Shown here: positions 1-64,000 of the stretch, in pieces | How positions within the stretch are numbered: the first letter of the stretch is position 1 | How the letters are laid out: each line of letters opens with the position of its first letter | DNA from: Bacteroidia bacterium | GTDB taxonomy: Bacteria; Bacteroidota; Bacteroidia; CAIKAF01 | DNA length: 64,000 bases | NCBI GenBank assembly: GCA_030427255.1 | Contig: JAUHWY010000016.1 | Span: 1-64,000 of the forward strand | Reading direction: 5' to 3' | Translations under genes and position numbers: made by a program | The notes under the pieces: model-generated | The model's input: the letters and a program-made list of their open reading frames with translations, nothing else | Databases searched by the model: none | Told to the model about the DNA's origin: nothing

Positions 1-426
1 GCCTCCACTTCCACTCACCACGGCCTGATCCACATAATCCTTATTCACCGCATCGTTGGGGTTCACCGGCGGAGCTAAGTTTACAATACTGAAATTGCCC
101 ATGTCCAAGTCGGTATTGGCAGGATTGGGCAGCATCAGTGCCCAAGTGGGGTTTTGCGGCGTTCCGGCATTGTAATAAAAACCTGCCGGAGCTAAGTTCT
201 GCCCGGTATTGAAGACCATTAATCCGGTAGCGGGATTGCTCACGGTTTGTCCGTCCGTGGCGTTTTGCAAATCCACCCTGGGCACCAACACGCCTTTGTC
301 GGTGGCCTCGGCATCCAGAACTGCCGAGGGATCCGGACTGCCGGGGGTAGATGAAATTTTTACGCCCTGAGCCAAGGCGGTAGAAACACCTAGGGTAGAA
401 ATTAAAACGAAAGAAAACACATTCAT
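1..426 (-). CDS. Secreted protein, N-terminal part (runs off window), paralogue of the next gene
   Basis: Open from an ATG at 426 to the window edge (142 codons), so the C-terminus is missing. It starts with a hydrophobic signal peptide ending near Leu-Ala-Gln. The body (GVKISSTPGSPDPSAVLDAE, then KGVLVPR and NDAVNKDYVDQ) is the module seen at the N-terminus of many Bacteroidota surface proteins and tail-fibre-like proteins. The protein is nearly identical to residues 20-140 of the gene at 602-1339, and the DNA is also very similar, so the pair is a recent tandem duplication. The signal peptides differ. Function unknown; probably exported. The missing C-terminus may carry the same Lcl-like domain as its partner or a different one. 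Confidence 0.85.
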   Translation of the reverse strand, partial: MNVFSFVLISTLGVSTALAQGVKISSTPGSPDPSAVLDAEATDKGVLVPRVDLQNATDGQTVSNPATGLMVFNTGQNLAPAGFYYNAGTPQNPTWALMLPNPANTDLDMGNFSIVNLAPPVNPNDAVNKDYVDQAVVSGSGG

Positions 427-452
427 GGTATAAATTTTAAATTTAAGGTTTA

Positions 453-600
453 GGGGCCCTTTTCCGGCCCTTACTGCAACTCCTCAGCCCCAAGGCAGCC
501 CTTCCGGCAGGCGGTTGTTTTCCGCAAAGCTCCAAAAACCCCCTGCACGGCAGGGCAAGCCTTGGGGCTTCCGGGGTTTCCGTGCGGTCCGGGGGCCGGG
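453..600 (+). repeat. Nested palindromic intergenic element, copy A
   Basis: Lies between two co-directional minus-strand paralogues. The left end reads GGGGCCCTTTTCCGG and the right end CGTGCGGTCCGGGGGCC. Inside, AGCCCCAAGG pairs with CCTTGGGGCT, and a core resembling GCGGTTG-CGCAAAGCT is shared with the copy at 12586-12727 read on the other strand. Belongs to a nine-copy family in this window. Confidence 0.75.
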
Positions 601-601
601 T

Positions 602-1339
602 TCATCGTACACAACGGAAATAGGCACTATTGTAGCCATACTCAGAAACCATATATCCGTCCGATAAACGCATGGCAAGGCTTCGGTTTCCGGAAGTTCC
701 GGAGGCCGTGCGGGTCCAAAGGATGTTGGGAGAGCTGTTCTGACTTATGTTTCCTGCATCGTAACTCAACAGGTACATCAACTCATCCATAGAAGGTAAA
801 AACCAATCGCTGTGCCCACTTTCGGTAAGGTTGGCGCAAGCTCTGGCCGCATTCCCTAAGGTAGTTGAGCTTTGTGATTCATTCGAAAGCATGCTTACGT
901 TGGGCGTACTTCCCCCTCCGCTGCCACTCACCACCGCCTGATCTACATAATCCTTATTCACCGCATCGTTGGGATTCACCGGCGGCGCCAAATTCACAAT
1001 ATTGAAATTGCCCATGTCCAAATCGGTATTGGCAGGATTCGGCAGCATCAGCGCCCAAGTGGGATTTTGCGGCGTTCCGGCATTGTAGTAAAAACCTGCC
1101 GGAGCTAAGCTTTGTCCGGTATTGAACACCATCAAACCCGTGGCCGGGGTGCTTATGGTTTGTCCGTCCGTTGCGTTTTGCAAATTTACCCGCGGCACCA
1201 ATACGCCTTTGTCGGTAGCTTCGGCATCCAGCACTGCTGAGGGATCGGGATTTCCGGGTGTGGAGGAGATTTTAACGCCTTGACCTTGAAGAAGGGGACT
1301 AAAAAAGCCCAAGGCCAGCAACCAAATCGTTTTTTTCAT
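602..1339 (-). CDS. Secreted protein with C-terminal Lcl/DUF1566-like domain
   Basis: 245 aa with a signal peptide (MKKTIWLLALGFFSPLLQGQ). Residues 20-140 form the tail-fibre-like Bacteroidota module shared with the truncated upstream paralogue. Residues 145-245 resemble the DUF1566/Lcl C-terminal domain: an Ala/Cys-rich helix (ARACANL), then DWFLPSMDELMYLL, a central WTRTAS, and a terminal YFRCVR. This domain is a compact C-type-lectin-like fold often found on surface-exposed proteins; its ligand here is unknown. There is no typical T9SS sorting domain. It is preceded by a long non-coding stretch and followed by palindromic element A. Domain call is by motif recognition. Confidence 0.8.
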   Translation of the reverse strand: MKKTIWLLALGFFSPLLQGQGVKISSTPGNPDPSAVLDAEATDKGVLVPRVNLQNATDGQTISTPATGLMVFNTGQSLAPAGFYYNAGTPQNPTWALMLPNPANTDLDMGNFNIVNLAPPVNPNDAVNKDYVDQAVVSGSGGGSTPNVSMLSNESQSSTTLGNAARACANLTESGHSDWFLPSMDELMYLLSYDAGNISQNSSPNILWTRTASGTSGNRSLAMRLSDGYMVSEYGYNSAYFRCVR

Positions 1340-1611
1340 GGGGTATTTTTGACCAAATTACGAAACTCTTTAGGCTAAAGGCGGCTTAAAAACGGCCAAA
1401 TCAAACATCCTTAGGTTAAGCTTTTCTAAACTTTGGGTGGTCTTTTTGATGAGAGAAGGACGCGAATGCGCAAAGGTTTCAGCGCAGTAGGACCAATGCG
1501 TGAAATAGATGGCGCCGTCAAACGCCCCTTTGCGGCTTGGCGACTTTGCGTGAAACCCTTAGCGCGAAATTAGGGCACGCAGAGCCGCGAGATGTTGCGT
1601 CTTTACCTCAT
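1340..1611. other. Non-coding stretch with degenerate CGCAAAG/CTTTGCG motifs
   Basis: No convincing gene. Between about 1455 and 1575 the sequence repeats motifs such as GCGCAAAGG, TTTGCGGC and CTTTGCGTGAAACCC in both orientations, a decayed simple-sequence region that leads into the 7-bp array at 1612. The short reading frames here have no family-like features. Confidence 0.5.
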
Positions 1612-1716
1612 CATTCATCATTCATCATTCATCATTCACCATTCCCCATTCACCATTCACCATTCCCCATTCCCCATTCATCACTCCCCATTCATCATTC
1701 CCCATTCATCATTCCC
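1612..1716 (+). repeat. 7-bp tandem array, CATTCNN x 15
   Basis: Fifteen consecutive 7-base units, mostly CATTCAT, CATTCAC or CATTCCC, with one CACTCCC. The first five positions are almost fixed and only the last two vary. The register is exact over 105 bp. The reading frames through it give Ile-His-His-Ser peptides that have no gene context, so it is treated as a non-coding satellite. Confidence 0.9.
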
Positions 1717-1754
1717 GGGGGAAAAGTGGATCACCAAATTTGTAGCATTTTTCA

Positions 1755-1904
1755 CGGGGCAGGGATGGAGCCGGTAGCCTACCGAAGGGCAGCGCCACAG
1801 GCCTTGGGCAACGGAGGCCTCCGATCCTTCGGGGGACCCCGGATGCCTTAGGCCTGTGTGCACTGCCCAAGGGAGCTAAAGGGGACAGCCCAGTAGCCCC
1901 CCTC
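1755..1904 (-). repeat. Nested palindromic intergenic element, copy F
   Basis: Starts CGGGGCAGGGATGGAG and ends AGCCCCCCTC. Inner arms ACAGGCCTTGGGCA-like on the left and CCTTAGGCCTGTGTGC on the right pair around a core of GGAGGCCTCCGATCC and GGGGGACCCCGG. It shares ends and core with copy G at 41983-42134. Lies just beyond the terminator of the gene at 1988-2848. Confidence 0.75.
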
Positions 1905-1906
1905 AT

Positions 1907-1940
1907 AAAAAAACCCCTATAAAAAAATAGAGGCTTTTTA
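1907..1940 (-). terminator. Bidirectional rho-independent terminator
   Basis: A 13-bp stem (1908-1920 with 1927-1939, two G-T wobbles) encloses a 6-base loop. It has A runs on the left and T runs on the right, so it could work on both strands. It lies about 50 bp downstream of the stop codon of the minus-strand gene at 1988. Confidence 0.75.
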
Positions 1941-1987
1941 GGAATTTTTGAAGAATAGGCTGCCTGTGTCGACAGCCTGAAGGGCTG

Positions 1988-2848
1988 TTATCGAATGGCC
2001 ACCGTGCTGATGACTTCGTAACCCAAGTATTTTTCAAGGATGTCGTGGTAGCGTTTGGTGCTGGTGAATCCGAAGCCGCTTTCGAAGAATTCGTTGATGT
2101 AGCTTAGGATTTCGGCGTCTTTAGGCATAATAAAGCCCAAGTGCTCGTTGCCACGGTTCAAAAAGCGGTGGATTTTAAGGTATCCGCTGCGTGCGTCTTT
2201 GATGTAGCGCCAGTAGGTAATGATGTCTACATAGCCGAAATAATCATCGCCGCGAAGCACTTTGCGAGGGATATTGTTTTGGTCTGAAACGAACTCCACT
2301 TTTAGGTCGGACAAGTATGAGGTGCGCAGAATGTCCATGTATTTGGCATGCACAGAGCCGGCGGTAGAAACACCCCGCAGGCCTTTGAGGTACTTGCGGA
2401 TGTCGGCGGTGTCGTGTACGGTGGGTACGTTTCCGTTGGTTACCAGTACGCTCACGTTGTTGAGGTAAGGTGGAGAGAAATCCAATTCCTTTTTACGACC
2501 TTCGGTAATGGTAACGTTTCCGAATCCAAGGGTAAATGGATCGGCTTCTTTAACGGCGTTGTAAAACTCTTCGAATTCTACATGACCTTTCCAGGTAACT
2601 TGCACCGGAATTCTTTTGGTGCTGCGCATCCATTGGTAGAATTCATTAAAAATTTCGGCTTCCAAGCCGGTAGGCATGGCATTGAGTTCTTCGTTTTGAG
2701 GAGTGGCCAAAGGAGGTCTGGCCAAGTAATGAACGGTGAGTGCCATGGGCTCCATGCGTCCGTCCGCAGGTTTTTGGCTAAGCCGAACTTGAGCACTGAG
2801 CTGTAAGGTGCTGAAAAATAAGACAACCAGTAAAAGGATGCGTTGCAT
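1988..2848 (-). CDS. Periplasmic solute-binding protein family 3-like
   Basis: 286 aa. A signal peptide (about residues 1-19, ending SAQ) is followed by a type-2 periplasmic binding fold of the SBP_bac_3 kind. Visible features are FNEFYQWM, the hinge-region pattern FGNVTITEGRKKELDFSPPY (the classic ITxxRxxxxxFSxPY), then the second-lobe stretch LKGLRGVSTAGSVHAKYM and GYVDIITYWRYI. Such proteins bind amino acids or similar small solutes, or serve as sensor or lytic-transglycosylase lobes. No transport permease or ATPase lies beside it, so it is an orphan. The ligand cannot be told from sequence. A TACTTTTG box lies about 24 bp upstream of the ATG. Confidence 0.8.
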   Translation of the reverse strand: MQRILLLVVLFFSTLQLSAQVRLSQKPADGRMEPMALTVHYLARPPLATPQNEELNAMPTGLEAEIFNEFYQWMRSTKRIPVQVTWKGHVEFEEFYNAVKEADPFTLGFGNVTITEGRKKELDFSPPYLNNVSVLVTNGNVPTVHDTADIRKYLKGLRGVSTAGSVHAKYMDILRTSYLSDLKVEFVSDQNNIPRKVLRGDDYFGYVDIITYWRYIKDARSGYLKIHRFLNRGNEHLGFIMPKDAEILSYINEFFESGFGFTSTKRYHDILEKYLGYEVISTVAIR

Positions 2849-2871
2849 ACCACTTGGGTTTAGGTGTGCTG

Positions 2872-2879
2872 CAAAAGTA
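2872..2879 (-). promoter_or_regulatory. Putative -7 box for the binding-protein gene
   Basis: TACTTTTG on the minus strand fits the Bacteroidota TAnnTTTG box and lies 23 bp before the ATG at 2848. No clear TTG was seen at the -33 position, so support is partial. Confidence 0.45.
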
Positions 2880-2952
2880 CATAAATTTAATTTTTTAAAC
2901 GCCTTAATGATTTTACCTGAAATTAAAACGCAAAGCAGCAGATGTAGAAGGT

Positions 2953-2983
2953 TTGCAGGACTGGCATTTTGGTTGTATTTTTG
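2953..2983 (+). promoter_or_regulatory. Promoter TTG-N20-TATTTTTG
   Basis: TTG at 2953-2955 and TATTTTTG at 2976-2983 are 20 bp apart, matching the Bacteroidota sigma-factor consensus. The start codon of the next gene is at 3000, so the leader would be only about 10 nt. Confidence 0.6.
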
Positions 2984-2999
2984 ATGAAAATATCTTTAG

Positions 3000-3746
3000 A
3001 TGAAATCATTATTTACTCTGTTCTTAGCATTTAGTACCATCTCCTTGCTTAGTGCACAATCGAGTTTTAGTCTGGCCGACAAAGGCGGTAGCAACTACAC
3101 CAACAGTGCGGTGACCAAAAACGGCGATGCTACCATAACCTTTCCGAACGATGAGCCCATCAAATGGCAAGGTTTCTTGACCAACAACAGCGCATCAACC
3201 GTTAGAACTTTGGTGAAGCGTCGCATGATTAATGTGCCTCAGACTTCCGAAAATCAATTTTGCTGGTCTATTCAATGCTATGCGCCGGTAACCAATCAGG
3301 CAACCGATACCGTTGATATTGCAGCCGGAGAGACCGACAGCAGCTTTTATTCTTACTTTTTCCCAGGTGGAACCAACGGTATTTTTACCATACAGTATGT
3401 GTTCTTTGATGCCATGAATACCAGTGATTCCATTTATGTAAATGTTATTTTTAATGTTACTGGTGGAACAGCAAGCATTCAAGAAGTAGGAAGCTCCGCA
3501 GCTCAGTTGAGCCAGCCTTACCCCAACCCTGCACGCAACATTACTCGTGTAGACTACGAAGTAGAGGGAGAGGCCAACTTAGCGCTGTACGATTTAAGCG
3601 GTGCCTTAGTGCGCACTTGGAGCTTGGAATCAGGAAAAGGAACCCTCACCATGGATGTGAAAGGGCTTCGCTCCGGAATGTATTTTTACAGCATCAAAAA
3701 TCAGCAAGGCGTTTTGGCTACCCGCCGCCTATTGGTTAACCCCTGA
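3000..3746 (+). CDS. T9SS type A sorting domain protein
   Basis: 248 aa. Signal peptide (residues 1-19, ending SAQ), then a roughly 150-residue beta-rich domain of unknown function. At the C-terminus is a type A sorting domain (about residues 168-248): QPYPNPARN, the YDLSGALVR strand and GLRSGMYFYSI, ending RRLLVNP. This domain directs export through the type IX system and, in studied species, is removed or swapped for a lipopolysaccharide anchor at the surface. The N-terminal region has no recognisable catalytic motif. It is a single-gene unit with its own promoter, followed by a strong hairpin. Confidence 0.85.
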   Translation: MKSLFTLFLAFSTISLLSAQSSFSLADKGGSNYTNSAVTKNGDATITFPNDEPIKWQGFLTNNSASTVRTLVKRRMINVPQTSENQFCWSIQCYAPVTNQATDTVDIAAGETDSSFYSYFFPGGTNGIFTIQYVFFDAMNTSDSIYVNVIFNVTGGTASIQEVGSSAAQLSQPYPNPARNITRVDYEVEGEANLALYDLSGALVRTWSLESGKGTLTMDVKGLRSGMYFYSIKNQQGVLATRRLLVNP

Positions 3747-3768
3747 TTTTCAAAATAAACTAGAGGCA

Positions 3769-3811
3769 AACCCGCTTGTGCAAAGCCATTTTTACTTTGT
3801 GCAAGCGGGTT
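3769..3811. terminator. 17-bp perfect hairpin after the T9SS cargo gene
   Basis: Arms 3769-3785 and 3795-3811 are perfect complements (AACCCGCTTGTGCAAAG and its mate) with a 9-base loop. No T tract follows on either strand, so it may be a transcript-end stabiliser, a factor-assisted terminator or a protein site rather than a classic intrinsic terminator. Confidence 0.6.
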
Positions 3812-3848
3812 GCTTACAATATGACCCTAAAGCTTGCGTTAACCGACC

Positions 3849-4055
3849 ATGAAACGAATTGTACCGGCTTTGGCCTGTCTTGCTTTTGCATGCGGAAGCC
3901 CTAAATGCATACGCTGTACCGATGTTGAAGGTTATCCTAATGGGGTAATCTGCTCCGACAGCTTCGAGGCTATTCCGGAAGATCCCAAATTCAGTTGGGC
4001 AGAGTTTTCGGACGAAGCGCTGCAAGATGGTTGCACCGAGGCAGAAGGAGACTGA
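3849..4055 (+). CDS. Small lipoprotein, 68 aa
   Basis: Starts MKRIVPALACLAFAC, a short lipoprotein signal with the lipobox cysteine at residue 15. The mature part is about 54 residues, acidic, with four further cysteines (KCIRCTD, VICSD, DGCTE) that could form disulphides or bind metal. No family recognised. The stop lies 26 bp before the start of porW, so the two may be co-transcribed. Support is the lipobox, a plausible ATG and fit between the flanking signals; short length makes it less certain than its neighbours. Confidence 0.55.
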   Translation: MKRIVPALACLAFACGSPKCIRCTDVEGYPNGVICSDSFEAIPEDPKFSWAEFSDEALQDGCTEAEGD

Positions 4056-4065
4056 GGGGTTATGC

Positions 4066-4073
4066 TAACTTTG
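4066..4073 (+). promoter_or_regulatory. Putative -7 box before porW
   Basis: TAACTTTG matches TAnnTTTG and lies 8 bp before the ATG at 4082. There is no TTG at the expected -33 distance. If used, the transcript would have almost no leader. Confidence 0.35.
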
Positions 4074-4081
4074 TGCGGAGA

Positions 4082-6658
4082 ATGAATACGCGTTCCATTA
4101 TAGCATTTGGCCTTTTACTCCTGCTTGGCATGAGCTGGGTGGGATGTTCTACGCGCAAAAACAAACCCTTAAATCGTTTTTGGCACCGACTCAATACCCG
4201 CTACAACGGCTATTTCAACGGCAAAGAAGCCATGAAAGAAGGGGTCTTGGATTTACGCAAAAGCCGCACCGATAATTACGCCGGTATTTTGCCCGTATTC
4301 GATATCGGACATTCCGACGGCTGGTCCGATATCAATGCCAATGCCGAAAGAGCCATTGAAAAGTCCGGGAAAATGATCAAAAAGCACTCCATGCTGATCA
4401 ACGGACAGCAGCACAATAGCTGGATTGACGACTGCTATTTGCTTATGGGCAAGGCCAATTTCTTTAAGAAAGAATTCTTTTTGGCAGCGGGTCAGTTTCG
4501 CTATGTAGCTGTAGAAAGCGAAGACGAACTTACCAAAGAAGAAGCCAAAATATGGCTGCTTAGGGTGTACAATCAAGAAAATGAATTTGCCGAAGCCTCC
4601 GCGGCCATGCGCCAGGTACGCAAAGGCATGCTTACCGAAGAACTAAAGGCCGATTTTCACGCCGCCGAAGCAGAATACTTTATTCTCCAAAAACGGTACG
4701 AAGAAGCGTTAGATGTGTTGGATTTGGCCATAAAAGCCGAAAAGCGAAAAAGGGTGCGGGCTAGATATACCTTCATTAAAGGACAATTATACGACGCGCT
4801 GGAAAGACCCGAAGAAGCGTATCGTGCATTCAACGATTGCCTAGACTTACGTCCGGAATATGCCATGGAGTTTCAAGCCCGCATCCGAATGGCAAAAAAT
4901 GCCGGCAACAACAATGCTGCCGACCTGCGTGCCATGTTTAAAAAGATGCTCCGGGACGACAAAAACATCGAATACCGAGATCAAATTTACTACGCCTTGG
5001 CTTTGCTCGACCTGAGTGAGAATAAGAAAGAGGACGCCATTGAGAACTTGCAGGCATCGATTAAAGAAAGCACCAACAACCAAGTACAGAAAGCCTCCTC
5101 TTTTTTGCTGCTTGCCGAACTTAACTTAGAAGTTCAAGCCTATGAGCCTGCCCAAGCGTATTACGATTCCACGGCAAGCTTGATTTCTAAAGACCACCCG
5201 CGCTACGATGAGATTCTCCGCCTTCGCGATAACCTAACCGAGGTAGTCAATAACATTCGCACGGTGGCTTTGCAAGACTCCTTGCTCCAACTGGGAAGCA
5301 TGTCTGAGAACGACTTGGCCGTTTGGTTAGACAATTATATTTTAGACTTGAGAGAGCAAGACGAAGAAGCCAAGCGCCTTATGGAGCAGCAGGCCCTTCA
5401 AGTTGGAGGCGGAGGAGGCGGTGCCGATGGCGGTCAATGGTATTTTGTAAATGCCCAAGCCAAAAGTTTTGGAGCGCAGGAGTTCCAAAAAGTTTGGGGA
5501 AATCGACCTTTGGAAGACAACTGGAGGAGAAGTGCAGCGCTGAGCAATGGCTTTACCGATGGAGGCGATGGCCAAGACGGAGAAGCCGAAAACCCCAGGT
5601 ATTTACCCGAAACCTACCTCGCCGAAATTCCCACCTCGGATTCGGCACGTAACGCCAGTAAAAACCTGATTTACGATGCCCTCTTTGCGCTTGGGGTGGT
5701 GTATAAAGACAAAATTGAAGACCTACCCCGAAGCAACGAGGCTTTCTTGGAACTGGAACGCAGAACCGATACCAGCAAGCATTTTCCTTTGGCCTTTTAT
5801 TACCTCTATTTAAACTACACCGAACAAAAAGACATCTCAAAGGCCGATTATTACCGTAAACGAATAACCGAGCAATACCCCAATAGTGAGTATGCACGAA
5901 TCCTCAATAATCCCAATTACCTGAACGAAAAAGACAAACAGGCCGATGCTGCCGAACCTCTCTATAACCGAGCTTATGCGGCATTTGTCTCCGAAAACCG
6001 AGCCCAAGCCTACAATTTGGCAGCCACAGGCCTTCGCGATTACCCCAAAAGCACTCTAAGGCACCGCTTTCAACTTTTGGCCGCCCTAACCAAAGACTTC
6101 CCCGACAGCTTGGGGCAAAAAGGCCTCATAGAAGCATTAAAAGCCGTGGTCAACGATAATCCCGAGACCGAGTCTGCCGAAACGGCTACGCGGCTTTTGG
6201 AAAAGCTAGGTGTGGAAGCGCCCAAACCGGCAGGGAAAGACACGGTACAAACTCAGATCGACAGCTTGGCGCCTAAAAAGGAATACCCATTTAAGTATAC
6301 ACCGGAAGTGGAGCATATGGTAGTGGTTATTGTGCAAGACCCCGGCTTTAACCCGGAAGGGCTCAAAGGGGTGTTGAGCAATTTTAATGAAGCTTCCTAC
6401 AAATCAAAACGACTTAGCGTATCCAATACCTTACTTGGAAAAGAAAACCAGCTGCTCAATATCCGAAGGTTTACCAACGCCACCGATGCCATGAATTATA
6501 TTCAGGCCCTACAGAAGCAAAAGGTTTTAGAAAAAGGAATGGAAGAAGGAGGACCAAGCCCCATTCTTGTTCCGGCCTCCATTAACAATCTGGGGCTCTT
6601 GTTCCGCACAAGAGACATAGAGGGCTATGTGGAGTGGGTTCAACAAAATTATAAGTGA
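4082..6658 (+). CDS. porW: Type IX secretion periplasmic lipoprotein PorW/SprE-like
   Basis: 858 aa from the ATG at 4082, chosen because it opens a clean lipoprotein signal (MNTRSIIAFGLLLLLGMSWVGC, lipid cysteine 22); the frame stays open further upstream. Right after the cysteine comes the signature stretch NRFWHRLNTRYNGYFNGKEAM, typical of PorW/SprE, followed by many TPR-like helical repeats (for example FFLAAGQFRYVAVE, YEEALDVLDLAIKAE, ALFALGVVYKDKI). A Gly-rich linker (GGGGGGADGG) lies near residue 450. In studied species PorW/SprE is an outer-membrane lipoprotein needed for T9SS and gliding, linking the PorKN ring to the translocon. It is followed at 3 bp by bactofilin and atpZ, a gene order common in Bacteroidota. 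Confidence 0.85.
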   Translation: MNTRSIIAFGLLLLLGMSWVGCSTRKNKPLNRFWHRLNTRYNGYFNGKEAMKEGVLDLRKSRTDNYAGILPVFDIGHSDGWSDINANAERAIEKSGKMIKKHSMLINGQQHNSWIDDCYLLMGKANFFKKEFFLAAGQFRYVAVESEDELTKEEAKIWLLRVYNQENEFAEASAAMRQVRKGMLTEELKADFHAAEAEYFILQKRYEEALDVLDLAIKAEKRKRVRARYTFIKGQLYDALERPEEAYRAFNDCLDLRPEYAMEFQARIRMAKNAGNNNAADLRAMFKKMLRDDKNIEYRDQIYYALALLDLSENKKEDAIENLQASIKESTNNQVQKASSFLLLAELNLEVQAYEPAQAYYDSTASLISKDHPRYDEILRLRDNLTEVVNNIRTVALQDSLLQLGSMSENDLAVWLDNYILDLREQDEEAKRLMEQQALQVGGGGGGADGGQWYFVNAQAKSFGAQEFQKVWGNRPLEDNWRRSAALSNGFTDGGDGQDGEAENPRYLPETYLAEIPTSDSARNASKNLIYDALFALGVVYKDKIEDLPRSNEAFLELERRTDTSKHFPLAFYYLYLNYTEQKDISKADYYRKRITEQYPNSEYARILNNPNYLNEKDKQADAAEPLYNRAYAAFVSENRAQAYNLAATGLRDYPKSTLRHRFQLLAALTKDFPDSLGQKGLIEALKAVVNDNPETESAETATRLLEKLGVEAPKPAGKDTVQTQIDSLAPKKEYPFKYTPEVEHMVVVIVQDPGFNPEGLKGVLSNFNEASYKSKRLSVSNTLLGKENQLLNIRRFTNATDAMNYIQALQKQKVLEKGMEEGGPSPILVPASINNLGLLFRTRDIEGYVEWVQQNYK

Positions 6659-6661
6659 TTT

Positions 6662-7021
6662 ATGGCGCGTCGAGATAAACATGTGCCCGATACCGGCTCA
6701 CACAACCAAATCAATCCGGGGACCAAAATTGAAGGGAACTTGCATGCTTCTGAGAGCATTCGCCTAGATGGGCAAATGAAAGGAGACCTGCATTGCGACG
6801 GAAAAGTAGTGGTGGGACCCGAAGGAACCGTGCAGGGAAACATACATTGCCAGCAGTTAGATCTCTATGGACAAATAACCGGAGATGTAATTGCCAAAGA
6901 ATTAGTGATGCTCCGCAATTCAGCAAAACTCGAAGGAAGCATTCAAACGCAAGGCCTCTCCATTGAATCCGGTGCCACTTTTGAAGGCTCTTGTACCATG
7001 CAAACAAAGCATGCCTCCTGA
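6662..7021 (+). CDS. Bactofilin family polymer-forming protein
   Basis: 119 aa. A short disordered N-terminal tail (about 15 residues) leads into the right-handed beta-helix of bactofilins, with short repeats such as GTKIEGNLHASESIRLDG, MKGDLHCDGKVVVGPEGTVQGNI, QITGDVIAKELVML and AKLEGSIQTQGLSIESGATFEG. Bactofilins polymerise without nucleotide and scaffold envelope enzymes. The gene starts 3 bp after porW and overlaps the start of atpZ by 11 bp, so the three are surely one transcript. Confidence 0.9.
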   Translation: MARRDKHVPDTGSHNQINPGTKIEGNLHASESIRLDGQMKGDLHCDGKVVVGPEGTVQGNIHCQQLDLYGQITGDVIAKELVMLRNSAKLEGSIQTQGLSIESGATFEGSCTMQTKHAS

Positions 7022-7226
7022 CCCCAACAAAAAACGCAAGAACCGCCATCAGGTTGTTGAATGGTCCGGGCTGGGATTTCAAATGCTGGCCACCATTGCT
7101 ATAGCCACCTGGGGCGGCTCTAAACTTGATGAGGCCAATGATTCCAACTGGATTAGCCCTGCATTGGCTATGCTGGGTGTTTTGCTTGCCATTGGCTTGG
7201 TCCTAAAAAAGGTGCTCAGAAAATAA
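7011..7226 (+). CDS. atpZ: AtpZ/AtpI family membrane protein
   Basis: 71 aa from the ATG at 7011; the frame is open upstream, but this start gives the family's usual length and charged N-terminus (MPPDPNKKRKNRHQVVEW). Two membrane helices follow: SGLGFQMLATIAIATWGG and SPALAMLGVLLAIGLVL. The family acts with AtpI as a magnesium/calcium channel or assembly factor for F-type ATP synthase and normally sits ahead of atpB. It overlaps the bactofilin gene by 11 bp. Notably no ATP synthase subunit gene follows in this window. Confidence 0.8.
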   Translation: MPPDPNKKRKNRHQVVEWSGLGFQMLATIAIATWGGSKLDEANDSNWISPALAMLGVLLAIGLVLKKVLRK

Positions 7227-7272
7227 AGCAAGAAGCGAAGCCCCAAGCAAATTGTATCTTTACCAAAAATTT

Positions 7273-7689
7273 ATGCAGGCTAAATCAAAATATTTCTTGG
7301 GACTCACCCTAATTGCAGTCCTTTTGATTGCCCTCTACTTTGTGGTGCGTAATTTGCTGGGCATAGAGGGAGCGGTAGACAGTAAATTCCTCATTGTTCC
7401 GGCATTTTATTTCATTACCGGCCTTAGCCACAGCCTTTTGGTGCGCAGCATGAGCGGCGACCCGCGCAAGTTCCAAACCAGCTTCATTACGGCCATGGGG
7501 GTTAAGATGCTGGCCTACTTGGCCTTTTTAGGCGCCGTTCATTATTTGACCGCAGGCATCGACCTGGCTTTCGTTACCCTCTTCTTTATTTGCTATTTGG
7601 TGTTCACCGCTTACGAAATGTATGCCTTGCGCTGGTATAGAAAAGCCATGGATAAGGATAAAGCATCCGAAGAAAAGAAACAAGGCTAA
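7273..7689 (+). CDS. Four-helix membrane protein of the ATP-synthase leader region
   Basis: 138 aa from the ATG at 7273 (MQAKSKYFLGLTL). Four hydrophobic segments are visible: FLGLTLIAVLLIALYFVV, FLIVPAFYFITGLSH, MLAYLAFLGAVHYL and LAFVTLFFICYLVFTAYEM. It ends in a lysine-rich tail. In many Bacteroidota an unnamed protein of this type lies between atpZ and atpB and may play the part of AtpI (subunit I). Here the next gene is a thioesterase on the other strand, so the operon is cut off. A TATCTTTA box 10 bp upstream could give it its own transcript. Confidence 0.7.
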   Translation: MQAKSKYFLGLTLIAVLLIALYFVVRNLLGIEGAVDSKFLIVPAFYFITGLSHSLLVRSMSGDPRKFQTSFITAMGVKMLAYLAFLGAVHYLTAGIDLAFVTLFFICYLVFTAYEMYALRWYRKAMDKDKASEEKKQG

Positions 7690-7693
7690 ACCT

Positions 7694-8140
7694 TTAGCGT
7701 ACGGGAATTAAATTAACCGTTCCTGCAGCCAGCAAGGAACCGGTAATGCTTTTAACTTCACAGGAAGCATTCAATATACGCGCCCCTTTGCGCACAATTT
7801 TTGCGGTCACCCGCACCTCTTCACCCAAGCGGGCAGTGCCCAAATAATCGATGTGCATGTTCACGCTTACATGAAAGGGCTCAATGCCCAAAACAAACAA
7901 ATGCATGCCAATGGCATCGTCAATCATGGTGGCAATCATGCCTCCATGCAACATCCCGGCGGGATTGGTCATTTCATTCCTCACCTCAAACCCTAAGGTC
8001 AGGTGCGACTCCCTAACCTCAATAATTTTGCCGCGTAACCAATTGCTTACTGCCGAAGGAGCCGTGTCAATATATTGTCCTTCGAACGCTTTGTATTTTT
8101 CAACTCCGGGATGCATGCCCCAAAAATACATGCTGTTCAT
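7694..8140 (-). CDS. PaaI family hotdog-fold thioesterase
   Basis: 148 aa. The hotdog thioesterase pattern is clear: NPAGMLHGGMIATMIDDAIGM (HGG loop and hotdog helix) then VNMHIDYLGTARLGEEVRVTAKIVRKG and a closing strand. Such enzymes cleave acyl-CoA thioesters; substrate unknown. Two starts are possible: ATG at 8140 or ATG at 8116. A TATTTTTG box overlaps codons 4-6 of the longer form and lies 4 bp before the ATG at 8116, with a TTTG 22 bp further upstream, so the shorter 140-aa form may be the real product, read from a near-leaderless mRNA. Its stop is 4 bp from the convergent gene at 7689. Confidence 0.85.
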   Translation of the reverse strand: MNSMYFWGMHPGVEKYKAFEGQYIDTAPSAVSNWLRGKIIEVRESHLTLGFEVRNEMTNPAGMLHGGMIATMIDDAIGMHLFVLGIEPFHVSVNMHIDYLGTARLGEEVRVTAKIVRKGARILNASCEVKSITGSLLAAGTVNLIPVR

Positions 8141-8184
8141 TGGCCTTTGGCAAAGTTTTTGCTTAATTTTCTTAAAAACCGCTT

Positions 8185-8688
8185 ATGCAAACGCGCATTG
8201 TCCTTAGTTTCTTGGTTTTGTTGCTGTTGGCAACTTCGACCCATGCACAACGTACGCCTCGCAAGGAAAGGGCAAAGGAGCGCCGCAGCCAAATGGCGCC
8301 TCGAGAACAAGCCCAGGCAAAGCGTGTGTTGCGTCGAACCAACGTCACTATCCACCACGCCAAAAAGCAGTTGGCGGAGCACCAGAACAAAACCGGGGAT
8401 TTGGCTAAAGCGGTTTCTCACCAGCGCTACGCCATATCTTTGCTTCGAAGAGGTATGGACAAGCGGGCCATTGCTCATAGCCGGCGTGCGCGGCGCCTAG
8501 CCTTTGCTTCCATCCAGGCCAATCAGGGCAAAATTCCGGAAGGAATGCAGTTTGCCGAAGGTGAGGGGAGCGACGATGGATTCTCGGACGACCAATTGGA
8601 CGCTGATTTGGATAAAGAGTTTGGTAGTCAGGTTGTTTTAGAAGACGACCGCATTTTGGAAGATGCCCTATCCGATTTGGAAGAATAG
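8185..8688 (+). CDS. Secreted basic/acidic hypothetical protein
   Basis: 167 aa with a signal peptide ending at HAQ (residue 22). The middle (residues 23-115) is very basic and predicted helical (RRTNVTIHHAKKQLAEHQN, AVSHQRYAISLLRRGMDK). The C-terminal 45 residues are strongly acidic (GSDDGFSDDQLDADLDKEFG). It has no cysteines in the mature part, no membrane helix and no sorting domain, so it is probably periplasmic. No family recognised. Palindromic element E begins five bases after the stop codon. Confidence 0.75.
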   Translation: MQTRIVLSFLVLLLLATSTHAQRTPRKERAKERRSQMAPREQAQAKRVLRRTNVTIHHAKKQLAEHQNKTGDLAKAVSHQRYAISLLRRGMDKRAIAHSRRARRLAFASIQANQGKIPEGMQFAEGEGSDDGFSDDQLDADLDKEFGSQVVLEDDRILEDALSDLEE

Positions 8689-8693
8689 TTTTT

Positions 8694-8900
8694 GGGCGCC
8701 TTAACGGAGTCCGGCTATTACTGGCCTTGGGGTGCATGCTTTCCGGCTAAGTGCTGCATGCAGGATTCCCCGGTGAACTTAAGTTTAGGTTTTTAGAAGT
8801 CTGTTTATTGGCTTTTGGGGGCTTGCTAAAGCGCCGCCGCCAAAAGCCGTGCCGGAAATGCATGCTCCCCTGCGGCCGGTAGCCGCCTCCCTCCTGGCGC
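8694..8900 (+). repeat. Nested palindromic intergenic element, copy E
   Basis: Begins GGGCGCCTTAAC and ends CTCCTGGCGC. TGCATGCTTTCCGGC near 8733 pairs with GCCGGAAATGCATGC near 8850, and a second palindrome GGCTTTTGG / CCAAAAGCC sits inside it. At about 207 bp this is the longest copy of the family, apparently with an extra nested arm. Lies directly 3' of the gene ending at 8688. Confidence 0.7.
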
Positions 8901-9013
8901 TTAAGCTCCGAAAAAGAGAGTTTAATACAAATTACCAATTAGGCTAGGTGGAACCCAATACCATGGCTGGTTGATCCCTCAAATATGGCTAATGCCCCTT
9001 TCTGGGTTTGTAG

Positions 9014-9058
9014 CCTTAGCCCAAGCCAAACGGGACTGAAAGGTTTGGCAAGCTAAGG
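9014..9058. other. Two-part hairpin downstream of the 37-aa lipoprotein gene
   Basis: CCTTAGC and GCCAAAC on the left pair with GTTTGGC and GCTAAGG on the right, with a small internal loop and an 11-base end loop. It lies 8 bp past the stop of the minus-strand lipoprotein gene. There is no T run, so its role as a terminator is open. Confidence 0.4.
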
Positions 9059-9066
9059 ATGCTGCT

Positions 9067-9180
9067 TTACATCTGCCCCATGGGCGTAGGTGTGCCGCGT
9101 TTTCCGTTGCATTTGTAGGTGCCGGCACAGCTCGAAAGCAATACAACAAGAAGGACCAAAAGAGCAACTCGCAAAAACAT
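9067..9180 (-). CDS. Very small lipoprotein, 37 aa
   Basis: ATG at 9180 to TAA at 9067. The product starts MFLRVALLVLLVVLLSSC, a lipoprotein signal with a textbook lipobox (LSSC, lipid cysteine 18), leaving a mature peptide of 20 residues, CAGTYKCNGKRGTPTPMGQM. The conserved-looking KCNGKRGTPTP tail resembles tiny Bacteroidota lipoproteins that gene finders tend to skip. It is a single gene followed by a hairpin. The lipobox and complete frame support it; function unknown. Confidence 0.6.
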   Translation of the reverse strand: MFLRVALLVLLVVLLSSCAGTYKCNGKRGTPTPMGQM

Positions 9181-9276
9181 AAGTGGACCTATTTGGGGAT
9201 GCTTTTATAGAACGCAGCTTGGCCACCTTTTGGTATGCAGCTTGAGAACACTTAGCTTATTTAAACGCGGCAGAAC

Positions 9277-9310
9277 AAAAAAAAGGCCGACTTTGAAGCC
9301 GGCCTTTTTT
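9277..9310 (-). terminator. Rho-independent terminator
   Basis: Arms 9279-9289 and 9300-9310 form an 11-bp stem (AAAAAAGGCCG with CGGCCTTTTTT) flanked by an A run on the left. It is placed 18 bp after the stop of the minus-strand gene at 9328, and could also act on the plus strand. Confidence 0.85.
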
Positions 9311-9327
9311 GAGTAGTTCATGGTTTA

Positions 9328-11043
9328 TTAGTGCACCACCGATATGCGGCTGTACCACTGTTGTTTTTCGCCCTTAAGCAGCAGGAGATAGGTGCCTGCG
9401 GCTAGGTTTTGGACAGAAATGCTGCTCTCACTCTGGGGAACATCGTACTCTGCATTTCCTATCCGTTGCCCGGTGAGGCTAAAGAGTTCCCATCCATTGA
9501 TGGGCAAACCTTCAATCCGCACTTGGTCGTTGCTTGGATTCGGGAAGATGTTGAAATGCTGGTTGGCATCGCTAATGCCCTGCATGGAGCTAATGGTTAC
9601 GTCAATGCAGGTAGTGTCGGCGTTTCCACAGTCGTTGTAGGCATAAATACATACCGTTTTAGGTCCAAGCGAAGTGTAAGTGTGTACGTAAGGTAAAGTG
9701 GGGTTGGTAACCACACTGCCCATACCAAAGTCAACCACAACAGAGTCGGCACCCTCAATGCTGTCAGGCACGGTTACATCCGGACCGTCTACCGAAAGGT
9801 TAACGTCAGCATCTACATCGGCGCAAAGGTCTACGGTTTCACAAATACTATCTACCACGCAGCCGTTGTCTGCTTTTAGGCAAACGCAAAAGGAGCCGCT
9901 GGAGGGGAAGGTGTGGGTATAGGGTTGTCCGCTTGCGGGAACGTAATCGCTCGGACAGAAGAGCCAAGTAGCGTTGGGGCTAGAACCGGAAGTATTGGTA
10001 ACTTCCACGTCCAACTCATCGATGGTGTGAGAAAAGCTGAGGTTTAGAGCCGCAGGAGACGAAGAGGCCGTTCCGTTGGCGGAGCCTGTAGTTTGTGGAT
10101 CACTAGCGTTAACACGGAAAAGGTAACCGGAACCGGGTGTCATATTAGGTAGGGTGCCGGTGATGCTGCTGCCGGTGGTAGCATTGAGCGTACCAATTAC
10201 GTTTCCGGAGAAGTTGCCGTTGGCGTCGGACATTTCCAAGCTAAAGGTATTGTTGGCGTTCATTGGGCCGTTAACCAAGGTAAAGGGCACTGTAATGGAC
10301 TGCCCGGAGCACAGGGTAGCCGAAGCCGGGTCGCCGGTGGTGATTCCGGGTACCACCAATGGACCGGTAATTTCGATATCATCAATGCCGAGGGCGGGGT
10401 CGCTACCTCCGGTGGCTTGGTTGTTCACAAAGCGCCATCCAAAGCGCAGTTGCGCGCGGTTGTCAAATGCGGGGTCGGTAAGTGTGGTTTGGGTCCAACT
10501 GCTCTGGCCAACCATAGTAAAGTTGGGGTACTGAGTCCAAGTACTTCCGCCGTTTGTTGAGTAATACAACTCACCAAAGGCCTCGTTGGGACTTCCTGCA
10601 CAAAGCCACCAAAAGCTCAAACTTACCCCCGTTTGCCCGGTGGTGTTGACGTCAACGGACATGTGGGTAAAATAATTTTGAGAAAAGGTACACAACCCAT
10701 CTGCAGCGCGGTAGTGCGCATTGTCAACACCCGTGTTAAATCCATCCAAAGAGCTTAGATGAAGGTAATTTCCATTAGGGTTGGTAATGCCTCCCGGTTG
10801 TGCCGGAGTGGCAGAAATAGGAACATTAATGGTTTGGAAACAAAAAATACTGATGTTTCCACCGTTGTAACTGTTGTTTATGGTCCAAGTGTTGTCACCG
10901 ACATTGGTGGAGTTTACTGCGGTGGAGTTCAACACCATGTCGGCGCTAAACGCATTGGAAAAATCTTCAAAAAAGAGCTGTTGGGTTTGGGCACTTAAGC
11001 CAAGGCTAAGCGAACCAAAGAGTATGGTACATAGTTTTTTCAT
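9328..11043 (-). CDS. Large T9SS type A cargo with jelly-roll and PKD-like domains
   Basis: 571 aa from the ATG at 11043, chosen because it opens a normal signal peptide (MKKLCTILFGSLSLGLSAQ); an upstream in-frame ATG exists. Residues 20-220 resemble a MAM/jelly-roll domain (FFEDFSNAF, VSLSFWWLCAGSPNEAFGELYYSTNGGSTW, FGWRFVNNQA, LGIDDIEI). Two Ig/PKD-like modules follow (SFSHTIDELDVEVTNTSG, YTSLGPKTVCIYAYNDCG). A type A sorting domain ends the protein (NIFPNPSNDQVRIEG, LFSLTGQRIG, LAAGTYLLLL). It is probably surface-displayed or released; no protease or glycosidase active site is visible. A terminator follows its stop. Confidence 0.85.
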   Translation of the reverse strand: MKKLCTILFGSLSLGLSAQTQQLFFEDFSNAFSADMVLNSTAVNSTNVGDNTWTINNSYNGGNISIFCFQTINVPISATPAQPGGITNPNGNYLHLSSLDGFNTGVDNAHYRAADGLCTFSQNYFTHMSVDVNTTGQTGVSLSFWWLCAGSPNEAFGELYYSTNGGSTWTQYPNFTMVGQSSWTQTTLTDPAFDNRAQLRFGWRFVNNQATGGSDPALGIDDIEITGPLVVPGITTGDPASATLCSGQSITVPFTLVNGPMNANNTFSLEMSDANGNFSGNVIGTLNATTGSSITGTLPNMTPGSGYLFRVNASDPQTTGSANGTASSSPAALNLSFSHTIDELDVEVTNTSGSSPNATWLFCPSDYVPASGQPYTHTFPSSGSFCVCLKADNGCVVDSICETVDLCADVDADVNLSVDGPDVTVPDSIEGADSVVVDFGMGSVVTNPTLPYVHTYTSLGPKTVCIYAYNDCGNADTTCIDVTISSMQGISDANQHFNIFPNPSNDQVRIEGLPINGWELFSLTGQRIGNAEYDVPQSESSISVQNLAAGTYLLLLKGEKQQWYSRISVVH

Positions 11044-11159
11044 AAGGACTTCATTTTCTTTAGTAAAAATAGTGATTTGTAAGAAAAAAGCCCTTTTGTT
11101 CACAAAATTCCTGTCAAAATTTAGGGATTAGGCCTCGCGCTAAGGTTTATTGCGGGAAT

Positions 11160-12476
11160 TTAATTGGATTGGAACGCAGCTTCTTGCCTTTCTTTCTCAA
11201 AAAAGAAGCGTTCTTCTCCAAAGGCGGGCTTAAGGTCGTCGAGCCAAATGGCTTTTTCGTCGTATTTTGCAAAGAAGGGCCGGTGCACCCATTGGGCATT
11301 TCTGCCTTGAATGAACCGAAGGGTAATGACCTTTTCGCCGGCTACATTTGCCGGTCCCAGCACCTGTACTTTTCCCGGCCCTGCCGACATGCTTGGGCCG
11401 CGCACCGTACGACAAATACCGCTTACCCCTTGGTAGGCTTTTTGAAATATTTCCCAAGCCCTAACCAAGGGCACGGCAAAGTAGTCTTGGGCACCCGTAT
11501 CTCTAGCTAAAAACATATAGTAAGGTATGCAGCCATGCTTTACTTGCAGTTGCCACATTTCTTTCCATGCCTCGGCGCTGTCGTTAATGCCTGCCATAAT
11601 GGGGGATTGGGTGCGAATCTCTGCTCCGGTAGATTTGATTTTGGCTATGGCCTCCTGCACGGCAGGCGTGCGTAGTTCGGCAGGATGATTAAAGTGCGCC
11701 ATAAAGGCGAGATGTAGGCCGGAAGCGCGTACTTCTTTGAATAAGTCCAGTACATCTTCGGCATCCTTATCCGTTAAAAAGCGGTAGGGCCAATAGCCGA
11801 GAGCCTTAGTACCAATGCGGATATGCCTTAGGTTTGGCACGTTTCCATGGAGCAAGGGCTCAATGTACATGCGGAGCCTTTTGGCGGTCATTATCATGGG
11901 GTCGCCGCCGGTAAACAAGACGTCGGTGATTTCGGGGTGGCGCTTTAGGTATTTTACCAAAAGCTCGGTTTCTTGCATGGCAAATTTTAGTTCGTCCATG
12001 CCCACAAACTGTGGCCAGCGAAAACAAAAGGTGCAATAGGCATGGCAGGTTTGGCCGTGCTGAGGAAAAAACAAGGCTGTTTGGTCGTATTTATGTTGCA
12101 CCCCGGTGAGCTTTACGCCGTCAATTTCGGGTACGTTTTGCTCTTGTTGTCCGGCAGGGTGTGGATTCAATTGCAAACGAATGCGGTCTGCTATTTTTTT
12201 CAACTCCACTTTTCCTACTTCTTTACGCAAGGCTTCGGCTATGAGCTTGTAATGGGCATTGCTCAGCATTTCTTTTTGAGGAAATGTAAGCCGGAACATT
12301 GGGTCGTTGGGTACTTTTTCCCAATCGATAAGTTGCTCCACTACATAATTGTTGACCTTAAATGGAAGTACCGACCCCACCACCTCAATGTCGAATTGCT
12401 CATCGGCAGATAAGTAGGTTTGCACTTGAGGGATTTTTCGAAAATTGGATAGGGTATATACTTTGTACTTTTCCAT
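11160..12476 (-). CDS. KamA family radical SAM protein (lysine 2,3-aminomutase-like)
   Basis: 438 aa from the ATG at 12476; the frame extends upstream, but the promoter box lies inside that extension. The radical SAM cluster motif CHAYCTFC (Cys144, Cys148, Cys151) is followed by FRWPQF, then VLFTGGDPMIM and IRIGTKALGYWPYRFL, all typical of the KamA/EpmB branch. KamA enzymes use pyridoxal phosphate and S-adenosylmethionine to move an amino group on lysine or a similar residue. This shorter, divergent branch is often annotated only as KamA family. No lysine-fermentation gene lies nearby, so the substrate is unknown. Confidence 0.85.
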   Translation of the reverse strand: MEKYKVYTLSNFRKIPQVQTYLSADEQFDIEVVGSVLPFKVNNYVVEQLIDWEKVPNDPMFRLTFPQKEMLSNAHYKLIAEALRKEVGKVELKKIADRIRLQLNPHPAGQQEQNVPEIDGVKLTGVQHKYDQTALFFPQHGQTCHAYCTFCFRWPQFVGMDELKFAMQETELLVKYLKRHPEITDVLFTGGDPMIMTAKRLRMYIEPLLHGNVPNLRHIRIGTKALGYWPYRFLTDKDAEDVLDLFKEVRASGLHLAFMAHFNHPAELRTPAVQEAIAKIKSTGAEIRTQSPIMAGINDSAEAWKEMWQLQVKHGCIPYYMFLARDTGAQDYFAVPLVRAWEIFQKAYQGVSGICRTVRGPSMSAGPGKVQVLGPANVAGEKVITLRFIQGRNAQWVHRPFFAKYDEKAIWLDDLKPAFGEERFFFEKERQEAAFQSN

Positions 12477-12545
12477 GCCGGTATTTAAGGGTATTGAAAC
12501 CAAAGAACGAACTTTGGAATATTTGATAAGATGAATAGAATCTTG

Positions 12546-12553
12546 CAAAAATA
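12546..12553 (-). promoter_or_regulatory. Putative -7 box for the KamA-like gene
   Basis: TATTTTTG on the minus strand, 70 bp before the chosen ATG at 12476. It overlaps the upstream extension of the reading frame, which argues that translation starts at 12476. No TTG at -33 was found. Confidence 0.4.
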
Positions 12554-12585
12554 CAAAATTTGAAAATTAATAAAAAGTAACTTTT

Positions 12586-12727
12586 GCGCCAGGGGCCGAA
12601 GGAATAGCCCGGAGGCTTTGGCCCCGTGCAGCTTAGCCGAGGATGCGTAGCTTTGCGAAGCAACCGCAGGCTTAGCTGCACGTGGGCTAAAGCCGAGGAC
12701 TAGCACTGAGGACCCGCCCGGGCGCCC
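12586..12727 (-). repeat. Nested palindromic intergenic element, copy H
   Basis: Read on the minus strand it begins GGGCGCCCGGGCGGGTCC and ends CCTGGCGC, as the other copies do. GTGCAGCTTAGCC pairs with GGCTTAGCTGCAC around a core with TAGCTTTGCGAAGC. Lies directly 3' of the terminator of the minus-strand gene at 12768. Confidence 0.75.
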
Positions 12728-12760
12728 AAAAAAAATCCCCCCAACACGTGGAGGGATTTT
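12728..12760 (-). terminator. Rho-independent terminator of the 1329-aa gene
   Basis: On the minus strand AAAATCCCTCC (12760-12750) pairs with GGGGGGATTTT (12742-12732) with one mismatch, followed by a run of T. It lies 7 bp after the stop of the minus-strand gene at 12768. Confidence 0.8.
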
Positions 12761-12767
12761 AATCGAA

Positions 12768-15700
12768 TTACCGAATCAGGTTTACTTTGCCTTGAAGCGG
12801 GCTGTCGTCGAAGGGGAAAGGGCTGTCGACTTGATATTCAATGCGGTAATTATAAATGCCTACCGGAACTTCTTGGTTGAGGTGCGTGCCGTCCCAACCG
12901 TGTTCCAGCTTGTTGCTGGTGAAGATTTCGTCGCCCCAGCGGTTGAATATCCGCAAAGTGTAGGACTTGATTCGTGTGCCGTAGGCTCGGAAAATTTCGT
13001 TGTCGCCGTCGCCGTTGGGGGTAAAGGTGTTGGGTACGAACAGCGTGGGACGGCAGCCATCGCGCAGGTGAATGCTGTCGCGGATTTCGCAGCCGTAAGG
13101 ATCTATGGTAAAGGCATGGTACCAGCCGGTGTCGCTTACTGCTATTTTGTGCCCTTGCTCGCCGTGTTGCCATTGCCAGTCGTAATCGGGGTCAAGCCAA
13201 AGGGTTATGCTTTGATCGCAAACGAAAGTATCTTCCGGAGTTCGATCTATGGGTTCGGGAGCTTCGGAGACCAAAAAGGTCCAAATGGAGTCGCAACCCG
13301 CTAAGCTTTGGTAGCGCCTTTCAAAGATTCCGGCATGGTGGAAGGTCTGTTGACCAAAGGTTGCCGGCTGGCCTTGGCATAGGCTTAGGTTTACTAAGCT
13401 GTCCAACACAGGGGCCACCCGAATTTCTGTAATGTAAATGGAGTCGCAGCCAAACTGAGATTGGAGGGAATCTATATAGGTTCCTGCCTGGTTTTGGTTG
13501 CCGGTTGCCGTGGGCCAGCTTTCTCCTTCGCAGAGCTGAATGGTCTCGTTTTGAGTGGTTACCGGGTCTAGGCTTACCTGATACACAAATACCGAATCAC
13601 AGCCCCTAATGGTTTGATATGCCTGAGTATATACTCCTCCTTGATGCACCACTTGACCGTTGGGTAGGCTGAGGCTGCTTCCATCGCATAGCCTGAAGTT
13701 TTGAGTGAAACTATGGCTTGGCCAAACCGTAAGTTGCGTGTTTAGCGTCGAGTCACAACCTTGGGTTGTACTTAAGGTTAGGCTGTGTATGCCCGGTGTT
13801 TGTACCTGCAAGCCGTTGGCTAGGGTATGCACGTCCCCTTGGCATATAAAGGCACTGTCGTTTTGGGTGTAGCTCGGTTGTTGGCTAATCGTTATTAAAA
13901 AGGTAGAATCGCAGCCATGTATGGTTGACAAAGTCAGGTTGAAGCTGCCCGGATTTTGGGTCCAACTTTGGTCGGGCAGCATTAGGCTGTCTCCTTGGCA
14001 AAAGTCGGCCTGCCAAGCGATTTGATAGCTAGGCCAAACCTGCACTTGATGCAGGATGGTGGAGTCGCAGCCTGCCATGCTTTGCAGGTTGGTGGTATAT
14101 AGGCCTATTTGCTGAACATGGCTGCCGTTGCTGAGTTGTACCGAGTCGCCTTGACAAATGCTGCTTTGCAGGTTGGTTTGAAAGGTGTCGGCGACGCTAA
14201 GGAAGGTGGTGAACAGGCTGTCGCAGCCTTGAATGGAGCTTAATTGGCTTATATAAGTTCCGCTTTGCTGAACCGTTTGCCCATCGGGAAGGCTGTGGCT
14301 TTGGCCTTCACAAATGGTGACCCAAAGGCTGTCGTGGTACACCGGCCATAATTGCAGTTGGGTCTCCATTATGGAGTCGCATCCCAAGCTGCTGCTTAGG
14401 GTGTCAAGGTAGGTCCCGGCCGATTGAACGGTTTGTCCGGAGGGCAGCGTGTAGTTTTGGCCTTGACAAATAAAAGCTTGCTGTTGGATATGGTGCACCG
14501 GATTCACTTGTAGGTGTATGGTTACGGTGGAATCGCAGCCTGCTGTGGTTTGCAGGGGAAAGCTGTAGGTGCCGCTTTGGCTTTGATAGCTTTGGTTGGG
14601 CATGGCCAAAGAGTCGCCTTGGCAAATGTGCACCTGAATTTGGGTCCAAAAGGTGTCGTGCACCGTCAATTGGGTTTGGATGATGGAATCGCAACCCCAA
14701 AGGCTTTGCAGGGAGCTGGTATAGGTTCCGGTTTGTTGCACTTGCTGCCCGTCCGGCAGGCTGTAGCTTTGTCCTCGGCAAATGTCGGCGGTTTGGTTTT
14801 GGTTAAATATGGGGTCAACAAAGAGCGTGGTTACCCTAATGGAATCGCAGCCAAAGGTCGTGGCAAGGTGGTCGGTGTATACTCCGCTTTGGTGCTGCCA
14901 GGCGTTTTGAAGCCATGCCGAGTCGCCTTGGCAAATGCGTGTGGTTACAGAGTCAAGGTATACCGGGTGTACCTGAACCATAATATGGGCGGTGTCCGAA
15001 GCGCAAAGGCTGTCGGAGGCTACCAGACTATAATTGCCGGCCTGTATTGCCTGAGCGCTTGGAATGCTCGGGTTTTGGATGCTGCTTATAAATCCTGAAG
15101 GGCCTGTCCACTGGTATTGCAAGCCTGTAGCTACTTGGGCTTGCAGCTGTAGGGTGTCGGATTGACACAAAGGCGCATTGTAGCTGAGTTGTGGGGTGGC
15201 AGGAGGGGTGTGGATCCTAAGCTCAAAGGTGTCCGGAATAATAGGGCAAACGCCTACATTACCTTGGATCACAAATTGCCCTTGGTGGCCCTGCACAGAG
15301 GGTTGAACGGCTACCGAATCTCCTGTGGCCGAAAAATTATTCGGGCCGGACCATTGATAGGTAGCGCCATTGATTCGGTCCACCTGAAGCAAAAAGCCAT
15401 CGCCAAGGCAAACCGTATCTTGGGGATCCGGTATTTGGAATTCAAAGGCATTGTAGTCGGAGAAATAACCATAGCGGCAACCGGATGTGCCACCCCCATT
15501 TACCACTCCCATATGAAAGAGGTGGCTGCTGTTGGTGAGCCTGGAAGCCTGACCTGTAGGAACCTGATTGCTAAGGTTGATTTGGGCATACATCCATGCA
15601 CCATTGGAGCCGGGTACCGGTTGAAAGGCATTGGCCGAGACCCAGCCGGTGTTGCCGTTGAGGTTGAAGTTTCCTTCGCCTCCGGTTTGAACAATCACGT

Positions 15701-16757
15701 TCATGGCAAAAAACTCGTTGGTAGAGCGGGTAAAGCTCACCGAAGAGGAGCCTGTACATTCTATGGTAGGGAGCAGCGCACCGCCCACCTCGCAGCCAAA
15801 GCCGGTGGCGTGCAGCACATAGCTTGGGGAGCTGGTTTGAATGTAGGCCACTGGGTTGGCCAAGGTATGGGCATAGGTTTCACCTGCTTGAAGCGTCGCC
15901 ACGGTAGTACCATCAACTTGCACCGTGGTGCCGTTTTGGCTAGCCAATACAAATACTTTATCCGGACCGTTTAAGTAGCCTTTTACCACAATATATTCAT
16001 CGCCAATAACAGGAATTGGTACAATTTGGTCCCCCATAATGTCCATGCACCCGCCATAGGGAGCTCCTCTCATGGAATCGTCGTTGATGGTAATGGCAAT
16101 GGGCTTATCCGAAACTACGGAGGTTCCTTCCAAATGCTGGTTGGCTGCTGTGCTTACCGCTCGGCCGTTCCAGGTTTCGCCTTGATTAAGCTGAATTGTG
16201 AAGCTTTGTCCTCCGGGGTGCCCCACAATATCTTGAGTGGGGGTTATGGTAATGGTGGTGTTGTTTTGAGTGGCCACAATATCAAAACCGGATCGTGCAT
16301 AATTTATATTGGAAAAAAAGTTTTGAAAGGGCAACAGGAATTGAGTTCCCAAAGCATTTTTACCTTTCAAGGTAAAGATGTCGGGGTTGCAGCCACAGCC
16401 GGGGTTTATTTCGTAATAGGCGGTAATCGGTGCCGAGGATCGAATTCTAAACCCCTTAGTTAGTACTGCATTGGGCGGGTCATTTTCTATCATGGTAATC
16501 CATTGAGTCAGGTCAATGGACTGTGCGCTGTTTGGCCCTAGGGTTAAGGTTTGGACCGGGAAGTTGGGGTTTGCCGGTTGTTCTATACGAATGGTGGCCG
16601 CCTGATTAAAGGTGGCGAATCGGAAAAGGATGGGCCGATCCCCATGATTTTGAGCTGCCTCAGGGGCAACGAACCAAAATAGGGTGTCTTTTTGTGCTTT
16701 GGCATTTAGAAAAAGCAAGCACAGGCATGCCGTTAAGAGGGTAAGACGTGTTTTCAT
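12768..16757 (-). CDS. Giant T9SS type B cargo with IgGFc-binding-like N-terminus and 11 Cys repeats
   Basis: 1329 aa. Signal peptide (to about residue 21). Residues 22-430 resemble the IgGFc-binding protein N-terminal domain (DTLFWFVAPEAAQNHGDRPI, GFRIRSSAPITAYYEI, FVLASQNGTTVQVDG). Two PKD/Ig-like modules follow. Then come 11 tandem repeats of about 45-60 residues, each starting with a Cys motif (ICQGDS, LCEGES) and holding SGxY and GCDS, so two cysteines per repeat. The end is a type B sorting domain (VPNTFTPNGDGDNEIFR, IFNRWGDEIF, GWDGT, PVGIYNYRI). This is a long surface stalk, probably adhesive, disulphide-linked by repeat. It has its own promoter and a long structured leader. Confidence 0.9.
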   Translation of the reverse strand: MKTRLTLLTACLCLLFLNAKAQKDTLFWFVAPEAAQNHGDRPILFRFATFNQAATIRIEQPANPNFPVQTLTLGPNSAQSIDLTQWITMIENDPPNAVLTKGFRIRSSAPITAYYEINPGCGCNPDIFTLKGKNALGTQFLLPFQNFFSNINYARSGFDIVATQNNTTITITPTQDIVGHPGGQSFTIQLNQGETWNGRAVSTAANQHLEGTSVVSDKPIAITINDDSMRGAPYGGCMDIMGDQIVPIPVIGDEYIVVKGYLNGPDKVFVLASQNGTTVQVDGTTVATLQAGETYAHTLANPVAYIQTSSPSYVLHATGFGCEVGGALLPTIECTGSSSVSFTRSTNEFFAMNVIVQTGGEGNFNLNGNTGWVSANAFQPVPGSNGAWMYAQINLSNQVPTGQASRLTNSSHLFHMGVVNGGGTSGCRYGYFSDYNAFEFQIPDPQDTVCLGDGFLLQVDRINGATYQWSGPNNFSATGDSVAVQPSVQGHQGQFVIQGNVGVCPIIPDTFELRIHTPPATPQLSYNAPLCQSDTLQLQAQVATGLQYQWTGPSGFISSIQNPSIPSAQAIQAGNYSLVASDSLCASDTAHIMVQVHPVYLDSVTTRICQGDSAWLQNAWQHQSGVYTDHLATTFGCDSIRVTTLFVDPIFNQNQTADICRGQSYSLPDGQQVQQTGTYTSSLQSLWGCDSIIQTQLTVHDTFWTQIQVHICQGDSLAMPNQSYQSQSGTYSFPLQTTAGCDSTVTIHLQVNPVHHIQQQAFICQGQNYTLPSGQTVQSAGTYLDTLSSSLGCDSIMETQLQLWPVYHDSLWVTICEGQSHSLPDGQTVQQSGTYISQLSSIQGCDSLFTTFLSVADTFQTNLQSSICQGDSVQLSNGSHVQQIGLYTTNLQSMAGCDSTILHQVQVWPSYQIAWQADFCQGDSLMLPDQSWTQNPGSFNLTLSTIHGCDSTFLITISQQPSYTQNDSAFICQGDVHTLANGLQVQTPGIHSLTLSTTQGCDSTLNTQLTVWPSHSFTQNFRLCDGSSLSLPNGQVVHQGGVYTQAYQTIRGCDSVFVYQVSLDPVTTQNETIQLCEGESWPTATGNQNQAGTYIDSLQSQFGCDSIYITEIRVAPVLDSLVNLSLCQGQPATFGQQTFHHAGIFERRYQSLAGCDSIWTFLVSEAPEPIDRTPEDTFVCDQSITLWLDPDYDWQWQHGEQGHKIAVSDTGWYHAFTIDPYGCEIRDSIHLRDGCRPTLFVPNTFTPNGDGDNEIFRAYGTRIKSYTLRIFNRWGDEIFTSNKLEHGWDGTHLNQEVPVGIYNYRIEYQVDSPFPFDDSPLQGKVNLIR

Positions 16758-16836
16758 AGGTGAAAATTGTGGGAGTAAAAAAGAACGCTTGGTTCTTAGT
16801 AAGCAACAACCTCCCTTACCCAGACACGCCGGGACG

Positions 16837-16964
16837 AAAAAAAACCCTTTTCGCAGCTAACCCTTGATTGGGCTTAGCAGAAAAGAGTTGGTTTAAAAAA
16901 TGCCCTTAAGGGCAGATTTCTTACCTGGTTTTTTCCGGTGGGAGGCGGTGAAACCAAGAAATCT
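16837..16964 (-). promoter_or_regulatory. Structured 5' leader with serial hairpins and a U tract
   Basis: Transcribed leftward toward the ATG at 16757. First hairpin: AGATTTCTT and GGTTT (16964-16951) pair with AAACC and AAGAAATCT (16931-16914). Next is GCCCTTAAGGGC followed by T6. Then a stem 16885-16847 (CTTTTC-GCTAAGCCC with GGGTTAGC-GAAAAG) is followed by eight T. Two weaker hairpins lie nearer the ATG. The first hairpin starts almost exactly at the predicted transcription start. The design fits an attenuator or riboswitch-like leader, or a short RNA; no known class was recognised. Confidence 0.5.
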
Positions 16965-16968
16965 GAAA

Positions 16969-16999
16969 TAAATTTACAATGGCTTGTTCATAAATCAAA
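16969..16999 (-). promoter_or_regulatory. Promoter TTTG-N19-TAAATTTA
   Basis: On the minus strand TTTG (16999-16996) and TAAATTTA (16976-16969) are 19 bp apart, close to the Bacteroidota consensus with one mismatch. It would start RNA near 16963, about 205 nt before the ATG of the 1329-aa protein. Confidence 0.65.
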
Positions 17000-17095
17000 G
17001 GCCGTTACAAGGATTTAATACAGAAAAAACAGGAGCGAAATCTTACTTGTTTAGAAATGAGGTTTTTGTATGAATAGGCTAGGGGTGGATTTTTT

Positions 17096-17243
17096 GGGCC
17101 GCCATTTCCGGCCCTTACTTTTACTCCGCAGGGGAACAAGGCTTCAGCCAAACCCATGCAGGGAGCTTGCATGCGCGCCGCTCCTGCACGGGTGGCTTCA
17201 GACCTTGTTCCCCTTTGCGGGGTAATCGTGCGGTCCGGGGCGG
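17096..17243 (+). repeat. Nested palindromic intergenic element, copy B
   Basis: Begins GGGCCGCCATTTCCGGCCC and ends CGTGCGGTCCGGGGCGG. CCGCAGGGGAACAAGG pairs with CCTTGTTCCCCTTTGCGG, with further pairing inside (GAAGCC / GGCTTC-like arms). Both ends closely match copies A and C. This is the only copy between divergent genes rather than at a gene's 3' end. Confidence 0.8.
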
Positions 17244-17499
17244 TAAATCTGTGTGGTGCGTGTTCCTAAAGGTAGATTACTGTACCTACTTATATAAAAT
17301 CTCTTTGGGACATTATTCAGCTTTCTGGCATCTCTTTTTGGGCCATTATTTTCAACCTTTTTTTCTCTGGACTTAGGCGTTAAATGTTAAAAAAGCTTCA
17401 TAAAAGCCCTTAAAATAAGGGGTTTCCTAAAAATGGAAACGGTAAGCTTTTGTTTTTCCAACAAATGGAAATTAACTCCAATATGACTACGAAAATGTC

Positions 17500-17530
17500 T
17501 TGATGGAGCTAAGTTGATGGCCTAGGTTTG
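17500..17530 (+). promoter_or_regulatory. Promoter TTG-N20-TAGGTTTG
   Basis: TTG at 17500-17502 and TAGGTTTG at 17523-17530 fit the consensus with a 20-bp spacer. RNA would start near 17536. The 90-nt leader has a GC-rich hairpin (GGCC-GGCTT with AAGCC-GGCC, about 17570-17613) just before the start codon. The rest of 17244-17499 shows only A/T-rich sequence and no gene. Confidence 0.65.
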
Positions 17531-17625
17531 TATCGTCATAAAAGACATAGCAAAATAATAAGCTTGGGCCGGAGGCTTTCATCTCAAGAAAAATAAGCCG
17601 AGGCCGGGGTTAAAAAACAGGAATT

Positions 17626-20600
17626 ATGCAACGTATATTTTTGGTTGCTCTGGCAATGCTTTGCATGCGGGCTGACCTCCTCATGTCTCAAACTACCTTC
17701 GACGAATCGGCCTCTACTTGGGGTGTTTCCAATAATCGGGATAAGGATGGCGGCATTGCTTTCGGCGACTTTGACCGGGATGGAGATGACGATGTGCTGG
17801 TAAATACTTCTTCAAGTAGCTCCTCCAATGGATATACTAGATTGTATCGAAACGATGGAACCCACTTTACGGATGTTACCGATGCCTTAGCAGAAGAGTT
17901 GGAGGATGAAGTTCGAGACCGGCAAGCGCTTTTTGCCGATTTTAACAACGATGGGTATTTAGACATACTAAGGTCTCTTGGTACTTCCGGTTCAGGAAGT
18001 GACCGCCTTCAACTTTTTTTATTCAACAACAACACCGGTGGACCTTACAACAACACCTTTGGCGATGGGTTCGGGGATGATGATCCCATAGGCATTGGTG
18101 AGGGCGGTGGCGTAGACATTTCTGTGGATGACGCCAATTTTGAAGGCGTAAATGCTTTTGACATGGATGGGGACGGCGATTTGGATATCCTTATCGAAAA
18201 CCACTCTTACGGCATTGACATTCTTCGTAATAACCTTATTGATCATATTACAGGAAATAAAACAGTAGTTACTCCCTCCACTCATTTTACGCATATTACC
18301 CCCGGAAGCGGCACTTCCTTAGGGTTGCAACAATCGGGTGGAGGCTTAGAAGGAGACTACAGCGCAGTGGGCGATTTGGACAACGACGGTTGGGTCGACT
18401 TGGTTGCCCGCAAACGCAATGGAAACGATGTTTACTTTTCTACCGGAAACGGCTTTACAGGGGGAATTGACCTCCAAAACGCAGACAACAACGACAAAGG
18501 AGGTATTGGCCTTTACGACTTGGACAACGACGGCGATTTGGATATTGTTTGGACTTCAGACCCCGGGAATTACATTTACAGGAACAATGGCGACCGCACA
18601 TTTACTCTAATGAACAATGCTTTGGGAGGTTCTTTCCAAGGCAATGGCGGCGTAGACGGCGTGGCTGGTGGCGATGTGGACAACGATGGGGACATCGATT
18701 TGTTTTTTACAGACAATAATGGCTCTGTCTTGTTTATCAATAACTTGTTAGGCCCGGGATCAAACGGCGCCTTCTCCTTTACCGACCACAATTTTGTCAA
18801 TTCCGGAACAAATACCCACAATGGGGAGGGGGTGGCCATGGCGGATGTGGACGGAGACGGTGACTTAGACATTTTTGAAATCAAAGATGGTAACAACAGC
18901 TCCAGCCGTAGCGACAGGTTGTGGATCAATCGCTTGTATGACGGAGCAACACCACAGGGGGCTAAGGCTTACCTCACCGTTGATGTTAAAGAAATACGCA
19001 CCCATCGCATGTCCGGCGGTCTAGATCGCCCGGCAAATGGGGCCATGGTGGTACTTAAGGATTGCAATGGAAATATTCTTTCCGGTGTGCGCATGGTGGA
19101 CGGAGGCTCAGGTCATGGAAGTCAAAATAGCCAACGGCTTCATTTTGGTTTGCCTAATGGCCCCAACCATCTATACACGGTAGAAGTTCGGTACCCCAAT
19201 GAGCAAACCTATCCGGGCTTGGTGCAGCCTGTGGTTTCCAAAGCGATAAATCCGGCGCTTGCAGGAACAAACCATTTAGAGGTTCTTCCCCACGAACCCA
19301 ATGTGGCTTGCGAGGGCTACTTAGATAACGATCGCGACGGAATAATTAACCTTACCGATCTTGACGACGATAACGACGGGATCCTAGACGTGGAAGAAGT
19401 GTGTGGAGCAGGTGCCGCTAACTATAGTTGCCTTAGCACCTTGATTTTTGATTCCGGAAATAATGCCGTAAACCCTTCCGGTGACCTTGATGGTGACGGA
19501 GTGCCCAATGCTTTGGATTCCAGAGACCCGAACTTTACAAACACCTGTGCCGATTTGAACTTGGATGGTCGTTGCGATGCTTTAGATGCAAGGTTGGATG
19601 CAGATGGGGACGGCATTCCTAACTTTTTTGACCTCGACACCGATGGCGACGGACTTACTGACCTCTTAGAGGCGGGTGGTTTAGATTCTTTGGGGGCAGG
19701 AACCATAATGGGAAACTTTGTAGACAACAATGGAAACGGTTTGCACGACACCTACGATGCAAATAATGGAGGCTTCAGTTTGGCTTTGACCGATACCGAT
19801 CAAGACAATATCCCCGACTTTTTAGATTTAGACAGCGATAACGATGGCATTGCCGATGTGTTGGAAAGCAATGGAACAGATGCCGATGGAGACGGGCGGG
19901 TAGACGGAACCGCGGATGCTGATAGAGATGGCTTAATTGACGCAGTAGACGCCGACACAAACAACGATGGAATTGTCGACAATGCGGCAGGGGTGCTTTT
20001 GCGCACAGGGCTGGATTCGAACAACGACGGCGCTCCGGATGCTTGGCCCTTTTCCGACAACGATCAGGACTTCCTACCCGCTTTTCGCGACTTAGACAGC
20101 GACAACGACGGTTTGGCTGATTTGGCCGAAGCCGGTGGAGTGGACACCAATGGAGATGGCAGAGTAGATCTTTTTGCAGATGCGGATGAAGACGGATTAG
20201 TGGATACCTACGACTTGGATCAAGGCGGAAATCCATTGCAAAACCCGGATCAGGATGGAGATTTGATTCCGGACAGCAGAGACCTAGACAGCGATAACGA
20301 TGGTTTGGCCGATATTTTGGAAGCCGGCGGAGAGGATTTGAATAATGACGGAATGATCGATGGCCTTTTTGCCGATGCCGACGCAGATGGCTTTTCTGAC
20401 TTGGTTGACGGAGATGCCGACAACGACGGAACCCCAGAAAATACAGCTTCCGTTCTAGTCCTTACACAAAGTGATGTAAATAATGACGGCCGGCCGGAAG
20501 GCTATGTAAGCGGAGATTTTGACCTGGATGGTATGTTGAATAGTGCCGACTTAGACAGCGACAACGATGGAATTCTAGATGCGCGCGAAAATGAATTCGA

Positions 20601-21732
20601 CGATGGGGATTTCAATGGCACCGTGGATGGAGCGCCAACCGCCGGTGCTAAAGCCAACGGATGGAGCAACTTGTTTGACGGTTTAGTTGGCGGCAATACT
20701 CCGGCACGTCCCAATACCGATGGAGATGCCCTTCCTAATTTCCTGGATATTGACACCGATGGCGATGGTATTGTAGACTTGGTTGAGGGCCAATCCACGG
20801 CAGGTTTTGTGGCCCCCCAGCGTGTAGACAGCGACAGAGATGGTATTGACAATGCCTTTGACAACGACAATGCCGCTTTTGCAGGGGGCGCAAACAATGG
20901 AATTACACCGGTCAATACCGATGGCCCCGGCTCCTACCCAGATTTTATAGATACCGATTCAGACAACGACAATATCCCGGATGCTGTTGAGGCTTGGGAT
21001 GCCAATGGCGATGGTGTGATTAGTGGTTCAGAACCCCAAGTGGTCAGCCCTGCAGATGCCGATAACGATGGCTTGGACGATGTGTTTGACCAAATCAACA
21101 GAAACGGCAACCCCGGATTTAATCCTTTGAATAACAGCAATCCAATTGGCTTTCCCGACAACCAAGCTCCCGGAGGAGACCGCGACTGGAGAGACTCAGG
21201 GCCAATTACACCGCTTCCTTTGGTATGGGGTGATTTTGAAGCTGTTTGGAGCGGAATGGATGCACAACTCAACTGGAGTACCCTAACTGAAATCAACACC
21301 AGTCATTTTGAAATTCAGCATAGCTCGGATATGGTGCATTGGCAGGTCATCGGAGAAACCGACGCTGCCGGCTATTCCGCAACAACACTAAGCTATGCCT
21401 TTACCCACAAAAACCCCGGAACCGGCGTGCATTACTACCGATTGCGTCAGATTGATTTCGATGGGGCTTTTGACTTTTCTGAAATCCGAAGCCTTAGTTC
21501 GGACGAAAATTCAGGAGCCCAATGGTGGCTGGTTTATCCCAATCCGGTAAAAAGTGTAGTTCAAATCAACGACTTTTCCGGGACATATAAGGTGGTGGAT
21601 TTGAGCGGTAAAGTCATCAAAATTGGACAAACGGGTCAATCTTTAAACCTTTCGGACTTGTCAAAAGGTGTTTATATTTTGGAATTAGAGCAAAATGGAC
21701 TGGTTCAGTACAGCCGAATTTTGAAAAATTAA
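17626..21732 (+). CDS. Giant VCBS/ASPIC/TSP3-repeat T9SS type A protein
   Basis: 1368 aa. Signal peptide to about residue 21. Residues 22-450 hold FG-GAP/VCBS beta-propeller repeats (GIAFGDFDRDGDDDVLV, AFDMDGDGDLDILIEN, VGDLDNDGWVDLVARK). Residues 455-550 are an ASPIC/UnbV domain (LKDCNGNILSGVRMVDGGSG, HFGLPNG). Residues 555-1170 are thrombospondin type 3 repeats, each with the calcium loop DxDxDGxxD (DLDSDNDGLADLAEAGG). Then comes a beta-sandwich common in Bacteroidota (LNWSTLTEINTSHFEIQHS) and a type A sorting domain (VYPNPVKSVVQI, KGVYILEL). It should be a stiff calcium-binding surface protein. The next gene is its enlarged tandem paralogue. Confidence 0.9.
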   Translation: MQRIFLVALAMLCMRADLLMSQTTFDESASTWGVSNNRDKDGGIAFGDFDRDGDDDVLVNTSSSSSSNGYTRLYRNDGTHFTDVTDALAEELEDEVRDRQALFADFNNDGYLDILRSLGTSGSGSDRLQLFLFNNNTGGPYNNTFGDGFGDDDPIGIGEGGGVDISVDDANFEGVNAFDMDGDGDLDILIENHSYGIDILRNNLIDHITGNKTVVTPSTHFTHITPGSGTSLGLQQSGGGLEGDYSAVGDLDNDGWVDLVARKRNGNDVYFSTGNGFTGGIDLQNADNNDKGGIGLYDLDNDGDLDIVWTSDPGNYIYRNNGDRTFTLMNNALGGSFQGNGGVDGVAGGDVDNDGDIDLFFTDNNGSVLFINNLLGPGSNGAFSFTDHNFVNSGTNTHNGEGVAMADVDGDGDLDIFEIKDGNNSSSRSDRLWINRLYDGATPQGAKAYLTVDVKEIRTHRMSGGLDRPANGAMVVLKDCNGNILSGVRMVDGGSGHGSQNSQRLHFGLPNGPNHLYTVEVRYPNEQTYPGLVQPVVSKAINPALAGTNHLEVLPHEPNVACEGYLDNDRDGIINLTDLDDDNDGILDVEEVCGAGAANYSCLSTLIFDSGNNAVNPSGDLDGDGVPNALDSRDPNFTNTCADLNLDGRCDALDARLDADGDGIPNFFDLDTDGDGLTDLLEAGGLDSLGAGTIMGNFVDNNGNGLHDTYDANNGGFSLALTDTDQDNIPDFLDLDSDNDGIADVLESNGTDADGDGRVDGTADADRDGLIDAVDADTNNDGIVDNAAGVLLRTGLDSNNDGAPDAWPFSDNDQDFLPAFRDLDSDNDGLADLAEAGGVDTNGDGRVDLFADADEDGLVDTYDLDQGGNPLQNPDQDGDLIPDSRDLDSDNDGLADILEAGGEDLNNDGMIDGLFADADADGFSDLVDGDADNDGTPENTASVLVLTQSDVNNDGRPEGYVSGDFDLDGMLNSADLDSDNDGILDARENEFDDGDFNGTVDGAPTAGAKANGWSNLFDGLVGGNTPARPNTDGDALPNFLDIDTDGDGIVDLVEGQSTAGFVAPQRVDSDRDGIDNAFDNDNAAFAGGANNGITPVNTDGPGSYPDFIDTDSDNDNIPDAVEAWDANGDGVISGSEPQVVSPADADNDGLDDVFDQINRNGNPGFNPLNNSNPIGFPDNQAPGGDRDWRDSGPITPLPLVWGDFEAVWSGMDAQLNWSTLTEINTSHFEIQHSSDMVHWQVIGETDAAGYSATTLSYAFTHKNPGTGVHYYRLRQIDFDGAFDFSEIRSLSSDENSGAQWWLVYPNPVKSVVQINDFSGTYKVVDLSGKVIKIGQTGQSLNLSDLSKGVYILELEQNGLVQYSRILKN

Positions 21733-21837
21733 GGATTATATAGCTCTAATACCGCCCGTTTTGGATTATTTTCCAAAAAATGGAAATATATTCCAAATGT
21801 AAAACACCGAAGGTTTACTATCGCACAATTGCGGAGA

Positions 21838-21845
21838 TATATTTG
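21838..21845 (+). promoter_or_regulatory. Putative -7 box before the 2118-aa gene
   Basis: TATATTTG at 21838-21845 fits TAnnTTTG, 87 bp before the ATG at 21933. The -33 region has GTTTAC rather than TTG. It suggests the second paralogue has its own promoter in the 200-bp gap after the first. Confidence 0.45.
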
Positions 21846-21932
21846 GGAAACAAGTAAACCAACCCGAAGAGTGAGGATGCGTGCTATCCCAAAAAGATAT
21901 TTCTCGCTCGTCGGCCTAGAACCCAAATAGTT

Positions 21933-24900
21933 ATGCAACGATATTCGATGCGTTGGCTCTATGCCTTAATGTTCATTTGCCTTGCCACTTCAAGTTTCGG
22001 CCAAACAACCAACCAATTCAGCGAAAGTGCAGCGTCTTGGAATGTAGATATTGGAGGAAACAAAGACGGTGGGGTGGCCTTCGGAGACTATGACGACGAT
22101 GGCGATCCTGACATTTTTCTAAACACCAACAACGGAACCGGCGACTCCCGAGTTTACCGAAACGACGGAACTTCTTATACCGATGTAACCACCACCGTGG
22201 CAAATGGTTTGTTAAGCCAAACCATGGAACGTCAGGCGGTCTGGGCAGATTTTAATAACGACGGCCGCAAAGACTTTGCCCGTTCCTTAGGGTCATCCGG
22301 AGGTTCCGACAAAATCCAAATATGGCTCAGTAACCCGGGCCCTACCTTTGGAGATGGTGCAGGGGGAACTACTCCCATTACCGTTCGTGCTTCCGGTGGC
22401 ATCATTAACATTGGCGCAAACAACATCGAAGGTTTGGGAGCCATTGACTTCGATGGCGATGGAGACCTTGACATCATGATTGAAAACCATAACTATGGTA
22501 TCGATTTGTTGAGGAACAACCGCATCAACCATACCACAGGAGCCTTGGTTGCGGTTACTCCGGCCACGCATTTTACCATCATTACCACAGGTTGTGGAGA
22601 CCCCTGCTACGGCCTAGATCAATCCGCCACCGATGGTGACTATTCTGCGGTGGGCGATATGGACAACGACGGCTGGGTGGACATTGTGGCTAGAAAGCAC
22701 GATGGAGACGATGTGTACTACAATACAGGAACCAGTTTTGGTTTTGCCACCAACTTAGATGATGCAGCAAATGGGGACAAAGGAGGCATTGGCCTATACG
22801 ACCTCGATAACGACGGAGATTTGGATATTGTTTGGACATCTGCTCCAGGCAACCGAATTTACCGAAACAACGGAGACCGCACCTGGACCGATATGACCAC
22901 CGCCTTTGATGCGAGCTTTAGAACAAATACAGCTGTGGATGGAGTAACCGGTGGAGATATAGACAACGACGGCGATATTGACTTGTTCTTTACAGACAAT
23001 GGCTCCAGCTTTATGTTCATAAACCAACTGAACGACCCGGTTGCCGGGCCAAATACCGGAAGTACTTTTGACTTTAACAATTACAGTTTTGTTGCTTCCG
23101 GAACCAACAACGGCGACGGCGAAGGTTGTGCCATGGCCGATGTAGACGGCGATGGCGATTTGGACATTTATGTGAACATTAATGGCTCAGCCAATAAGCT
23201 TTGGATAAATAACCTCTACAATGGAGCTACTCCATTTGCCAACAAAAACTACATCGAAGTAGATATTTCTGAAATTCGTCCCAACTTAATGACCGGCGGA
23301 AACAATCGCCCATACATTGGTGCAACCGCCGTGTTGAAGGATTGCTCAGGCAACATCATTGGTCCGCTCCAAAGCGTAGATGGTGGATCCGGGCATGGAA
23401 GCCAAAACGAGGCTACCTTGCACTTTGGCTTACCCAACGGAAACAATGCCCTCTATTTTGTGGAGATTGCCTTCCCGAACGAATTGACCTATTCTACACC
23501 TTCCACAAGGCGCTTGATTGTTTCCAAAGCAATAAATCCTACCATTGCAGGTACGGCCCAAATGGAAGTGCTTCCCCATGAGCCGGATATTTCATGCGAC
23601 AATTACTTCGACAACGACGGCGATGGCGTTTACAACCCCGATGATTTAGACGACGATAACGATGGAATTCCTGATTACATTGAAATTTGCGGCCCTTCTG
23701 CAACCGATTTCTCTTGCCTTGCCGGAATCTTAACGGATGGCGTAAATCCCTTGGATCCCTCCGGTGACGAAGATGGCGATGGAATTCCCAATTACATAGA
23801 TGCCCGTGACCCCGGTGTGGTTCATGCCGCTTGCGTTGATGCTAACCTTGATGGGTACTGCGATGCCATTAATCCTGCTTTGGATGCGGATCAAGACAGC
23901 ATTCCCGATTTCTTTGACCTCGATACCGACAACGATGGAGTGGCCGATATTATTGAAGCCGGTGGCGTGGATACCGACGGCGACGGCCGCGTAGACGGTG
24001 CATTTGCCGATGGCGATAACGATGGCCTCCACAACACCTACGATACCGACAACGGAGGAGATGACATTGCTTTCCTTGATTCCGATGGCGACGGTATTTA
24101 CAATTTTGAAGATTTGGACTCCGACAACGACGGTATTCCTGATGTCATTGAAATGGGAGGTACCGATGCAAATGACGATGGCCGTCAAGACGAAACCGCC
24201 GATAGCGACCGGGACGGTTTGGACGATGCCATTGATGGCGATGTGGGCAACGACGGAACCGCAGAAAATACGGCAGCAGCTCTTGTGCTTACAGGCACGG
24301 ATACAGATGCCGATGGACGACCAAACTCAATTACCCGCGGGGATGTGGATGGCGACGGATACCCTAGCTTTATTGACCTGGATTCCGACAACGATGGAAA
24401 ACAAGACATCATTGAAGCAGGTGGAGTTGATGCCAACGATGATGGCGTAGTAGATGGGGCCTTCTCCGACCCGGATGGGGACGGATTACACACCACCTAC
24501 GATGCCAACGATGGGGGAACTTCTATCGACAACACAGATTCCGACAACGATGGCATTCCCGATGCCCTTTCTTTGGATTCCGATGGCGATGGTATTCCGG
24601 ATATTATTGAAATGGACGGAATCGATACCGACGGAAACGGTATGGTAGATGGCGCTTATACCGACACAGATACCGATGGTTGGCATGACTTCTACGATCC
24701 CAATAATGGAGGTTTCGCCATTTCGGATCCCGATACCGATGGCGATGGAATTCGTGACGTAATTGACTTGGATACCGACAACGACGGAATTCCGGACGTA
24801 ATTGAAGTGGGAGGTACCGACGCCAACGACGATGGCCGCCTTGATGCGACTGCTGATACCGATAACGACGGCTTGGACGATTCCGTGGATTCCGATATAG

Positions 24901-27900
24901 GCAACGACAATACCGCAGAGAACACCTCTTTGGCCCTTCGTTTAACCGGAGGCGATGGAACTACCGTAGACGGAGCCCCGGATACCTATGTGAATGGCGA
25001 TACCGATGGCGACGGCCAGCAAGACGAACATGACTTAGATTCCGATGGCGATGGAATCCCTGATATTATTGAAGCCGGTGGCATCGATACCGATGGAAAT
25101 GGTACCGTAGATGGTGCATTTGCCGATGGCGATGGCGACGGTTTGCACAGCACCTATGACCCCGACGACGGTGGACATGCCATCGAAAACCGCGACTCCG
25201 ACGGAGACGGGGTGCTTAACTTCAAAGACCTCGATTCGGACAACGACGGCATTACCGACGTAACTGAAGCAGGGGGTACCGATGGCAATCAAGACGGCAT
25301 TCTAGATCCAACAGGCGATGCAGACAACGATGGCCTTGACGATGCCGTTGACCCGGATGCCGATGGAAACGGCTCCCTCGAAAGTCCTAACGCTCCATTG
25401 TTTACCACAGGGGGCGATGGCACAACCGTAGATGGTGCGCCGGAAAGCTACGTTACCATTACCGGCAAACAAAACCCCAATCCCGATGGAGACCTATTTG
25501 CCAATCCTTACGATAAGGACTCCGACGGCGATGGCCTTACCGACCTTGCAGAGGCCGGAGGCGTGGACACCAATGGCGACGGTACTGTAGACGGCGCATT
25601 TTCCGATTCGGACGAGGATGGTCTCCATGATACCTACGACGTGAACGACGGCGGCGACCATTTGATCCCTGTTAATTCTGATGCAGATCTTTTAGTAGAC
25701 TACCTTGACCTAGATTCGGACAACGACGGAATTACTGATGTAGCCGAGTCTGGAGGAACCGATGCCGACGACAATGGCATTCAGGATGGGGCAGCAGATA
25801 CCGACAACGACGGACTACAAGATGCTGTAGACGGTGATGTTGGAAATGATGGCGTGGCAGAGAATACGGCAGCTGCCCTTATTCTTACAGGTACCGATAC
25901 CGACAGCGATGGCATTCCCAACAGCTTGACCCGTGGAGACCTTGATGGCGACAACCGTTTCAATTTCCGAGATCTTGATGCCGACAACGATGGAGTTCAA
26001 GATATACTCGAAGCCGGTGGCGTAGATGCCAACAACGACGGAATTGTAGACGGAGCTTTTGCCGACCCCGACAACGACGGCCTACACACTACCTACGATG
26101 CCAACAATGGGGGTACAGCTATTGATAATACCGATACCGATGGAGACAATATTCCCAACGCCAGGTCTTTGGATAGCGACGGCGACGGTATTCCCGACCT
26201 TATCGAATACGGCGGAATCGATACCGATGGCAATGGACTCATTGATGGAGCCATGGCAGATGGAGATACCGACGGTTGGCACGATCTCTACGACGTAAAC
26301 GATGGAGGTTTTGCTATTCCTCAAACCGACTTTGACGGCGATGGTATTCTTGACGCCCTTGATTTAGATTCCGACAACGACGGCATTCCGGATGTACTTG
26401 AGGCCGGTGGCCTGGATGCTAATGACGATGGTATATTGGACGCTACAGCAGATACCGATAACGATGGCTTAGACGATTCCAAAGACTCCGATATTGGCAA
26501 CGACAATACCGCTGAAAACACCGCTATTGCAGCTCGTCTTACCGGAGGGGATGGAGTCTCCGTAGATGGACGACCCGAAAGCTTTACCCGCGGCGATGGC
26601 GATGGCGACAACCTACGGAGCGAAAACGACCTCGACAGCGATAACGACGGAATTACCGACCTTATTGAGGCGCGCGGAGTAGATACCAATGGAGATGGTA
26701 TTGTGGATGGCCTCTTTTCGGATGGCGATAGCGATGGCTTGCACGACACCTACGATGCCAACGACGGTGGAGACGCAATAAACTTCCCCGATTCCGACAA
26801 CGACGACATACCGAATACACAAGACCTGGACAGCGACAACGATGGATACCCGGATATTCTTGAAGTTGGAGGTACCGATGCAGACAACGACGGCATGGTG
26901 GATGCTGTTGGCGATATCGACAACGACGGCTTAATCGATGCGCTTGACGGCGATGTAGGCAACGATGGTACAACCGAAAATACGGCCGGTGCAAGTGTAA
27001 TTTCAGGTGTGGATGGCGATTTCGATGGTATTCCTGACAATTACATCCGAGGCGACTTCGACTTAGATGGTTTCTTGAACAGCCAAGACTTGGATTCCGA
27101 CAACGACGGCATCTTGGATGTAAGAGAAAACAACTTTGCCGATTCCAATTACGATGGCATTGCAGATGGGGCCCCAACAGGAGGTGCTAAGGCCAATGGT
27201 TGGAGCGATGCCTTTGATGGAAATGCGGGCGGTTCTTTCCCCAATCCCCTAAATAACGACTTAAATACTGCCGGTGCCAATGGCGATGCCAACCTGAATT
27301 ACTTGGATATTGATTCGGACAACGATGGTATCCCTGACATCATTGAAGGACAATCTACCGCCGGTTTTATTGCCCCTGCCGGAGCTGATGCCGATGGTGA
27401 CGGTATTGACGACGCCTTTGACAACAACGACGCTGAGTTTGGCGGAGATCCCAACAATGGCATTGCGCCTGTAAACACCGAAGGACCCGGATCTATTCCC
27501 GATTACATTGACTTTGACTCCGACAACGACGGCATCTACGACGATTTGGAAGGGTGGGATGCCAATGCCAATGGAGTGTTGGATGGCCCTGAGCCTTATT
27601 GGTCCGGCGTGGATTCGGACGGCGACGGTTTAGACGATGTCTATGATGCCATTGTGCGAGGTTCTGACCCGGGAAATAATCCCCTGAATAGCGCTACCCC
27701 CATCGGCTTCCCCGACAACCAAGCTCCGGGCGGTGACCGCGACTGGAGAGATCCGGGCCCAATTACCCCTCTTCCTTTGGTTTGGGGAGCCTTCACCGCA
27801 GAGTGGATGGGACAACAAGGCTTGTTGCAATGGACCACCCTTTCCGAAATAAACACCAGTCACTTCGAAATATGGCACAGTACAGATTTAGAAAACTGGA

Positions 27901-28289
27901 ATTTGTTAGGCGAAACCCAAGCCGCCGGATTCTCCTCTGTAGAGCTTAGTTACCAATTCATGCATGTGAATCCGGACATGAAGATGAACTACTATCGCAT
28001 CCGTCAACTGGATTTGGATGGCGCATGGGAATACTCCGAAATTCGAACCTTGCAGGGAGCCGGTCAAGAGGGCAACCACTGGCAAGTGTATCCTAATCCT
28101 ATACAAAACCAAGCCTTTATTCCCGGATTCAAAGGCGAGTTCATCCTTATGAATTTGAGTGGACAAGTTCTTATGCAAGGCAACGCCCACGACCAAATTC
28201 AGGGACTGGAACAATTACCCGCCGGCATGTATGTGCTACAACTCAACATGGAAGGCATTCAGCAGCACATTCGCTTGCTGAAAAACTGA
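21933..28289 (+). CDS. Giant VCBS/ASPIC/TSP3-repeat T9SS type A protein, enlarged paralogue
   Basis: 2118 aa. Same order of domains as its upstream neighbour: signal peptide (to about residue 23), VCBS/FG-GAP propeller (to about 440), ASPIC/UnbV (LKDCSGNIIGPLQSVDGGSG), thrombospondin type 3 calcium repeats (about 550-1920), the LQWTTLSEINTSHFEIWHS beta-sandwich and a type A sorting domain (VYPNPIQNQAFIPG, AGMYVLQL). The extra 750 residues lie wholly in the calcium-repeat region. About six super-units end in an ENTAAALVLTG-like stretch, and units 2 and 5 share a segment with GWHDxYD that others lack, separated by about 1.6 kb, which points to a block duplication. The reverse strand carries long chance frames. 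Confidence 0.9.
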   Translation: MQRYSMRWLYALMFICLATSSFGQTTNQFSESAASWNVDIGGNKDGGVAFGDYDDDGDPDIFLNTNNGTGDSRVYRNDGTSYTDVTTTVANGLLSQTMERQAVWADFNNDGRKDFARSLGSSGGSDKIQIWLSNPGPTFGDGAGGTTPITVRASGGIINIGANNIEGLGAIDFDGDGDLDIMIENHNYGIDLLRNNRINHTTGALVAVTPATHFTIITTGCGDPCYGLDQSATDGDYSAVGDMDNDGWVDIVARKHDGDDVYYNTGTSFGFATNLDDAANGDKGGIGLYDLDNDGDLDIVWTSAPGNRIYRNNGDRTWTDMTTAFDASFRTNTAVDGVTGGDIDNDGDIDLFFTDNGSSFMFINQLNDPVAGPNTGSTFDFNNYSFVASGTNNGDGEGCAMADVDGDGDLDIYVNINGSANKLWINNLYNGATPFANKNYIEVDISEIRPNLMTGGNNRPYIGATAVLKDCSGNIIGPLQSVDGGSGHGSQNEATLHFGLPNGNNALYFVEIAFPNELTYSTPSTRRLIVSKAINPTIAGTAQMEVLPHEPDISCDNYFDNDGDGVYNPDDLDDDNDGIPDYIEICGPSATDFSCLAGILTDGVNPLDPSGDEDGDGIPNYIDARDPGVVHAACVDANLDGYCDAINPALDADQDSIPDFFDLDTDNDGVADIIEAGGVDTDGDGRVDGAFADGDNDGLHNTYDTDNGGDDIAFLDSDGDGIYNFEDLDSDNDGIPDVIEMGGTDANDDGRQDETADSDRDGLDDAIDGDVGNDGTAENTAAALVLTGTDTDADGRPNSITRGDVDGDGYPSFIDLDSDNDGKQDIIEAGGVDANDDGVVDGAFSDPDGDGLHTTYDANDGGTSIDNTDSDNDGIPDALSLDSDGDGIPDIIEMDGIDTDGNGMVDGAYTDTDTDGWHDFYDPNNGGFAISDPDTDGDGIRDVIDLDTDNDGIPDVIEVGGTDANDDGRLDATADTDNDGLDDSVDSDIGNDNTAENTSLALRLTGGDGTTVDGAPDTYVNGDTDGDGQQDEHDLDSDGDGIPDIIEAGGIDTDGNGTVDGAFADGDGDGLHSTYDPDDGGHAIENRDSDGDGVLNFKDLDSDNDGITDVTEAGGTDGNQDGILDPTGDADNDGLDDAVDPDADGNGSLESPNAPLFTTGGDGTTVDGAPESYVTITGKQNPNPDGDLFANPYDKDSDGDGLTDLAEAGGVDTNGDGTVDGAFSDSDEDGLHDTYDVNDGGDHLIPVNSDADLLVDYLDLDSDNDGITDVAESGGTDADDNGIQDGAADTDNDGLQDAVDGDVGNDGVAENTAAALILTGTDTDSDGIPNSLTRGDLDGDNRFNFRDLDADNDGVQDILEAGGVDANNDGIVDGAFADPDNDGLHTTYDANNGGTAIDNTDTDGDNIPNARSLDSDGDGIPDLIEYGGIDTDGNGLIDGAMADGDTDGWHDLYDVNDGGFAIPQTDFDGDGILDALDLDSDNDGIPDVLEAGGLDANDDGILDATADTDNDGLDDSKDSDIGNDNTAENTAIAARLTGGDGVSVDGRPESFTRGDGDGDNLRSENDLDSDNDGITDLIEARGVDTNGDGIVDGLFSDGDSDGLHDTYDANDGGDAINFPDSDNDDIPNTQDLDSDNDGYPDILEVGGTDADNDGMVDAVGDIDNDGLIDALDGDVGNDGTTENTAGASVISGVDGDFDGIPDNYIRGDFDLDGFLNSQDLDSDNDGILDVRENNFADSNYDGIADGAPTGGAKANGWSDAFDGNAGGSFPNPLNNDLNTAGANGDANLNYLDIDSDNDGIPDIIEGQSTAGFIAPAGADADGDGIDDAFDNNDAEFGGDPNNGIAPVNTEGPGSIPDYIDFDSDNDGIYDDLEGWDANANGVLDGPEPYWSGVDSDGDGLDDVYDAIVRGSDPGNNPLNSATPIGFPDNQAPGGDRDWRDPGPITPLPLVWGAFTAEWMGQQGLLQWTTLSEINTSHFEIWHSTDLENWNLLGETQAAGFSSVELSYQFMHVNPDMKMNYYRIRQLDLDGAWEYSEIRTLQGAGQEGNHWQVYPNPIQNQAFIPGFKGEFILMNLSGQVLMQGNAHDQIQGLEQLPAGMYVLQLNMEGIQQHIRLLKN

Positions 28290-28309
28290 GCACGCAACCT
28301 CTGGTTGGC

Positions 28310-28345
28310 AAGGCCTGTTCCTTCGGGAACGGGCTTTGTTTTTTT
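28310..28345 (+). terminator. Rho-independent terminator with UUCG loop
   Basis: A 12-bp stem (28310-28321 with 28326-28337, two G-T wobbles) closed by TTCG, followed by G and seven T. It lies 20 bp after the stop of the 2118-aa gene. Confidence 0.9.
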
Positions 28346-28356
28346 ATGTTGGTTTT

Positions 28357-28502
28357 GGGCGCCTTATCCGTCTCCGTTTCCAAGTCCTCCGCTTTGGCCC
28401 AAGGCAGGCTAAGCGGTACGGGGTCCCAAAAGAATTTGGGCCTCCGCCCGCCAAGCCTGCCTAGAACCAAAGCGTCCGGGCTTTACAACTCCGCCGGGGC
28501 GC
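28357..28502 (+). repeat. Nested palindromic intergenic element, copy D
   Basis: Begins GGGCGCCTTATCCG and ends CTCCGCCGGGGCGC. CGCTTTGG pairs with CCAAAGCG; GGCAGGCT pairs with AGCCTGCC; the core has GCGGTACGGGGTCCC and GGGCCTCCGCCCGCC, matching the copy at 41983-42134 on the other strand. Lies just past the terminator of the 2118-aa gene. Confidence 0.8.
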
Positions 28503-28661
28503 TTGTTTCTTCCAATGGGAATGGTTTAATTAAGAGAAAAGTTTTCTCTTTGATTTGCATACCCTTAAGTAGCATTTTTGTATAAAATTTGGGGTCAAGG
28601 AGCCGTTTTTATTAGAAAGTACTACTTTTACGACCTGTTTTATTCATCTCAAACCATCCAC

Positions 28662-30173
28662 ATGCAAAAAAACGTATGCTTGTTGGCCCTTGCTTTGTTC
28701 CTGTTTAGCGTGGGAAGAAGTCAATCCAAAGAGGTCTCTATTGTTCCCTTTACAAAAGGAGTAGGAAAATTCGATGACTATATTGGACATAATGGCCAAT
28801 ATGCGTTTTGGGATTATGGAGGAGGAAGTAGTACCAAAGCCCAAATACGGCAAGTTAATGTCGAAACAGGACAAGAAGAACGGGTCTTTGCTATAAAACT
28901 CCCCAAAAAGCCTAAGGGCATACGTTCAATGACCTTTGCAGGTTTATATCCTTTTCTTATTAAAGAGCAGTCGCTTTTTGCCTTCATAACCGCTTCGGAT
29001 GCTAAGTACAGCTTTTATGAGGTGTTTGTGCAGGCCTATGACTTGGAAGGGAACTTAGATGGCCCATTGGTTTCGCTATTTAAGATTACCGGGGATTTCA
29101 TTGGTTTGTCGGTAAATTGGAAGTATATTTTCTCACCGGATGGGTCCAAGGTCGCGGTAAGGTTTTCGCCCAAAAGCTCCCTATATACGAAGTACACTGC
29201 ACATGGGTATGGAGTAATTCTAGACTTAGTCAAACGAAAAGCAGTAAGCACCAGGTTGTGGATTGCAAGTGAAGAAGATTATTTTCCTTGGCCGCAGGAG
29301 TTTTTGGTTGACAATGATGGAGGGCGCTACTTCCTTAGATTTTCTAGGGACAAGGAGCATTTCGCTAAAACTCAAGAGTCGATTTGGGCCTTTAATCTGC
29401 TCTACATAAGTCCGGGGGCCCCAATCTCTCAAGCCCAAACCTATACGGTAGACTTCGGTAATAAGCACATCATTTCTTCGAGGGTTCAATGGGATGGAGA
29501 GCATATTCTCTTTTCCGGCTGCTTTGAAGATAGGCCCGGCCAAGGGGCACAGGGAATCTACATGCATAAAGTTCACAAAGACTCTATTTCTTTTCATGGA
29601 GTTCAAACCCTAAGGTTCCCGGACTCTTTACAAACGATGCTTGGGCTCAATAGCAATCCACACTTAAATAAAACAGTTTTTGACTCCAGCAATCATCAGG
29701 ACAGGGTTGTTGTTAAGCACATTTCGAGAATGCCTAATGAGGGGTACTTTGTTATAGCCCAGCGAGTGATTAGCTATGAGGTTACCCGGAAGGATCATTT
29801 AGGGACATATCCGGAGGCTAGAACTCAGTTGGGTGATTTAATTCTAATGCGAATTAGCCCTGAAGGAAAGTTCGTCTCTTTAGATATTCAAGATGTAGGA
29901 GGCGATGGTTACTCCATTAATAGAATCTATGTGTCTCATAAACCAAATGGGGTCACTGGAATACTTGCCCAGAGAAAAGCCATGGATAGTTATTTGTCAT
30001 TGGTATGGCTAGGGCGTTATGCTCCGGGAGAAGCCCCGGAGTTCCTTTCCCCAGTTTCATTTCCCGTTCGAGGTAAATCGTTCGTAATCGAAGATAACCC
30101 ATTGATTATTAATGATGAAATGTACTTTCCTTATTCAGGATACAATCAAGGTTGGGCAAAATACGTGTATTAA
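28662..30173 (+). CDS. Secreted protein of unknown function, family member 1 of 3
   Basis: 503 aa from the ATG at 28662, which opens a signal peptide (MQKNVCLLALALFLFSVGRSQ); the frame extends upstream without one. The mature part is rich in short beta strands (YAFWDYGGGSS, FYEVFVQAYDLEGNLDG, YIFSPDGSKVAVRF, EHILFSGCFEDRPGQGAQGIYMHKV) with spacing like a beta-propeller. It has no sorting domain and no membrane helix. The gene at 30229 is a clear paralogue (shared KGxGxxDxYIGxNxQ, FSPDGxKV and GxFxxxPGxGAxGxYxxxxHKD patterns). No known enzyme motif is visible. A TACTTTTA box lies 31 bp upstream of the ATG. Confidence 0.8.
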   Translation: MQKNVCLLALALFLFSVGRSQSKEVSIVPFTKGVGKFDDYIGHNGQYAFWDYGGGSSTKAQIRQVNVETGQEERVFAIKLPKKPKGIRSMTFAGLYPFLIKEQSLFAFITASDAKYSFYEVFVQAYDLEGNLDGPLVSLFKITGDFIGLSVNWKYIFSPDGSKVAVRFSPKSSLYTKYTAHGYGVILDLVKRKAVSTRLWIASEEDYFPWPQEFLVDNDGGRYFLRFSRDKEHFAKTQESIWAFNLLYISPGAPISQAQTYTVDFGNKHIISSRVQWDGEHILFSGCFEDRPGQGAQGIYMHKVHKDSISFHGVQTLRFPDSLQTMLGLNSNPHLNKTVFDSSNHQDRVVVKHISRMPNEGYFVIAQRVISYEVTRKDHLGTYPEARTQLGDLILMRISPEGKFVSLDIQDVGGDGYSINRIYVSHKPNGVTGILAQRKAMDSYLSLVWLGRYAPGEAPEFLSPVSFPVRGKSFVIEDNPLIINDEMYFPYSGYNQGWAKYVY

Positions 30174-30228
30174 CAGGTGCATTTTCTCATACCATACATT
30201 AGAACAATTTTTTAACAACGCAAACCCT

Positions 30229-31830
30229 ATGAGAGTGCTCTTTAGTAAACCAGTAGGAAACTTCGGTTTCGGAATACCAAGGCTTTTTTTCTTCTTCTTA
30301 TTTCTGTCGTCCTTTTTTATTGTCAATGGACAAAGTGAGTCCGTTAGCCTAAAGTTGTTGAATCCTGACCTTGGAAAAGGAGACGGCTATATTGGCCAAA
30401 ACAGCCAAGGCTTTTATTGGGAACATCAGAAAAAGTACATGTATAAAATTGATATTCTTAGGGTGGATCCGCAAACCGGGAAAAAGACCGACCGAATTGT
30501 TTTAAAGAACCCTAAAAAGCCGGATGGATTTAAGTATTTTGATTATGCTCAGGGATATCAATACCTTGTGACCGAACAAAACATTTTAGCGTTTTTTTAC
30601 GGGTCAAACACTAGGGGGAATTCGCGTTATATCTATCTCCAAGCCTTTGATTTTAGCGGAAAAACGGTAGGTGATTTAGTGCCTATCTATAAGTATAGTT
30701 CTGCCGATGGGGGCCATGGCATATATAATAGGAAGTATTTCTCCCCCGATGGAACAAAAGTTGGCATCTTCTTGTATTCCGCTTCCGATTTCTACAATGA
30801 AGAGGATGATGTGAACTTTTGGATAGTTTTTGACTTGGAGGAAATGAAGGTGTTGAGCACAACAAGGTTGGCAGAAGAGAATGAAACCTATTTTAACATA
30901 CCGGACAATTTTCTGGTGGAGAATAATGGCGATAGCTATTATATCTCATCCACCCGAGACGATCAAAAGTTTGTCCAAGAAGGCATTCAGTATTGGACCA
31001 TTGCTTTGCAACACGTCAAAGCCGGCTCAAAATCCGAAAACATTACCTCTTTTCCCATAGAAGTTGGGATAAAGCACACGACTTATGCTCGCTTGGAAAG
31101 AGACGGAGAACATTTCCTATTGACCGGAACTTATACCGACAATCCCGGAGAAGGGGCTACCGGACTGTTTTGGCAACGCATGCATAAGGACACGCTGTCT
31201 TTAAGAGGCGCCAAGGAAATTCCCTTTTCTGCAGAAATACAAGAGCAATATGCTGCCGATAAGAATACCTTGTGGAAAGATAAAGTGCTAAAGCCCGCCC
31301 ATTTATCAGATAGGGTGGAGATTCCCCACATTTCTGTTATGCCAAACGGCAACTACTTTTTGATTGCCCAGCGGGCAACAATGTTTGAAAAGTTATTTAA
31401 GGATTTGGACAAGGGGGGTAAAATATTTTCGTCTCCACGGATTCAAGATGGGGATATTGTGTTGCTGAGGATAAGTCCCAAGGGTGACTTGATTTCTATG
31501 GACCTTCATATCAAAACTTCCCAAGGGAATAGTGGCGGAAGTGTTTTGGTGGTGCATGGTACGGATGGATCTACGGCTCTTTTTTCTAACCTTTACAGCA
31601 CCGTTAGCAATGGTTATACCACACTAACGAACAACATGGTGGAAGTATGCCAATACAAAGCCGGTGAATCCCCGGTCTTTAACATTCAAAGTAAATACAA
31701 CGATCTTGGATTGGGCTCCAATTTAATTCATTGGAATGGGGAAGTGTATTTCGAGTACAGTAGTTTCACCACCGGCCTTACCGGGGAACGGTTGTATAAC
31801 TATGGATTGGGGAAGTTTGAATTTAAGTAA
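30229..31830 (+). CDS. Secreted protein of unknown function, family member 2 of 3
   Basis: 533 aa from the ATG at 30229, which precedes a signal peptide (LFFFFLFLSSFFIVNGQ); the frame stays open upstream inside the end of the previous gene. The mature protein matches the previous gene along its length (GKGDGYIGQNSQGFYWEHQ, YKIDILRVDPQTGKK, YFSPDGTKVGIFLY, HFLLTGTYTDNPGEGATGLFWQRMHKDT, ISVMPNGNYFLIAQR, DIVLLRISPKGDLISMD). Predicted to be beta-rich, possibly a propeller. It starts 55 bp after the stop of member 1, so the two are probably co-transcribed. Function unknown. Confidence 0.8.
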   Translation: MRVLFSKPVGNFGFGIPRLFFFFLFLSSFFIVNGQSESVSLKLLNPDLGKGDGYIGQNSQGFYWEHQKKYMYKIDILRVDPQTGKKTDRIVLKNPKKPDGFKYFDYAQGYQYLVTEQNILAFFYGSNTRGNSRYIYLQAFDFSGKTVGDLVPIYKYSSADGGHGIYNRKYFSPDGTKVGIFLYSASDFYNEEDDVNFWIVFDLEEMKVLSTTRLAEENETYFNIPDNFLVENNGDSYYISSTRDDQKFVQEGIQYWTIALQHVKAGSKSENITSFPIEVGIKHTTYARLERDGEHFLLTGTYTDNPGEGATGLFWQRMHKDTLSLRGAKEIPFSAEIQEQYAADKNTLWKDKVLKPAHLSDRVEIPHISVMPNGNYFLIAQRATMFEKLFKDLDKGGKIFSSPRIQDGDIVLLRISPKGDLISMDLHIKTSQGNSGGSVLVVHGTDGSTALFSNLYSTVSNGYTTLTNNMVEVCQYKAGESPVFNIQSKYNDLGLGSNLIHWNGEVYFEYSSFTTGLTGERLYNYGLGKFEFK

Positions 31831-32028
31831 GGCTTAAGCCTTGCGTAGTTTGGCAAAGTATTGGTCTTAAAAAGTCATTCGGGAAGATGCTTTATTTTTT
31901 TTAGTCCCCAAACATTGCAGCGCAAAAGTTTGAACTGGTAAATGTGTTTTGTTCCATTAGGGACTCTTTTAAGCAGTTGGAAATAAGGGTTTTGGTATGC
32001 GTTTCCCTTGTCGGCGTTACAATAGCAC

Positions 32029-32059
32029 TTGGAATATACTTACAAAGTTGTTAGTTTAG
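32029..32059 (+). promoter_or_regulatory. Promoter TTG-N20-TAGTTTAG
   Basis: TTG at 32029-32031 and TAGTTTAG at 32052-32059 with a 20-bp spacer; one mismatch to TAnnTTTG. It would start RNA about 40 nt before the ATG at 32104. The rest of the gap 31831-32028 shows no gene. Confidence 0.5.
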
Positions 32060-32103
32060 CTCCTCAATTTTAAACATTATTAACTCAATCATCCGTATTT
32101 CTT

Positions 32104-33771
32104 ATGATTCGATGGATTAGGACTGGAATTGCACTTCGTGCAAATTTCCTCGGATTGCTCTTGTTTGCTTCTGCACTTTTGTGGCATACAGGTTTAAGCC
32201 TAAACGCACAGGGCCCAAAGTATAAGGTGGAAATGGGCACTAGGGTGAAGTACAAGAAAAAGCACGGTCAATATCCGGCCGCTATTATTGGAGCTAATGC
32301 TTCGGGCGTTTATATGATGCGCGCCAAGTATACCATTATTCCATTGCCCTACTACACCATTGTAATTAAAAAAGATATCCTGGCCAAGTTGGATCGGAAT
32401 AGCTACGAAGTGATTTGGAGCAAAGAGGTCTTCGATAAAAAGTACAGCTCAAAAGGGAAAGTACTATGGTATCTTGGACCTTATTTGATAAAGGGCAAGT
32501 TGCATGCCTTCCCAATGGTCTACGAAAAGAAGAATAAGAGGGTGTATTTGTACCACCAAGAGTTTGATGATTTTGGCGAGTATGTGGGCAAGCCGCAATT
32601 GCTGCATAAGGAAACTGTGAAATCCAAAAAGAAAGCCCCGGATTTTTCCCTTCGGTTTTCTCAAGATAGTTCTAAGGTCTGTTTAAAGGTGGAGCCGGAT
32701 AAGGGTAAAAAAAGTAAAGGCTCGTATTCTTTTGTTGTTTACGACCTGGGAAAAAGTGAGATGGTCGAAACCTATGAACCCCGATTTAAAGCAAATCTGG
32801 AGGATATTCAACTGGAAGACTATGAAGTAGGCAACGACGGAAGCCTAATGATTGCCCATGGAGAAAGGGACAAGGGCGCCAAAAAGCGCAAGGTGGACGA
32901 TACCTGGGAGTTCTTTCTTAGCTATTATACCCCGGAAGGCAGGGATCGTCCTGTGGCAGAAACTGCTGTTGAGATTTCCGGCAAATATATTTCCGGTTTA
33001 ACCTTAGCCCAGTCCGGAGACCTGATTGCTTGTTCCGGTTTTTACAGCGACAAAAGCTCTTCGAGCGTAACCGGAGCATTTCATCAATTGTTTGATGTTA
33101 AGGAAAAGGCGTTTATTTCTCAGAATAACCAAGACCTTGAGGCAAAAATCATTCGCGAGTTTGATACCACCAAAAAGAAGCGGAAGACCAAAGGGAAAAA
33201 GGCCGAAGAAAACGGAGTGGAAAACATTCAAGTGCGCGAAGTTTTGCTCACCCAAGATGGAAATACCATTTTGATTGGAGAGAAGTTTAGTTGGGAAGTC
33301 CATTGCGTAACCACCCAAAGCGGTAGACGTTGTTATAATGTATATAATTATGGTGACTTGCTTGTAACTACGATTTCTCCGGAAGGTGAGATTTTACAAA
33401 CCCGTCGTGTGGTTAAATTAAAAACGACCAATGCTCCCCTTGGAAAAGGGTACAACAGCGTCTTGCATGCCGATGGAACCCTTTCTTTGTTTTTTGATGC
33501 CGATAAAAAAGACCTAAACAAAACTTCCTCAGGCAAAGCCACTTCAGGAGGAAAAATAAAACATATGACGCTTAAGCTTCTGAATATTTTGCCCGATGGC
33601 GAGATGACTACCCAGTCGGTTATTGACTACAGCCAGCATAAAAAGATTTTTGTTTGGATGGTGAGAAGTTTGGATTCCGAGACCATCGTTTTCCTGTATG
33701 GAAGAACGGGTCTATTTGCCGGTAGGAAACAAGGCATGGGGATGCTGCACTTACAAAAGGGAAGAAGTTAG
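32104..33771 (+). CDS. Secreted protein of unknown function, family member 3 of 3
   Basis: 555 aa. Signal peptide with a long N-region (cleavage near residue 36, LNAQ). The body has the same strand pattern as the two genes before it (YHQEFDDFGEYVGKPQLL, LRFSQDSSKVCLKVEPD, YEVGNDGSLMIAHGE, GDLIACSGFYSDKSSSSVTGAFHQLFD, GDLLVTTISPEGEILQTRRVVKL), but it is more divergent and lysine-rich. A low-complexity basic linker (KKKRKTKGKKAEENG) sits near residue 360. No sorting domain or catalytic motif is visible. It has its own likely promoter. Function unknown. Confidence 0.75.
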   Translation: MIRWIRTGIALRANFLGLLLFASALLWHTGLSLNAQGPKYKVEMGTRVKYKKKHGQYPAAIIGANASGVYMMRAKYTIIPLPYYTIVIKKDILAKLDRNSYEVIWSKEVFDKKYSSKGKVLWYLGPYLIKGKLHAFPMVYEKKNKRVYLYHQEFDDFGEYVGKPQLLHKETVKSKKKAPDFSLRFSQDSSKVCLKVEPDKGKKSKGSYSFVVYDLGKSEMVETYEPRFKANLEDIQLEDYEVGNDGSLMIAHGERDKGAKKRKVDDTWEFFLSYYTPEGRDRPVAETAVEISGKYISGLTLAQSGDLIACSGFYSDKSSSSVTGAFHQLFDVKEKAFISQNNQDLEAKIIREFDTTKKKRKTKGKKAEENGVENIQVREVLLTQDGNTILIGEKFSWEVHCVTTQSGRRCYNVYNYGDLLVTTISPEGEILQTRRVVKLKTTNAPLGKGYNSVLHADGTLSLFFDADKKDLNKTSSGKATSGGKIKHMTLKLLNILPDGEMTTQSVIDYSQHKKIFVWMVRSLDSETIVFLYGRTGLFAGRKQGMGMLHLQKGRS

Positions 33772-33812
33772 GCTATTTCTGACTTAGATTCCTGCTCCCC
33801 AAAGTACTTCCG

Positions 33813-33820
33813 TATTTTTG
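33813..33820 (+). promoter_or_regulatory. Putative -7 box abutting the guaD start
   Basis: TATTTTTG ends 4 bp before the ATG at 33825. By the usual spacing, RNA would start at or next to the A of the start codon, giving a leaderless mRNA. No TTG at -33 was seen. Confidence 0.4.
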
Positions 33821-33824
33821 TTCC

Positions 33825-34298
33825 ATGAATACTCATGAAGCATTTATGCGGGAGGCCATTCGCCTCTCCCGTGAATATATGGAAAAGGGCCTTGGTGGTC
33901 CCTTTGGCTGCGTAGTGGTAAAAGACGGCGAAATCGTTGGACGGGGCTGGAATAAAGTTACCTCTTCCAACGACCCTACCGCCCATGCCGAGGTGAGTGC
34001 CATACGAGATGCTTGTGCCAATTTAGGGAGTTTTCAACTCAGCGGCTGCACGGTGTATACCAGCTGTGAACCCTGCCCCATGTGTCTTGGAGCCTTGTAT
34101 TGGGCACGTCCGGACAAGGTGTACTACGGCAACAGCAAAACAGATGCCGCTGCCATTGGCTTTGACGATTCCTTTATTTATGAAGAATTGCAATTGCCTT
34201 TGCCCAAACGCAGCATGCCCTTGGAGCCCCTTTTGGCTAAAGAAGCAAAATTGGTGTTCGACGCTTGGGCCGCAAAGGAGGACAAAATAGAATACTGA
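33825..34298 (+). CDS. guaD: Guanine deaminase-like nucleoside deaminase
   Basis: 157 aa, the full length of the short bacterial guanine deaminases. The cytidine-deaminase-fold zinc site is complete: HAE (His54, proton-relay Glu56) and PCPMC (Cys84, Cys87). Family-specific stretches are GGPFGCVVVKDG, TSSNDPTAHAEVSAIRDAC, TSCEPCPMCLGALYWARP and the C-terminal FDDSFIYEEL. The protein aligns from the first residue with Bacillus subtilis GuaD as remembered, which fixes the start. It converts guanine to xanthine and ammonia in purine salvage or breakdown. A related role such as tRNA adenosine deamination is less likely, given the C-terminal match. Confidence 0.88.
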   Translation: MNTHEAFMREAIRLSREYMEKGLGGPFGCVVVKDGEIVGRGWNKVTSSNDPTAHAEVSAIRDACANLGSFQLSGCTVYTSCEPCPMCLGALYWARPDKVYYGNSKTDAAAIGFDDSFIYEELQLPLPKRSMPLEPLLAKEAKLVFDAWAAKEDKIEY

Positions 34299-34340
34299 CC
34301 ATTTTCTAAGTTAAGGCTTAGGATAATGGTTTTAGGAAAT

Positions 34341-34479
34341 GGAGCCTCCCGGCCCTAAGTGAGGACCCTCCGAAGCCCATGCGCGTCTATTGGGGAGCCG
34401 GACATGGCTTGCCTAAGCAAGACCCTGTGCGGCCACCCAATAGGCGCATGGGCAAGGAAGGCCGAACCCGGTGGCCGGA
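34341..34479. repeat. Nested palindromic intergenic element, copy I
   Basis: Between two convergent genes. GCCCATGCGCGTCTATTGGG pairs with CCCAATAGGCGCATGGGC around a core TGGCTTGCCTAAGCAAG. The end GTGAGGACCCTCC resembles copy H (CTGAGGACCCGCC). The outer ends (GGAGCCTCCCGG and GGTGGCCGG) are more diverged than in other copies. Confidence 0.65.
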
Positions 34480-34535
34480 TAGAATAGTAGCATTGCCTAC
34501 GAAGCAAAGGCCCAAATCCTAAGAATGCTTTGCTT

Positions 34536-35804
34536 TTAGCGGTCCCTGTCGGTGCGGGAATTGAGCTCGGTGTAGCCAACCAGTCGGTGGGCAATGTCTC
34601 CAACGCCGCGCACATAGACCAAAATGGTGTACTTGTTTTCGGTTTCGGAGTGGCTGCCTTCGATGGGGCTGAGGTCGGCGCTGTTGCTGCCGTTTGCTTT
34701 GAAGCCGTACATATAATTGTACAAGCCTTGTTTCATGGGCACGGACAGGTAGTAAATGTTGTTTGCCTCGTCAAATCGGAGTCGGAACCGGTCGTCGAGT
34801 TGGCCGTTGCTTAGGGCGCCGATGAGGTACACCTCGCCATCGGGGTAGCGTTGGCCGGCGTCGAGCAAGAAATGGACCTGAATATAGTCTTCGTCCATGG
34901 TTTGGGTGTAGTTTTCTTGCAAATGGTAAATGCATGCGCCGTTGATGTCGGGTTGGTCTGAGTAGGCGCGTTGGACGCGCGGCAGTTCGGGCCGGAGCCG
35001 TGCATGGAATTGTCCATCGATGGTTTGAAAAGCCATTACCGGATCGCGCATAACCATGAGGGACTTTAAATCGAGCAGGCGGTATTGGTTGCCTCCGGGG
35101 AACGCATTGTCGCCGTTTACGTGGTCGTAGTGCAATACATTTGCTTCGGCGTAGCGCGGTTTAAGGTCCATGATGGCGTTGTCCCACCGGTCGTTTTGAA
35201 GAATAGCGACAAAAATATCTTCGTGTTGGTCCTGAATGTTTAGGAATTCCAGGTTTAGGTCAAATACCACTTCTTGGTGGCTAAGTCGTTGGCGGGTAGA
35301 GCTGGCGCTTCGAACCATGGCGTTTATGCCAAGGGAGGGGTCTACGACCAGCAATCGCCTTTGAAAAACCGTTTCTTCGGGGTGGTCGGTAGGGAACACC
35401 TGCACCAAATAATTGCCTCCCATAAGCGGCTTCATCATGTCGTTGGGAAAGCGGAACCAATAGTGTGTAAATGGCCTTGTGGCGCTGTTTGAGAAGCCAA
35501 AGTCGAGGATTTCGAAGCTTTCAAAGCCGTTCATATACTGCATAAAATTGAGGTCGGAGGCTTGCCAGTCGGGTGTGCAGTGAATGACCCGGTAGCTGTA
35601 GCTTTTGCTGTCGAAATTGAGGTCATCAAACCCGATTTCGAGCACCTGATTGGAGTTTAGCTCAATAACGGGAGGCAGCAGAGGTTCACCCGGCGGGTGA
35701 ATTTCGGTAGAGAAAATATTGGGTAAAAAGACGGCGTCTTTAAGTTCTTGGCCGCTAAGATTTAGCGAAAAAGAAACGGCAAAAAGCAAGAGAAAAAGGC
35801 GCAT
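34536..35804 (-). CDS. Type IX secretion system plug protein (DUF5103)
   Basis: 422 aa from the ATG at 35804, which opens a signal peptide (MRLFLLLFAVSFSLNLSGQ). The DUF5103 pattern is clear: FLPNIFSTEIHPPGEPLLPPVIELN, LEIGFDDL, YSYRVIHCTPDWQASDLNFMQYMNGF, THYWFRFPNDMMKPLMGGNYLVQVF, and the C-terminal GALSNGQLDDRFRLRFD...QGLYNYMYGF. In the T9SS, plug proteins close the SprA translocon pore on the periplasmic side when no cargo is passing. It stands alone, divergent from nqr, which is normal for scattered T9SS genes. Confidence 0.85.
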   Translation of the reverse strand: MRLFLLLFAVSFSLNLSGQELKDAVFLPNIFSTEIHPPGEPLLPPVIELNSNQVLEIGFDDLNFDSKSYSYRVIHCTPDWQASDLNFMQYMNGFESFEILDFGFSNSATRPFTHYWFRFPNDMMKPLMGGNYLVQVFPTDHPEETVFQRRLLVVDPSLGINAMVRSASSTRQRLSHQEVVFDLNLEFLNIQDQHEDIFVAILQNDRWDNAIMDLKPRYAEANVLHYDHVNGDNAFPGGNQYRLLDLKSLMVMRDPVMAFQTIDGQFHARLRPELPRVQRAYSDQPDINGACIYHLQENYTQTMDEDYIQVHFLLDAGQRYPDGEVYLIGALSNGQLDDRFRLRFDEANNIYYLSVPMKQGLYNYMYGFKANGSNSADLSPIEGSHSETENKYTILVYVRGVGDIAHRLVGYTELNSRTDRDR

Positions 35805-35899
35805 TTGGGAACCAATTGGAGTAATCATGTGTTACAAAATACAAATGCATGTTAAAAATATCATAGCTCAATCTGAGGAAAAACCGAAACATCCCCTGT

Positions 35900-35926
35900 T
35901 TGGGTTAGGGTTTTTCTATAAATTTG
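35900..35926 (+). promoter_or_regulatory. nqr operon promoter candidate
   Basis: TTG at 35900-35902 and TAAATTTG at 35919-35926. The -7 box is a full match, but the 16-bp spacer is shorter than usual. RNA would start about 20 nt before the nqrA ATG at 35951. Confidence 0.5.
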
Positions 35927-35950
35927 CACCCATTCATTAAGTGAACCGGC

Positions 35951-37336
35951 ATGGGAAACACCATCAACATACGGAAAGGGCTTGACATTCGTTTGGTAGG
36001 CGAAGCCGATAAAGTGATTGTACAAGGCCAAATGCCCGAGATTGTGGCCATAAAACCAACCGATTTTGTAGGCACCAGGCCAAAAGCCTTGGTTAATGTA
36101 GGCGACGAAGTTTTGGCCGGTACTCCGGTTTTGATGGACAAGCATAATCCTGCATATCAAGTGGTTTCACCGGTAAGCGGTGAGGTTGTAGAACTGGTAC
36201 GCGGAGCTAAACGCAAATTGCTTGCCATAAAAATTTTGGCCGACAAGGAAACCCGTTATTTGGATGCTCCTGTGGTGGACTGGAAAGCCGCCAGCCAAGA
36301 AGAGCTGTGCAGTTTTTTAGGAGATCGTGGCGCATGGGCTTTTATTCGCACCAAGCCTTACGATGCGGTGGCCTTTCCCGACATTAAGCCCAAAGCAGTT
36401 TTTGTAAGCGCATTTGATACAGCGCCTTTAGCTGCAGATGTGGAGTTCTTAATGCAAGGGAAAGAAAAAGATTTTGCCCTTGGTCTTGAGGTTTTAGCGA
36501 AGGTTTCCGGAGCAAAGGTGCATTTGAATTTGCATGACAAACTCAATACCAATAAGGTGTTTACCGAAGCTCAAGGGGTAGAGAAGCATGTCTTTTCAGG
36601 AAAGCACCCGGCCAGCTCTGTGAGCGTGCAGGCGCATCATATTGACCCAATTAACCGAGGTGAGTTTATTTGGTATGTGCATCCCGTAGATGTTGCTTTA
36701 ATTGGTAAGCTGTGCACCACAGGCCAATTTGATGCAACGCGTTTGGTGGCCGTTGCCGGCCCTAAAGTAAAAAAGGGGAAATACATTCGCACGGTGCTGG
36801 GAGCGCAGCTCAAGCATATTGCCACCGACGACAATTTAGAGGATTCCACTTTTGGAAATCGCTATATTTCGGGTAATGTGCTCACCGGCGATAAGGAAGG
36901 GCCGGAAGGTTATTTGGGCATGTTCCATCACCAAGTAACGGTATTGGCTGAGGGAAAACATAAGGAGTTTTTGGGCTGGGCGGCGCCCGGTCTCAATAAG
37001 TTCAGTGTTTCCAGAACCTTCTTTTCTTGGTTGATGCCCGGGAAGAAATATGCGCTTACCACCAATAAGAATGGTGAGGAACGCGCCTTTGTAGTCACCG
37101 GTGAGTACGATAAGGTATTCCCTATGGATATTTATCCGGTGCAATTGCTTAAAGCTATACACACCGGCGATATAGAATTGCAAGAGCAATTGGGTATTTA
37201 TGAAGTTTCGCCCGAGGACTTTGCTCTGTGTGAGTTTGTTTGCACTTCCAAAATCGAAAGCCAACAAATGGTGCGCCAAGCCCATGAGGTGCTTTATGGA
37301 GAGTTGGTGCAAAGTATGAAAGAACCTGTTCACTAA
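35951..37336 (+). CDS. nqrA: Na+-NQR subunit A
   Basis: 461 aa, usual length for NqrA. N-terminal KGLDIRLVGEADKVI, then KPTDFVGTRPKALVNVGDEVLAGTPVLMDK and VSPVSGEVVELVRGAKRKLLAI (lipoyl/barrel-sandwich-like fold), with a C-terminal MDIYPVQLLKAIHTGDIELQEQLGIYEV. NqrA is the peripheral cytoplasmic subunit of the sodium-pumping NADH:quinone oxidoreductase. First gene of a six-gene operon with short gaps or overlaps. The start is set by the conserved N-terminus. Confidence 0.95.
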   Translation: MGNTINIRKGLDIRLVGEADKVIVQGQMPEIVAIKPTDFVGTRPKALVNVGDEVLAGTPVLMDKHNPAYQVVSPVSGEVVELVRGAKRKLLAIKILADKETRYLDAPVVDWKAASQEELCSFLGDRGAWAFIRTKPYDAVAFPDIKPKAVFVSAFDTAPLAADVEFLMQGKEKDFALGLEVLAKVSGAKVHLNLHDKLNTNKVFTEAQGVEKHVFSGKHPASSVSVQAHHIDPINRGEFIWYVHPVDVALIGKLCTTGQFDATRLVAVAGPKVKKGKYIRTVLGAQLKHIATDDNLEDSTFGNRYISGNVLTGDKEGPEGYLGMFHHQVTVLAEGKHKEFLGWAAPGLNKFSVSRTFFSWLMPGKKYALTTNKNGEERAFVVTGEYDKVFPMDIYPVQLLKAIHTGDIELQEQLGIYEVSPEDFALCEFVCTSKIESQQMVRQAHEVLYGELVQSMKEPVH

Positions 37337-37354
37337 ACGATTATACGAGGATAG

Positions 37355-38578
37355 ATGAAGCCATTGAGAAATTTAATGGACAAACTCGAGCCCAATTTTC
37401 AAGAGGGCGGTAAGTGGCACAAGTATTGGCCACTTTACGATGGGTTTGCCACGTTTTTGTTTACTCCCGGTCATGCGACGGGAAAGGGGGCACACATTCG
37501 CGACTCCATTGACCTAAAGCGTACCATGGCCATGGTTATTTTAGCCATGGTTCCCGCTATGTTGATTGGAATGTACAATGTGGGGTTCCAGCACTTCCGC
37601 GCTTTAGGCGAGGAGGCAGCCTTTATGGATACCTTTTTGTACGGCGCCTTAAAGGTGTTGCCACTCATTATCGTTTCCTACGGGGTTGGTCTTGGAGTTG
37701 AATTTTTGTTCTGCATTATAAAAGGACACCAAATCAACGAAGGTTTTTTGGTTTCGGGCATGCTTATTCCATTGGTTTGTCCACCGGACCTTCCCTTGTG
37801 GATGCTGGCCGTGGCCGTAATCTTTGCCGTAGTTATTGGAAAGGAAGTTTTTGGAGGAACGGGCATGAACGTGTTGAACGTGGCCTTGACCGCACGTGCC
37901 TTTTTGTTCTTTGCCTACCCTGCGGATATTTCCGGAGACAAGGTATGGATTAGCGGCAACCTAGTAGCCGCCGGCGAGAATGCCAATGTGGTAGATGGAT
38001 ATACCGGAGAAACGGCGCTTGCTCAGTTTGCCAAAGTAGGTGGCGAAGTAAGTCATTTGGGCGGTGTAGCCTACGACGGCATCAGCGACTTTTTAATGGC
38101 CGGTTTTATCGGCTTGGTACCCGGATCTGTTGGTGAAACCAGTGCCCTTGGCATTTTGTTGGGAGCACTTATTTTAATTGCCACAGGAATTGGTAGTTGG
38201 AGAATTATGCTTTCTGTAGTTGCCGGTGGTTTGGCCATGGGTTATTTGCTGAATGGCGTAGCCGGCATGTTCCCCGACAATCCTTATTTGGCTATTCCTC
38301 CATTTTATCATTTGATTTTTGGTGGCTTTGCCTTTGGGGCTGTGTTTATGGCCACAGACCCTGTTACTGCCTCTCAGACCCCAACGGGTAAATACATTTA
38401 CGGCTTTTTGATAGGTGTTCTTGCCGTAATTATTCGGGTATTGAACCCGGCTTATCCGGAAGGTATGATGCTGGCCATATTGTTTATGAATGTAATGGCC
38501 CCATTGATTGATCACTACGTTATTCAGTCCAATATCAAACGTCGCCTTAAGCGCACCAAAGCTTTAGCCCATGCCTAA
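37355..38578 (+). CDS. nqrB: Na+-NQR subunit B
   Basis: 407 aa, about ten membrane helices. Holds the covalent-FMN site GSVGETSALGI with the acceptor threonine at residue 262, plus the family blocks DGFATFLFTPGHATGKGAHIRDSIDLKRTM and ATDPVTASQTPTGKYIYG. NqrB carries one covalent FMN and riboflavin and forms much of the sodium path and quinone site. Lies 18 bp after nqrA and overlaps nqrC by 8 bp. Confidence 0.96.
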   Translation: MKPLRNLMDKLEPNFQEGGKWHKYWPLYDGFATFLFTPGHATGKGAHIRDSIDLKRTMAMVILAMVPAMLIGMYNVGFQHFRALGEEAAFMDTFLYGALKVLPLIIVSYGVGLGVEFLFCIIKGHQINEGFLVSGMLIPLVCPPDLPLWMLAVAVIFAVVIGKEVFGGTGMNVLNVALTARAFLFFAYPADISGDKVWISGNLVAAGENANVVDGYTGETALAQFAKVGGEVSHLGGVAYDGISDFLMAGFIGLVPGSVGETSALGILLGALILIATGIGSWRIMLSVVAGGLAMGYLLNGVAGMFPDNPYLAIPPFYHLIFGGFAFGAVFMATDPVTASQTPTGKYIYGFLIGVLAVIIRVLNPAYPEGMMLAILFMNVMAPLIDHYVIQSNIKRRLKRTKALAHA

Positions 38579-39341
38579 TACAGAAAGTAACAGCTACACC
38601 ATCCTTTTTTCTGCCATCTTGGTAGTGGCAGTGGGTGTTTTGCTCACTCTGGTATTTTCTTGGACCAATCCAAGTTACCTTAAGAGTGTGGAATTAGAAA
38701 AGCGGCAAAATATTTTGTCTGCTGCTCTAGGGAAATCGGTTGACCGCGAGCAAGCGGAAAGCATGTTTGACCAATACATCACGGATATGGCTATGTATAC
38801 CGCCGATGGTGCCTTGGTAGAAGATGGCAGCGAAACCGCCTTTACCTTAAACCAAGCCAAGGAAGTAAAAAAGGGAGCCGACGAAGAGCGCTTCCCCATG
38901 TTTAAGTTCCAAAACGGCGATACCGTACGCTATGTGTTGGGCATGCGTGGAACCGGCCTTTGGGGTCCGGTTTGGGGATTTATTGCCATTGAGTCGGATT
39001 TGAACACGGTATTTAACGCCAATTTTGACCATAAGTCGGAAACTCCGGGTTTGGGTGCCGAAATCAAAACCGACATGTTCGAAGGACAATTCCGACCTAA
39101 AGATGGCAACGCCAAAGAATTGTACGGCGACGACGGAAGCTTTAAGGGCATCCGTGTGGAAAAGACCGGTAAAGTGCCACAGTCCAGTCCCGAATACCAA
39201 CATGTGGTGGACGGGATTTCCGGAGGTACCATTACTTCGAATGGCGTGAGCGATATGCTGCAAAAATATTTGCAAGCCTTTACCAATTATGCTGAGAAAA
39301 ACGGACTCAAAACCCAAGGCCAAGCTTTGTTGGTTGATTAA
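38571..39341 (+). CDS. nqrC: Na+-NQR subunit C
   Basis: 256 aa. One N-terminal membrane helix (residues 10-30), then a periplasmic FMN-binding domain. The covalent-FMN motif reads SGGT (217-220) followed by ITSNGV, where most family members have SGAT; the acceptor threonine 220 is kept. Flavin is attached by ApbE, whose gene is not in this window. Overlaps nqrB by 8 bp, suggesting coupled translation. Confidence 0.95.
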   Translation: MPNTESNSYTILFSAILVVAVGVLLTLVFSWTNPSYLKSVELEKRQNILSAALGKSVDREQAESMFDQYITDMAMYTADGALVEDGSETAFTLNQAKEVKKGADEERFPMFKFQNGDTVRYVLGMRGTGLWGPVWGFIAIESDLNTVFNANFDHKSETPGLGAEIKTDMFEGQFRPKDGNAKELYGDDGSFKGIRVEKTGKVPQSSPEYQHVVDGISGGTITSNGVSDMLQKYLQAFTNYAEKNGLKTQGQALLVD

Positions 39342-39359
39342 CGATTAATATTCCTTACC

Positions 39360-40040
39360 ATGAGCACAGAAACTACTGTACAGGAAAAAGCCCCCAAGGC
39401 GCCGGCAAAGCCCTTGTTTACGGCCAAGGATAGAAAACTTATTACCGATCCGCTGGACGACGACAACCCCATTACCGTGCAGGTATTGGGCATTTGCTCT
39501 GCGCTTGCGGTTACCGTTCAACTAAAGCCCGCACTTTTTCTGTGTATGGGAGTGTTGTTTGTAATGGTGTTTGGAAGTGCCACCATTTCTTTGCTGAGAA
39601 ATTTGGTGCCTTCGCGGGTGCGGATTATTGTGCAATTGGTGGTAGTTGCCGCCTTGGTTACCGTGGTAGACTTAGCTCTGAAGGCTTTGGCTTACGATGT
39701 GTCTAAGGAACTCTCCGTTTTTGTTGGGCTTATCATTACCAACTGCATTGTAATGGGACGTTTAGAGGCCTTTGCATTGGCGAATAAACCAGGTCCTTCT
39801 ATTTTGGATGCCTTTGGAAATGCTTTAGGTTATTCGGTGATTCTAATTATTGTGGCCATTTTCCGTGAGTTTTTTGGATCGGGAAGCATCATGGGATTCA
39901 ACTTGATTCCCCAAGGTTTTTACGACATGGGCTACGTAAACAACGGTTTGTTTATTTTGCCGCCCATGGCCCTGATTTTGGTGGGCATCATTATTTGGGT
40001 GCAACGCAGCCGCAACAAAAAACTCATTGAAGCCAACTAA
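39360..40040 (+). CDS. nqrD: Na+-NQR subunit D
   Basis: 226 aa. After a 40-residue hydrophilic N-terminus, six membrane helices follow, with the NqrD/RnfE blocks VQVLGICSALAVTVQLKPA, IITNCIVMGRLEAFALANKPG and DAFGNALGYSVILIIVAIFREFFGSGS. NqrD and NqrE form an inverted pair of membrane subunits that share an iron-sulphur centre. Lies 18 bp after nqrC. Confidence 0.95.
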   Translation: MSTETTVQEKAPKAPAKPLFTAKDRKLITDPLDDDNPITVQVLGICSALAVTVQLKPALFLCMGVLFVMVFGSATISLLRNLVPSRVRIIVQLVVVAALVTVVDLALKALAYDVSKELSVFVGLIITNCIVMGRLEAFALANKPGPSILDAFGNALGYSVILIIVAIFREFFGSGSIMGFNLIPQGFYDMGYVNNGLFILPPMALILVGIIIWVQRSRNKKLIEAN

Positions 40041-40056
40041 GTAAACGCTAGAACGC

Positions 40057-40671
40057 ATGGAACTGGTAAACATATTTGTGAAGTCCATTTTTGTGGACAA
40101 TATGATTTTCGCCTATTTCTTAGGGATGTGCTCCTATTTGGCCGTCTCAAAGAAGGTGAATACTGCGGTTGGCTTAGGTCTTGCCGTGGTGTTTGTACTT
40201 GGCATTACGGTGCCTATTAACTATCTCTTGGAGAACTACCTACTCAAGCCGGGAGCCTTATCTTGGATGGGAGCTGAAATGGCCGGTATTGACTTGAGCT
40301 TTCTTTCCTTTATTATGTTCATTGCCGTAATTGCGGCAACCGTTCAGATTGTGGAGATGGCCGTAGAGAAGTTTAGCCCTTCTTTGTATTCGGCTTTGGG
40401 GATTTTCTTGCCTCTTATTGCGGTAAACTGCTCTATCCTTGGTGGCGCACTATTTATGCAAGAGCGTGATTACGCCAATATTGCTCAGGCTACCGTTTTT
40501 GGACTTGGCTCCGGAGTGGGTTGGTTCATTGCCATTGTAGCCATTGCGGCTATTCGCGAAAAAATTCGCTATTCCAATATTCCGGGTCCTGTGCGCGGCT
40601 TAGGAATGGCTTTTATCATCACCGGGCTTATGGGCATTGCCTTCTTAAGCTTTAGTGGCATCAAACTCTAG
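40057..40671 (+). CDS. nqrE: Na+-NQR subunit E
   Basis: 204 aa, six membrane helices. Family blocks: [66 protein letters not shown]. Conserved cysteines in MCSYLAVS and NCSILGG match the half-sites for the membrane iron-sulphur centre shared with NqrD. Lies 16 bp after nqrD and 9 bp before nqrF. Confidence 0.95.
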
Positions 40672-40680
40672 ACTAAGATT

Positions 40681-41979
40681 ATGGACATTACCTTGATTTT
40701 ATCGGCAGTAGCGGTTTTCCTGGTCATCATCTTGTTATTAGTGGCACTTCTGCTCTTTGCCAAAAGCAAATTGACCCAATCGGGTCCGGTTAAAATTACC
40801 ATCAATGGACAAGAGCCAATTGAGGTTTCTGCGGGTGGCACCTTGCTATCCACCTTGAGCAATGCCAAAATATTCTTGCCCTCGGCTTGCGGTGGCGGCG
40901 GAACATGCGCCATGTGTCGCTGTCAGGTGAACTCGGGCGGAGGTGATATTTTGCCAACAGAAGCGCCTTACTTTTCCCGAAAAGAAATTCAGGAGAATTG
41001 GCGTTTGGGTTGCCAGGTAAAGGTGCGCCAAGACATGGACATCCAAATCCCGGAGGAGATTTTCGGAATCAAAAAATGGGAATGCGAAGTCGTATCCAAC
41101 TACAATGTGGCCACTTTCATTAAGGAGTTTGTGGTGCGTCTTCCCGAAGGCGAAACCCTTGATTTCCAAAGCGGAGGCTATATTCAGATTGACGTTCCCG
41201 TATTTAGCACCAAATTCAGCGATTTCGATATCGCTCCCAATCCGGACGATCTGGCGGGTGCCGACAAATACAAAGAGGACTGGGATAAGTTCAATATGTG
41301 GGACTTAAAATTGGACAACAAGGAGCCGATTTTCCGGGCATATTCTATGGCCAACCACCCTGCGGAAGGCAACATCATTATGCTCAACATCCGTATTGCC
41401 ACGCCGCCATGGGATCGTGCCAACAACCGTTGGATGGACGTGCCTCCCGGAATCTGTTCCTCTTATGTATTTAGCCGCAAACCCGGCGATAAGGTTACCA
41501 TTTCCGGCCCTTACGGCGAGTTCTTCATTAAGAATACCGACAAAGAAATGGTATACATTGGTGGTGGAGCCGGTATGGCGCCTTTGCGTTCCCATATTTT
41601 CCACCTGTTCCATACCCTCAGAACCAACCGTAAGGTCTCTTATTGGTATGGAGGACGCTCCAAGCGCGAACTGTTCTACATTGACCATTTTCGCAAGATC
41701 GAAAAGGAGTTTCCGAACTTTAAATTCCACATTGTTCTTTCGGAGCCTTTGCCTGAAGATAACTGGCAAGCCAAGGAAGACATTGATGCGGAGGGCGATG
41801 GTTTCCTAGGATTTGTACACCAAGCCTTTATTGACCACTACCTGAGCAAGCATCCGGAACCCGAAGAAATAGAATTCTACTTCTGTGGCCCTCCTATGAT
41901 GAACAACGCCGTCGTTAAAATGTGCGACGAGTGGGGTGTTCCTGAAGAGAATGTAAGCTTCGACGACTTCGGAGGATAA
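40681..41979 (+). CDS. nqrF: Na+-NQR subunit F (NADH dehydrogenase subunit)
   Basis: 432 aa. An N-terminal membrane anchor (residues 3-27) is followed by a ferredoxin domain with 2Fe-2S ligands Cys70, Cys76, Cys79 and Cys111, an FAD domain ([11 protein letters not shown]) and an NADH domain ([36 protein letters not shown]). It takes electrons from NADH into the complex. It is slightly longer than proteobacterial NqrF because of an acidic insert before the FAD motif (near residues 190-215). Last gene of the operon; palindromic element G follows within 4 bp. Confidence 0.96.
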
Positions 41980-41982
41980 TTC

Positions 41983-42134
41983 CGGGGCAGGGATAGAGGC
42001 GGTAGCCCGGAATCCAAAATAATGCAGGCTGTTGGCAGGCGGAGGCCCCTGAGCATTCAGGGGACCCCGTACTGCTTACAGCCTGCTTATTTTGGACGAG
42101 GACTAAAGCCGAAAGCCCGGTTTAGCCCCCCTCC
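41983..42134 (-). repeat. Nested palindromic intergenic element, copy G
   Basis: Between convergent genes, starting 4 bp after the nqrF stop. Ends CGGGGCAGGGATAGAGGCGG and AGCCCCCCTC match copy F. Arms AATCCAAAATAATGCAGGCTG and its partner CAGCCTGCTTATTTTGG pair, and the core GGCCCCTGAGCATTCAGGGG is itself a hairpin. It may double as the terminator for both flanking genes. Confidence 0.8.
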
Positions 42135-42147
42135 CAAAAGAACCATT

Positions 42148-42621
42148 TTAAGGAACAACCGTAAATTCCAAAACGCTAATCCCGTAAAGCCCATTGCCCG
42201 GTGCTAGAGTGGTGCCCGCAGGGAACCACAAGGCTCCGCTAAGCAATACCTGGCTGCTGGACATGGCTGCCGACATTGGGCGGGTGCCGTTACCTGCGCT
42301 GCTGCCGCCTCTATCGCTAATGTTAACAATGGCCCCCGAATACTGGGCGTGCGAACTACCCAAATACACCGTGTTGCCGTTGACGCTAATGGTTTGCTCG
42401 GTGCTGCTGCTTTGGCCTGAGCTGGTGCCGCCTGCGCTGCTGGTGATGGGTGTGGAGGGCAGCATATTGGTTACTTTCCAAACTTTTCCCGCCGGAACAC
42501 TTTGAGATTGAGTAAGCAAAATGGCCTGACTAAATTGAAGGGTTTGGGCTTGTAGGGCTGCGCCTGTAAGCCCCAAGCTAATGCCCAAAACCCTAAGGCT
42601 TGAAAGGATTGTACGTTTCAT
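42148..42621 (-). CDS. Secreted Ser/Gly-rich hypothetical protein
   Basis: 157 aa with a signal peptide (cleavage near ALQA, residue 25). The mature part is rich in Ser, Thr and Gly (SSAGGTSSGQSSSTEQTISVNG), with strands such as AGKVWKVTNMLPS and LWFPAGTTLAPGNGLYGISVLEFTVV. This last motif resembles receptor-binding or tail-fibre-like beta domains of Bacteroidota. No sorting domain. Function unknown. Confidence 0.7.
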   Translation of the reverse strand: MKRTILSSLRVLGISLGLTGAALQAQTLQFSQAILLTQSQSVPAGKVWKVTNMLPSTPITSSAGGTSSGQSSSTEQTISVNGNTVYLGSSHAQYSGAIVNISDRGGSSAGNGTRPMSAAMSSSQVLLSGALWFPAGTTLAPGNGLYGISVLEFTVVP

Positions 42622-42637
42622 GGTAAATTATTTCCAC

Positions 42638-42645
42638 CAAAAATA
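42638..42645 (-). promoter_or_regulatory. Putative -7 box for the gene at 42621
   Basis: TATTTTTG on the minus strand, 16 bp before the ATG at 42621. No TTG at -33. Confidence 0.4.
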
Positions 42646-42679
42646 GTCCAAAAATGCGCCTATTCGGATTAAGCCGGGA

Positions 42680-43648
42680 TTAGGCTTCCTTTAAGGCCGT
42701 TTTGAGGCTGTTTCCCAATAGATTAAACGCCAATACCACCGTCACAATAGCCAATCCCGGTAGCCAAACCAAATGGGCGTTCCCCGATAGTAAATAATGC
42801 CGGTGGGCTTCAATCATGCTTCCCCAAGTCGGCGTAGGCGGTTGAACGCCCAAACCTAAAAAGCTAAGACCGCTTTCAATAAGGATAGCACCGGCAAAAT
42901 TGGCCGTGGAAACAACCAAAAGTGGACCGGTAAGGGCCGGTAGCATGTGCTTTATGAGCAATCGGGTGTCCGAAAAGCCCAATGACCGACCGGCCATAAC
43001 GTAGTCCAGTTGCGCTAAACTTCTGATTTCCGCACGTGTAATGCGCGCAATTTCTACCCAAGTAGACAGGCCCACGGCCAGAAAAACCGGAAATAAACCT
43101 TTCCCTAACACCAAGGTTATGCTCATCACCATCAATAAGGTGGGTATAGACCAGGTTAGGTTGGTTAAAAAGCTTAGCATGCGGTCTGTCCAGCCTCCAA
43201 ACCAGCCGGCCAAACTTCCCACCAACAGCCCGGTACAAAGTGCTACCAATACCGACATCCATCCAATGCCTAAGGAAATACGTGCCCCTAAGGCCAATCT
43301 GCTCAAAAAATCGCGCCCCAGCGCATCCGTACCAAAAACGAATGTAAAGTTTCTACTTGCTCTTTCCCCACTTGTATTTTCCCTTTCGTCAATCGGCTCC
43401 CAAGTATAAGAGGCCTCCAAGCCTTGATCCAAAGAAAGGTTTTGGAAGGCCTCAACTTGGCTACCCGGAGCCAGCAAACGCTTGCTTAGCCATTGGCGGT
43501 CTGCATCCGGGCTGGAGTCGGTGCCTAAGCGTCCACCTGCAATAGCTACTCCAAGCGCAAAAAGTAGCCAAAGCATAGATGCCCAAGCCCAAGGGTCTTG
43601 GCTTAGTCGACGCAAAACGCGTGTAGCCGGATGGGTCGCTTGACTCAT
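42680..43648 (-). CDS. ABC transporter permease, DppC/OppC family
   Basis: 322 aa. One N-terminal membrane helix (ASMLWLLFALGVAIAGG), a long periplasmic loop (residues 45-105), then five helices. Family motifs: GTDALGRDFLSRLALGARISLGIGW and the ATPase-contact (EAA) loop EIRSLAQLDYVMAGRSLGFSDTRLLIKHMLP, then ESGLSFLGLGVQPPTPTWGSMI. It would import peptides or nickel-like solutes, but no partner permease, ATPase or binding protein is next to it. It follows a glycosyltransferase by 14 bp and is last in a three-gene minus-strand operon. Confidence 0.88.
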   Translation of the reverse strand: MSQATHPATRVLRRLSQDPWAWASMLWLLFALGVAIAGGRLGTDSSPDADRQWLSKRLLAPGSQVEAFQNLSLDQGLEASYTWEPIDERENTSGERASRNFTFVFGTDALGRDFLSRLALGARISLGIGWMSVLVALCTGLLVGSLAGWFGGWTDRMLSFLTNLTWSIPTLLMVMSITLVLGKGLFPVFLAVGLSTWVEIARITRAEIRSLAQLDYVMAGRSLGFSDTRLLIKHMLPALTGPLLVVSTANFAGAILIESGLSFLGLGVQPPTPTWGSMIEAHRHYLLSGNAHLVWLPGLAIVTVVLAFNLLGNSLKTALKEA

Positions 43649-43662
43649 GGATGCAATGTTAG

Positions 43663-44703
43663 CTAATTATCGCCAAAAGCCTTGGCTTTGTGCCAAGAGG
43701 CTTTACTCAGCCAACCCATCAATGGAATCCAAGGCAAGTAAAGCCAATACACCAGGGATAGGGCCACTGTTCCCAAGGAAAACTCTTTAGCCCACCCAAA
43801 AAAAAGAAAATCCAGGCATGCTTTGGCAGCAACAAAAACCAACAAAGCCCACCATCCGTTGGACGCCCAAACCGCGACCGGGGCGAAAGCATGAAACAAC
43901 CAAATCCAAAGCGAAATGGACTGAGCCGCATGGTTTTGGTAATGCTTTGATTTGGAAACCCAGCGTATGCGTTGCCGCCATATGGCCAACCACCGATCCT
44001 TACCATGGGTCTTCAGCTCCGGACAGTCAAAGACCGCCACCGACTTGGGGCCATAATTTGCAACCACGGCATGCAAAAGGAATACATCGTCCCCGCTATT
44101 GCTTGGCCCTAGGGCAGCACCCAAGTCGGTTATTGCCGCACGGGCTACACAAAGGGCAGCCCCCGATGCCAAAAAAGGTAGCCTAAGTCCGGTTGCGGCT
44201 TGGGCATGCAAGCCCATGGCCGAAAAGTCTAGGGCATCTGCCCATTTTCCTTGAACTTGAGGCCATAGGCTACACAACCTAAGTTCAGGAATGGCGGCAA
44301 AAGAGTCGTTTAATTGCTGCCAAGCTTTTGGCGTCCAAAGCACATCAGCATCGGTATGCACTAAAAAAGGCCTTTGGCTGTGCTTCCAACCGGTGCGGAG
44401 TGCCGCTTTTTTTCCTTTCCCCTCATTTTTTATGCAAGTGAAGCCCTCCTTTTTCAACCAGACTGCTGAATCGTCTTCGGAGTGGTCGTCAATAAACAAC
44501 AGCTCTATTTGCTTTTGGCTTTTCCAAAAGTTTAGAAAGGCAGGTAGCACTTCTCGTTCGTTGCGTATGGGCACCAATACCGTGCATTGGTTTTCAAGAA
44601 CAAATGAGCTGCCCTTTCCGGTGCTCTTTTTGGAGCGGTACAAACCATAGCCAAGCAGCAGCAGCCATAGGAGCCAAGCCAGAGCCAGCAAAAGAGCGGT
44701 CAT
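43663..44703 (-). CDS. Family 2 glycosyltransferase, membrane-bound
   Basis: 346 aa from the ATG at 44703, chosen because it overlaps the previous stop as ATGA; a longer frame exists. An N-terminal helix (TALLLALAWLLWLLLLGYGLY) precedes a GT-A domain: VLVPIRNEREVLPAFLNFW, LLFIDDHSEDDS, FLVHTDADVLW (DxD metal site), GDDVFLLHAVV and the product-side motif QRIRWVSKSKHY (QxxRW). Two to three helices end the protein. This matches processive or lipid-linked sugar transferases. The upstream partner is a flippase-like LPG-synthase domain protein, so a role in an envelope glycolipid is likely; donor and acceptor are unknown. Confidence 0.85.
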   Translation of the reverse strand: MTALLLALAWLLWLLLLGYGLYRSKKSTGKGSSFVLENQCTVLVPIRNEREVLPAFLNFWKSQKQIELLFIDDHSEDDSAVWLKKEGFTCIKNEGKGKKAALRTGWKHSQRPFLVHTDADVLWTPKAWQQLNDSFAAIPELRLCSLWPQVQGKWADALDFSAMGLHAQAATGLRLPFLASGAALCVARAAITDLGAALGPSNSGDDVFLLHAVVANYGPKSVAVFDCPELKTHGKDRWLAIWRQRIRWVSKSKHYQNHAAQSISLWIWLFHAFAPVAVWASNGWWALLVFVAAKACLDFLFFGWAKEFSLGTVALSLVYWLYLPWIPLMGWLSKASWHKAKAFGDN

Positions 44704-45626
44704 GCCTTCGAGTTTTGGGTGGAACTTCGCCACAACCAAAGCGCTCCCGGCAAGGCCGGTAGTGCCAAATTAATGGCCCACAGCCACAATGAAGCTTGGA
44801 GGCCATAATCGGCACCCAACAAGTATACCGATAGTGATCCACGGGTAAAAATTTCGGCAAAAGCCTGACTTGGGATAACGGTATTCCAAAAGAACACCAA
44901 GCTGAGCTTTGGTAGCGTGGCCCAAAGTTCCGTTTGCGGCGCAAAGGCCCAAACGCATGCCAAAAACTGTGCTGTAAATACCAGGTAGCGCAATAGGGAA
45001 AATCCCAAAGCCAGAGCCATGTGCTTGGGGCGTATTCTAAGGCTTGCCTTTACCAGCCTTTTGGCCAATTTGAGCTTAGACTGACGGAGCAAATAGCGCA
45101 GCCATACCGGCGCCAACCAGAGCGCCAAAAGCACCGGTAGCCCAAACCAAAGCACAATCCACCAAGCAAAAGGCGCGGTAAGCGCAAACGATGTGCTGGT
45201 TTGGTAGGCCAAAGCCAATCCGCCAACAAATAGGGTAGTTCCCAGTTGGGCAAAGCTACCCATGACCGATGCCATACCTGCCGACCAGCGGTAACGAGGC
45301 GGTAGACCCCAAACCCTGCCGGCAAACTCGCCAATGCGGTTGGGAGTAAATACCGACAAACTAACCCCACTCAGCAAAGGACCAATAAAGCGTGAAAAAG
45401 GAAGCGGAACTGCCGCGCCGCAAAGCATGCGCCATTTTACCAATTCCAACCACCAATTTAAGGGGCACAGCAAAAAGGCCGGTACAAGCCAAAGCGGAGA
45501 CAGGGGCCGTACGTCGCCCAAGGGACGCGTGCTTAGCATATAGACCAAATAAGCCACCGAAACCAAGGCCAAAATCCATTTGAGCCATGGCGTCCATCGG
45601 GAAAGCGTATCTTTGAAGGTCTTCAT
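44700..45626 (-). CDS. Lysylphosphatidylglycerol-synthase-type flippase-domain membrane protein
   Basis: 308 aa with about eight membrane helices. Matches the LPG synthase transmembrane (UPF0104) family: WWLELVKWRML, SGVSLSVFTPNRIGEFAGRV (the conserved TPxxxGE loop) and FWNTVIPSQAFAEIFTRGSLSV. Only the membrane half is present; the lysyl-transferase domain of MprF is missing, so lipid flipping or a glycolipid role is more likely than lipid lysylation. Its stop overlaps the start of the glycosyltransferase by 4 bp. Divergent from ruvC with 19 bp between start codons. Confidence 0.8.
   Translation of the reverse strand: MKTFKDTLSRWTPWLKWILALVSVAYLVYMLSTRPLGDVRPLSPLWLVPAFLLCPLNWWLELVKWRMLCGAAVPLPFSRFIGPLLSGVSLSVFTPNRIGEFAGRVWGLPPRYRWSAGMASVMGSFAQLGTTLFVGGLALAYQTSTSFALTAPFAWWIVLWFGLPVLLALWLAPVWLRYLLRQSKLKLAKRLVKASLRIRPKHMALALGFSLLRYLVFTAQFLACVWAFAPQTELWATLPKLSLVFFWNTVIPSQAFAEIFTRGSLSVYLLGADYGLQASLWLWAINLALPALPGALWLWRSSTQNSKA
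45608..45615 (+). promoter_or_regulatory. Putative -7 box for ruvC inside the divergent gene
   Basis: TATCTTTG fits TAnnTTTG and lies 30 bp before the ruvC ATG. It overlaps the first codons of the divergent gene. The nearest TTG is 25 bp upstream, longer than usual. Confidence 0.4.
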
Positions 45627-45645
45627 TCGACGCCTAAATTAGCCA

Positions 45646-46248
45646 ATGCCCACAGACGAAGCATACAATATCCTGGGAATTGATCCGGGAACCACCGCCT
45701 TAGGCTTTGCCATACTGCAGGTTAAGGGAAAAAAAATTGTGCACGTACACGATGTAGGTCACCTCACTTTAGACCCTAAACGCAGCCATTTTGAACGTTT
45801 GGGCGACATTCATCAATTTGTGTTGAACCAACTCTTTCAGCACAGGCCCAAGGAGTTGGCCATAGAAGCACCGTTTTTTGGCAAAAACGTCCAGAGCATG
45901 CTCAAGCTGGGGCGTGCCCAAGGCGTTGTTATTGCCACCGCCATGAGCCAAGGCATGTCTGTTGCAGAATATGCTCCCCGCGAAATCAAACAAGCCCTCA
46001 CCGGCCGAGGCAACAGCAGCAAAGAGCAAGTGGCAGCCATGGCCCGTAGCATATGCGGCCCCCTTCCTGAAGCACTCAGCGCCGACGCCACCGATGCCCT
46101 CGGCGTGGCCATTTGCCACTTTTTCAGGCTCGGCAACGCCACCCAACGCCCCAACGCAAATGCAAGTCTTCGACAAATGGGCGGTTCAGCAAAAGGAAAG
46201 AACCAATGGTCCGATTTCCTCAAAGCCAACCCGGACCGTTTAAAATGA
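45646..46248 (+). CDS. ruvC: Holliday junction resolvase RuvC
   Basis: 200 aa. The RNase H-like catalytic set is complete: Asp13 (GIDPGTTALG), Glu74 (LAIEAPFFGKN), Asp147 and Asp150 (SADATDALGVAICH). The dimer-interface helix VQSMLKLGRAQGVVI and EYAPREIKQALTGRGNSSKEQV are typical. It cuts four-way junctions late in recombination. A C-terminal tail of about 35 residues (NATQRPNANASLRQMGG) goes beyond the core fold. Palindromic element C starts at the base after its stop codon. Confidence 0.95.
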   Translation: MPTDEAYNILGIDPGTTALGFAILQVKGKKIVHVHDVGHLTLDPKRSHFERLGDIHQFVLNQLFQHRPKELAIEAPFFGKNVQSMLKLGRAQGVVIATAMSQGMSVAEYAPREIKQALTGRGNSSKEQVAAMARSICGPLPEALSADATDALGVAICHFFRLGNATQRPNANASLRQMGGSAKGKNQWSDFLKANPDRLK

Positions 46249-46396
46249 GGGGCGCCATTTCCGGCCCTCCCTCCAAGTCCTCAAATCCAAAGCACGCAGC
46301 GCTAGGCGGTGCGGGGGCTTCCACAAAGTTTCAGCCTCCACCCGCCAAGCGCTGCGGCTTTCCATTTTCCGGGCTTTCCGTGCCGGTCCGGGGCGC
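46249..46396 (+). repeat. Nested palindromic intergenic element, copy C
   Basis: Starts directly after the ruvC stop. Begins GGGGCGCCATTTCCGGCCC and ends GTGCCGGTCCGGGGCGC, matching copies A and B. CGCAGCGCTAGGCGG pairs with CCGCCAAGCGCTGCG around a core with GGGGGCTTCC and CAGCCTCCACC. Confidence 0.8.
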
Positions 46397-46493
46397 GTAT
46401 TTCTTCCAAAACAAAAACCATGCAAAACCATGCTTGTTATCTCCTTGAACTATGGGTCAGAAGATGTTTACCGACAAATCCCCTTTTTTGTAA

Positions 46494-46524
46494 TTGTTAA
46501 GGCCATACATTCCTTTTAACTTTG
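46494..46524 (+). promoter_or_regulatory. Promoter TTG-N20-TAACTTTG
   Basis: TTG at 46494-46496 and TAACTTTG at 46517-46524 match the consensus with a 20-bp spacer. RNA would start near 46530, 16 nt before the ATG at 46546. Confidence 0.7.
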
Positions 46525-46545
46525 ATTAAGAAATTTGCAGAAGTC

Positions 46546-46959
46546 ATGGAACAATGGATTTTTTACTTGCTGATTGCCGTTTTAGGTATTGCCAGCAGTG
46601 CATATAAAGAGTGGAACAAAAGCCAACAAAAAAAGAACTCCAATGCCCCCCAAGGGCAAAAGACGGCCAGACAACGCGCCGAAGAACTGCTCAAGGAGGC
46701 GCGCGAAATGGCCCAACGCAACCAAGAGCAAGGGCGAAATGCACAGCCTAAGGCTCCCGAAGGCTCTCTGGAAACGCTGTGGAGTGAAGAGTACGAGGGT
46801 TTTGAACAAAGCATGCCCGGGCAAACCATCCAACCGGCAAAAGTGGACCCAATACCCGACAACTCGTTGAAAACAGAAGAAAATGGCATAAATTTTAATG
46901 CGGATGAAGCTAGGAAAGCTATTATTTATCAGGCTATTATGGAAAGGCCATACGCTTGA
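46546..46959 (+). CDS. Membrane-anchored hypothetical protein, 137 aa
   Basis: Starts at the ATG at 46546 (MEQWIFYLLIAVLGIASSAYKEW); an upstream TTG in frame falls inside the promoter box and is rejected. One N-terminal membrane helix (residues 4-19) is followed by a charged, mostly helical or disordered tail (TARQRAEELLKEAREMAQRNQEQG). The C-terminus NFNADEARKAIIYQAIMERPYA is well formed and resembles the ending of other small Bacteroidota proteins where a helix binds a partner. It is probably cytoplasm-facing. Function unknown. It precedes the TonB-receptor operon but has a separate promoter between them. Confidence 0.7.
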   Translation: MEQWIFYLLIAVLGIASSAYKEWNKSQQKKNSNAPQGQKTARQRAEELLKEAREMAQRNQEQGRNAQPKAPEGSLETLWSEEYEGFEQSMPGQTIQPAKVDPIPDNSLKTEENGINFNADEARKAIIYQAIMERPYA

Positions 46960-46995
46960 TGGTGCTTTTTGCAAGCAACCATATGATGCTCTTGC

Positions 46996-47025
46996 TTGTT
47001 AAAACACCTTAAATATCTACTTTTA
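46996..47025 (+). promoter_or_regulatory. Promoter TTG-N19-TACTTTTA
   Basis: TTG at 46996-46998 and TACTTTTA at 47018-47025 with a 19-bp spacer; one mismatch at the last base. Drives the TonB-receptor operon; leader about 45 nt. Confidence 0.55.
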
Positions 47026-47074
47026 CGAATTCAAAATTAACGGTAGCATCATACACCCTTAAATCCTCACGGAT

Positions 47075-50000
47075 ATGATGAAGAAGATACTAAACTTAGC
47101 AATGGCACTCTTGGTTTTGCACGGCAGCCTACTCGCACAGGGTGCAATGGGCGAACTCAAGGGAACCGTCACCGACGACAAAGGAGAACCGGTGCCCTTT
47201 GCTAACGTGGTGCTTATGAAAGACGGCGTTCAGGTACGCGGAGAAAGCACCAATTTCGAAGGTCAATATTGGATGAAAGCCGTGCCGGCAGGAGATTATG
47301 AGCTCTTAATTACTTCCGTTGGATTGGCCAAACAAAAGAGAGTAATTAGAGTTGAATCCGGTGGTAATATCACCTTCGTAAATGCTCAATTGAAACAGGA
47401 GTCGGTTTTGATTGGAGAGTTCGATGTCATAGTTGACCTCGATCCTCTAATTAAGAAGGACGAAACCATGGTGCGTACCACCATTTCTCGTGAGGATATT
47501 CTTAAGCTGCCCAGCCGGAGTCCTTTGTCTGCGGTAACCACCGTTGGTGGTGTGTTTAGCCGCGATGGCGAGGTTGGCAATATCCGCGGTGCCCGTTCCG
47601 GTGCAACCGTGTTTATTGACGGAGTAAAAATTCGTGGTGGTTCCGGCTCGCTTCCTCAGCAAGCAGTCGAAGAAACACAAGTGATTTTGGGTGGTGTACC
47701 CGCCATGTATGGCGATGCCACAGGAGGTATCATTTTGCTTACTACACGCGGTATTTCTCCCAAATGGTTCGGAAACATCGAAGGCCGTACCTCTAAATTT
47801 TTAGACAACTGGGACGATGCCCTGTTTAGCGCTGCGGTTGGTGGTCCACTAATCAAGCGCACCGCCCCCGGTACCAACAATAAAGTGCCTATGGTAGGCT
47901 TTTTAGGTACCGTAGAGGGTAATTACCGCGGCGACCCGGCTCCGGTTTCCGGAGATATCTGGAGGGTGCGTGAGGATGTGTTGCGCGACCTGCGTGAAAA
48001 CCCCATCCGCCTTTCCGAAACCGGAACAGGTAGTAGGCTCAATGCAGAATACCTGCGTAGGGATGCCTTCGAAACCATTCCACAGCGTCTCAACGTAGCC
48101 AGCTCCACACTGAACTTCCAAGCTAAATTTGATGTGCTTGCCAGCGATTATACTACCATTTCTGCCGGTGGTTTCGTGAACTTATCCCGCCAACGCGGTG
48201 GCCGAGACGGTACTACCTACAACTATTCCTTGTTTAACTGGGAAAACAACGCCGAGTCTACAAACTTCACCTGGAATGTTTGGGGACGTGTGGTACACCG
48301 ATTCAAAGACGAAGCACCCGACTCTACTAAGAAAGGTGGCCTGAGAAATGCCGTTGTTTCTTTGCAAGTCGATTACCTCAAAGGTCTTGGATCTACCCAA
48401 GATGCCACGCATAAAGACAACTTCTTCAATTACGGTTACGTAGGTCGTTTCGACATCCTTCGCCGTCCGGTGTATCCAAGCTTTGGTTTGGATCCCAAAA
48501 CCAATATGTCCGGATGGTTGTATGGTGGTATGCAAGATACCTTGGTTACTTTCCAACCCGGGGATATGAATCCTACTTCCTCTGCCATTACCAACCAGTA
48601 CTTTACTTTGTTCGACGACCCCATCGGAGTATACGATCAATTGCCCAACATCATCAACGGTGGTGGTTTGCTTAACGGTCAAAACCCTCGCTCGGTATAC
48701 AATTTGTGGTCTCATCCCGGTACTCAGTTCAATGGCTATTCTTTGAGCGACAACAACCAATTCCGTGTGGTGGGTCAAGGTTCCGCCAGCATTGGCGACC
48801 ACGACTTTCAAATTGGATTTGAGTTTGAGCAACGCAACGACGCCTTCTATAACTTAGCTCCTGTAGGACTTTGGAGAACAGGTTGGCAGTTGGCCAATGC
48901 CCACTTGGGTGTAATCGACACTTCTGCTCCCATGCCTGTTTACGATCCCGAAACCGGCGTTTTCCAAGATACCATCAACTACCCTGCACTTTATCGGGAA
49001 GACGAAGAGCGCACGGCTGAAACCGGTTATAAATTTGGCGTTGGTCAGTCCTTCTTTGACTGGAACCTGCGTCGTAGCCTAGGTTTGTCTGAAGATGGTT
49101 TGGAAACCGTAGATGTGGACGCATTGGATCCGGATCAACTTGACATCAGCATGTTCAGCGCCAATGAATTGTTGAACCAAGGAAACAACTTAGTTACCTA
49201 TTACGGTTACGATGTGTACGGAAACCGTTCCACCGGAAACATCACTTTCGACGACTTCTTCACCGCCCGCGATGAGTTTGGCAACTTTACCCGACCCATC
49301 GGAAGTTTCCAGCCGATCTATTTGGCCGGTTACATTCAAGACAAATTCTCCTTTAAAGACATCATCTTTAACGTAGGGGTGCGTATCGACCGATTCGATG
49401 CCAACCAGCAAGTATTGAGTGATCCTTACTCATTGTATCAAACCCGCAGTGCCGGTGAGGTTTCAGACTTGGGGGGCAACAGCGTTACCCACCCGGGCAA
49501 CATCGGAAACGATTATGTGGTGTACGTAAACGACCGGAACAACCCAACCGATATCTTGGGTTACCGAAATGGCAACGTATGGTACAATGCCGAAGGTCAG
49601 GTAATTAATGACCCGGCCTTGCTCCGCACCGCCAACGGTAGGGTTCAGCCTTTAATGGTTAACCCCGACGACGATGTACAAAGCCAAGGCTTTACGCCAA
49701 GCGGAGCTTTTGAAGACTACACCCCTCAGGTGAACGTTATGCCTCGGGTATCTTTCAGCTTCCCCATCTCAGACAACGTTGGCTTTACCGCTTACTACGA
49801 TGTGCTTACACAACGTCCATCCGGTGCGGTGCGCTTAAATCCTTTGGATTATTTCTTCTGGGATAATGCAGCCTACAACAACTTTGGCACCTTCTTCAAC
49901 AATCCAAGCCTGCGTCCGGAGCGAACTACCGACTTCTCGCTTGGTTTCCGTCAAAAGTTAACCGAAAACTCAGCTTTGAAAATCTCGGCCTTTTATCGTG

Positions 50001-50839
50001 AGCTTCGCGATATGATTGCCTTGGTGCGCATCAACGAGGCCTTCCCTCGTTCGTATGGAAGCTGGGACAACATTGACTTTGGTACCGTTAAGGGCATTAC
50101 CTTTGAATACGAAACACGCCAGATTGGTAATATGAAAATGACCGCTACCTATACTCTTCAGTTTGCTGATGGTACAGGTTCTGACAATACCAGCCAGTTA
50201 AACCTGGTAAACTCAGGTCAGCCCAACTTGCGTACTACAGTGCCTACCAACTACGACCGTAGGCACTTGTTCACAGCCTTCTTGATTTACCGTTTTGGCG
50301 GTGACGGGAATGGCGGAAGAGGCCACAAGTACAATGGCCCGGCAGCGCTTAAGCCACTGTTGCAAAACTTTGGCTGGAGTGCCACCCTTCGTGGAGGATC
50401 CGGAGTACCTTACAGTGGACAAAGCAACGTAACCGGAACCCAATTGTTGGGTGGTGGTGGACAGCCTTCCTTGGAAGGATCCATCAACGGAAACCGCTTG
50501 CCTTGGGAGTTCAACATCGACCTAATGGTGGACAAAGACATCAACATCTTCTGGGGTAAGAAAAAAGACGGCGGCGACAACGACAACCGCAAGAAGTCTA
50601 CCTTGAACATTTACTTGCAGGTATTGAATGTATTTGATATTCAAAACACCATTGCAGTATATGCTGCTACCGGAAACCCCGACGATGATGGCTACCTAAC
50701 TGCACCTCAGTTCCAGCCCTTCATCAACGGTCAAATTGACCCGCTCGCTTTCCAAGACATGTATTCCTTGAAGGTGAATGACCCACGCAACTTGAGTCTA
50801 CCTCGCAGAATTCGCCTGGGTGCTATACTATCCTTTTAA
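47075..50839 (+). CDS. TonB-dependent receptor with carboxypeptidase-regulatory-like N-terminus
   Basis: 1254 aa. Signal peptide to about residue 22 (SLLAQ). Residues 25-110 form a carboxypeptidase-regulatory-like sandwich (GELKGTVTDDKGEPVPFANVVL, GESTNFEGQYWMKAVPAGDYEL). Residues 125-230 are the plug (ILKLPSRSPLSAVTTVGGV, GNIRGARSGATVFIDGVKIRG, VPAMYGDATGGIILLTTRG). The rest is a 22-strand barrel ending on an aromatic-type strand (RNLSLPRRIRLGAILSF, final Phe). It is longer than a siderophore receptor, as in receptors for large or polymer substrates. No SusD partner follows; instead a large secreted protein and a PorV-like barrel do, in the same direction. Confidence 0.9.
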   Translation: MMKKILNLAMALLVLHGSLLAQGAMGELKGTVTDDKGEPVPFANVVLMKDGVQVRGESTNFEGQYWMKAVPAGDYELLITSVGLAKQKRVIRVESGGNITFVNAQLKQESVLIGEFDVIVDLDPLIKKDETMVRTTISREDILKLPSRSPLSAVTTVGGVFSRDGEVGNIRGARSGATVFIDGVKIRGGSGSLPQQAVEETQVILGGVPAMYGDATGGIILLTTRGISPKWFGNIEGRTSKFLDNWDDALFSAAVGGPLIKRTAPGTNNKVPMVGFLGTVEGNYRGDPAPVSGDIWRVREDVLRDLRENPIRLSETGTGSRLNAEYLRRDAFETIPQRLNVASSTLNFQAKFDVLASDYTTISAGGFVNLSRQRGGRDGTTYNYSLFNWENNAESTNFTWNVWGRVVHRFKDEAPDSTKKGGLRNAVVSLQVDYLKGLGSTQDATHKDNFFNYGYVGRFDILRRPVYPSFGLDPKTNMSGWLYGGMQDTLVTFQPGDMNPTSSAITNQYFTLFDDPIGVYDQLPNIINGGGLLNGQNPRSVYNLWSHPGTQFNGYSLSDNNQFRVVGQGSASIGDHDFQIGFEFEQRNDAFYNLAPVGLWRTGWQLANAHLGVIDTSAPMPVYDPETGVFQDTINYPALYREDEERTAETGYKFGVGQSFFDWNLRRSLGLSEDGLETVDVDALDPDQLDISMFSANELLNQGNNLVTYYGYDVYGNRSTGNITFDDFFTARDEFGNFTRPIGSFQPIYLAGYIQDKFSFKDIIFNVGVRIDRFDANQQVLSDPYSLYQTRSAGEVSDLGGNSVTHPGNIGNDYVVYVNDRNNPTDILGYRNGNVWYNAEGQVINDPALLRTANGRVQPLMVNPDDDVQSQGFTPSGAFEDYTPQVNVMPRVSFSFPISDNVGFTAYYDVLTQRPSGAVRLNPLDYFFWDNAAYNNFGTFFNNPSLRPERTTDFSLGFRQKLTENSALKISAFYRELRDMIALVRINEAFPRSYGSWDNIDFGTVKGITFEYETRQIGNMKMTATYTLQFADGTGSDNTSQLNLVNSGQPNLRTTVPTNYDRRHLFTAFLIYRFGGDGNGGRGHKYNGPAALKPLLQNFGWSATLRGGSGVPYSGQSNVTGTQLLGGGGQPSLEGSINGNRLPWEFNIDLMVDKDINIFWGKKKDGGDNDNRKKSTLNIYLQVLNVFDIQNTIAVYAATGNPDDDGYLTAPQFQPFINGQIDPLAFQDMYSLKVNDPRNLSLPRRIRLGAILSF

Positions 50840-50881
50840 TTGACACAAACGTTCCTAACGACTACCGAAGCAACAAGACAT

Positions 50882-53800
50882 ATGAAGCAGTTCCGAATGT
50901 ATCTGGTCTTTGCGGTCATGCTTACCGCCAGCCAAACCGGTTACGCCTACAAAAGAGGCGGAGATAAATCGGGTGGTTCAGGCACCAATCCCGATAAAGC
51001 CTTGGCAGCAGATTGTTTGCCTCCATCTACTTCAGCCGAATTGAATGTAAACAACGTACGTGCGTTGATTCACTCTGGCGGCGATATGTGGTGGGACTTG
51101 ATTGCCAACGCCCGTTATGAGGTTCCCCAAGGTTCCGGGAGACACTCCTTGTATGTGGGTACCCTCTGGATTGGAGGTCGCGATCAAAACACCCAAACGC
51201 TAAAATTGGCGGCCCAACGTTACCGCAGCAGTGGGGTTGACTACTTCACAGGACCCTTAGATCGTCTAGGTACTGCCGAAGTTGATCCGGAAACCTGCGA
51301 TTTGTACGACCAAATTTGGGCCATTACGCGTCAAGAAGTAGAGCAATTCCGTCTGTGTAATTGTATCGCTCCCGATGATCCCAGTTGCGATGGATATACC
51401 GTTCCGGAATCCATCCGTGAGTGGCCCGGAAACCCTATCGTTCAAGCCAATGGGCAACATTTGGATATGCAGCCTCTTTTGGCGCCCTTCTTCGATGCCA
51501 ACGACGATGGTGTATACCGCTGGGAAGATTGTGATTACCCCTTCTATGATCTAGACAACAACATCGATTGTGCATCGGATCGTTCCGCCTTTGTTTATGG
51601 TGACTTTACCCTCTGGTGGGTATTTAACGATAAAGGAAACATTCATGGAGAGTCTCAAGGCGATCCCATTGGTATGGAAATCCGGGCACAAGCCTTTGGT
51701 TTTAATACCAACGATGAGATCAACAACATGACCTTCTACAACTACGAGCTTATCAATAGGGGAACTACCACCTTGGCAGAATGCTATTTTGGTGTGAACA
51801 CCGATGCAGATATTGGTGGCGCCATTGACGACTACACCGGTTGTGATGTACAGCGTGGTTTTGGCTTTATGTATAATGGCGACGCCTTTGACGATAACTT
51901 TTCCGGTCAATTGGGCTATGGAGAAAACCCTCCTGCCATCGGAATTGACTTTTTCGAAGGTCCTTACCTTGACTCCAATGGAATTGCTGAAACCTTTTCT
52001 CCTTTGGATATTTCCAACCTTCGCGATACCAGCCGGTGGAGTGGTGCTTTTGGTATCAACGGCTTAGGCTTTGACGATACCATTGCAGATAACGAGCGTT
52101 TCGGAATGCGCCGCTTTGTATATTACAACAACCCGGGAACCGGTCCTACTGCCGACCCAAGCACAGCGCCCGGTTACTACAACTATTTGAGAGGTATTTG
52201 GCTTGACAATACCCGTATGGTTTACGGTGGTGACGGATACCCTGCTCCGGGTAACGGTTCTACCAATATCGTAGCCGACTTTATGTTCCCTGGCGATTCG
52301 GACCCCCTCAACTGGGGAACCAAGGGAATTGACCCCGGCTTTGACTGGCGTGAGCAAAATACGGGCGCTGCCCCCAACACACCCGGCGACCGTCGTTTTG
52401 TACAATCCGCAGGACCGTTTACCTTACGTCCCGGCTATGTGAACGACATTACCACCGGAGTAGTTTGGGCACGTACCGCTAGTGGTGATCCCTTTGAATC
52501 TGTAATTCGAGTGTTACGGGCCGACCAAAAAGCTCAATCCCTGTTCGAGAACTGTTTCCGTGTATTGAACGGACCTGACGCCCCGGACTTAAACATTCAA
52601 GAGCTCGATCGGGAACTTATTTTGTATTTGACCAACCGTCCTACCAGCAACAACTATTTGGAAGAGTACGAAGAGCTCAACTATTTCATCCCTGAGTTCT
52701 CCTTGAATACGACTACGGAAACGCGAGATACCGTAATCTTTGTTCCTGCTTGGACCCGAATCGATACTACCTCGAGCGGAGACACCATGTACGTTTATGG
52801 ACAGCAATTTATCAATGGCAATACTGCCGATTCCACCTTGGTATTCTTCGATACCACAAACACTCCCATTGATTCTTTGTACGGATTCTTCTCAAATCCT
52901 AGCCAGCCGGTATTGACTACCATTAACCTGGGAACTACCACTGACTCGACGATATACGATCGAATGATTCGTTTCCAAGGGTACATGATTTATCAGCTCC
53001 GTGATGAGACGGTTACAGCTACCGATATCTTTGGAGAAGATGGCAATAGTGTGGCTCGACTGGTAGCTCAGTGCGACATCCGCGATTTTGATGAAGTAGG
53101 AAACCCAATAGGAACCATTACCAATTTTGAATTCGATGAAGACCTTGGTTTCTCTGTTCCTAAAGTAATGGTGAATGGTGCCAACGAAGGTATTGTACAC
53201 TCTTTCCGAATAACCGAAGACCAATTTGCTTTGGAAGACAAGCGTTTGGTTAACCACAAGACCTATTACTTTATGGCCTTGGCCTATGGCTACAACAACT
53301 TTAAGAATTTCGATCCTGATGACCCAAACCAGCTGGATGGTCAAAAGGAGCCTTTTTTCTTGGGTCGTCGTAACATACGCGCCTATTCTGCCATTCCACA
53401 CATTCCTGCTCCGGAACTCAATGGAACCCTGTTGAACTCCTTGTACGGAAGTGGTCCTCAGATTACCCGGATTGAAGGATATGGAAATGGAGGAAACAAT
53501 GTGCGTTTGACCAAAGAAACCGAAGACCGAATCTTGAACTCTCCGGAAAATCGAGCAGATACCTTGGTTTACGAACTTGGCTTTGGTCCTGTAAACATTA
53601 AGGTGATTGACCCGCTTAAGGTGCGTGGAGGATCTTACCAACTTAAAATTTCGGATCCCAATCCATCTCCTGACGGTACCTTGAGCCCTGAAGCTCGTTG
53701 GGTGCTCCTTGAACCGGGAAGCCCGGCAGGAGACACGGTAGCCGTTTCCGAAAAGGATTTGTCTACTTCTTACGAGCAAATCATGTTCGACCGAAGGGAC

Positions 53801-55408
53801 ATTCCTGATACAGATCCATTCCTAGGTTTCTCCATTACCATCCGTCAGGTTCAAAACCCCGGACCGGTGTATGAAATAATCAATGCCAATATTCGTCAAG
53901 ATAGAGAGTTGGAGAATGGCTTTATTGCTGCTGATATTGAGTACGGCAATATTCAAAACCAATGGATAGGCTTTTTCCCGGATCAGAATACGGGATCTCC
54001 TTCAAACTATGTGCGTTCAGGAACTACCGAAAGTCAGCAAGACCCGCAGTGGAACTCTAACTTTATTGAGGTTACTGCAGGCGGCATTGACCAGGCACTT
54101 TATGTAGACCCTGATGCAAGCTTTGAGCGCAACATCTCTTTCTTTGGAGGTGGTGGAATTGTGCCGTACATGTTGACAGGCTCCTCTATCACTTACTTAG
54201 ACGATGCGAACAATACGCGTCCCGCACACCAGCTTGGCTCTAATGCTGTAATTGGTGCGAATGGTCGAATTGCTTCCAGCGTTCGCTTTGAGCGCTTGAT
54301 GCCTTCGGTAGACATTGTACTTACCCCGGATCGTTCGCTATGGACTCGTTGCCCGGTATTCGAAACCCAAGATATTGTTGACTTGGCTTACCGTCACCCG
54401 GCATTGAGCAGCCGTCCTGAAAAACTCTCCATGCGTCATAGTCCTTCTGTGGACAAGGATGGAAATCCGGCGACTCCCGGTTCCGGCGTTAGTACCGATC
54501 CAAACGATCCGAACTATATTTCCGAATGGGGCTTTAGTTGGTTCCCCGGATATGCCATTGACGTGGAAACCGGACAAAGGCTAAATATGGCCTTTGGAGA
54601 GGACTCCTATTTGGTGGGTAACAATGGACGCGATATGCTCTTTAATCCTTCCGTGGCCGACTTGACCACAGGAGAAGGGGTGTTCTCTCCGTTAGGTGAC
54701 CTTTTGGCAGCCGGTAAACACTTTATTTATGTGTTTGGCTCCAACAGAAACGATGGCCCATACAACACTTTCCCTTCTTACGACGCCGGTGAACAATTAG
54801 CGGAGTATTTGAATTTGCCCAACGGTGAGCCTAGAAGTTCTATTTCTCCATCCATCTCTAGAAATATTTGGAGAAACTGTGCTTGGGCTGGGGTACCTTT
54901 CCACCCCAAAGGCACCGATTGGTTGCGTGAGGAAGTACGCATTAGCATGCGGGTGGTACGACGTTACCGCTCAGGGTATACGGCAAATGACGTTTCGGAC
55001 ACCCCCGAGAACAACAACCAGCCCATGTATAATTTCTCCATGGACAATCTTACGCCCACCGTGGGTAACAACGATGCAGCTCGTGCTGCGCTTGATCTGA
55101 TTCAAGTCGTACCCAACCCATATTACTCTGCAAGCGGTTATGAAACCAGTCAAGTAGATAGCCGAGTTAAAATAGTGAACCTCCCTGATGAATGTACCGT
55201 AAGTATTTACGCACTTAACGGAACGTTGATTCGTCGTCTGGAGAAATCCACCAGCTCCATAACTTCTTTGGACTGGGATTTGAAAAACTATGCCAACATC
55301 CCTATTGCTAGTGGACTATACATTATGCATATCCAAGCTCCGGATATTGGCGAACGAATCATTAAATGGTTTGGCGTTATGCGCCCAATCGATCTAGACT
55401 CCTTCTAA
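50882..55408 (+). CDS. Very large secreted protein of the TonB-receptor operon
   Basis: 1508 aa from the ATG at 50882, which gives a signal peptide (MKQFRMYLVFAVMLTASQTGYA); an upstream TTG start would lie directly after the receptor stop. Near the N-terminus is a block common to big Bacteroidota exported proteins (ELNVNNVRALIHSGGDMWWD, LYVGTLWIGGRD, AQRYRSSGVDYFTGPLD). The middle is a long beta-rich region with acidic calcium-loop-like stretches (FDANDDGVYRWEDCD, FYDLDNNIDCASD). The C-terminus has a sorting-like sandwich (IQVVPNPYYSASGYE, VKIVNLPDECTVSIYALNGTLIRRLEK, IASGLYIMHI) though it ends with an extra 20 residues. It lies 42 bp after the receptor gene and is probably its secreted partner. 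Confidence 0.82.
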   Translation: MKQFRMYLVFAVMLTASQTGYAYKRGGDKSGGSGTNPDKALAADCLPPSTSAELNVNNVRALIHSGGDMWWDLIANARYEVPQGSGRHSLYVGTLWIGGRDQNTQTLKLAAQRYRSSGVDYFTGPLDRLGTAEVDPETCDLYDQIWAITRQEVEQFRLCNCIAPDDPSCDGYTVPESIREWPGNPIVQANGQHLDMQPLLAPFFDANDDGVYRWEDCDYPFYDLDNNIDCASDRSAFVYGDFTLWWVFNDKGNIHGESQGDPIGMEIRAQAFGFNTNDEINNMTFYNYELINRGTTTLAECYFGVNTDADIGGAIDDYTGCDVQRGFGFMYNGDAFDDNFSGQLGYGENPPAIGIDFFEGPYLDSNGIAETFSPLDISNLRDTSRWSGAFGINGLGFDDTIADNERFGMRRFVYYNNPGTGPTADPSTAPGYYNYLRGIWLDNTRMVYGGDGYPAPGNGSTNIVADFMFPGDSDPLNWGTKGIDPGFDWREQNTGAAPNTPGDRRFVQSAGPFTLRPGYVNDITTGVVWARTASGDPFESVIRVLRADQKAQSLFENCFRVLNGPDAPDLNIQELDRELILYLTNRPTSNNYLEEYEELNYFIPEFSLNTTTETRDTVIFVPAWTRIDTTSSGDTMYVYGQQFINGNTADSTLVFFDTTNTPIDSLYGFFSNPSQPVLTTINLGTTTDSTIYDRMIRFQGYMIYQLRDETVTATDIFGEDGNSVARLVAQCDIRDFDEVGNPIGTITNFEFDEDLGFSVPKVMVNGANEGIVHSFRITEDQFALEDKRLVNHKTYYFMALAYGYNNFKNFDPDDPNQLDGQKEPFFLGRRNIRAYSAIPHIPAPELNGTLLNSLYGSGPQITRIEGYGNGGNNVRLTKETEDRILNSPENRADTLVYELGFGPVNIKVIDPLKVRGGSYQLKISDPNPSPDGTLSPEARWVLLEPGSPAGDTVAVSEKDLSTSYEQIMFDRRDIPDTDPFLGFSITIRQVQNPGPVYEIINANIRQDRELENGFIAADIEYGNIQNQWIGFFPDQNTGSPSNYVRSGTTESQQDPQWNSNFIEVTAGGIDQALYVDPDASFERNISFFGGGGIVPYMLTGSSITYLDDANNTRPAHQLGSNAVIGANGRIASSVRFERLMPSVDIVLTPDRSLWTRCPVFETQDIVDLAYRHPALSSRPEKLSMRHSPSVDKDGNPATPGSGVSTDPNDPNYISEWGFSWFPGYAIDVETGQRLNMAFGEDSYLVGNNGRDMLFNPSVADLTTGEGVFSPLGDLLAAGKHFIYVFGSNRNDGPYNTFPSYDAGEQLAEYLNLPNGEPRSSISPSISRNIWRNCAWAGVPFHPKGTDWLREEVRISMRVVRRYRSGYTANDVSDTPENNNQPMYNFSMDNLTPTVGNNDAARAALDLIQVVPNPYYSASGYETSQVDSRVKIVNLPDECTVSIYALNGTLIRRLEKSTSSITSLDWDLKNYANIPIASGLYIMHIQAPDIGERIIKWFGVMRPIDLDSF

Positions 55409-55429
55409 GCACCGGAAAAGAAAGAAGTT

Positions 55430-56539
55430 ATGAAGCATTTAACATACATTACCCGCAAAGGCCTTTTGGCCGGAATGCTCGCCGGAGCTTTAATGCAACC
55501 GGTTGTGGCGGGAAACGAAGACCGCGCAGGTTCTGCAGGAAGTACCGACTTGCTAATAAACCCTTGGGCTCAGAGCTCTGGGTGGGCAGGTGCTAATACG
55601 GCCATTGGTCGTGGCTTGGAATCTCAATTCCTTAACATTGCAGGCATGGCCTTTACGGAGCGTACCGAGCTTTTGTTCACCCACACCCGATGGCTGGCTG
55701 GTACCGATATTGGAATTAATGCCTTTGGCTTTTCTCAGAATTTGGGTAAAAGCCGCGGTGTTCTTGGATTGAGCGTTATGAGCCTAGGTTCCGGCGATAT
55801 CCAAGAAACCACCGTAGAGCAGCCCGAAGGTACCGGTTCAACCTACACGGTTAACAACCTAAATCTGGGACTCTCTTATGCGCGCTCTTTCTCGGATCGC
55901 ATTCATGGTGGTGTTACTGTTCGCTTGGTTAACCAGGCAATTTCTAACGTTTCTGCGAGTGGATTTGCTGTGGATGCAGGTATTATATACAAAACAACCA
56001 TAGGCAAACCTAAGGAATACGAAGGAATTGACTCAGATAACCTGCATTTTGGGATTACCCTTAGAAATATCGGACCAAGAATGATGGCTACAGGAGATGG
56101 CTTAACCGTTAAGAATATTTCTCCGGTATTTGGTGCCCCTGTTTCGCAGCAACAACGTTCTGCAGAGTATGAAATGCCTGCGCTAATGAACATTGGTATT
56201 GCTTATGTTCAACGTTTCTCCGAAGCCCATAGAATTACAGGCGCCTTTAACTTCACCACCAATAGCTTTACTAAAGATCAATTTCAATTGGGGCTAGAAT
56301 ATGGCTTCAAGGACTTTTTAATGATTCGCGGTGGCTATTTGTTCGAAACCGGAATATTCGGTGAGCGTGAGGGCGTAGAGGCCGACTTGTTGAATGCCTT
56401 TACCGGGCCCTCTGCCGGGTTTACTTTCCGTGCACCCCTTAAAAAAGGCGGGCGCACCAAAATTGGCATTGATTACAGCTACAGAGCTACCTTTAATTTT
56501 AATGGTGTACACACCTTTGGAGCACACTTGCTGCTTTAA
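55430..56539 (+). CDS. PorV/PorQ family outer-membrane barrel protein
   Basis: 369 aa. Signal peptide near residues 1-27 (GLLAGMLAGALMQPVVAG). The PorV/PorQ/FadL-like pattern follows: LLINPWAQSSGWAGANTAIGRGLESQFLNIAGMAFTERTELLFTHTRWLAG, then paired strands (NLGLSYARSFSDRIHGGVTVRLVNQ) to a C-terminal strand HTFGAHLLL. PorV is the T9SS outer-membrane protein that shuttles cargo from translocon to the attachment complex; operon-linked homologues are thought to serve particular cargo. Lies 21 bp after the 1508-aa gene, so a cargo-specific partner role is inferred. Confidence 0.8.
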   Translation: MKHLTYITRKGLLAGMLAGALMQPVVAGNEDRAGSAGSTDLLINPWAQSSGWAGANTAIGRGLESQFLNIAGMAFTERTELLFTHTRWLAGTDIGINAFGFSQNLGKSRGVLGLSVMSLGSGDIQETTVEQPEGTGSTYTVNNLNLGLSYARSFSDRIHGGVTVRLVNQAISNVSASGFAVDAGIIYKTTIGKPKEYEGIDSDNLHFGITLRNIGPRMMATGDGLTVKNISPVFGAPVSQQQRSAEYEMPALMNIGIAYVQRFSEAHRITGAFNFTTNSFTKDQFQLGLEYGFKDFLMIRGGYLFETGIFGEREGVEADLLNAFTGPSAGFTFRAPLKKGGRTKIGIDYSYRATFNFNGVHTFGAHLLL

Positions 56540-56555
56540 TTAAGAAATAGTTTTT

Positions 56556-56563
56556 TAAATTTG
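56556..56563 (+). promoter_or_regulatory. Putative -7 box for greA, ahead of a hairpin
   Basis: TAAATTTG fits TAnnTTTG; TTG at 56528-56530 is 25 bp upstream. RNA would start near 56569, inside the left arm of the terminator hairpin that follows. Confidence 0.45.
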
Positions 56564-56564
56564 A

Positions 56565-56600
56565 GAAACAGAAGGCTTCCGGGCTTTCTGTTTCTTTTTT
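56565..56600 (+). terminator. Rho-independent terminator between porV-like gene and greA
   Basis: GAAACAGAAGGC (56565-56576) pairs with GCTTTCTGTTTC (56583-56594), one wobble, 6-base loop, then six T. It ends the operon upstream and also lies in the predicted leader of greA, 17 bp before its ATG. Confidence 0.88.
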
Positions 56601-56616
56601 GTTAATACTACAGTAT

Positions 56617-57090
56617 ATGTCTAAAGTTACCTATTTGACCCAAGAGGGCTACGATAAGTTACGTGCAGAATTAGATCACCTCATTTCCGTAGAACGCCCT
56701 AGTATTTCCGCACAAATTGCCGAAGCCAGAGATAAAGGCGATTTGTCCGAAAACGCCGAATACGACGCAGCGAAAGATGCTCAAGGCCTTTTGGAGCTTA
56801 AAATATCTAAGCTTCAAGAAACCGTGCGCAATGCCCGTGTACTTAGCGAGGATCAGTTGGATAACTCTAAAGTGTACCTGCTTAGCCGTGTCAAAATCAA
56901 AAACCTTAAGAACAATATGGAAATGACCTACCAAATTGTCTCTGAGAATGAAGCAGATTTAAAGGCGGCCCGAATTTCCGTTGAAAGCCCAATTGGTAAA
57001 GGCTTGCTAGGAAAAAAGCCCGGCGATATTGCAGAAATTCAAACCCCGGGTGGCTTGATTTCTTTTGAGATTTTATCCATTAACGCCTAA
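56617..57090 (+). CDS. greA: Transcription elongation factor GreA
   Basis: 157 aa from the ATG at 56617 (MSKVTYLTQEGYDKLRAELDHL), the family's usual start. The N-terminal coiled coil holds the acidic tip SENAEYDAAKDAQGLLE (residues near 45-60) that reaches into the RNA polymerase secondary channel; the C-terminal FKBP-like domain has YQIVSENEADLKAARISVESPIGKGLLGKKPGDIAEI. It rescues stalled polymerase by RNA cleavage. Its stop overlaps the HIT gene start as TAATG. Confidence 0.95.
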   Translation: MSKVTYLTQEGYDKLRAELDHLISVERPSISAQIAEARDKGDLSENAEYDAAKDAQGLLELKISKLQETVRNARVLSEDQLDNSKVYLLSRVKIKNLKNNMEMTYQIVSENEADLKAARISVESPIGKGLLGKKPGDIAEIQTPGGLISFEILSINA

Positions 57091-57485
57091 TGGCTTCTGT
57101 TTTTTCTAAAATATTCGCTGGAGAAATCCCTTGTTTTGAGGTTTACCGCTCTCAAAACGTACTTGTCTTTATGGATATTAAACCATTGACGCAAGGCCAC
57201 TGTTTGGTGGTGCCAAAAAATGAGGTGGATCACTACCATCACTTACCTCATGAAATTGCGGCAGAGGTGCATCAAACCGCCTTAAAGGTGGCAAAAGCAC
57301 TGCAGTTGGTGACCGATGCAGAGCGCATTGGTTGGGTAATTGCCGGTTTTGAAGTAGCGCATGCTCATTTACACCTGATTCCCTGCAATACCATGGAAGA
57401 AATGAGTTTTGAAAGGGATCGGCTGGAGCCGGATCCTAGCGAACTCAGAGAAATGGCCCAACAAATAGCAGCAGCATTAACCTGA
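57090..57485 (+). CDS. HIT family nucleotide-binding protein
   Basis: 131 aa. N-terminal IFAGEIPCFEVYRSQNVLVFMDIKPLTQGHCLVVPK and the histidine triad HAHLHLIP (residues 91-98). Hint-type HIT proteins hydrolyse AMP-linked phosphoramidates. The usual Asn/Gly-Gln stretch before the triad is replaced by GWVIAGFEVA. The start overlaps the greA stop by one base, so the two are translationally coupled. Its end overlaps the convergent gene at 57477 by 9 bp. Confidence 0.92.
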   Translation: MASVFSKIFAGEIPCFEVYRSQNVLVFMDIKPLTQGHCLVVPKNEVDHYHHLPHEIAAEVHQTALKVAKALQLVTDAERIGWVIAGFEVAHAHLHLIPCNTMEEMSFERDRLEPDPSELREMAQQIAAALT

Positions 57486-58598
57486 AACTTTGGCCGTTTC
57501 CTTTTCGCCCCGCTCCATTACGCGAGCCTGTACCTGAATTCCCTCTTGGTGTAAAGCCATCCAAAACTTATGGATAAAAGCAGGGTCAAGACCAAGTTCT
57601 TTAGCACGCCGCGTGCGGCTGCCTAAAATTTCATTCCAACGCTCCAGTTGAAAAATGGTAACGTTGTGCTCCTGCTTGTAACGTCCAATCTCCTCGGTGA
57701 CCCTGAGCCTCCGCTCCAATAAGTTAAGCATGTCCTCATCCAAACTGTCAATAAGCAAACGCAATTGGTGCAGACGATCAAGAAAAACCTGCTCCTCACT
57801 TTTGTTTTCCCGATGATTTAAAGCACTTAAAAACGCTTCTAAATCTTCCTGTTTTATTTGCTGTTCTGCATCACTCCAAGCCACCTCCGGCTTGGGGTGA
57901 CTTTCAATCATAAGGCCATCAAAAGCTAAATCCAAGGCGCGTTGAGCCACATCTTTGAGCAAATTACGTTTGCCTGCAATATGGGAAGGGTCACAAATGA
58001 CGGGTAAATGAGGCACCATCCCTTTGAGTTGGAGGGCTATTTCCCAACGTGGTGCATTGCGGTAGGGATGTGCATCGTAGCTGGTAAACCCACGGTGCAC
58101 GGCTCCTAATTTTCGAATGCCTGCCGAATGAATACGTTCAAGAGCGCCAAGCCACAAATTCAAGTCGGGACTAATAGGATTTTTGACCAAAACAGGTACA
58201 TCTACTCCGGAGAGCGCATCCGATATTTCTTGAACCGAAAAAGGGTTTACCGTTGTTCTTGCGCCCACCCAAAGCAAGGAAATGCCTGCTTTTAATGCTG
58301 CCTCTACATGTTCCCCATTGGCTACTTCTATGGCTGTTTTAAGACCGGTTTCTTCCATGGCTTCTTGCAACCATTCGAGAGCAGGTAGCCCATGTCCCTC
58401 AAAGCTGTTGGGTCGGGTTCTGGGTTTCCAAACACCTGCACGGAGGTAATCAAGCTCCTTGATTTGGCTCAGCTGACGCGCCGATTGAAGTATTTGCTTG
58501 CGGCTTTCTGCCGAACATGGACCGGAAATAAGCAGGGAAGGGTTTCCTTTGGGAGACCAAGCATGTAGAGGTACTAAATCAGACAGCAAGCTATTCAT
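57477..58598 (-). CDS. Bifunctional DAHP synthase/chorismate mutase
   Basis: 373 aa from the ATG at 58598; a longer frame begins at 58637 but lacks family match. Residues 15-255 are a KDO8P/DAHP synthase-type barrel (LLISGPCSAES, LDYLRAGVWKPRTRPNSFEGHG, LLWVGARTTVNPFSVQEI, VLVKNPISPDLNLWLGALERI, VICDPSHIAGKRNLL, DGLMIESHP). Residues about 268-355 are an AroQ-type chorismate mutase (RLHQLRLLIDSLDEDMLNLLERRLRVTEEIGRYKQEH). It makes the first shikimate intermediate and turns chorismate into prephenate; the fused mutase may act as the allosteric sensor. This order (synthase first, mutase last) is common in Bacteroidota. Confidence 0.93.
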   Translation of the reverse strand: MNSLLSDLVPLHAWSPKGNPSLLISGPCSAESRKQILQSARQLSQIKELDYLRAGVWKPRTRPNSFEGHGLPALEWLQEAMEETGLKTAIEVANGEHVEAALKAGISLLWVGARTTVNPFSVQEISDALSGVDVPVLVKNPISPDLNLWLGALERIHSAGIRKLGAVHRGFTSYDAHPYRNAPRWEIALQLKGMVPHLPVICDPSHIAGKRNLLKDVAQRALDLAFDGLMIESHPKPEVAWSDAEQQIKQEDLEAFLSALNHRENKSEEQVFLDRLHQLRLLIDSLDEDMLNLLERRLRVTEEIGRYKQEHNVTIFQLERWNEILGSRTRRAKELGLDPAFIHKFWMALHQEGIQVQARVMERGEKETAKVSG

Positions 58599-58709
58599 GT
58601 ATTCATAAAACAGTCGACCATGGCAATTGGTTGCCAAAGCGAATATCCGTTATTTGAAACAGCCGCCCAAAAAAAACGTATATAAGAGCAAATAATCGGC
58701 GTATCCTGC

Positions 58710-58717
58710 TAATTTTG
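58710..58717 (+). promoter_or_regulatory. Putative -7 box of the tmRNA promoter
   Basis: TAATTTTG fits TAnnTTTG, 20 bp before the mature 5' end of tmRNA at 58738. No TTG at -33. Confidence 0.5.
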
Positions 58718-58737
58718 CGCCCTTGTTCTTTTTATTT

Positions 58738-59103
58738 GGGGCTGACTGGTTTTGACAGCATGTGATATCGGTCAGTAAGCATGTCGAGGATTGCTGCTTG
58801 CCTCGTTAATCAAAAGCTTCGACACGTTAAGTGCCGACAACCACGACTACGCTCTGGCTGCCTAATCAAAGTTGATTACGCAGTGAGCTGCTCCACCTAA
58901 AGCCTGCCTGTTGCTTTAGGACCGGAGTATCAGTCAAATCAGGCTGCTGCCAAGGAAGTTCCGAACTTGGTTTAAGCTAAGGAACTAAGGGTAGATTAGG
59001 CCGTCATCAGCCGTTTTCTGCCCCGACAATTAAGCGGTGACTAAGCATGTAGAAAGCTGGTTGATGCCATGTTTGGACGCGGGTTCGATTCCCGCCAGCT
59101 CCA
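58738..59103 (+). ncRNA. ssrA: Transfer-messenger RNA
   Basis: The 5' end GGGGCTG (58738-58744) pairs with CAGCTCC near the 3' end (59096-59102), forming a tRNA-like acceptor stem; the T-arm GGGTTCGATTCCC is intact just before it. Between lie pseudoknot regions and a tag reading frame at 58833. The 3' CCA is not encoded (CTCCAC then T), so it is added afterwards. tmRNA frees stalled ribosomes and tags the product for breakdown. One-piece form, about 366 nt. Confidence 0.95.
58833..58865 (+). other. tmRNA tag peptide frame (ADNHDYALAA)
   Basis: GCC at 58833 through TAA at 58863-58865 encodes ADNHDYALAA, ending in the ALAA degradation signal known to be read by ClpXP-type proteases. The resume codon is a GCC, as usual. 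Confidence 0.9.
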
Positions 59104-59115
59104 CTTTTGAGTGTA

Positions 59116-59490
59116 GAGCAACAGTATTGAGTGTGGAGGGGGAAGGGAGTTTAGAGCAACAGTATTGAGTGTGGAGGGTGTTTTTGGGAGTGATGTATTT
59201 CATTATGAGAATCTTGGTGCTCCCTTTTGCTCTCAACTCAGGAGGGAGGTATAGAGCAACAGTATTGAGTGTGGAGGGGGAGGGAAGTATAGAGCAACAG
59301 TATTGAGTGTGGAGGGTGTTTTTGGGAAATGGTGTATTTATTGTTTGTTGTGAATATCTTGCTTCTTCTTGCTTTCGCTCCTCCCTGTTGCTCTTCCTCC
59401 CCCCTGTTGCTGTTGCTCCTCCCTGTTGCTCTTCCTCCTCCCTCTTGCTGTTGCTCCTCCCTCTTGCTCCATTCCCCTCTCTTTTTCTTT
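59116..59490 (+). repeat. Left repeat block flanking the four-helix-bundle gene
   Basis: Begins 12 bp after tmRNA. A motif starting GAGCAACAGTATTGAGTG recurs at 59116, 59154, 59254 and 59292 (spacings 38, 100, 38). After the last copy comes a segment GTTTTTGGGAAATGG, then a pyrimidine-rich run of CTCCTCCCTGTTGCT-like units. The same succession is found on the right side of the gene at 59876-60735. Confidence 0.85.
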
Positions 59491-59511
59491 CGTTCAATCA
59501 AATAAACCAAA

Positions 59512-59856
59512 ATGTTTGATTTTGAGAAACTAGTCGTTTACAGCAAAGCAAAGCGATTCAACAAGAAAGTCCATACATTCCTTACATGTATTACGCTAGA
59601 CCGTACCACAACCTACCAATTGAGGCGGGCATCATTAAGCATTATGCTGAATGTTGCGGAAGGTGCCGGCAGAATTTCCAAACGAGATAAAAGACATTTT
59701 TATGTAATCGCTCGTGGTTCAACATTTGAATGCGTAGCCATTTTCGATTTTCTTAAAGAAATCCAAATGATCGACCAATCTCAGTTCGAATCGTTTTACC
59801 ATGATTTGGAAGAGCTTTCAAAGCTGCTATTTTCGTTGATTAAGAGCATGGAATAG
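59512..59856 (+). CDS. Four helix bundle protein (S23/IVP family)
   Basis: 114 aa, matching the family named after proteins in 23S rRNA intervening sequences. Typical blocks: FDFEKLVVYSKAKRFNKKVH, TYQLRRASLSIMLNVAEGAGR, KRDKRHFYVIARGSTFECVAIFDFL and a C-terminal helix ELSKLLFSLIKSM. The fold is a pentameric helix bundle with a basic inner surface; a nucleic-acid-binding role has been proposed but is not settled. Relatives act as accessory proteins in diversity-generating retroelements, but no reverse transcriptase is nearby. The gene sits inside a pair of direct repeat blocks downstream of tmRNA. Confidence 0.9.
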   Translation: MFDFEKLVVYSKAKRFNKKVHTFLTCITLDRTTTYQLRRASLSIMLNVAEGAGRISKRDKRHFYVIARGSTFECVAIFDFLKEIQMIDQSQFESFYHDLEELSKLLFSLIKSME

Positions 59857-59875
59857 GTATGGGGAGGGGAGTTTG

Positions 59876-60365
59876 GAGCAACAGTGCCGAGCATACAGGG
59901 GGAAGGGAGTCTAGAGCAACAGTATTGATTGTGGAGGGTGTTTTTGGGAGTGATGTATTTCATTGTGAAAATCTTGGTGCTCCCTCTTGCTCCTTCCTCT
60001 TGCTCTCAACTCAGGAAGGGAGTTTGGAGCAACAGTATTGAGTGTGGAGGATGTTTTTGGGAGTGGTGTATTTCATTATGAAAATTTTGGTGCTCCCTCT
60101 TGCTCCTTCCTCTTGCTCTCAACTCAGGAGGGAAGTATAGAGCAACAATATTGAGTGTGGAGGATGTTTTTGGGAGTGATGTATTTCATTATGAAAATCT
60201 TGGTGCTCCCTCTTGCTCCTTCCTCTTGCTCTCAACTCAGGAGGGAAGTATAGAGCAACAATATTGAGTGTGGAGGATGTTTTTGGGAGTGGTGTATTTC
60301 ATTATGAAAATCTTGGTGCTCCCTCTTGCTCCTTCCTCTTGCTCTCAACTCAGGAAGGGAGTTTG
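59876..60365 (+). repeat. Right repeat block: 113-bp tandem units
   Basis: Copies of the GAGCAACA(G/A)TATTGAGTG motif start at 59914, 60027, 60140, 60253 and 60366, exactly 113 bp apart, after a degenerate copy at 59876 (38 bp before). Each unit also holds TTTTTGGGAGTG(A/G)TGTATTTCATT and GCTCCCTCTTGCTCC. The 100-bp spacing seen on the left lacks about 13 bp of the pyrimidine part. Units differ by only a few bases, so the array is young. Confidence 0.9.
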
Positions 60366-60389
60366 GAGCAACAGTATTGAGTGTGGAGG

Positions 60390-60735
60390 ATGTTTTTGGG
60401 AAATGGCGTATTTTTTTTTGTTGTGAAGATCTTGCTTCTTCTTGCTCTTGCTCCTCCCTGTTGCTGTTGCTCCTCCCTGTTGCTGTTGCTCCTCCCTGTT
60501 GCTGTTGCTCCTCCCTGTTGCTGTTGCTCCTCCCTGTTGCTGTTGCTCCTCCCTGTTGCTGTTGCTCCTCCCTCTTGCTCTTGCTCCTCCCTCTTGCTCT
60601 TGCTCCCCCCCTGTTGCTCTTCCTCCTCCCTGTTGCTCTTCCTCCCCCCTCTTGCTCTTCCTCCTCCCTCTTGCTCTTCCTCCTCCCTCTTGCCTCTTCC
60701 TCCTTCCTCTTGCTCCTCCCTCTTCCTCCTCCCTC
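60390..60735 (+). repeat. 19-bp pyrimidine-rich tandem array
   Basis: Starting at 60451, eight near-perfect 19-bp units CTCCTCCCTGTTGCTGTTG (the last two with CTT for GTT) run to 60602, then decayed variants to 60735, one base short of the stop codon of the minus-strand gene. Because 19 is not a multiple of three, all reading frames give a 19-residue repeat (Glu/Gln/Gly/Ser-rich on the minus strand), which creates false open frames. Confidence 0.9.
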
Positions 60736-60737
60736 CC

Positions 60738-62162
60738 TTATTCTTTGGCAAAGAGCTCTGCTTTTTTGAGCAACCATGAAATGGATGCCACTTGGGAAGC
60801 ATCTCTGATTTCGGACAGAAGTCCCTGGCTGGCCCGGTTGTCGCCCAGACGGGCGCGCATGAGTCGTTTCACGTATTTTACAAAATTGAGGCAAATGGTT
60901 TTTTGGTAGGCCGAAATGAGTTCGTTGCGCCTCAAGTACACGTAAAAGCTATCGCAAAGCGAGAAAAAGGCATCTACATCCTCCAGCTCAAAATAGGTTT
61001 TGAGCAGTAAAATTTTTGAATCGAGGATATAATATACGTCCATATACTCCACGTGGCTGAGCAGCCGAAGGGTTTTGCGGTACTCTTCTTTAAAAAAGTG
61101 CAGCCAAGCCAGGTTGTAGGTGAAGGCATTTTCGCGGTACTTGGGTGCCAGTTTGTTTTTGTATGTATAAATGAAGTTTTCGACCCAATCGTATTCCTCC
61201 AACCGTAAGCCCACCGTTACAATGTTTTTAAACGAAGAGGGAAGGATGAATCCGTTTTCGTAAACCAAGTCCTTTTCCAGGAGTAACTTAGATAGGTTGA
61301 AATAGTCCCGTAGGTACTTTCGATGGCCTTGGTTTATTTTTTTTGTACAATAGTTTTGGGCTAAGAAATACAGGTCGCGCAGCTCTTCCGGACCAAAGAA
61401 TTTCGGGTATTCATTGAGCCGTTGAATCAGTTTTTTAAAATGGGTTTCGTTTTGCTCCTCAACCAAGGTGAGCAGCACCAAATGGTATATTTCAATGGCC
61501 GGGTGGTCGCTGTAGTCAGAGTCTCTTAAATGGACCATTATTTCCTCCCTGAGCCGTGTGGTGTATTCGGAATTCAAAAAATTTTGTCGGGTGAGCATTT
61601 CGCAAAGCAGCTTTAGCTTTTTGCTCAGGTAATACAAATCCAGGTGGTCGGCAGTATCTTGAAGGACCTGGTCGAGGGATTTGTCGCGCTTTGCCGATGA
61701 GTAGGAATAATGCTGCTCTTCTATAAGGTAGTTTCGGAAATAGAACTCCGAGTCCCGGGTTGGGTTTTTTTGGAGGAATTTTTGGGAATCATCAAAGATT
61801 TGGTTAAAGTATTTTTCAATGTCTTTGGTGCTGTAGTATTCCAATAATAGCTGATTGTGCCGCAGTTTGTTTTTGTCCAGCTCACGAATGGCAATAAAAC
61901 GTTCCAGCAGCTTGGCTAAGTCGGAAAAAGCATAGCGCAGCTTGGCTTCGTCAAAGGCTGCTTTACCAAAGGTCTTTTGCCAAACTTTTTCTCGGTCTAT
62001 GGCCGGCCCTTCTAAGTTTTGCTGCTCTTTTTTCAGATAAGTAAACAGCGTTATGAGCGATTCGTTTTTGTTGAAAAATGGCGACCGAATAAACTTGTCA
62101 AACTCTCGCCACTCTTGGGCATCAAAGCTTTGTAGGATACGTATGGGTTTGCTTTTTTGCAT
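60738..62162 (-). CDS. Conserved Bacteroidota hypothetical protein, helical repeats
   Basis: 474 aa, no signal peptide or membrane helix. All-helical pattern: REFDKFIRSPFFNKNESLITLFTYLKKEQ, LRYAFSDLAKLLERFIAIREL, then repeats of TPR-like helices (YTTRLREEIMVHLR, LRDYFNLSKLLLEKDLVYE, YTYKNKLAPKYRENAFTYNLAWLHFFKEEYRKTLRLL). The N-terminal FDAQEWREFDKFIRSPFFNK is typical of a Bacteroidota protein of unknown role. Its last codons (LLKKAELFAKE) lie at the edge of the 19-bp array, and its stop is next to that array, which may have altered its tail. Confidence 0.78.
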   Translation of the reverse strand: MQKSKPIRILQSFDAQEWREFDKFIRSPFFNKNESLITLFTYLKKEQQNLEGPAIDREKVWQKTFGKAAFDEAKLRYAFSDLAKLLERFIAIRELDKNKLRHNQLLLEYYSTKDIEKYFNQIFDDSQKFLQKNPTRDSEFYFRNYLIEEQHYSYSSAKRDKSLDQVLQDTADHLDLYYLSKKLKLLCEMLTRQNFLNSEYTTRLREEIMVHLRDSDYSDHPAIEIYHLVLLTLVEEQNETHFKKLIQRLNEYPKFFGPEELRDLYFLAQNYCTKKINQGHRKYLRDYFNLSKLLLEKDLVYENGFILPSSFKNIVTVGLRLEEYDWVENFIYTYKNKLAPKYRENAFTYNLAWLHFFKEEYRKTLRLLSHVEYMDVYYILDSKILLLKTYFELEDVDAFFSLCDSFYVYLRRNELISAYQKTICLNFVKYVKRLMRARLGDNRASQGLLSEIRDASQVASISWLLKKAELFAKE

Positions 62163-62273
62163 AAGGATGTGGTCTCTGTCTCTACGAACTTAACGGAAAT
62201 TTGACACAAATGATGCGTTTTTTTCGGCACTTGTTGCCCGTAAGTTGCCGATAAAAAATATTTTAAATCATTG

Positions 62274-62288
62274 AAATACAGTGTATTT
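62274..62288. promoter_or_regulatory. Perfect 15-bp dyad AAATACAGTGTATTT
   Basis: Seven-base arms with a single central base, 128 bp before the ATG at 62403 and 111 bp upstream of the divergent start at 62162. Its position suits an operator for a dimeric regulator, but no regulator is known. Confidence 0.3.
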
Positions 62289-62345
62289 TAGTTTAAATTA
62301 GTCGAAAAATGACCGACAAACCTAGTAAAGCATCTGTACACCACT

Positions 62346-62375
62346 TTGAATTTTAAATAAGAAATGGTAAATTTG
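62346..62375 (+). promoter_or_regulatory. Promoter TTG-N19-TAAATTTG
   Basis: TTG at 62346-62348 and TAAATTTG at 62368-62375 match the consensus with a 19-bp spacer. RNA would start near 62381, giving a 22-nt leader. Confidence 0.7.
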
Positions 62376-62402
62376 GTATTAAGCAGTCCAAACCGTGCGC
62401 CT

Positions 62403-63149
62403 ATGAAAACTTTAATTTACTCCCTCCTAATTTTTGGCCTTCTATCAGGCAATTCTCTTTACGCTACCAATGGCCCGGGCAATGGCAAGCAATCGGTAAT
62501 GGTGCGCGGTGAGGTCTCCGGAAACCAAATGGTAGTGCATATTCCTTCCGATACTCCCGAAGACGTACGTTTGGAGTTTCCTTCGCATTCCGAATGGAAT
62601 TTAGTAGCCACGCAAATCGTTCCCGGTGGGGTTACCATCGTTCTCGAATTTGATGGCGTAATTCCTTCCAGCGGAAAGGTAATCGTAGACGAACCCTGGG
62701 TTATTGTTGGTATTGATAATATAACCGGAGTGCGCTCCGAAGGGAACAACAACGACGATGTCACCTTTACCCAACGTTTCGCAGCCAATAATAACGGCAT
62801 TGATGGGGGCGGATCCGGATCCGACAACGGCAACGACAATTCCGGAACGTCTACAGAATCCGAAGACGAAGCGCCTTCGAACCCGGTCGGCAATTCGGGC
62901 AATACTACCATCTCCGAGATTGGTATTTACCCCAATCCGGTAGCCTCCAAAGCAACAGTGGTGACTGTAGGCGAAATTCTGCTCCGCAGCGTTCAAGTGT
63001 ATGACCTTTCAGGACGCATCGTAGGCGAGGTTCAAGCCAATAATAATGTAGCCGAATTCGACCTTAGCGGCTACAACAATGGTGTCTACATGGTTATGGT
63101 ACATACCAATGAGGGAACCAAAATCCACAAGATTTATAAGGTTCAATAA
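62403..63149 (+). CDS. T9SS type A sorting domain protein
   Basis: 248 aa from the ATG at 62403, chosen because it opens the signal peptide (MKTLIYSLLIFGLLSGNSLYA) and the upstream extension overlaps the promoter. Residues 22-125 form a beta-rich domain (VMVRGEVSGNQMVVHIPSDTPEDVRLEF). A Gly/Asn/Asp/Ser linker (GIDGGGSGSDNGNDNSGTS) joins it to a type A sorting domain (EIGIYPNPVASKATVVTVG, VYDLSGRIVGEV, GYNNGVYMVMVH, ending KIYKVQ). A short surface or released protein of unknown function with its own promoter and terminator. Confidence 0.85.
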   Translation: MKTLIYSLLIFGLLSGNSLYATNGPGNGKQSVMVRGEVSGNQMVVHIPSDTPEDVRLEFPSHSEWNLVATQIVPGGVTIVLEFDGVIPSSGKVIVDEPWVIVGIDNITGVRSEGNNNDDVTFTQRFAANNNGIDGGGSGSDNGNDNSGTSTESEDEAPSNPVGNSGNTTISEIGIYPNPVASKATVVTVGEILLRSVQVYDLSGRIVGEVQANNNVAEFDLSGYNNGVYMVMVHTNEGTKIHKIYKVQ

Positions 63150-63171
63150 AACCACTCATTACAAAATTTGT

Positions 63172-63200
63172 AAAGGAGGCTGCATGGCCTCCTTTTTTTT
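63172..63200 (+). terminator. Rho-independent terminator
   Basis: AAAGGAGGC (63172-63180) pairs with GCCTCCTTT (63187-63195), 6-base loop, followed by T to 63200. Located 22 bp after the stop at 63149. Confidence 0.9.
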
Positions 63201-63248
63201 GCCTTGGCTCCATCTCGGCAGCGAAATCTAATACACCTTCTGAATGCG

Positions 63249-63256
63249 TACATTTG
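63249..63256 (+). promoter_or_regulatory. Putative -7 box near the NlpC/CapA start
   Basis: TACATTTG fits TAnnTTTG and ends 7 bp before the ATG at 63264, so the leader would be only a few bases. No TTG at -33. Confidence 0.4.
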
Positions 63257-63263
63257 TACCCTC

Positions 63264-64000
63264 ATGAGAGCGCTACTAGGCAAATTAATGTTGCTTTTTC
63301 TACCCCTTTCCATTTGGGGGCAAATGCACTTGGGGCAGCTTTCGGTGTCGCCACAAGGCAGCTTGTGGAGTAAAGCCGATAGCATCATCTCTTCCGGCAT
63401 GGAATTTATAGGTCGAAAGTACCGATCTCCAAGGCCCGATGGCGGTATTTTTGATTGTAGTGGTTTTTTACAATACATCTATAGAAGACACCAGATTTTG
63501 TTGCCACGTACCTCCTCTGCCATGGGCCAGGAGGTGGAGGCCATTCCCTTAAGTGAGGTAAAACCCGGTGATTTGCTTTTCTTTAAGGGTAGAGACAAGC
63601 GAAGCGCACGTATTGGCCACGTAGGCATGGTGGCCTCCTGCGGGCCCAACGGCATACGTATGATGCACAGTTGCAGCAGAGGAATCCGCGTCGATAGCCT
63701 CAGCATGCCTTACTACAAAGACCGGTTTTTATTCGCCGGAAGAATCCTTTTTGGAACCAAAACCGCAAGCTCCTTAGCGCTAAACGCGGAACCGGAACAG
63801 GATACCCTTTGGGTGCTTGGGGTAGGCGATATGATGCTGGGCACCCATTTTCCCAAGCGCTCTTACCTCCCTCCACAGGACGGAAAAACCTTACTGGAAC
63901 CTGTCGATAGCATGCTTAGGTCGGCAGACTTTACAACCGGAAATTTGGAAGGAGTCCTTCTCTCTGCCCAAGGAAAGGTAAAAAGCTGCCGCGATACCCA
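63264..64000 (+). CDS. NlpC/P60 peptidase fused to CapA-like domain (runs off window)
   Basis: 245 codons are visible; the end lies beyond the window. A short signal-like N-terminus (MRALLGKLMLLFLPLSIWGQ) is followed by an NlpC/P60 domain with the catalytic set Cys65 (FDCSGF), His119 (RIGHVGMV) and His135 (MMHSC), and KPGDLLFFKG. From about residue 180 a CapA/PgsA-type metallophosphatase domain begins: LWVLGVGDMMLGTHFP and DFTTGNLEGVLL. NlpC/P60 enzymes cut peptidoglycan stem peptides; CapA-type domains are linked to poly-gamma-glutamate capsule making. Both in one chain is unusual. There is no stop or frameshift between the domains. Confidence 0.85.
   Translation, partial: MRALLGKLMLLFLPLSIWGQMHLGQLSVSPQGSLWSKADSIISSGMEFIGRKYRSPRPDGGIFDCSGFLQYIYRRHQILLPRTSSAMGQEVEAIPLSEVKPGDLLFFKGRDKRSARIGHVGMVASCGPNGIRMMHSCSRGIRVDSLSMPYYKDRFLFAGRILFGTKTASSLALNAEPEQDTLWVLGVGDMMLGTHFPKRSYLPPQDGKTLLEPVDSMLRSADFTTGNLEGVLLSAQGKVKSCRDT

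Follow-up and report, generated by a model that had tools for sequence, protein, structure and literature searches.

A repeated, strand-specific long-hairpin element related to the Flavo-1 motif in Bacteroidota genomes

The 64,000-nucleotide stretch of DNA analyzed here (the window), which comes from an uncultured member of the Bacteroidota, carries nine copies of a repeated palindromic element that, judging from sequence comparisons, is a diverged and hitherto undescribed long-hairpin lineage related to Flavo-1 (Rfam RF01705), without being a formal member of that family. The reading that we favor, with a confidence about evenly balanced between acceptance and doubt, is that these elements are strand-specific DNA hairpin sites, which are maintained by selection and might have a chromosomal role at gene ends. 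What is new here is the long form of the Flavo-1 kind, along with the evidence for constraint and for a working strand. This sharpens the question to whether such elements act as RNA or as DNA, and what their binding partner might be.

All nine copies reported in a preliminary description of the window are present, with each folding as a single long hairpin of about -80 to -107 kcal/mol. They occur on both strands, a distinction not drawn in that description, and are 139-152 nt long, except for one of 207 nt. A scan of the window with the covariance model R2, with its filters off, scored seven of them at 52.7-151.9 bits and uncovered no tenth copy; one further copy lies just beyond the window (C38:68199-68350). 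The copy nearest to the consensus is at 28357..28502 (model strand minus, 151.9 bits). It is followed by those at 46249..46396 (minus, 128.9 bits), which begins directly after a stop codon and is ~91% identical to its orthologue in the sister genome of Flavobacteriales bacterium M30B58 (G004), a second species of the genus; 41983..42134 (plus, 112.9 bits, orthologue 98% identical), which lies between convergent genes; 12586..12727 (plus, 97.2 bits, orthologue 97% identical); 453..600 (minus, 80.4 bits, orthologue 97% identical); 1755..1904 (plus, 78.5 bits), where synteny with M30B58 begins 9 nt outside the 5' edge; and 17096..17243 (minus, 52.7 bits), where this synteny stops exactly at position 17243. 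The 207-nt copy at 8694..8900 (minus), which has extra apical sequence, is absent from the R2 listing for the window, and is recognized by its fold and by its M30B58 orthologue (48.5 bits, 94% identical). The copy at 34341..34479 belongs to an atypical subtype with no assigned strand (23.3 bits on plus, 17.9 bits on minus), and its orthologue is 99% identical.

Two of these copies are preceded by a 5' box lying outside the hairpin, which was assigned on the basis of the GGAG/GGAA box statistics from contig 1 of M30B58 (see below). For the copy nearest to the consensus this box is TTGGAAGA (28503..28515, minus), with synteny stopping 13 nt outside the 5' edge, at the TTGGAAG box. For the 207-nt copy it is CGGAGCTTAA (8901..8910, minus), and synteny stops at its outer edge, 10 nt outside the 5' edge of the hairpin, at CTCCG, i.e. 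the CGGAG box. A 5.3-kb strain-variable segment beside the former copy contains three large ORFs, none of which has a Pfam match.

On the model strand the consensus begins as GCGCC-CCGGC-GGA-GTT-GGA-AAG-CC-CGGA, proceeds through two variable stems to CTTGGCGGGCGGAGGC, and then through a variable apical hairpin, GACCCCGTACCGCTTAG and the returning variable stems to GAGGACTTGGAAACGGAGACGGATAAGGCGCC-CAAA. The stem is broken at regular points by two GGA/GGA 3x3 loops, a GGA/GA loop, a T.T mismatch and an A bulge, and the stems between these fixed boxes vary in sequence among copies while keeping their pairing. In 16 copies from the source genome 91.8% of the pairs are standard, double-sided changes are seen in 34 of the 51 pairs, and covariation reaches 0.514 as against 0.151 +/- 0.014 in shuffled alignments (a level reached by none of 500) and no more than 0.167 when the partners are slid. 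This significant covariation bears out the preliminary observation that the stems differ between copies and yet stay self-complementary. Fitting to the model biases two further alignments towards it: 150 matches from contig 1 of M30B58 (89.2% paired, double changes in all 51 pairs, covariation 0.663 versus 0.155 shuffled) and 36 distinct Flavobacterium sequences (89.5% paired, double changes in 43 of 51 pairs, covariation 0.478 versus 0.130 shuffled). Nevertheless, slid controls in these sets do not exceed 0.130, indicating that their covariation signal is independent of model fitting.

The mismatches tolerated in this fold distinguish the two strands. The paired columns of the M30B58 copies, when read on the model strand, contain 201 G.T versus 81 A.C mismatches and 514 purine-purine versus 70 pyrimidine-pyrimidine mismatches. 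Moreover, with DNA parameters it is the model strand that folds more stably in 132 of 145 copies. A cruciform alone could not tell the strands apart; thus, the asymmetry points to one folded strand, either RNA or single-stranded DNA, as the functional form. The model strand is adapted to fold into a rod of ~145 nt whose internal loops are fixed and rich in purines.

The strongest sign of function comes from the conservation of individual loci. Across 29 copies with orthologues in the source genome and M30B58 mean identity is 94.9%, as compared to 87.9% for coding windows (p = 1.6e-12) and 84.9% for alignable intergenic windows (p = 6e-11). At the level of sequence identity this shows that the individual loci, including their stems, are under apparent constraint stronger than that on coding DNA. 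Divergence could also be slowed in the absence of selection, by high G+C content or by hairpin-templated repair, either of which may contribute to this identity.

The search with a covariance model proposed in the preliminary description recovers at least 145 full-length copies in the 3.2 Mb source genome, among 150 candidates scored, as well as matches in its relatives and in Flavobacterium. M30B58 has 153 matches in 1.57 Mb, of which ~145 are full-length, and 67 matches are found in 762 kb of the other contigs of the source genome. The wider density is thus one copy per 11-12 kb, somewhat below the one per 7 kb given earlier for the window, and by extrapolation suggests ~270 copies per genome. 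Within the genus, each of the five other genomes is positive, with 49-76 matches among 77 scored, and other genera of the family range from 0 to 77 matches among 77 scored. Elsewhere the distribution is patchy: with strict filters, matches among 198 genomes of the phylum are confined to the source genome and four genomes of another genus. In addition to M30B58, named matches include a Schleiferiaceae MAG and ~23 loci in Flavobacterium genomes. The latter genomes have 2-25 long copies alongside 19-137 Flavo-1 matches (among 150 scored candidates). The phage and plasmid collections contain no match to the long-hairpin element.

These Flavobacterium copies, along with those of genomes from the same family as the source, link the element to Flavo-1. 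The inability to place it in a named family, as noted in the preliminary description, still holds for formal membership: the Flavo-1 model has zero matches in the window at E-values of up to 10, and its best score in the source genome is 33.9 bits, at short loci, against a curated cut-off of 42 bits. However, long Flavobacterium copies match RF01705 on the same strand with near-identical ends, at 42.9 (Flavobacterium lacus), 41.1, 40.0 and 38.5 bits, and their alignment spans the full Flavo-1 model, with the added length sitting at its apex. In the same-family genomes G008 and G012 the Flavo-1 model exceeds this cut-off, scoring matches of 138-157 nt at 52.9-65.6 bits, and R2-positive copies of G009 and G014 align across the whole Flavo-1 model at 33.7 and 32.3 bits. 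The conserved Flavo-1 foot, with helices of 3, 2, 2 and 4 bp and GNA-type 3x3 purine loops, is found in the long copies of both Flavobacterium and the same family (L079), and its helices covary in the copies of the source genome. Thus, the two forms share this foot, their strand, their boundaries and a high copy number within Bacteroidota genomes. In contrast to the 76-position Flavo-1 model with its one short apical hairpin (~76 nt), the hairpin of the window family is 140-150 nt long and has additional variable stems, in which the mismatches are fixed, as well as a GGAGGC/GACCCC box at the apex. It is because the window copies are ~145 nt long, against 76 positions, and score below the Flavo-1 cut-off that we treat them as a new long-hairpin variant.

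Comparisons between dispersed copies indicate how the element spread. Such copies in M30B58 are 82-94% identical, and their homology repeatedly stops 3-6 nt past GGCGCC, the shared 3' end being GGCGCC-CAAA. On the 5' side it stops short of the hairpin by 11-12 nt (or 0-3 nt); in 73 of the 145 copies on contig 1 a GGAG/GGAA box precedes the hairpin by 5-16 nt, against a background of ~12%. Homology that ends at such fixed points shows that the element spread in the past as units of ~160 bp. No clean empty site was found between the source genome and M30B58 (~88% identical), and the copy at 68199-68350 is missing in the latter, but within a 382-bp indel in repetitive DNA. With few exceptions, the sites that could be compared carry the element in both genomes, and its movement is thus old or slow. 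Turnover is seen at greater distance, with genome G001 lacking an element at the gene end orthologous to that of the 41983..42134 copy. As for an autonomous partner gene, the ORFs adjoining elements in low-copy relatives are ordinary chromosomal genes only.

The foremost alternative to a DNA site, which we consider unlikely albeit a serious contender, is a structured RNA, in line with the view of Flavo-1 taken in Rfam: the model strand would be transcribed and act in trans or within mRNA ends. In the literature Flavo-1 ranks among the most abundant sRNA families. Rfam files it as Gene; sRNA, and it originated as a computed motif that was proposed as a likely RNA (Weinberg et al. 2010, PMC2864571). 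RNA is typically marked by covariation and by conserved loops rich in purines, constraint is seen at every locus, and the strand asymmetry suits RNA equally with single-stranded DNA. Against this stand the hundreds of loci per genome in mixed sense and antisense placement, the absence of promoter-like conservation apart from the GGAG/GGAA box, and the F. psychrophilum transcriptome, which shows no consistent Flavo-1 transcription, with matches lying indistinctly sense or antisense to transcripts and many in none (PMC9723704). Our survey of the literature found neither a function nor a demonstrated transcript for Flavo-1.

The placement of the element bears directly on this choice. Only 15 of the 145 copies overlap crude gene calls, the rest being intergenic. 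The gene that neighbors the model strand on its 5' side faces the element with its stop in 72 cases and its start in 73, whereas on the 3' side stops outnumber starts by 88 to 57 (whole-set preference p = 0.012), and by 41 to 5 within 28 nt of the 3' end of the element. Hence, where a preference exists, the model strand is antisense to the neighboring gene, and with stop codons so near the 3' end the complementary strand may have a function at mRNA 3' ends. In Flavobacterium the sampled copies display no clear polarity of placement, and element orientation has no replichore (lagging-strand) bias. The mixed placement, the lack of a T-tract and of replichore bias, and the published transcriptome together favor a DNA-level site with moderate confidence, a preference based on placement and one literature statement. 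The preliminary description had offered a conserved RNA fold or a mobile palindrome: the covarying fold and the sharp outer boundaries among genome copies both stand, but the assumption of RNA is disfavored by strand placement and the transcriptome.

Under the favored reading of a DNA hairpin site, the folded DNA strand would be the working form, exposed when the duplex opens, and may be recognized by a putative hairpin-binding protein. The sequences of the stems are free to vary among copies as long as their pairing is preserved. Its chromosomal role at gene ends might be comparable to that of REP/BIME elements, albeit with a different descent. A bolder extension, which we regard as possible and somewhat doubtful, is that the whole Flavo-1 family is a strand-specific DNA hairpin site, with hundreds of copies per genome under host-level selection and no RNA role. 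Bacteroidota might have a putative protein devoted to binding such hairpins, which would read the site and possibly act at its 5' foot, the location of genome rearrangement breakpoints. If these are indeed DNA elements, the name "sRNA genes" would be wrong for hundreds of annotated loci in Flavobacterium and its relatives, and Bacteroidota would possess a chromosome-wide structural element with a REP/BIME-like role and a separate origin.

An improbable alternative is a folded single-strand recombination site in the manner of integron attC, where exchange would take place at the hairpin's 5' foot. The resemblance lies in a long imperfect hairpin of which one strand folds, with fixed unpaired features, variable stems and a position often just past a stop codon. 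Six synteny breaks between the source genome and M30B58 fall 0-19 nt outside the 5' edges of elements; two at 3' edges are MITE insertions. We treat the breaks at the 5' edges as a lead and not as a result, and unalignable flanks (identity <= 0.66) show a mild asymmetry, with 11 on the 5' side versus 6 on the 3' side in 29 orthologue pairs. One subfamily also adjoins decayed ends of a tyrosine recombinase, with 5 of 8 fragments lying within ~60-200 bp, but the recombinase-linked copies resemble one duplicated unit. A tyrosine recombinase was hence rejected as the mover, its relics flanking this subfamily only. Unlike attC sites, the ends of the window family lack R boxes (GTTRRRY/RYYYAAC, in 0-1% and 3-5% of ends versus ~2% background), there is no cassette array or cassette-like spacing, and no intact associated integrase was found.

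Slightly less probable still is a REP or REPIN mobilized by a TnpA-REP/RAYT (Y1 HUH) transposase, a link that the preliminary description had suggested. Like REP/BIME/REPIN systems, the family comprises hundreds of dispersed intergenic palindromes with fixed ends, often near gene 3' ends and sometimes in inverted pairs (5' ends inward, 38-163 bp apart). A RAYT origin was prompted by two of the three Y1_Tnp genes of the source genome, which have an element 185-370 bp downstream, and was rejected on wider genome evidence. No Y1_Tnp was found in G001, G005 and G014, which are rich in the element (68, 73 and 77 matches of 77 scored). Likewise, none of 30 Flavobacterium Y1_Tnp loci has a long element within 1.5 kb, and 15 of these when scanned had no gathering-level Flavo-1. 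Whereas REPs are palindromes of 20-40 nt tagged with GTAG or CGTC and associated with a Y1 TnpA-REP gene, the element is ~145 nt long (~5x the usual REP length), has these tags depleted at both ends (0-1% versus 4-6% background), and lacks a dependable link to a Y1 transposase or a visible relation to replication direction.

Least probable of all, and highly unlikely, is an intrinsic transcription terminator, single or paired: the elements do lie at gene 3' ends, with convergent genes outnumbering divergent ones by 42 to 24 (p = 0.047), but their size and fixed internal loops are atypical of terminators, and a T-rich stretch follows the hairpin in just 3 of 145 copies on the model strand and 15 of 145 on the other strand.

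In the sister genome, from a second species of the genus, decayed 3' ends of a tyrosine recombinase gene are found on contig C1 at 308194-308315, 550043-550308, 573720-573970, 1463435-1463790 and 1526626-1526952, and the order at these loci is recombinase end, CCCACGG/CCGTGGG hairpin, element. These three components apparently constitute a composite unit that has been duplicated. At another locus of the same contig (L227, C1:1472101), a CCCACGGTTTCAACCGTGGG hairpin adjoins a Y1 transposase gene, and is a better candidate for a true RAYT-associated REP in this lineage.

One MITE family of ~170-290 bp, with ends of the form GAGACYGTTGATGC, is represented at loci L394-L401 (source genome, contig C53:51553, 117199-117471 and 160393-160564) and at C1:684000 of the sister genome, with two of the insertions in the source genome being clean relative to the sister and lying 12-22 nt from element 3' edges. 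For locus L055, a second MITE-like unit with GGGATAGGGAATGCG ends has been inserted into an orthologous element of the sister genome (C1:809940-810256).

A segment starting at the 5' box of copy 6 carries three large ORFs (window 28578-33771), for which no Pfam match was found; its counterpart in the sister genome retains only a C-terminal remnant of a related gene. The region at 17626-28289, rearranged relative to the sister, holds two very large adjacent genes, of 1368 aa and 2118 aa, that contain FG-GAP repeats as well as DxDxDG-type repeats in long runs with 39/195-nt periods. A repeated gene region with an Lcl_C domain occupies 1-1485, with a second copy inside the window, and corresponds to a larger array in the sister genome (C1:693000-700200). 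Element copy 2 is adjoined by a 14-bp tandem repeat of the CATTCACCATTCCC type (1598-1728). The tmRNA (58738-59106) has on its downstream side a cluster (59109-60740) made up of tandem repeats of 113 bp and 19-bp repeats of the CTCCTCCCTGTTGCT type; part of this cluster is absent from the sister genome.

Follow-up and report, generated by a model that had tools for sequence, protein, structure and literature searches.

We propose that the 207 nt preceding the gene for a 1329-aa surface protein in an uncultured flavobacterium form a transcribed leader, in which transcription ends prematurely at a strong terminator-like hairpin (H3), either constitutively or under regulation, and the gene is expressed by readthrough. 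We hold this reading tentatively, at a little under an even chance. It builds on the structures themselves, the strength of H3 relative to background, the conservation of a 5'-terminal hairpin (H1) in one sister locus and the lack of any other recognisable sigma-A site on the strand; from these we infer an active promoter, termination at H3 in the cell and expression of the gene from transcripts that pass it. Transcription would begin near 16964 from a promoter-like site, and the nascent RNA would first form H1, probably a hairpin for 5'-end stability or binding. Many transcripts would then end at H3 near 16837, yielding an RNA of ~130 nt, and the 4-kb gene would be supplied by polymerases reading through H3.

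The surface-protein gene and its upstream region

Coordinates refer to the window, the whole 64,000-nt stretch of DNA that was analysed (Table 1). The surface protein carries an IgGFc_binding domain (PF17517) at residues 134-400 (E 1.7e-35) and a CHU_C type IX secretion signal (PF13585) at residues 1240-1309 (E 6.8e-18; both by hmmscan), together with repeats and, judged by eye, a signal-peptide-like N-terminus. Its 5' neighbour (17626-21732) is divergent, and H3 therefore terminates no annotated gene; the minus strand of the region upstream of the surface-protein gene contains no ORF longer than 55 aa. Read along that strand, the 207-nt leader is laid out as promoter-like site, H1, H2, H3, H4 and ATG. 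Sequence and folding agree with a preliminary description of this DNA as to the position and make-up of the elements it described; H4 was missing from its list. Two short TTTCC...GGAAA hairpins, 32 nt apart (TTTCCTAAAAATGGAAA, TTTCCAACAAATGGAAA), were also observed in the divergent intergenic region, at 17410-17471.

Table 1. Features of the surface-protein gene and of the region 5' of it
Feature	Positions	Strand	Description
Surface-protein gene, 1329 aa	12768-16757	minus	From the ORF list; ATG at 16757
Promoter-like site, TTTG-N19-TAAATTTA	16969-16999	minus	Bacteroidota sigma-A type; from sequence and rule scan
H1, hairpin at the predicted 5' end of the transcript	16914-16964	minus	-13.8 kcal/mol, z -2.6
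H2, TGCCCTTAAGGGCA (TGCCC-UUAA-GGGCA) at 16914-16901, then T6	16895-16914	minus	-7.8 kcal/mol, z -1.6; weak terminator-like
H3, 16-pair hairpin at 16887-16845, then T8 at 16844-16837	16837-16887	minus	-19.1 kcal/mol, z -3.6
H4, weak AAGAAC/GTTCTT, then T4, just 5' of the ATG	16777-16797	minus	-3.9 kcal/mol
27-codon TTG-initiated frame, stop in the 5' arm of H3	16874-16957	minus	Candidate leader peptide, not favoured

The promoter-like site consists of TTTG (16999-16996), 19 nt of spacer and TAAATTTA (16976-16969, minus strand), whose final position deviates from TAnnTTTG, the -7 consensus known from F. psychrophilum (PMC9723704). Under a rule of TTG-N17..21-TAnnTTTG with at least 5 of 6 matches in the -7 box, the minus strand across 17640-16740 yields this one match only, and no sigma-A-like match lies between H3 and the ATG. 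Across the window this rule finds 0.54 matches per kb of strand, so the match by itself is weak and its position is its support. A promoter that departs from the sigma-A consensus is possible between H3 and the ATG. It should be noted that a 207-nt leader would be long for flavobacteria, since the median 5' UTR of F. psychrophilum is 24 nt (PMC9723704). No inverted pair of at least 12 nt flanks the promoter within 16700-17640, and we rejected a phase-variable (invertible) promoter on that ground.

Folding of the proposed leader and strength of H3 against background

The leader as a whole folds with a z of -3.1. The H1 stem has 8 + 6 pairs and a 4-nt bulge, with 3 more pairs inside; H2 is GCCCTTAAGGGC followed by T6, and the pair probabilities of H3 are about 1. 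When the RNA is folded at increasing lengths, H1, then H2, then H3 appears, each compatible with the others, and at 130 nt all three coexist at -42.0 kcal/mol, as against -21.5 kcal/mol for the best fold without H3. Because the fold lacking H3 is about 20 kcal/mol weaker, termination would be the default, and no built-in switch is visible. The 5' arm of H1 (UUGGUUU) has alternative downstream partners, AAACCAA or AACCAAG. At full length, the minimum-energy structure opens H1 so that this arm pairs with AACCAAG far downstream; we rejected this pairing as a switch, as it forms only once polymerase is beyond H3. Since no mutually exclusive cis antiterminator is predicted at the decision point (folding at 130 nt), regulated readthrough, if real, would need a trans factor; where such a factor operates an attenuator, a cis antiterminator structure is dispensable. 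Rfam 15 gave nothing credible on the leader at gathering or permissive thresholds, the best match being suhB (E 0.22, 19.6 bits against a cut-off of 41), and neither an aptamer, nor a conserved leader peptide, nor a tRNA relic was found in the leader.

None of 200 shuffles was as stable as H3. Of 1000 dinucleotide shuffles of the leader, 17.4% contained two lax terminator-like sites or more, 2.8% contained three or more, and 2.1% contained one strict site, defined by a stem of -12 kcal/mol or lower and at least 7 T in 8. The genome background consisted of 60 stretches and the window, together 1.1 Mb or about a third of the same genome, processed with a simple ORF caller; tRNAs and small genes escape this caller, so that some of the background sites may belong to genes it did not see. 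Of the divergent 5' regions 60 nt or longer (n = 212), 57 (27%) have at least one lax site, 7 have two or more and 3 have a strict one. H3 is the only case in these 212 regions of a stem of -17 kcal/mol or lower combined with 7 or more T in 8. At gene 3' ends (n = 343) the corresponding numbers in the same 1.1 Mb are 15 for strict sites and 2 for stems at or below -17 kcal/mol.

Based on the shuffles and the genome counts, we conclude that H3 is an outlier in strength and that the number of terminators is not. H3 exceeds chance, as does H1 to a lesser degree; having two terminators in the same leader hardly does on its own, and H2 and H4 are ordinary. The preliminary description had taken two terminator-like structures as the mark of attenuation. 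That argument is partly supported: H3 is strong and no upstream gene needs a terminator, H2 is unremarkable, and at least two lax sites arise in 17% of shuffles. Judged at the sequence level, H3 is an intrinsic-terminator structure between promoter and start codon, and a strong H3 between the only recognisable promoter-like site and the ATG, in a divergent region, fits a leader with premature termination.

Conservation among relatives

The leader occurs once in its own genome, where no further copy was found, and short matches to the H1 loop elsewhere in the sampled part lack the hairpin context. One of 60 relatives, G004 of the same genus, has a match, and the H1 core pattern occurs in 2 of 395 genomes of the class, namely the present one (G000) and G004. 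The compared genomes are MAG-derived, and the H1 comparison is this one pair. The G004 locus is syntenic: beyond the gene remnant lies the same radical-SAM, lysine-2,3-aminomutase-like gene (assigned by eye), and the opposite flank encodes a relative of the 21933-28289 protein of the window. There, a deletion of ~3.8 kb has brought H1 directly against the final ~106 codons of the gene, with the joint at a shared GAAATC[T/C]GC, and H2 and H3 therefore cannot be compared with G004; neither has a counterpart in any relative examined. The remnant (L003 1539-1899) contains an in-frame stop and a frameshift and, at 90% DNA identity, is the true counterpart of the surface-protein gene. G004 also has an intact copy on contig C12; this copy is an older paralogue, at 71% across the C-terminal stretch, and its upstream region is unrelated.

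H1 is identical between the two genomes at 46 of 51 positions in the BLAST alignment and at 40 of 51 with MAFFT, which places the loop gaps differently. The spacer beyond the promoter (17094-17003) is 60% identical (55/92) and the promoter 73%. The difference between H1 and spacer gives a Fisher p of 1e-4 with BLAST and 0.03 with the MAFFT gap placement. The G004 version of H1 (L003 1539-1587) folds alike (-10.5 kcal/mol, z -2.3). Its two stem changes lie at the open end and are non-compensatory, the last of them possibly stemming from the deletion joint, and no covarying pair was found in H1 between G000 and G004.

Two other elements near the gene were observed in the same comparison. A GC-rich palindromic element at 17095-17240, with a 12-bp inverted repeat (AGGGGAACAAGG/CCTTGTTCCCCT) at 17130-17214, is 91% identical between G000 and G004, and two neighbouring pairs of its stem change on both sides, from AA/TT to GG/CC. 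Its ends are conserved in G001-G004 (at other loci in G001-G003) and its middle hairpin varies; 1.1 Mb of its own genome holds one full copy only. It may be either a dispersed structured repeat or a candidate RNA. The second is a GC-rich intergenic stretch 3' of the gene at 12600-12756 (GGGCGCCCGGGCGGGTCCTC...CTTCGGCCCCTGGCG), which is nearly identical in G004 and better conserved there than the adjoining pseudogene.

No intact homologue carries the leader, whether the C12 copy in G004, those of G001-G003 and G005 or the GTDB-contig loci, all of which differ in their upstream regions; the gene family therefore does not need it. Among the GTDB-contig loci, 23 of 24 of which were read, leaders are short or a codirectional gene lies upstream, and some paralogues in the genus lie downstream of a tRNA-like gene with its own terminator. 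The second paralogues in G001-G003 and G005 (L015, L016, L017, L018) were seen by eye to sit directly 3' of an apparent tRNA-Gln with a terminator. In G007 (L010/L037) a hairpin followed by T9 stands about 80 nt 5' of the ATG, with a sequence unrelated to the leader. No structure that is conserved and covaries was found ahead of related genes, the leader being present in G000 and in part in G004. With the leader missing from the intact homologues examined and H1 alone recurring in G004, the preliminary description's own rule for refutation (no conservation in relatives) leans, in its sequence half, toward refutation. The control by a ligand, RNA or protein that it envisaged gains no support, with no antiterminator, no Rfam family and no presence at intact homologues.

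Alternative explanations and comparison with known systems

Absence from intact homologues, a single H1 comparison and the failure to find an antiterminator, aptamer or conserved leader peptide all count against a leader. The region may instead be a lineage-specific stretch without regulatory role, in which H1 and H3 are inherited or due to chance, termination is weak or constant, and persistence reflects the recent split of two lineages. The frequency of lax sites (27% of divergent 5' regions, with three or more in 2.8% of leader shuffles), the unexceptional H2, the lack of the leader at the intact homologues examined and the G004 locus that is already without the gene are all as such a stretch would have them, but it accounts poorly for the outlying strength of H3 and for the better conservation of H1 than of the spacer, and we consider it somewhat unlikely.

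We judge it unlikely, to a greater degree, that the region is a stand-alone small RNA gene of ~130 nt between divergent genes (promoter 16999-16969, H1, H2 and H3 as terminator), with the surface-protein gene transcribed from its own unrecognised promoter after H3. Intergenic small RNAs have this build, with promoter, structured body and strong terminator packed into 130 nt; GibS of B. thetaiotaomicron, about 145 nt long, has both a start site and a terminator (PMC7366714). H1 is also kept in G004. However, the gene would need a promoter and none of sigma-A type lies between H3 and the ATG; the candidate is single copy, with its H1 core in 2 of 395 class genomes, and the G004 version is cut after H1. 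Attenuation by a leader peptide, in which translation of the 27-codon TTG frame (16957-16874) would block folding of H3, is highly improbable: the frame's stop does sit within the H3 stem, and such attenuation is reported in flavobacteria ahead of amino-acid biosynthesis operons (PMC9723704), but the start codon is weak, there is no run of one regulatory amino acid, the frame is broken at its third codon in G004 (TTG GTT TAA), though that copy is decayed, and the target gene is not biosynthetic.

Returning to the leader with premature termination, we regard as quite doubtful its most elaborate form, in which H1 would bind a protein or small RNA allowing polymerase past H3, making the region a genus-specific attenuation leader and an on/off switch of a large type IX secreted, IgGFc-binding-like protein. 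Just one further known genome shares the leader, which cannot be claimed as a novel type of RNA switch. If it does control the gene, a flavobacterial surface protein would be governed by premature termination, a mode of control little studied outside model Bacteroidota. At present the case is unproven and confined to two genomes, and it serves mainly as a testable candidate from a lineage for which RNA data are scarce.

Leaders read by NusG paralogues (LoaP, UpxY) stand ahead of long operons and carry a 5' hairpin followed by terminators. The present region shares the 5' hairpin and the terminators before a long coding region; it differs in that its genome has a single match to the NusG domain (PF02357), and thus no specialised NusG paralogue to read the leader, and we rejected control of this type. 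Bacteroidota intergenic small RNAs such as GibS (PMC7366714) are alike in length (~130-145 nt), in having their own promoter and hairpins and in ending at an intrinsic terminator. The likeness is one of anatomy, as here a large gene on the same strand follows 79 nt past the terminator and the parts occur in two genomes only. Transcription attenuators and other terminator-controlled mRNA leaders differ in their mutually exclusive antiterminator, aptamer or conserved leader peptide, none of which was identified here, where termination is predicted from sequence; with them the region shares a promoter, a structured leader and an intrinsic terminator before the start codon.
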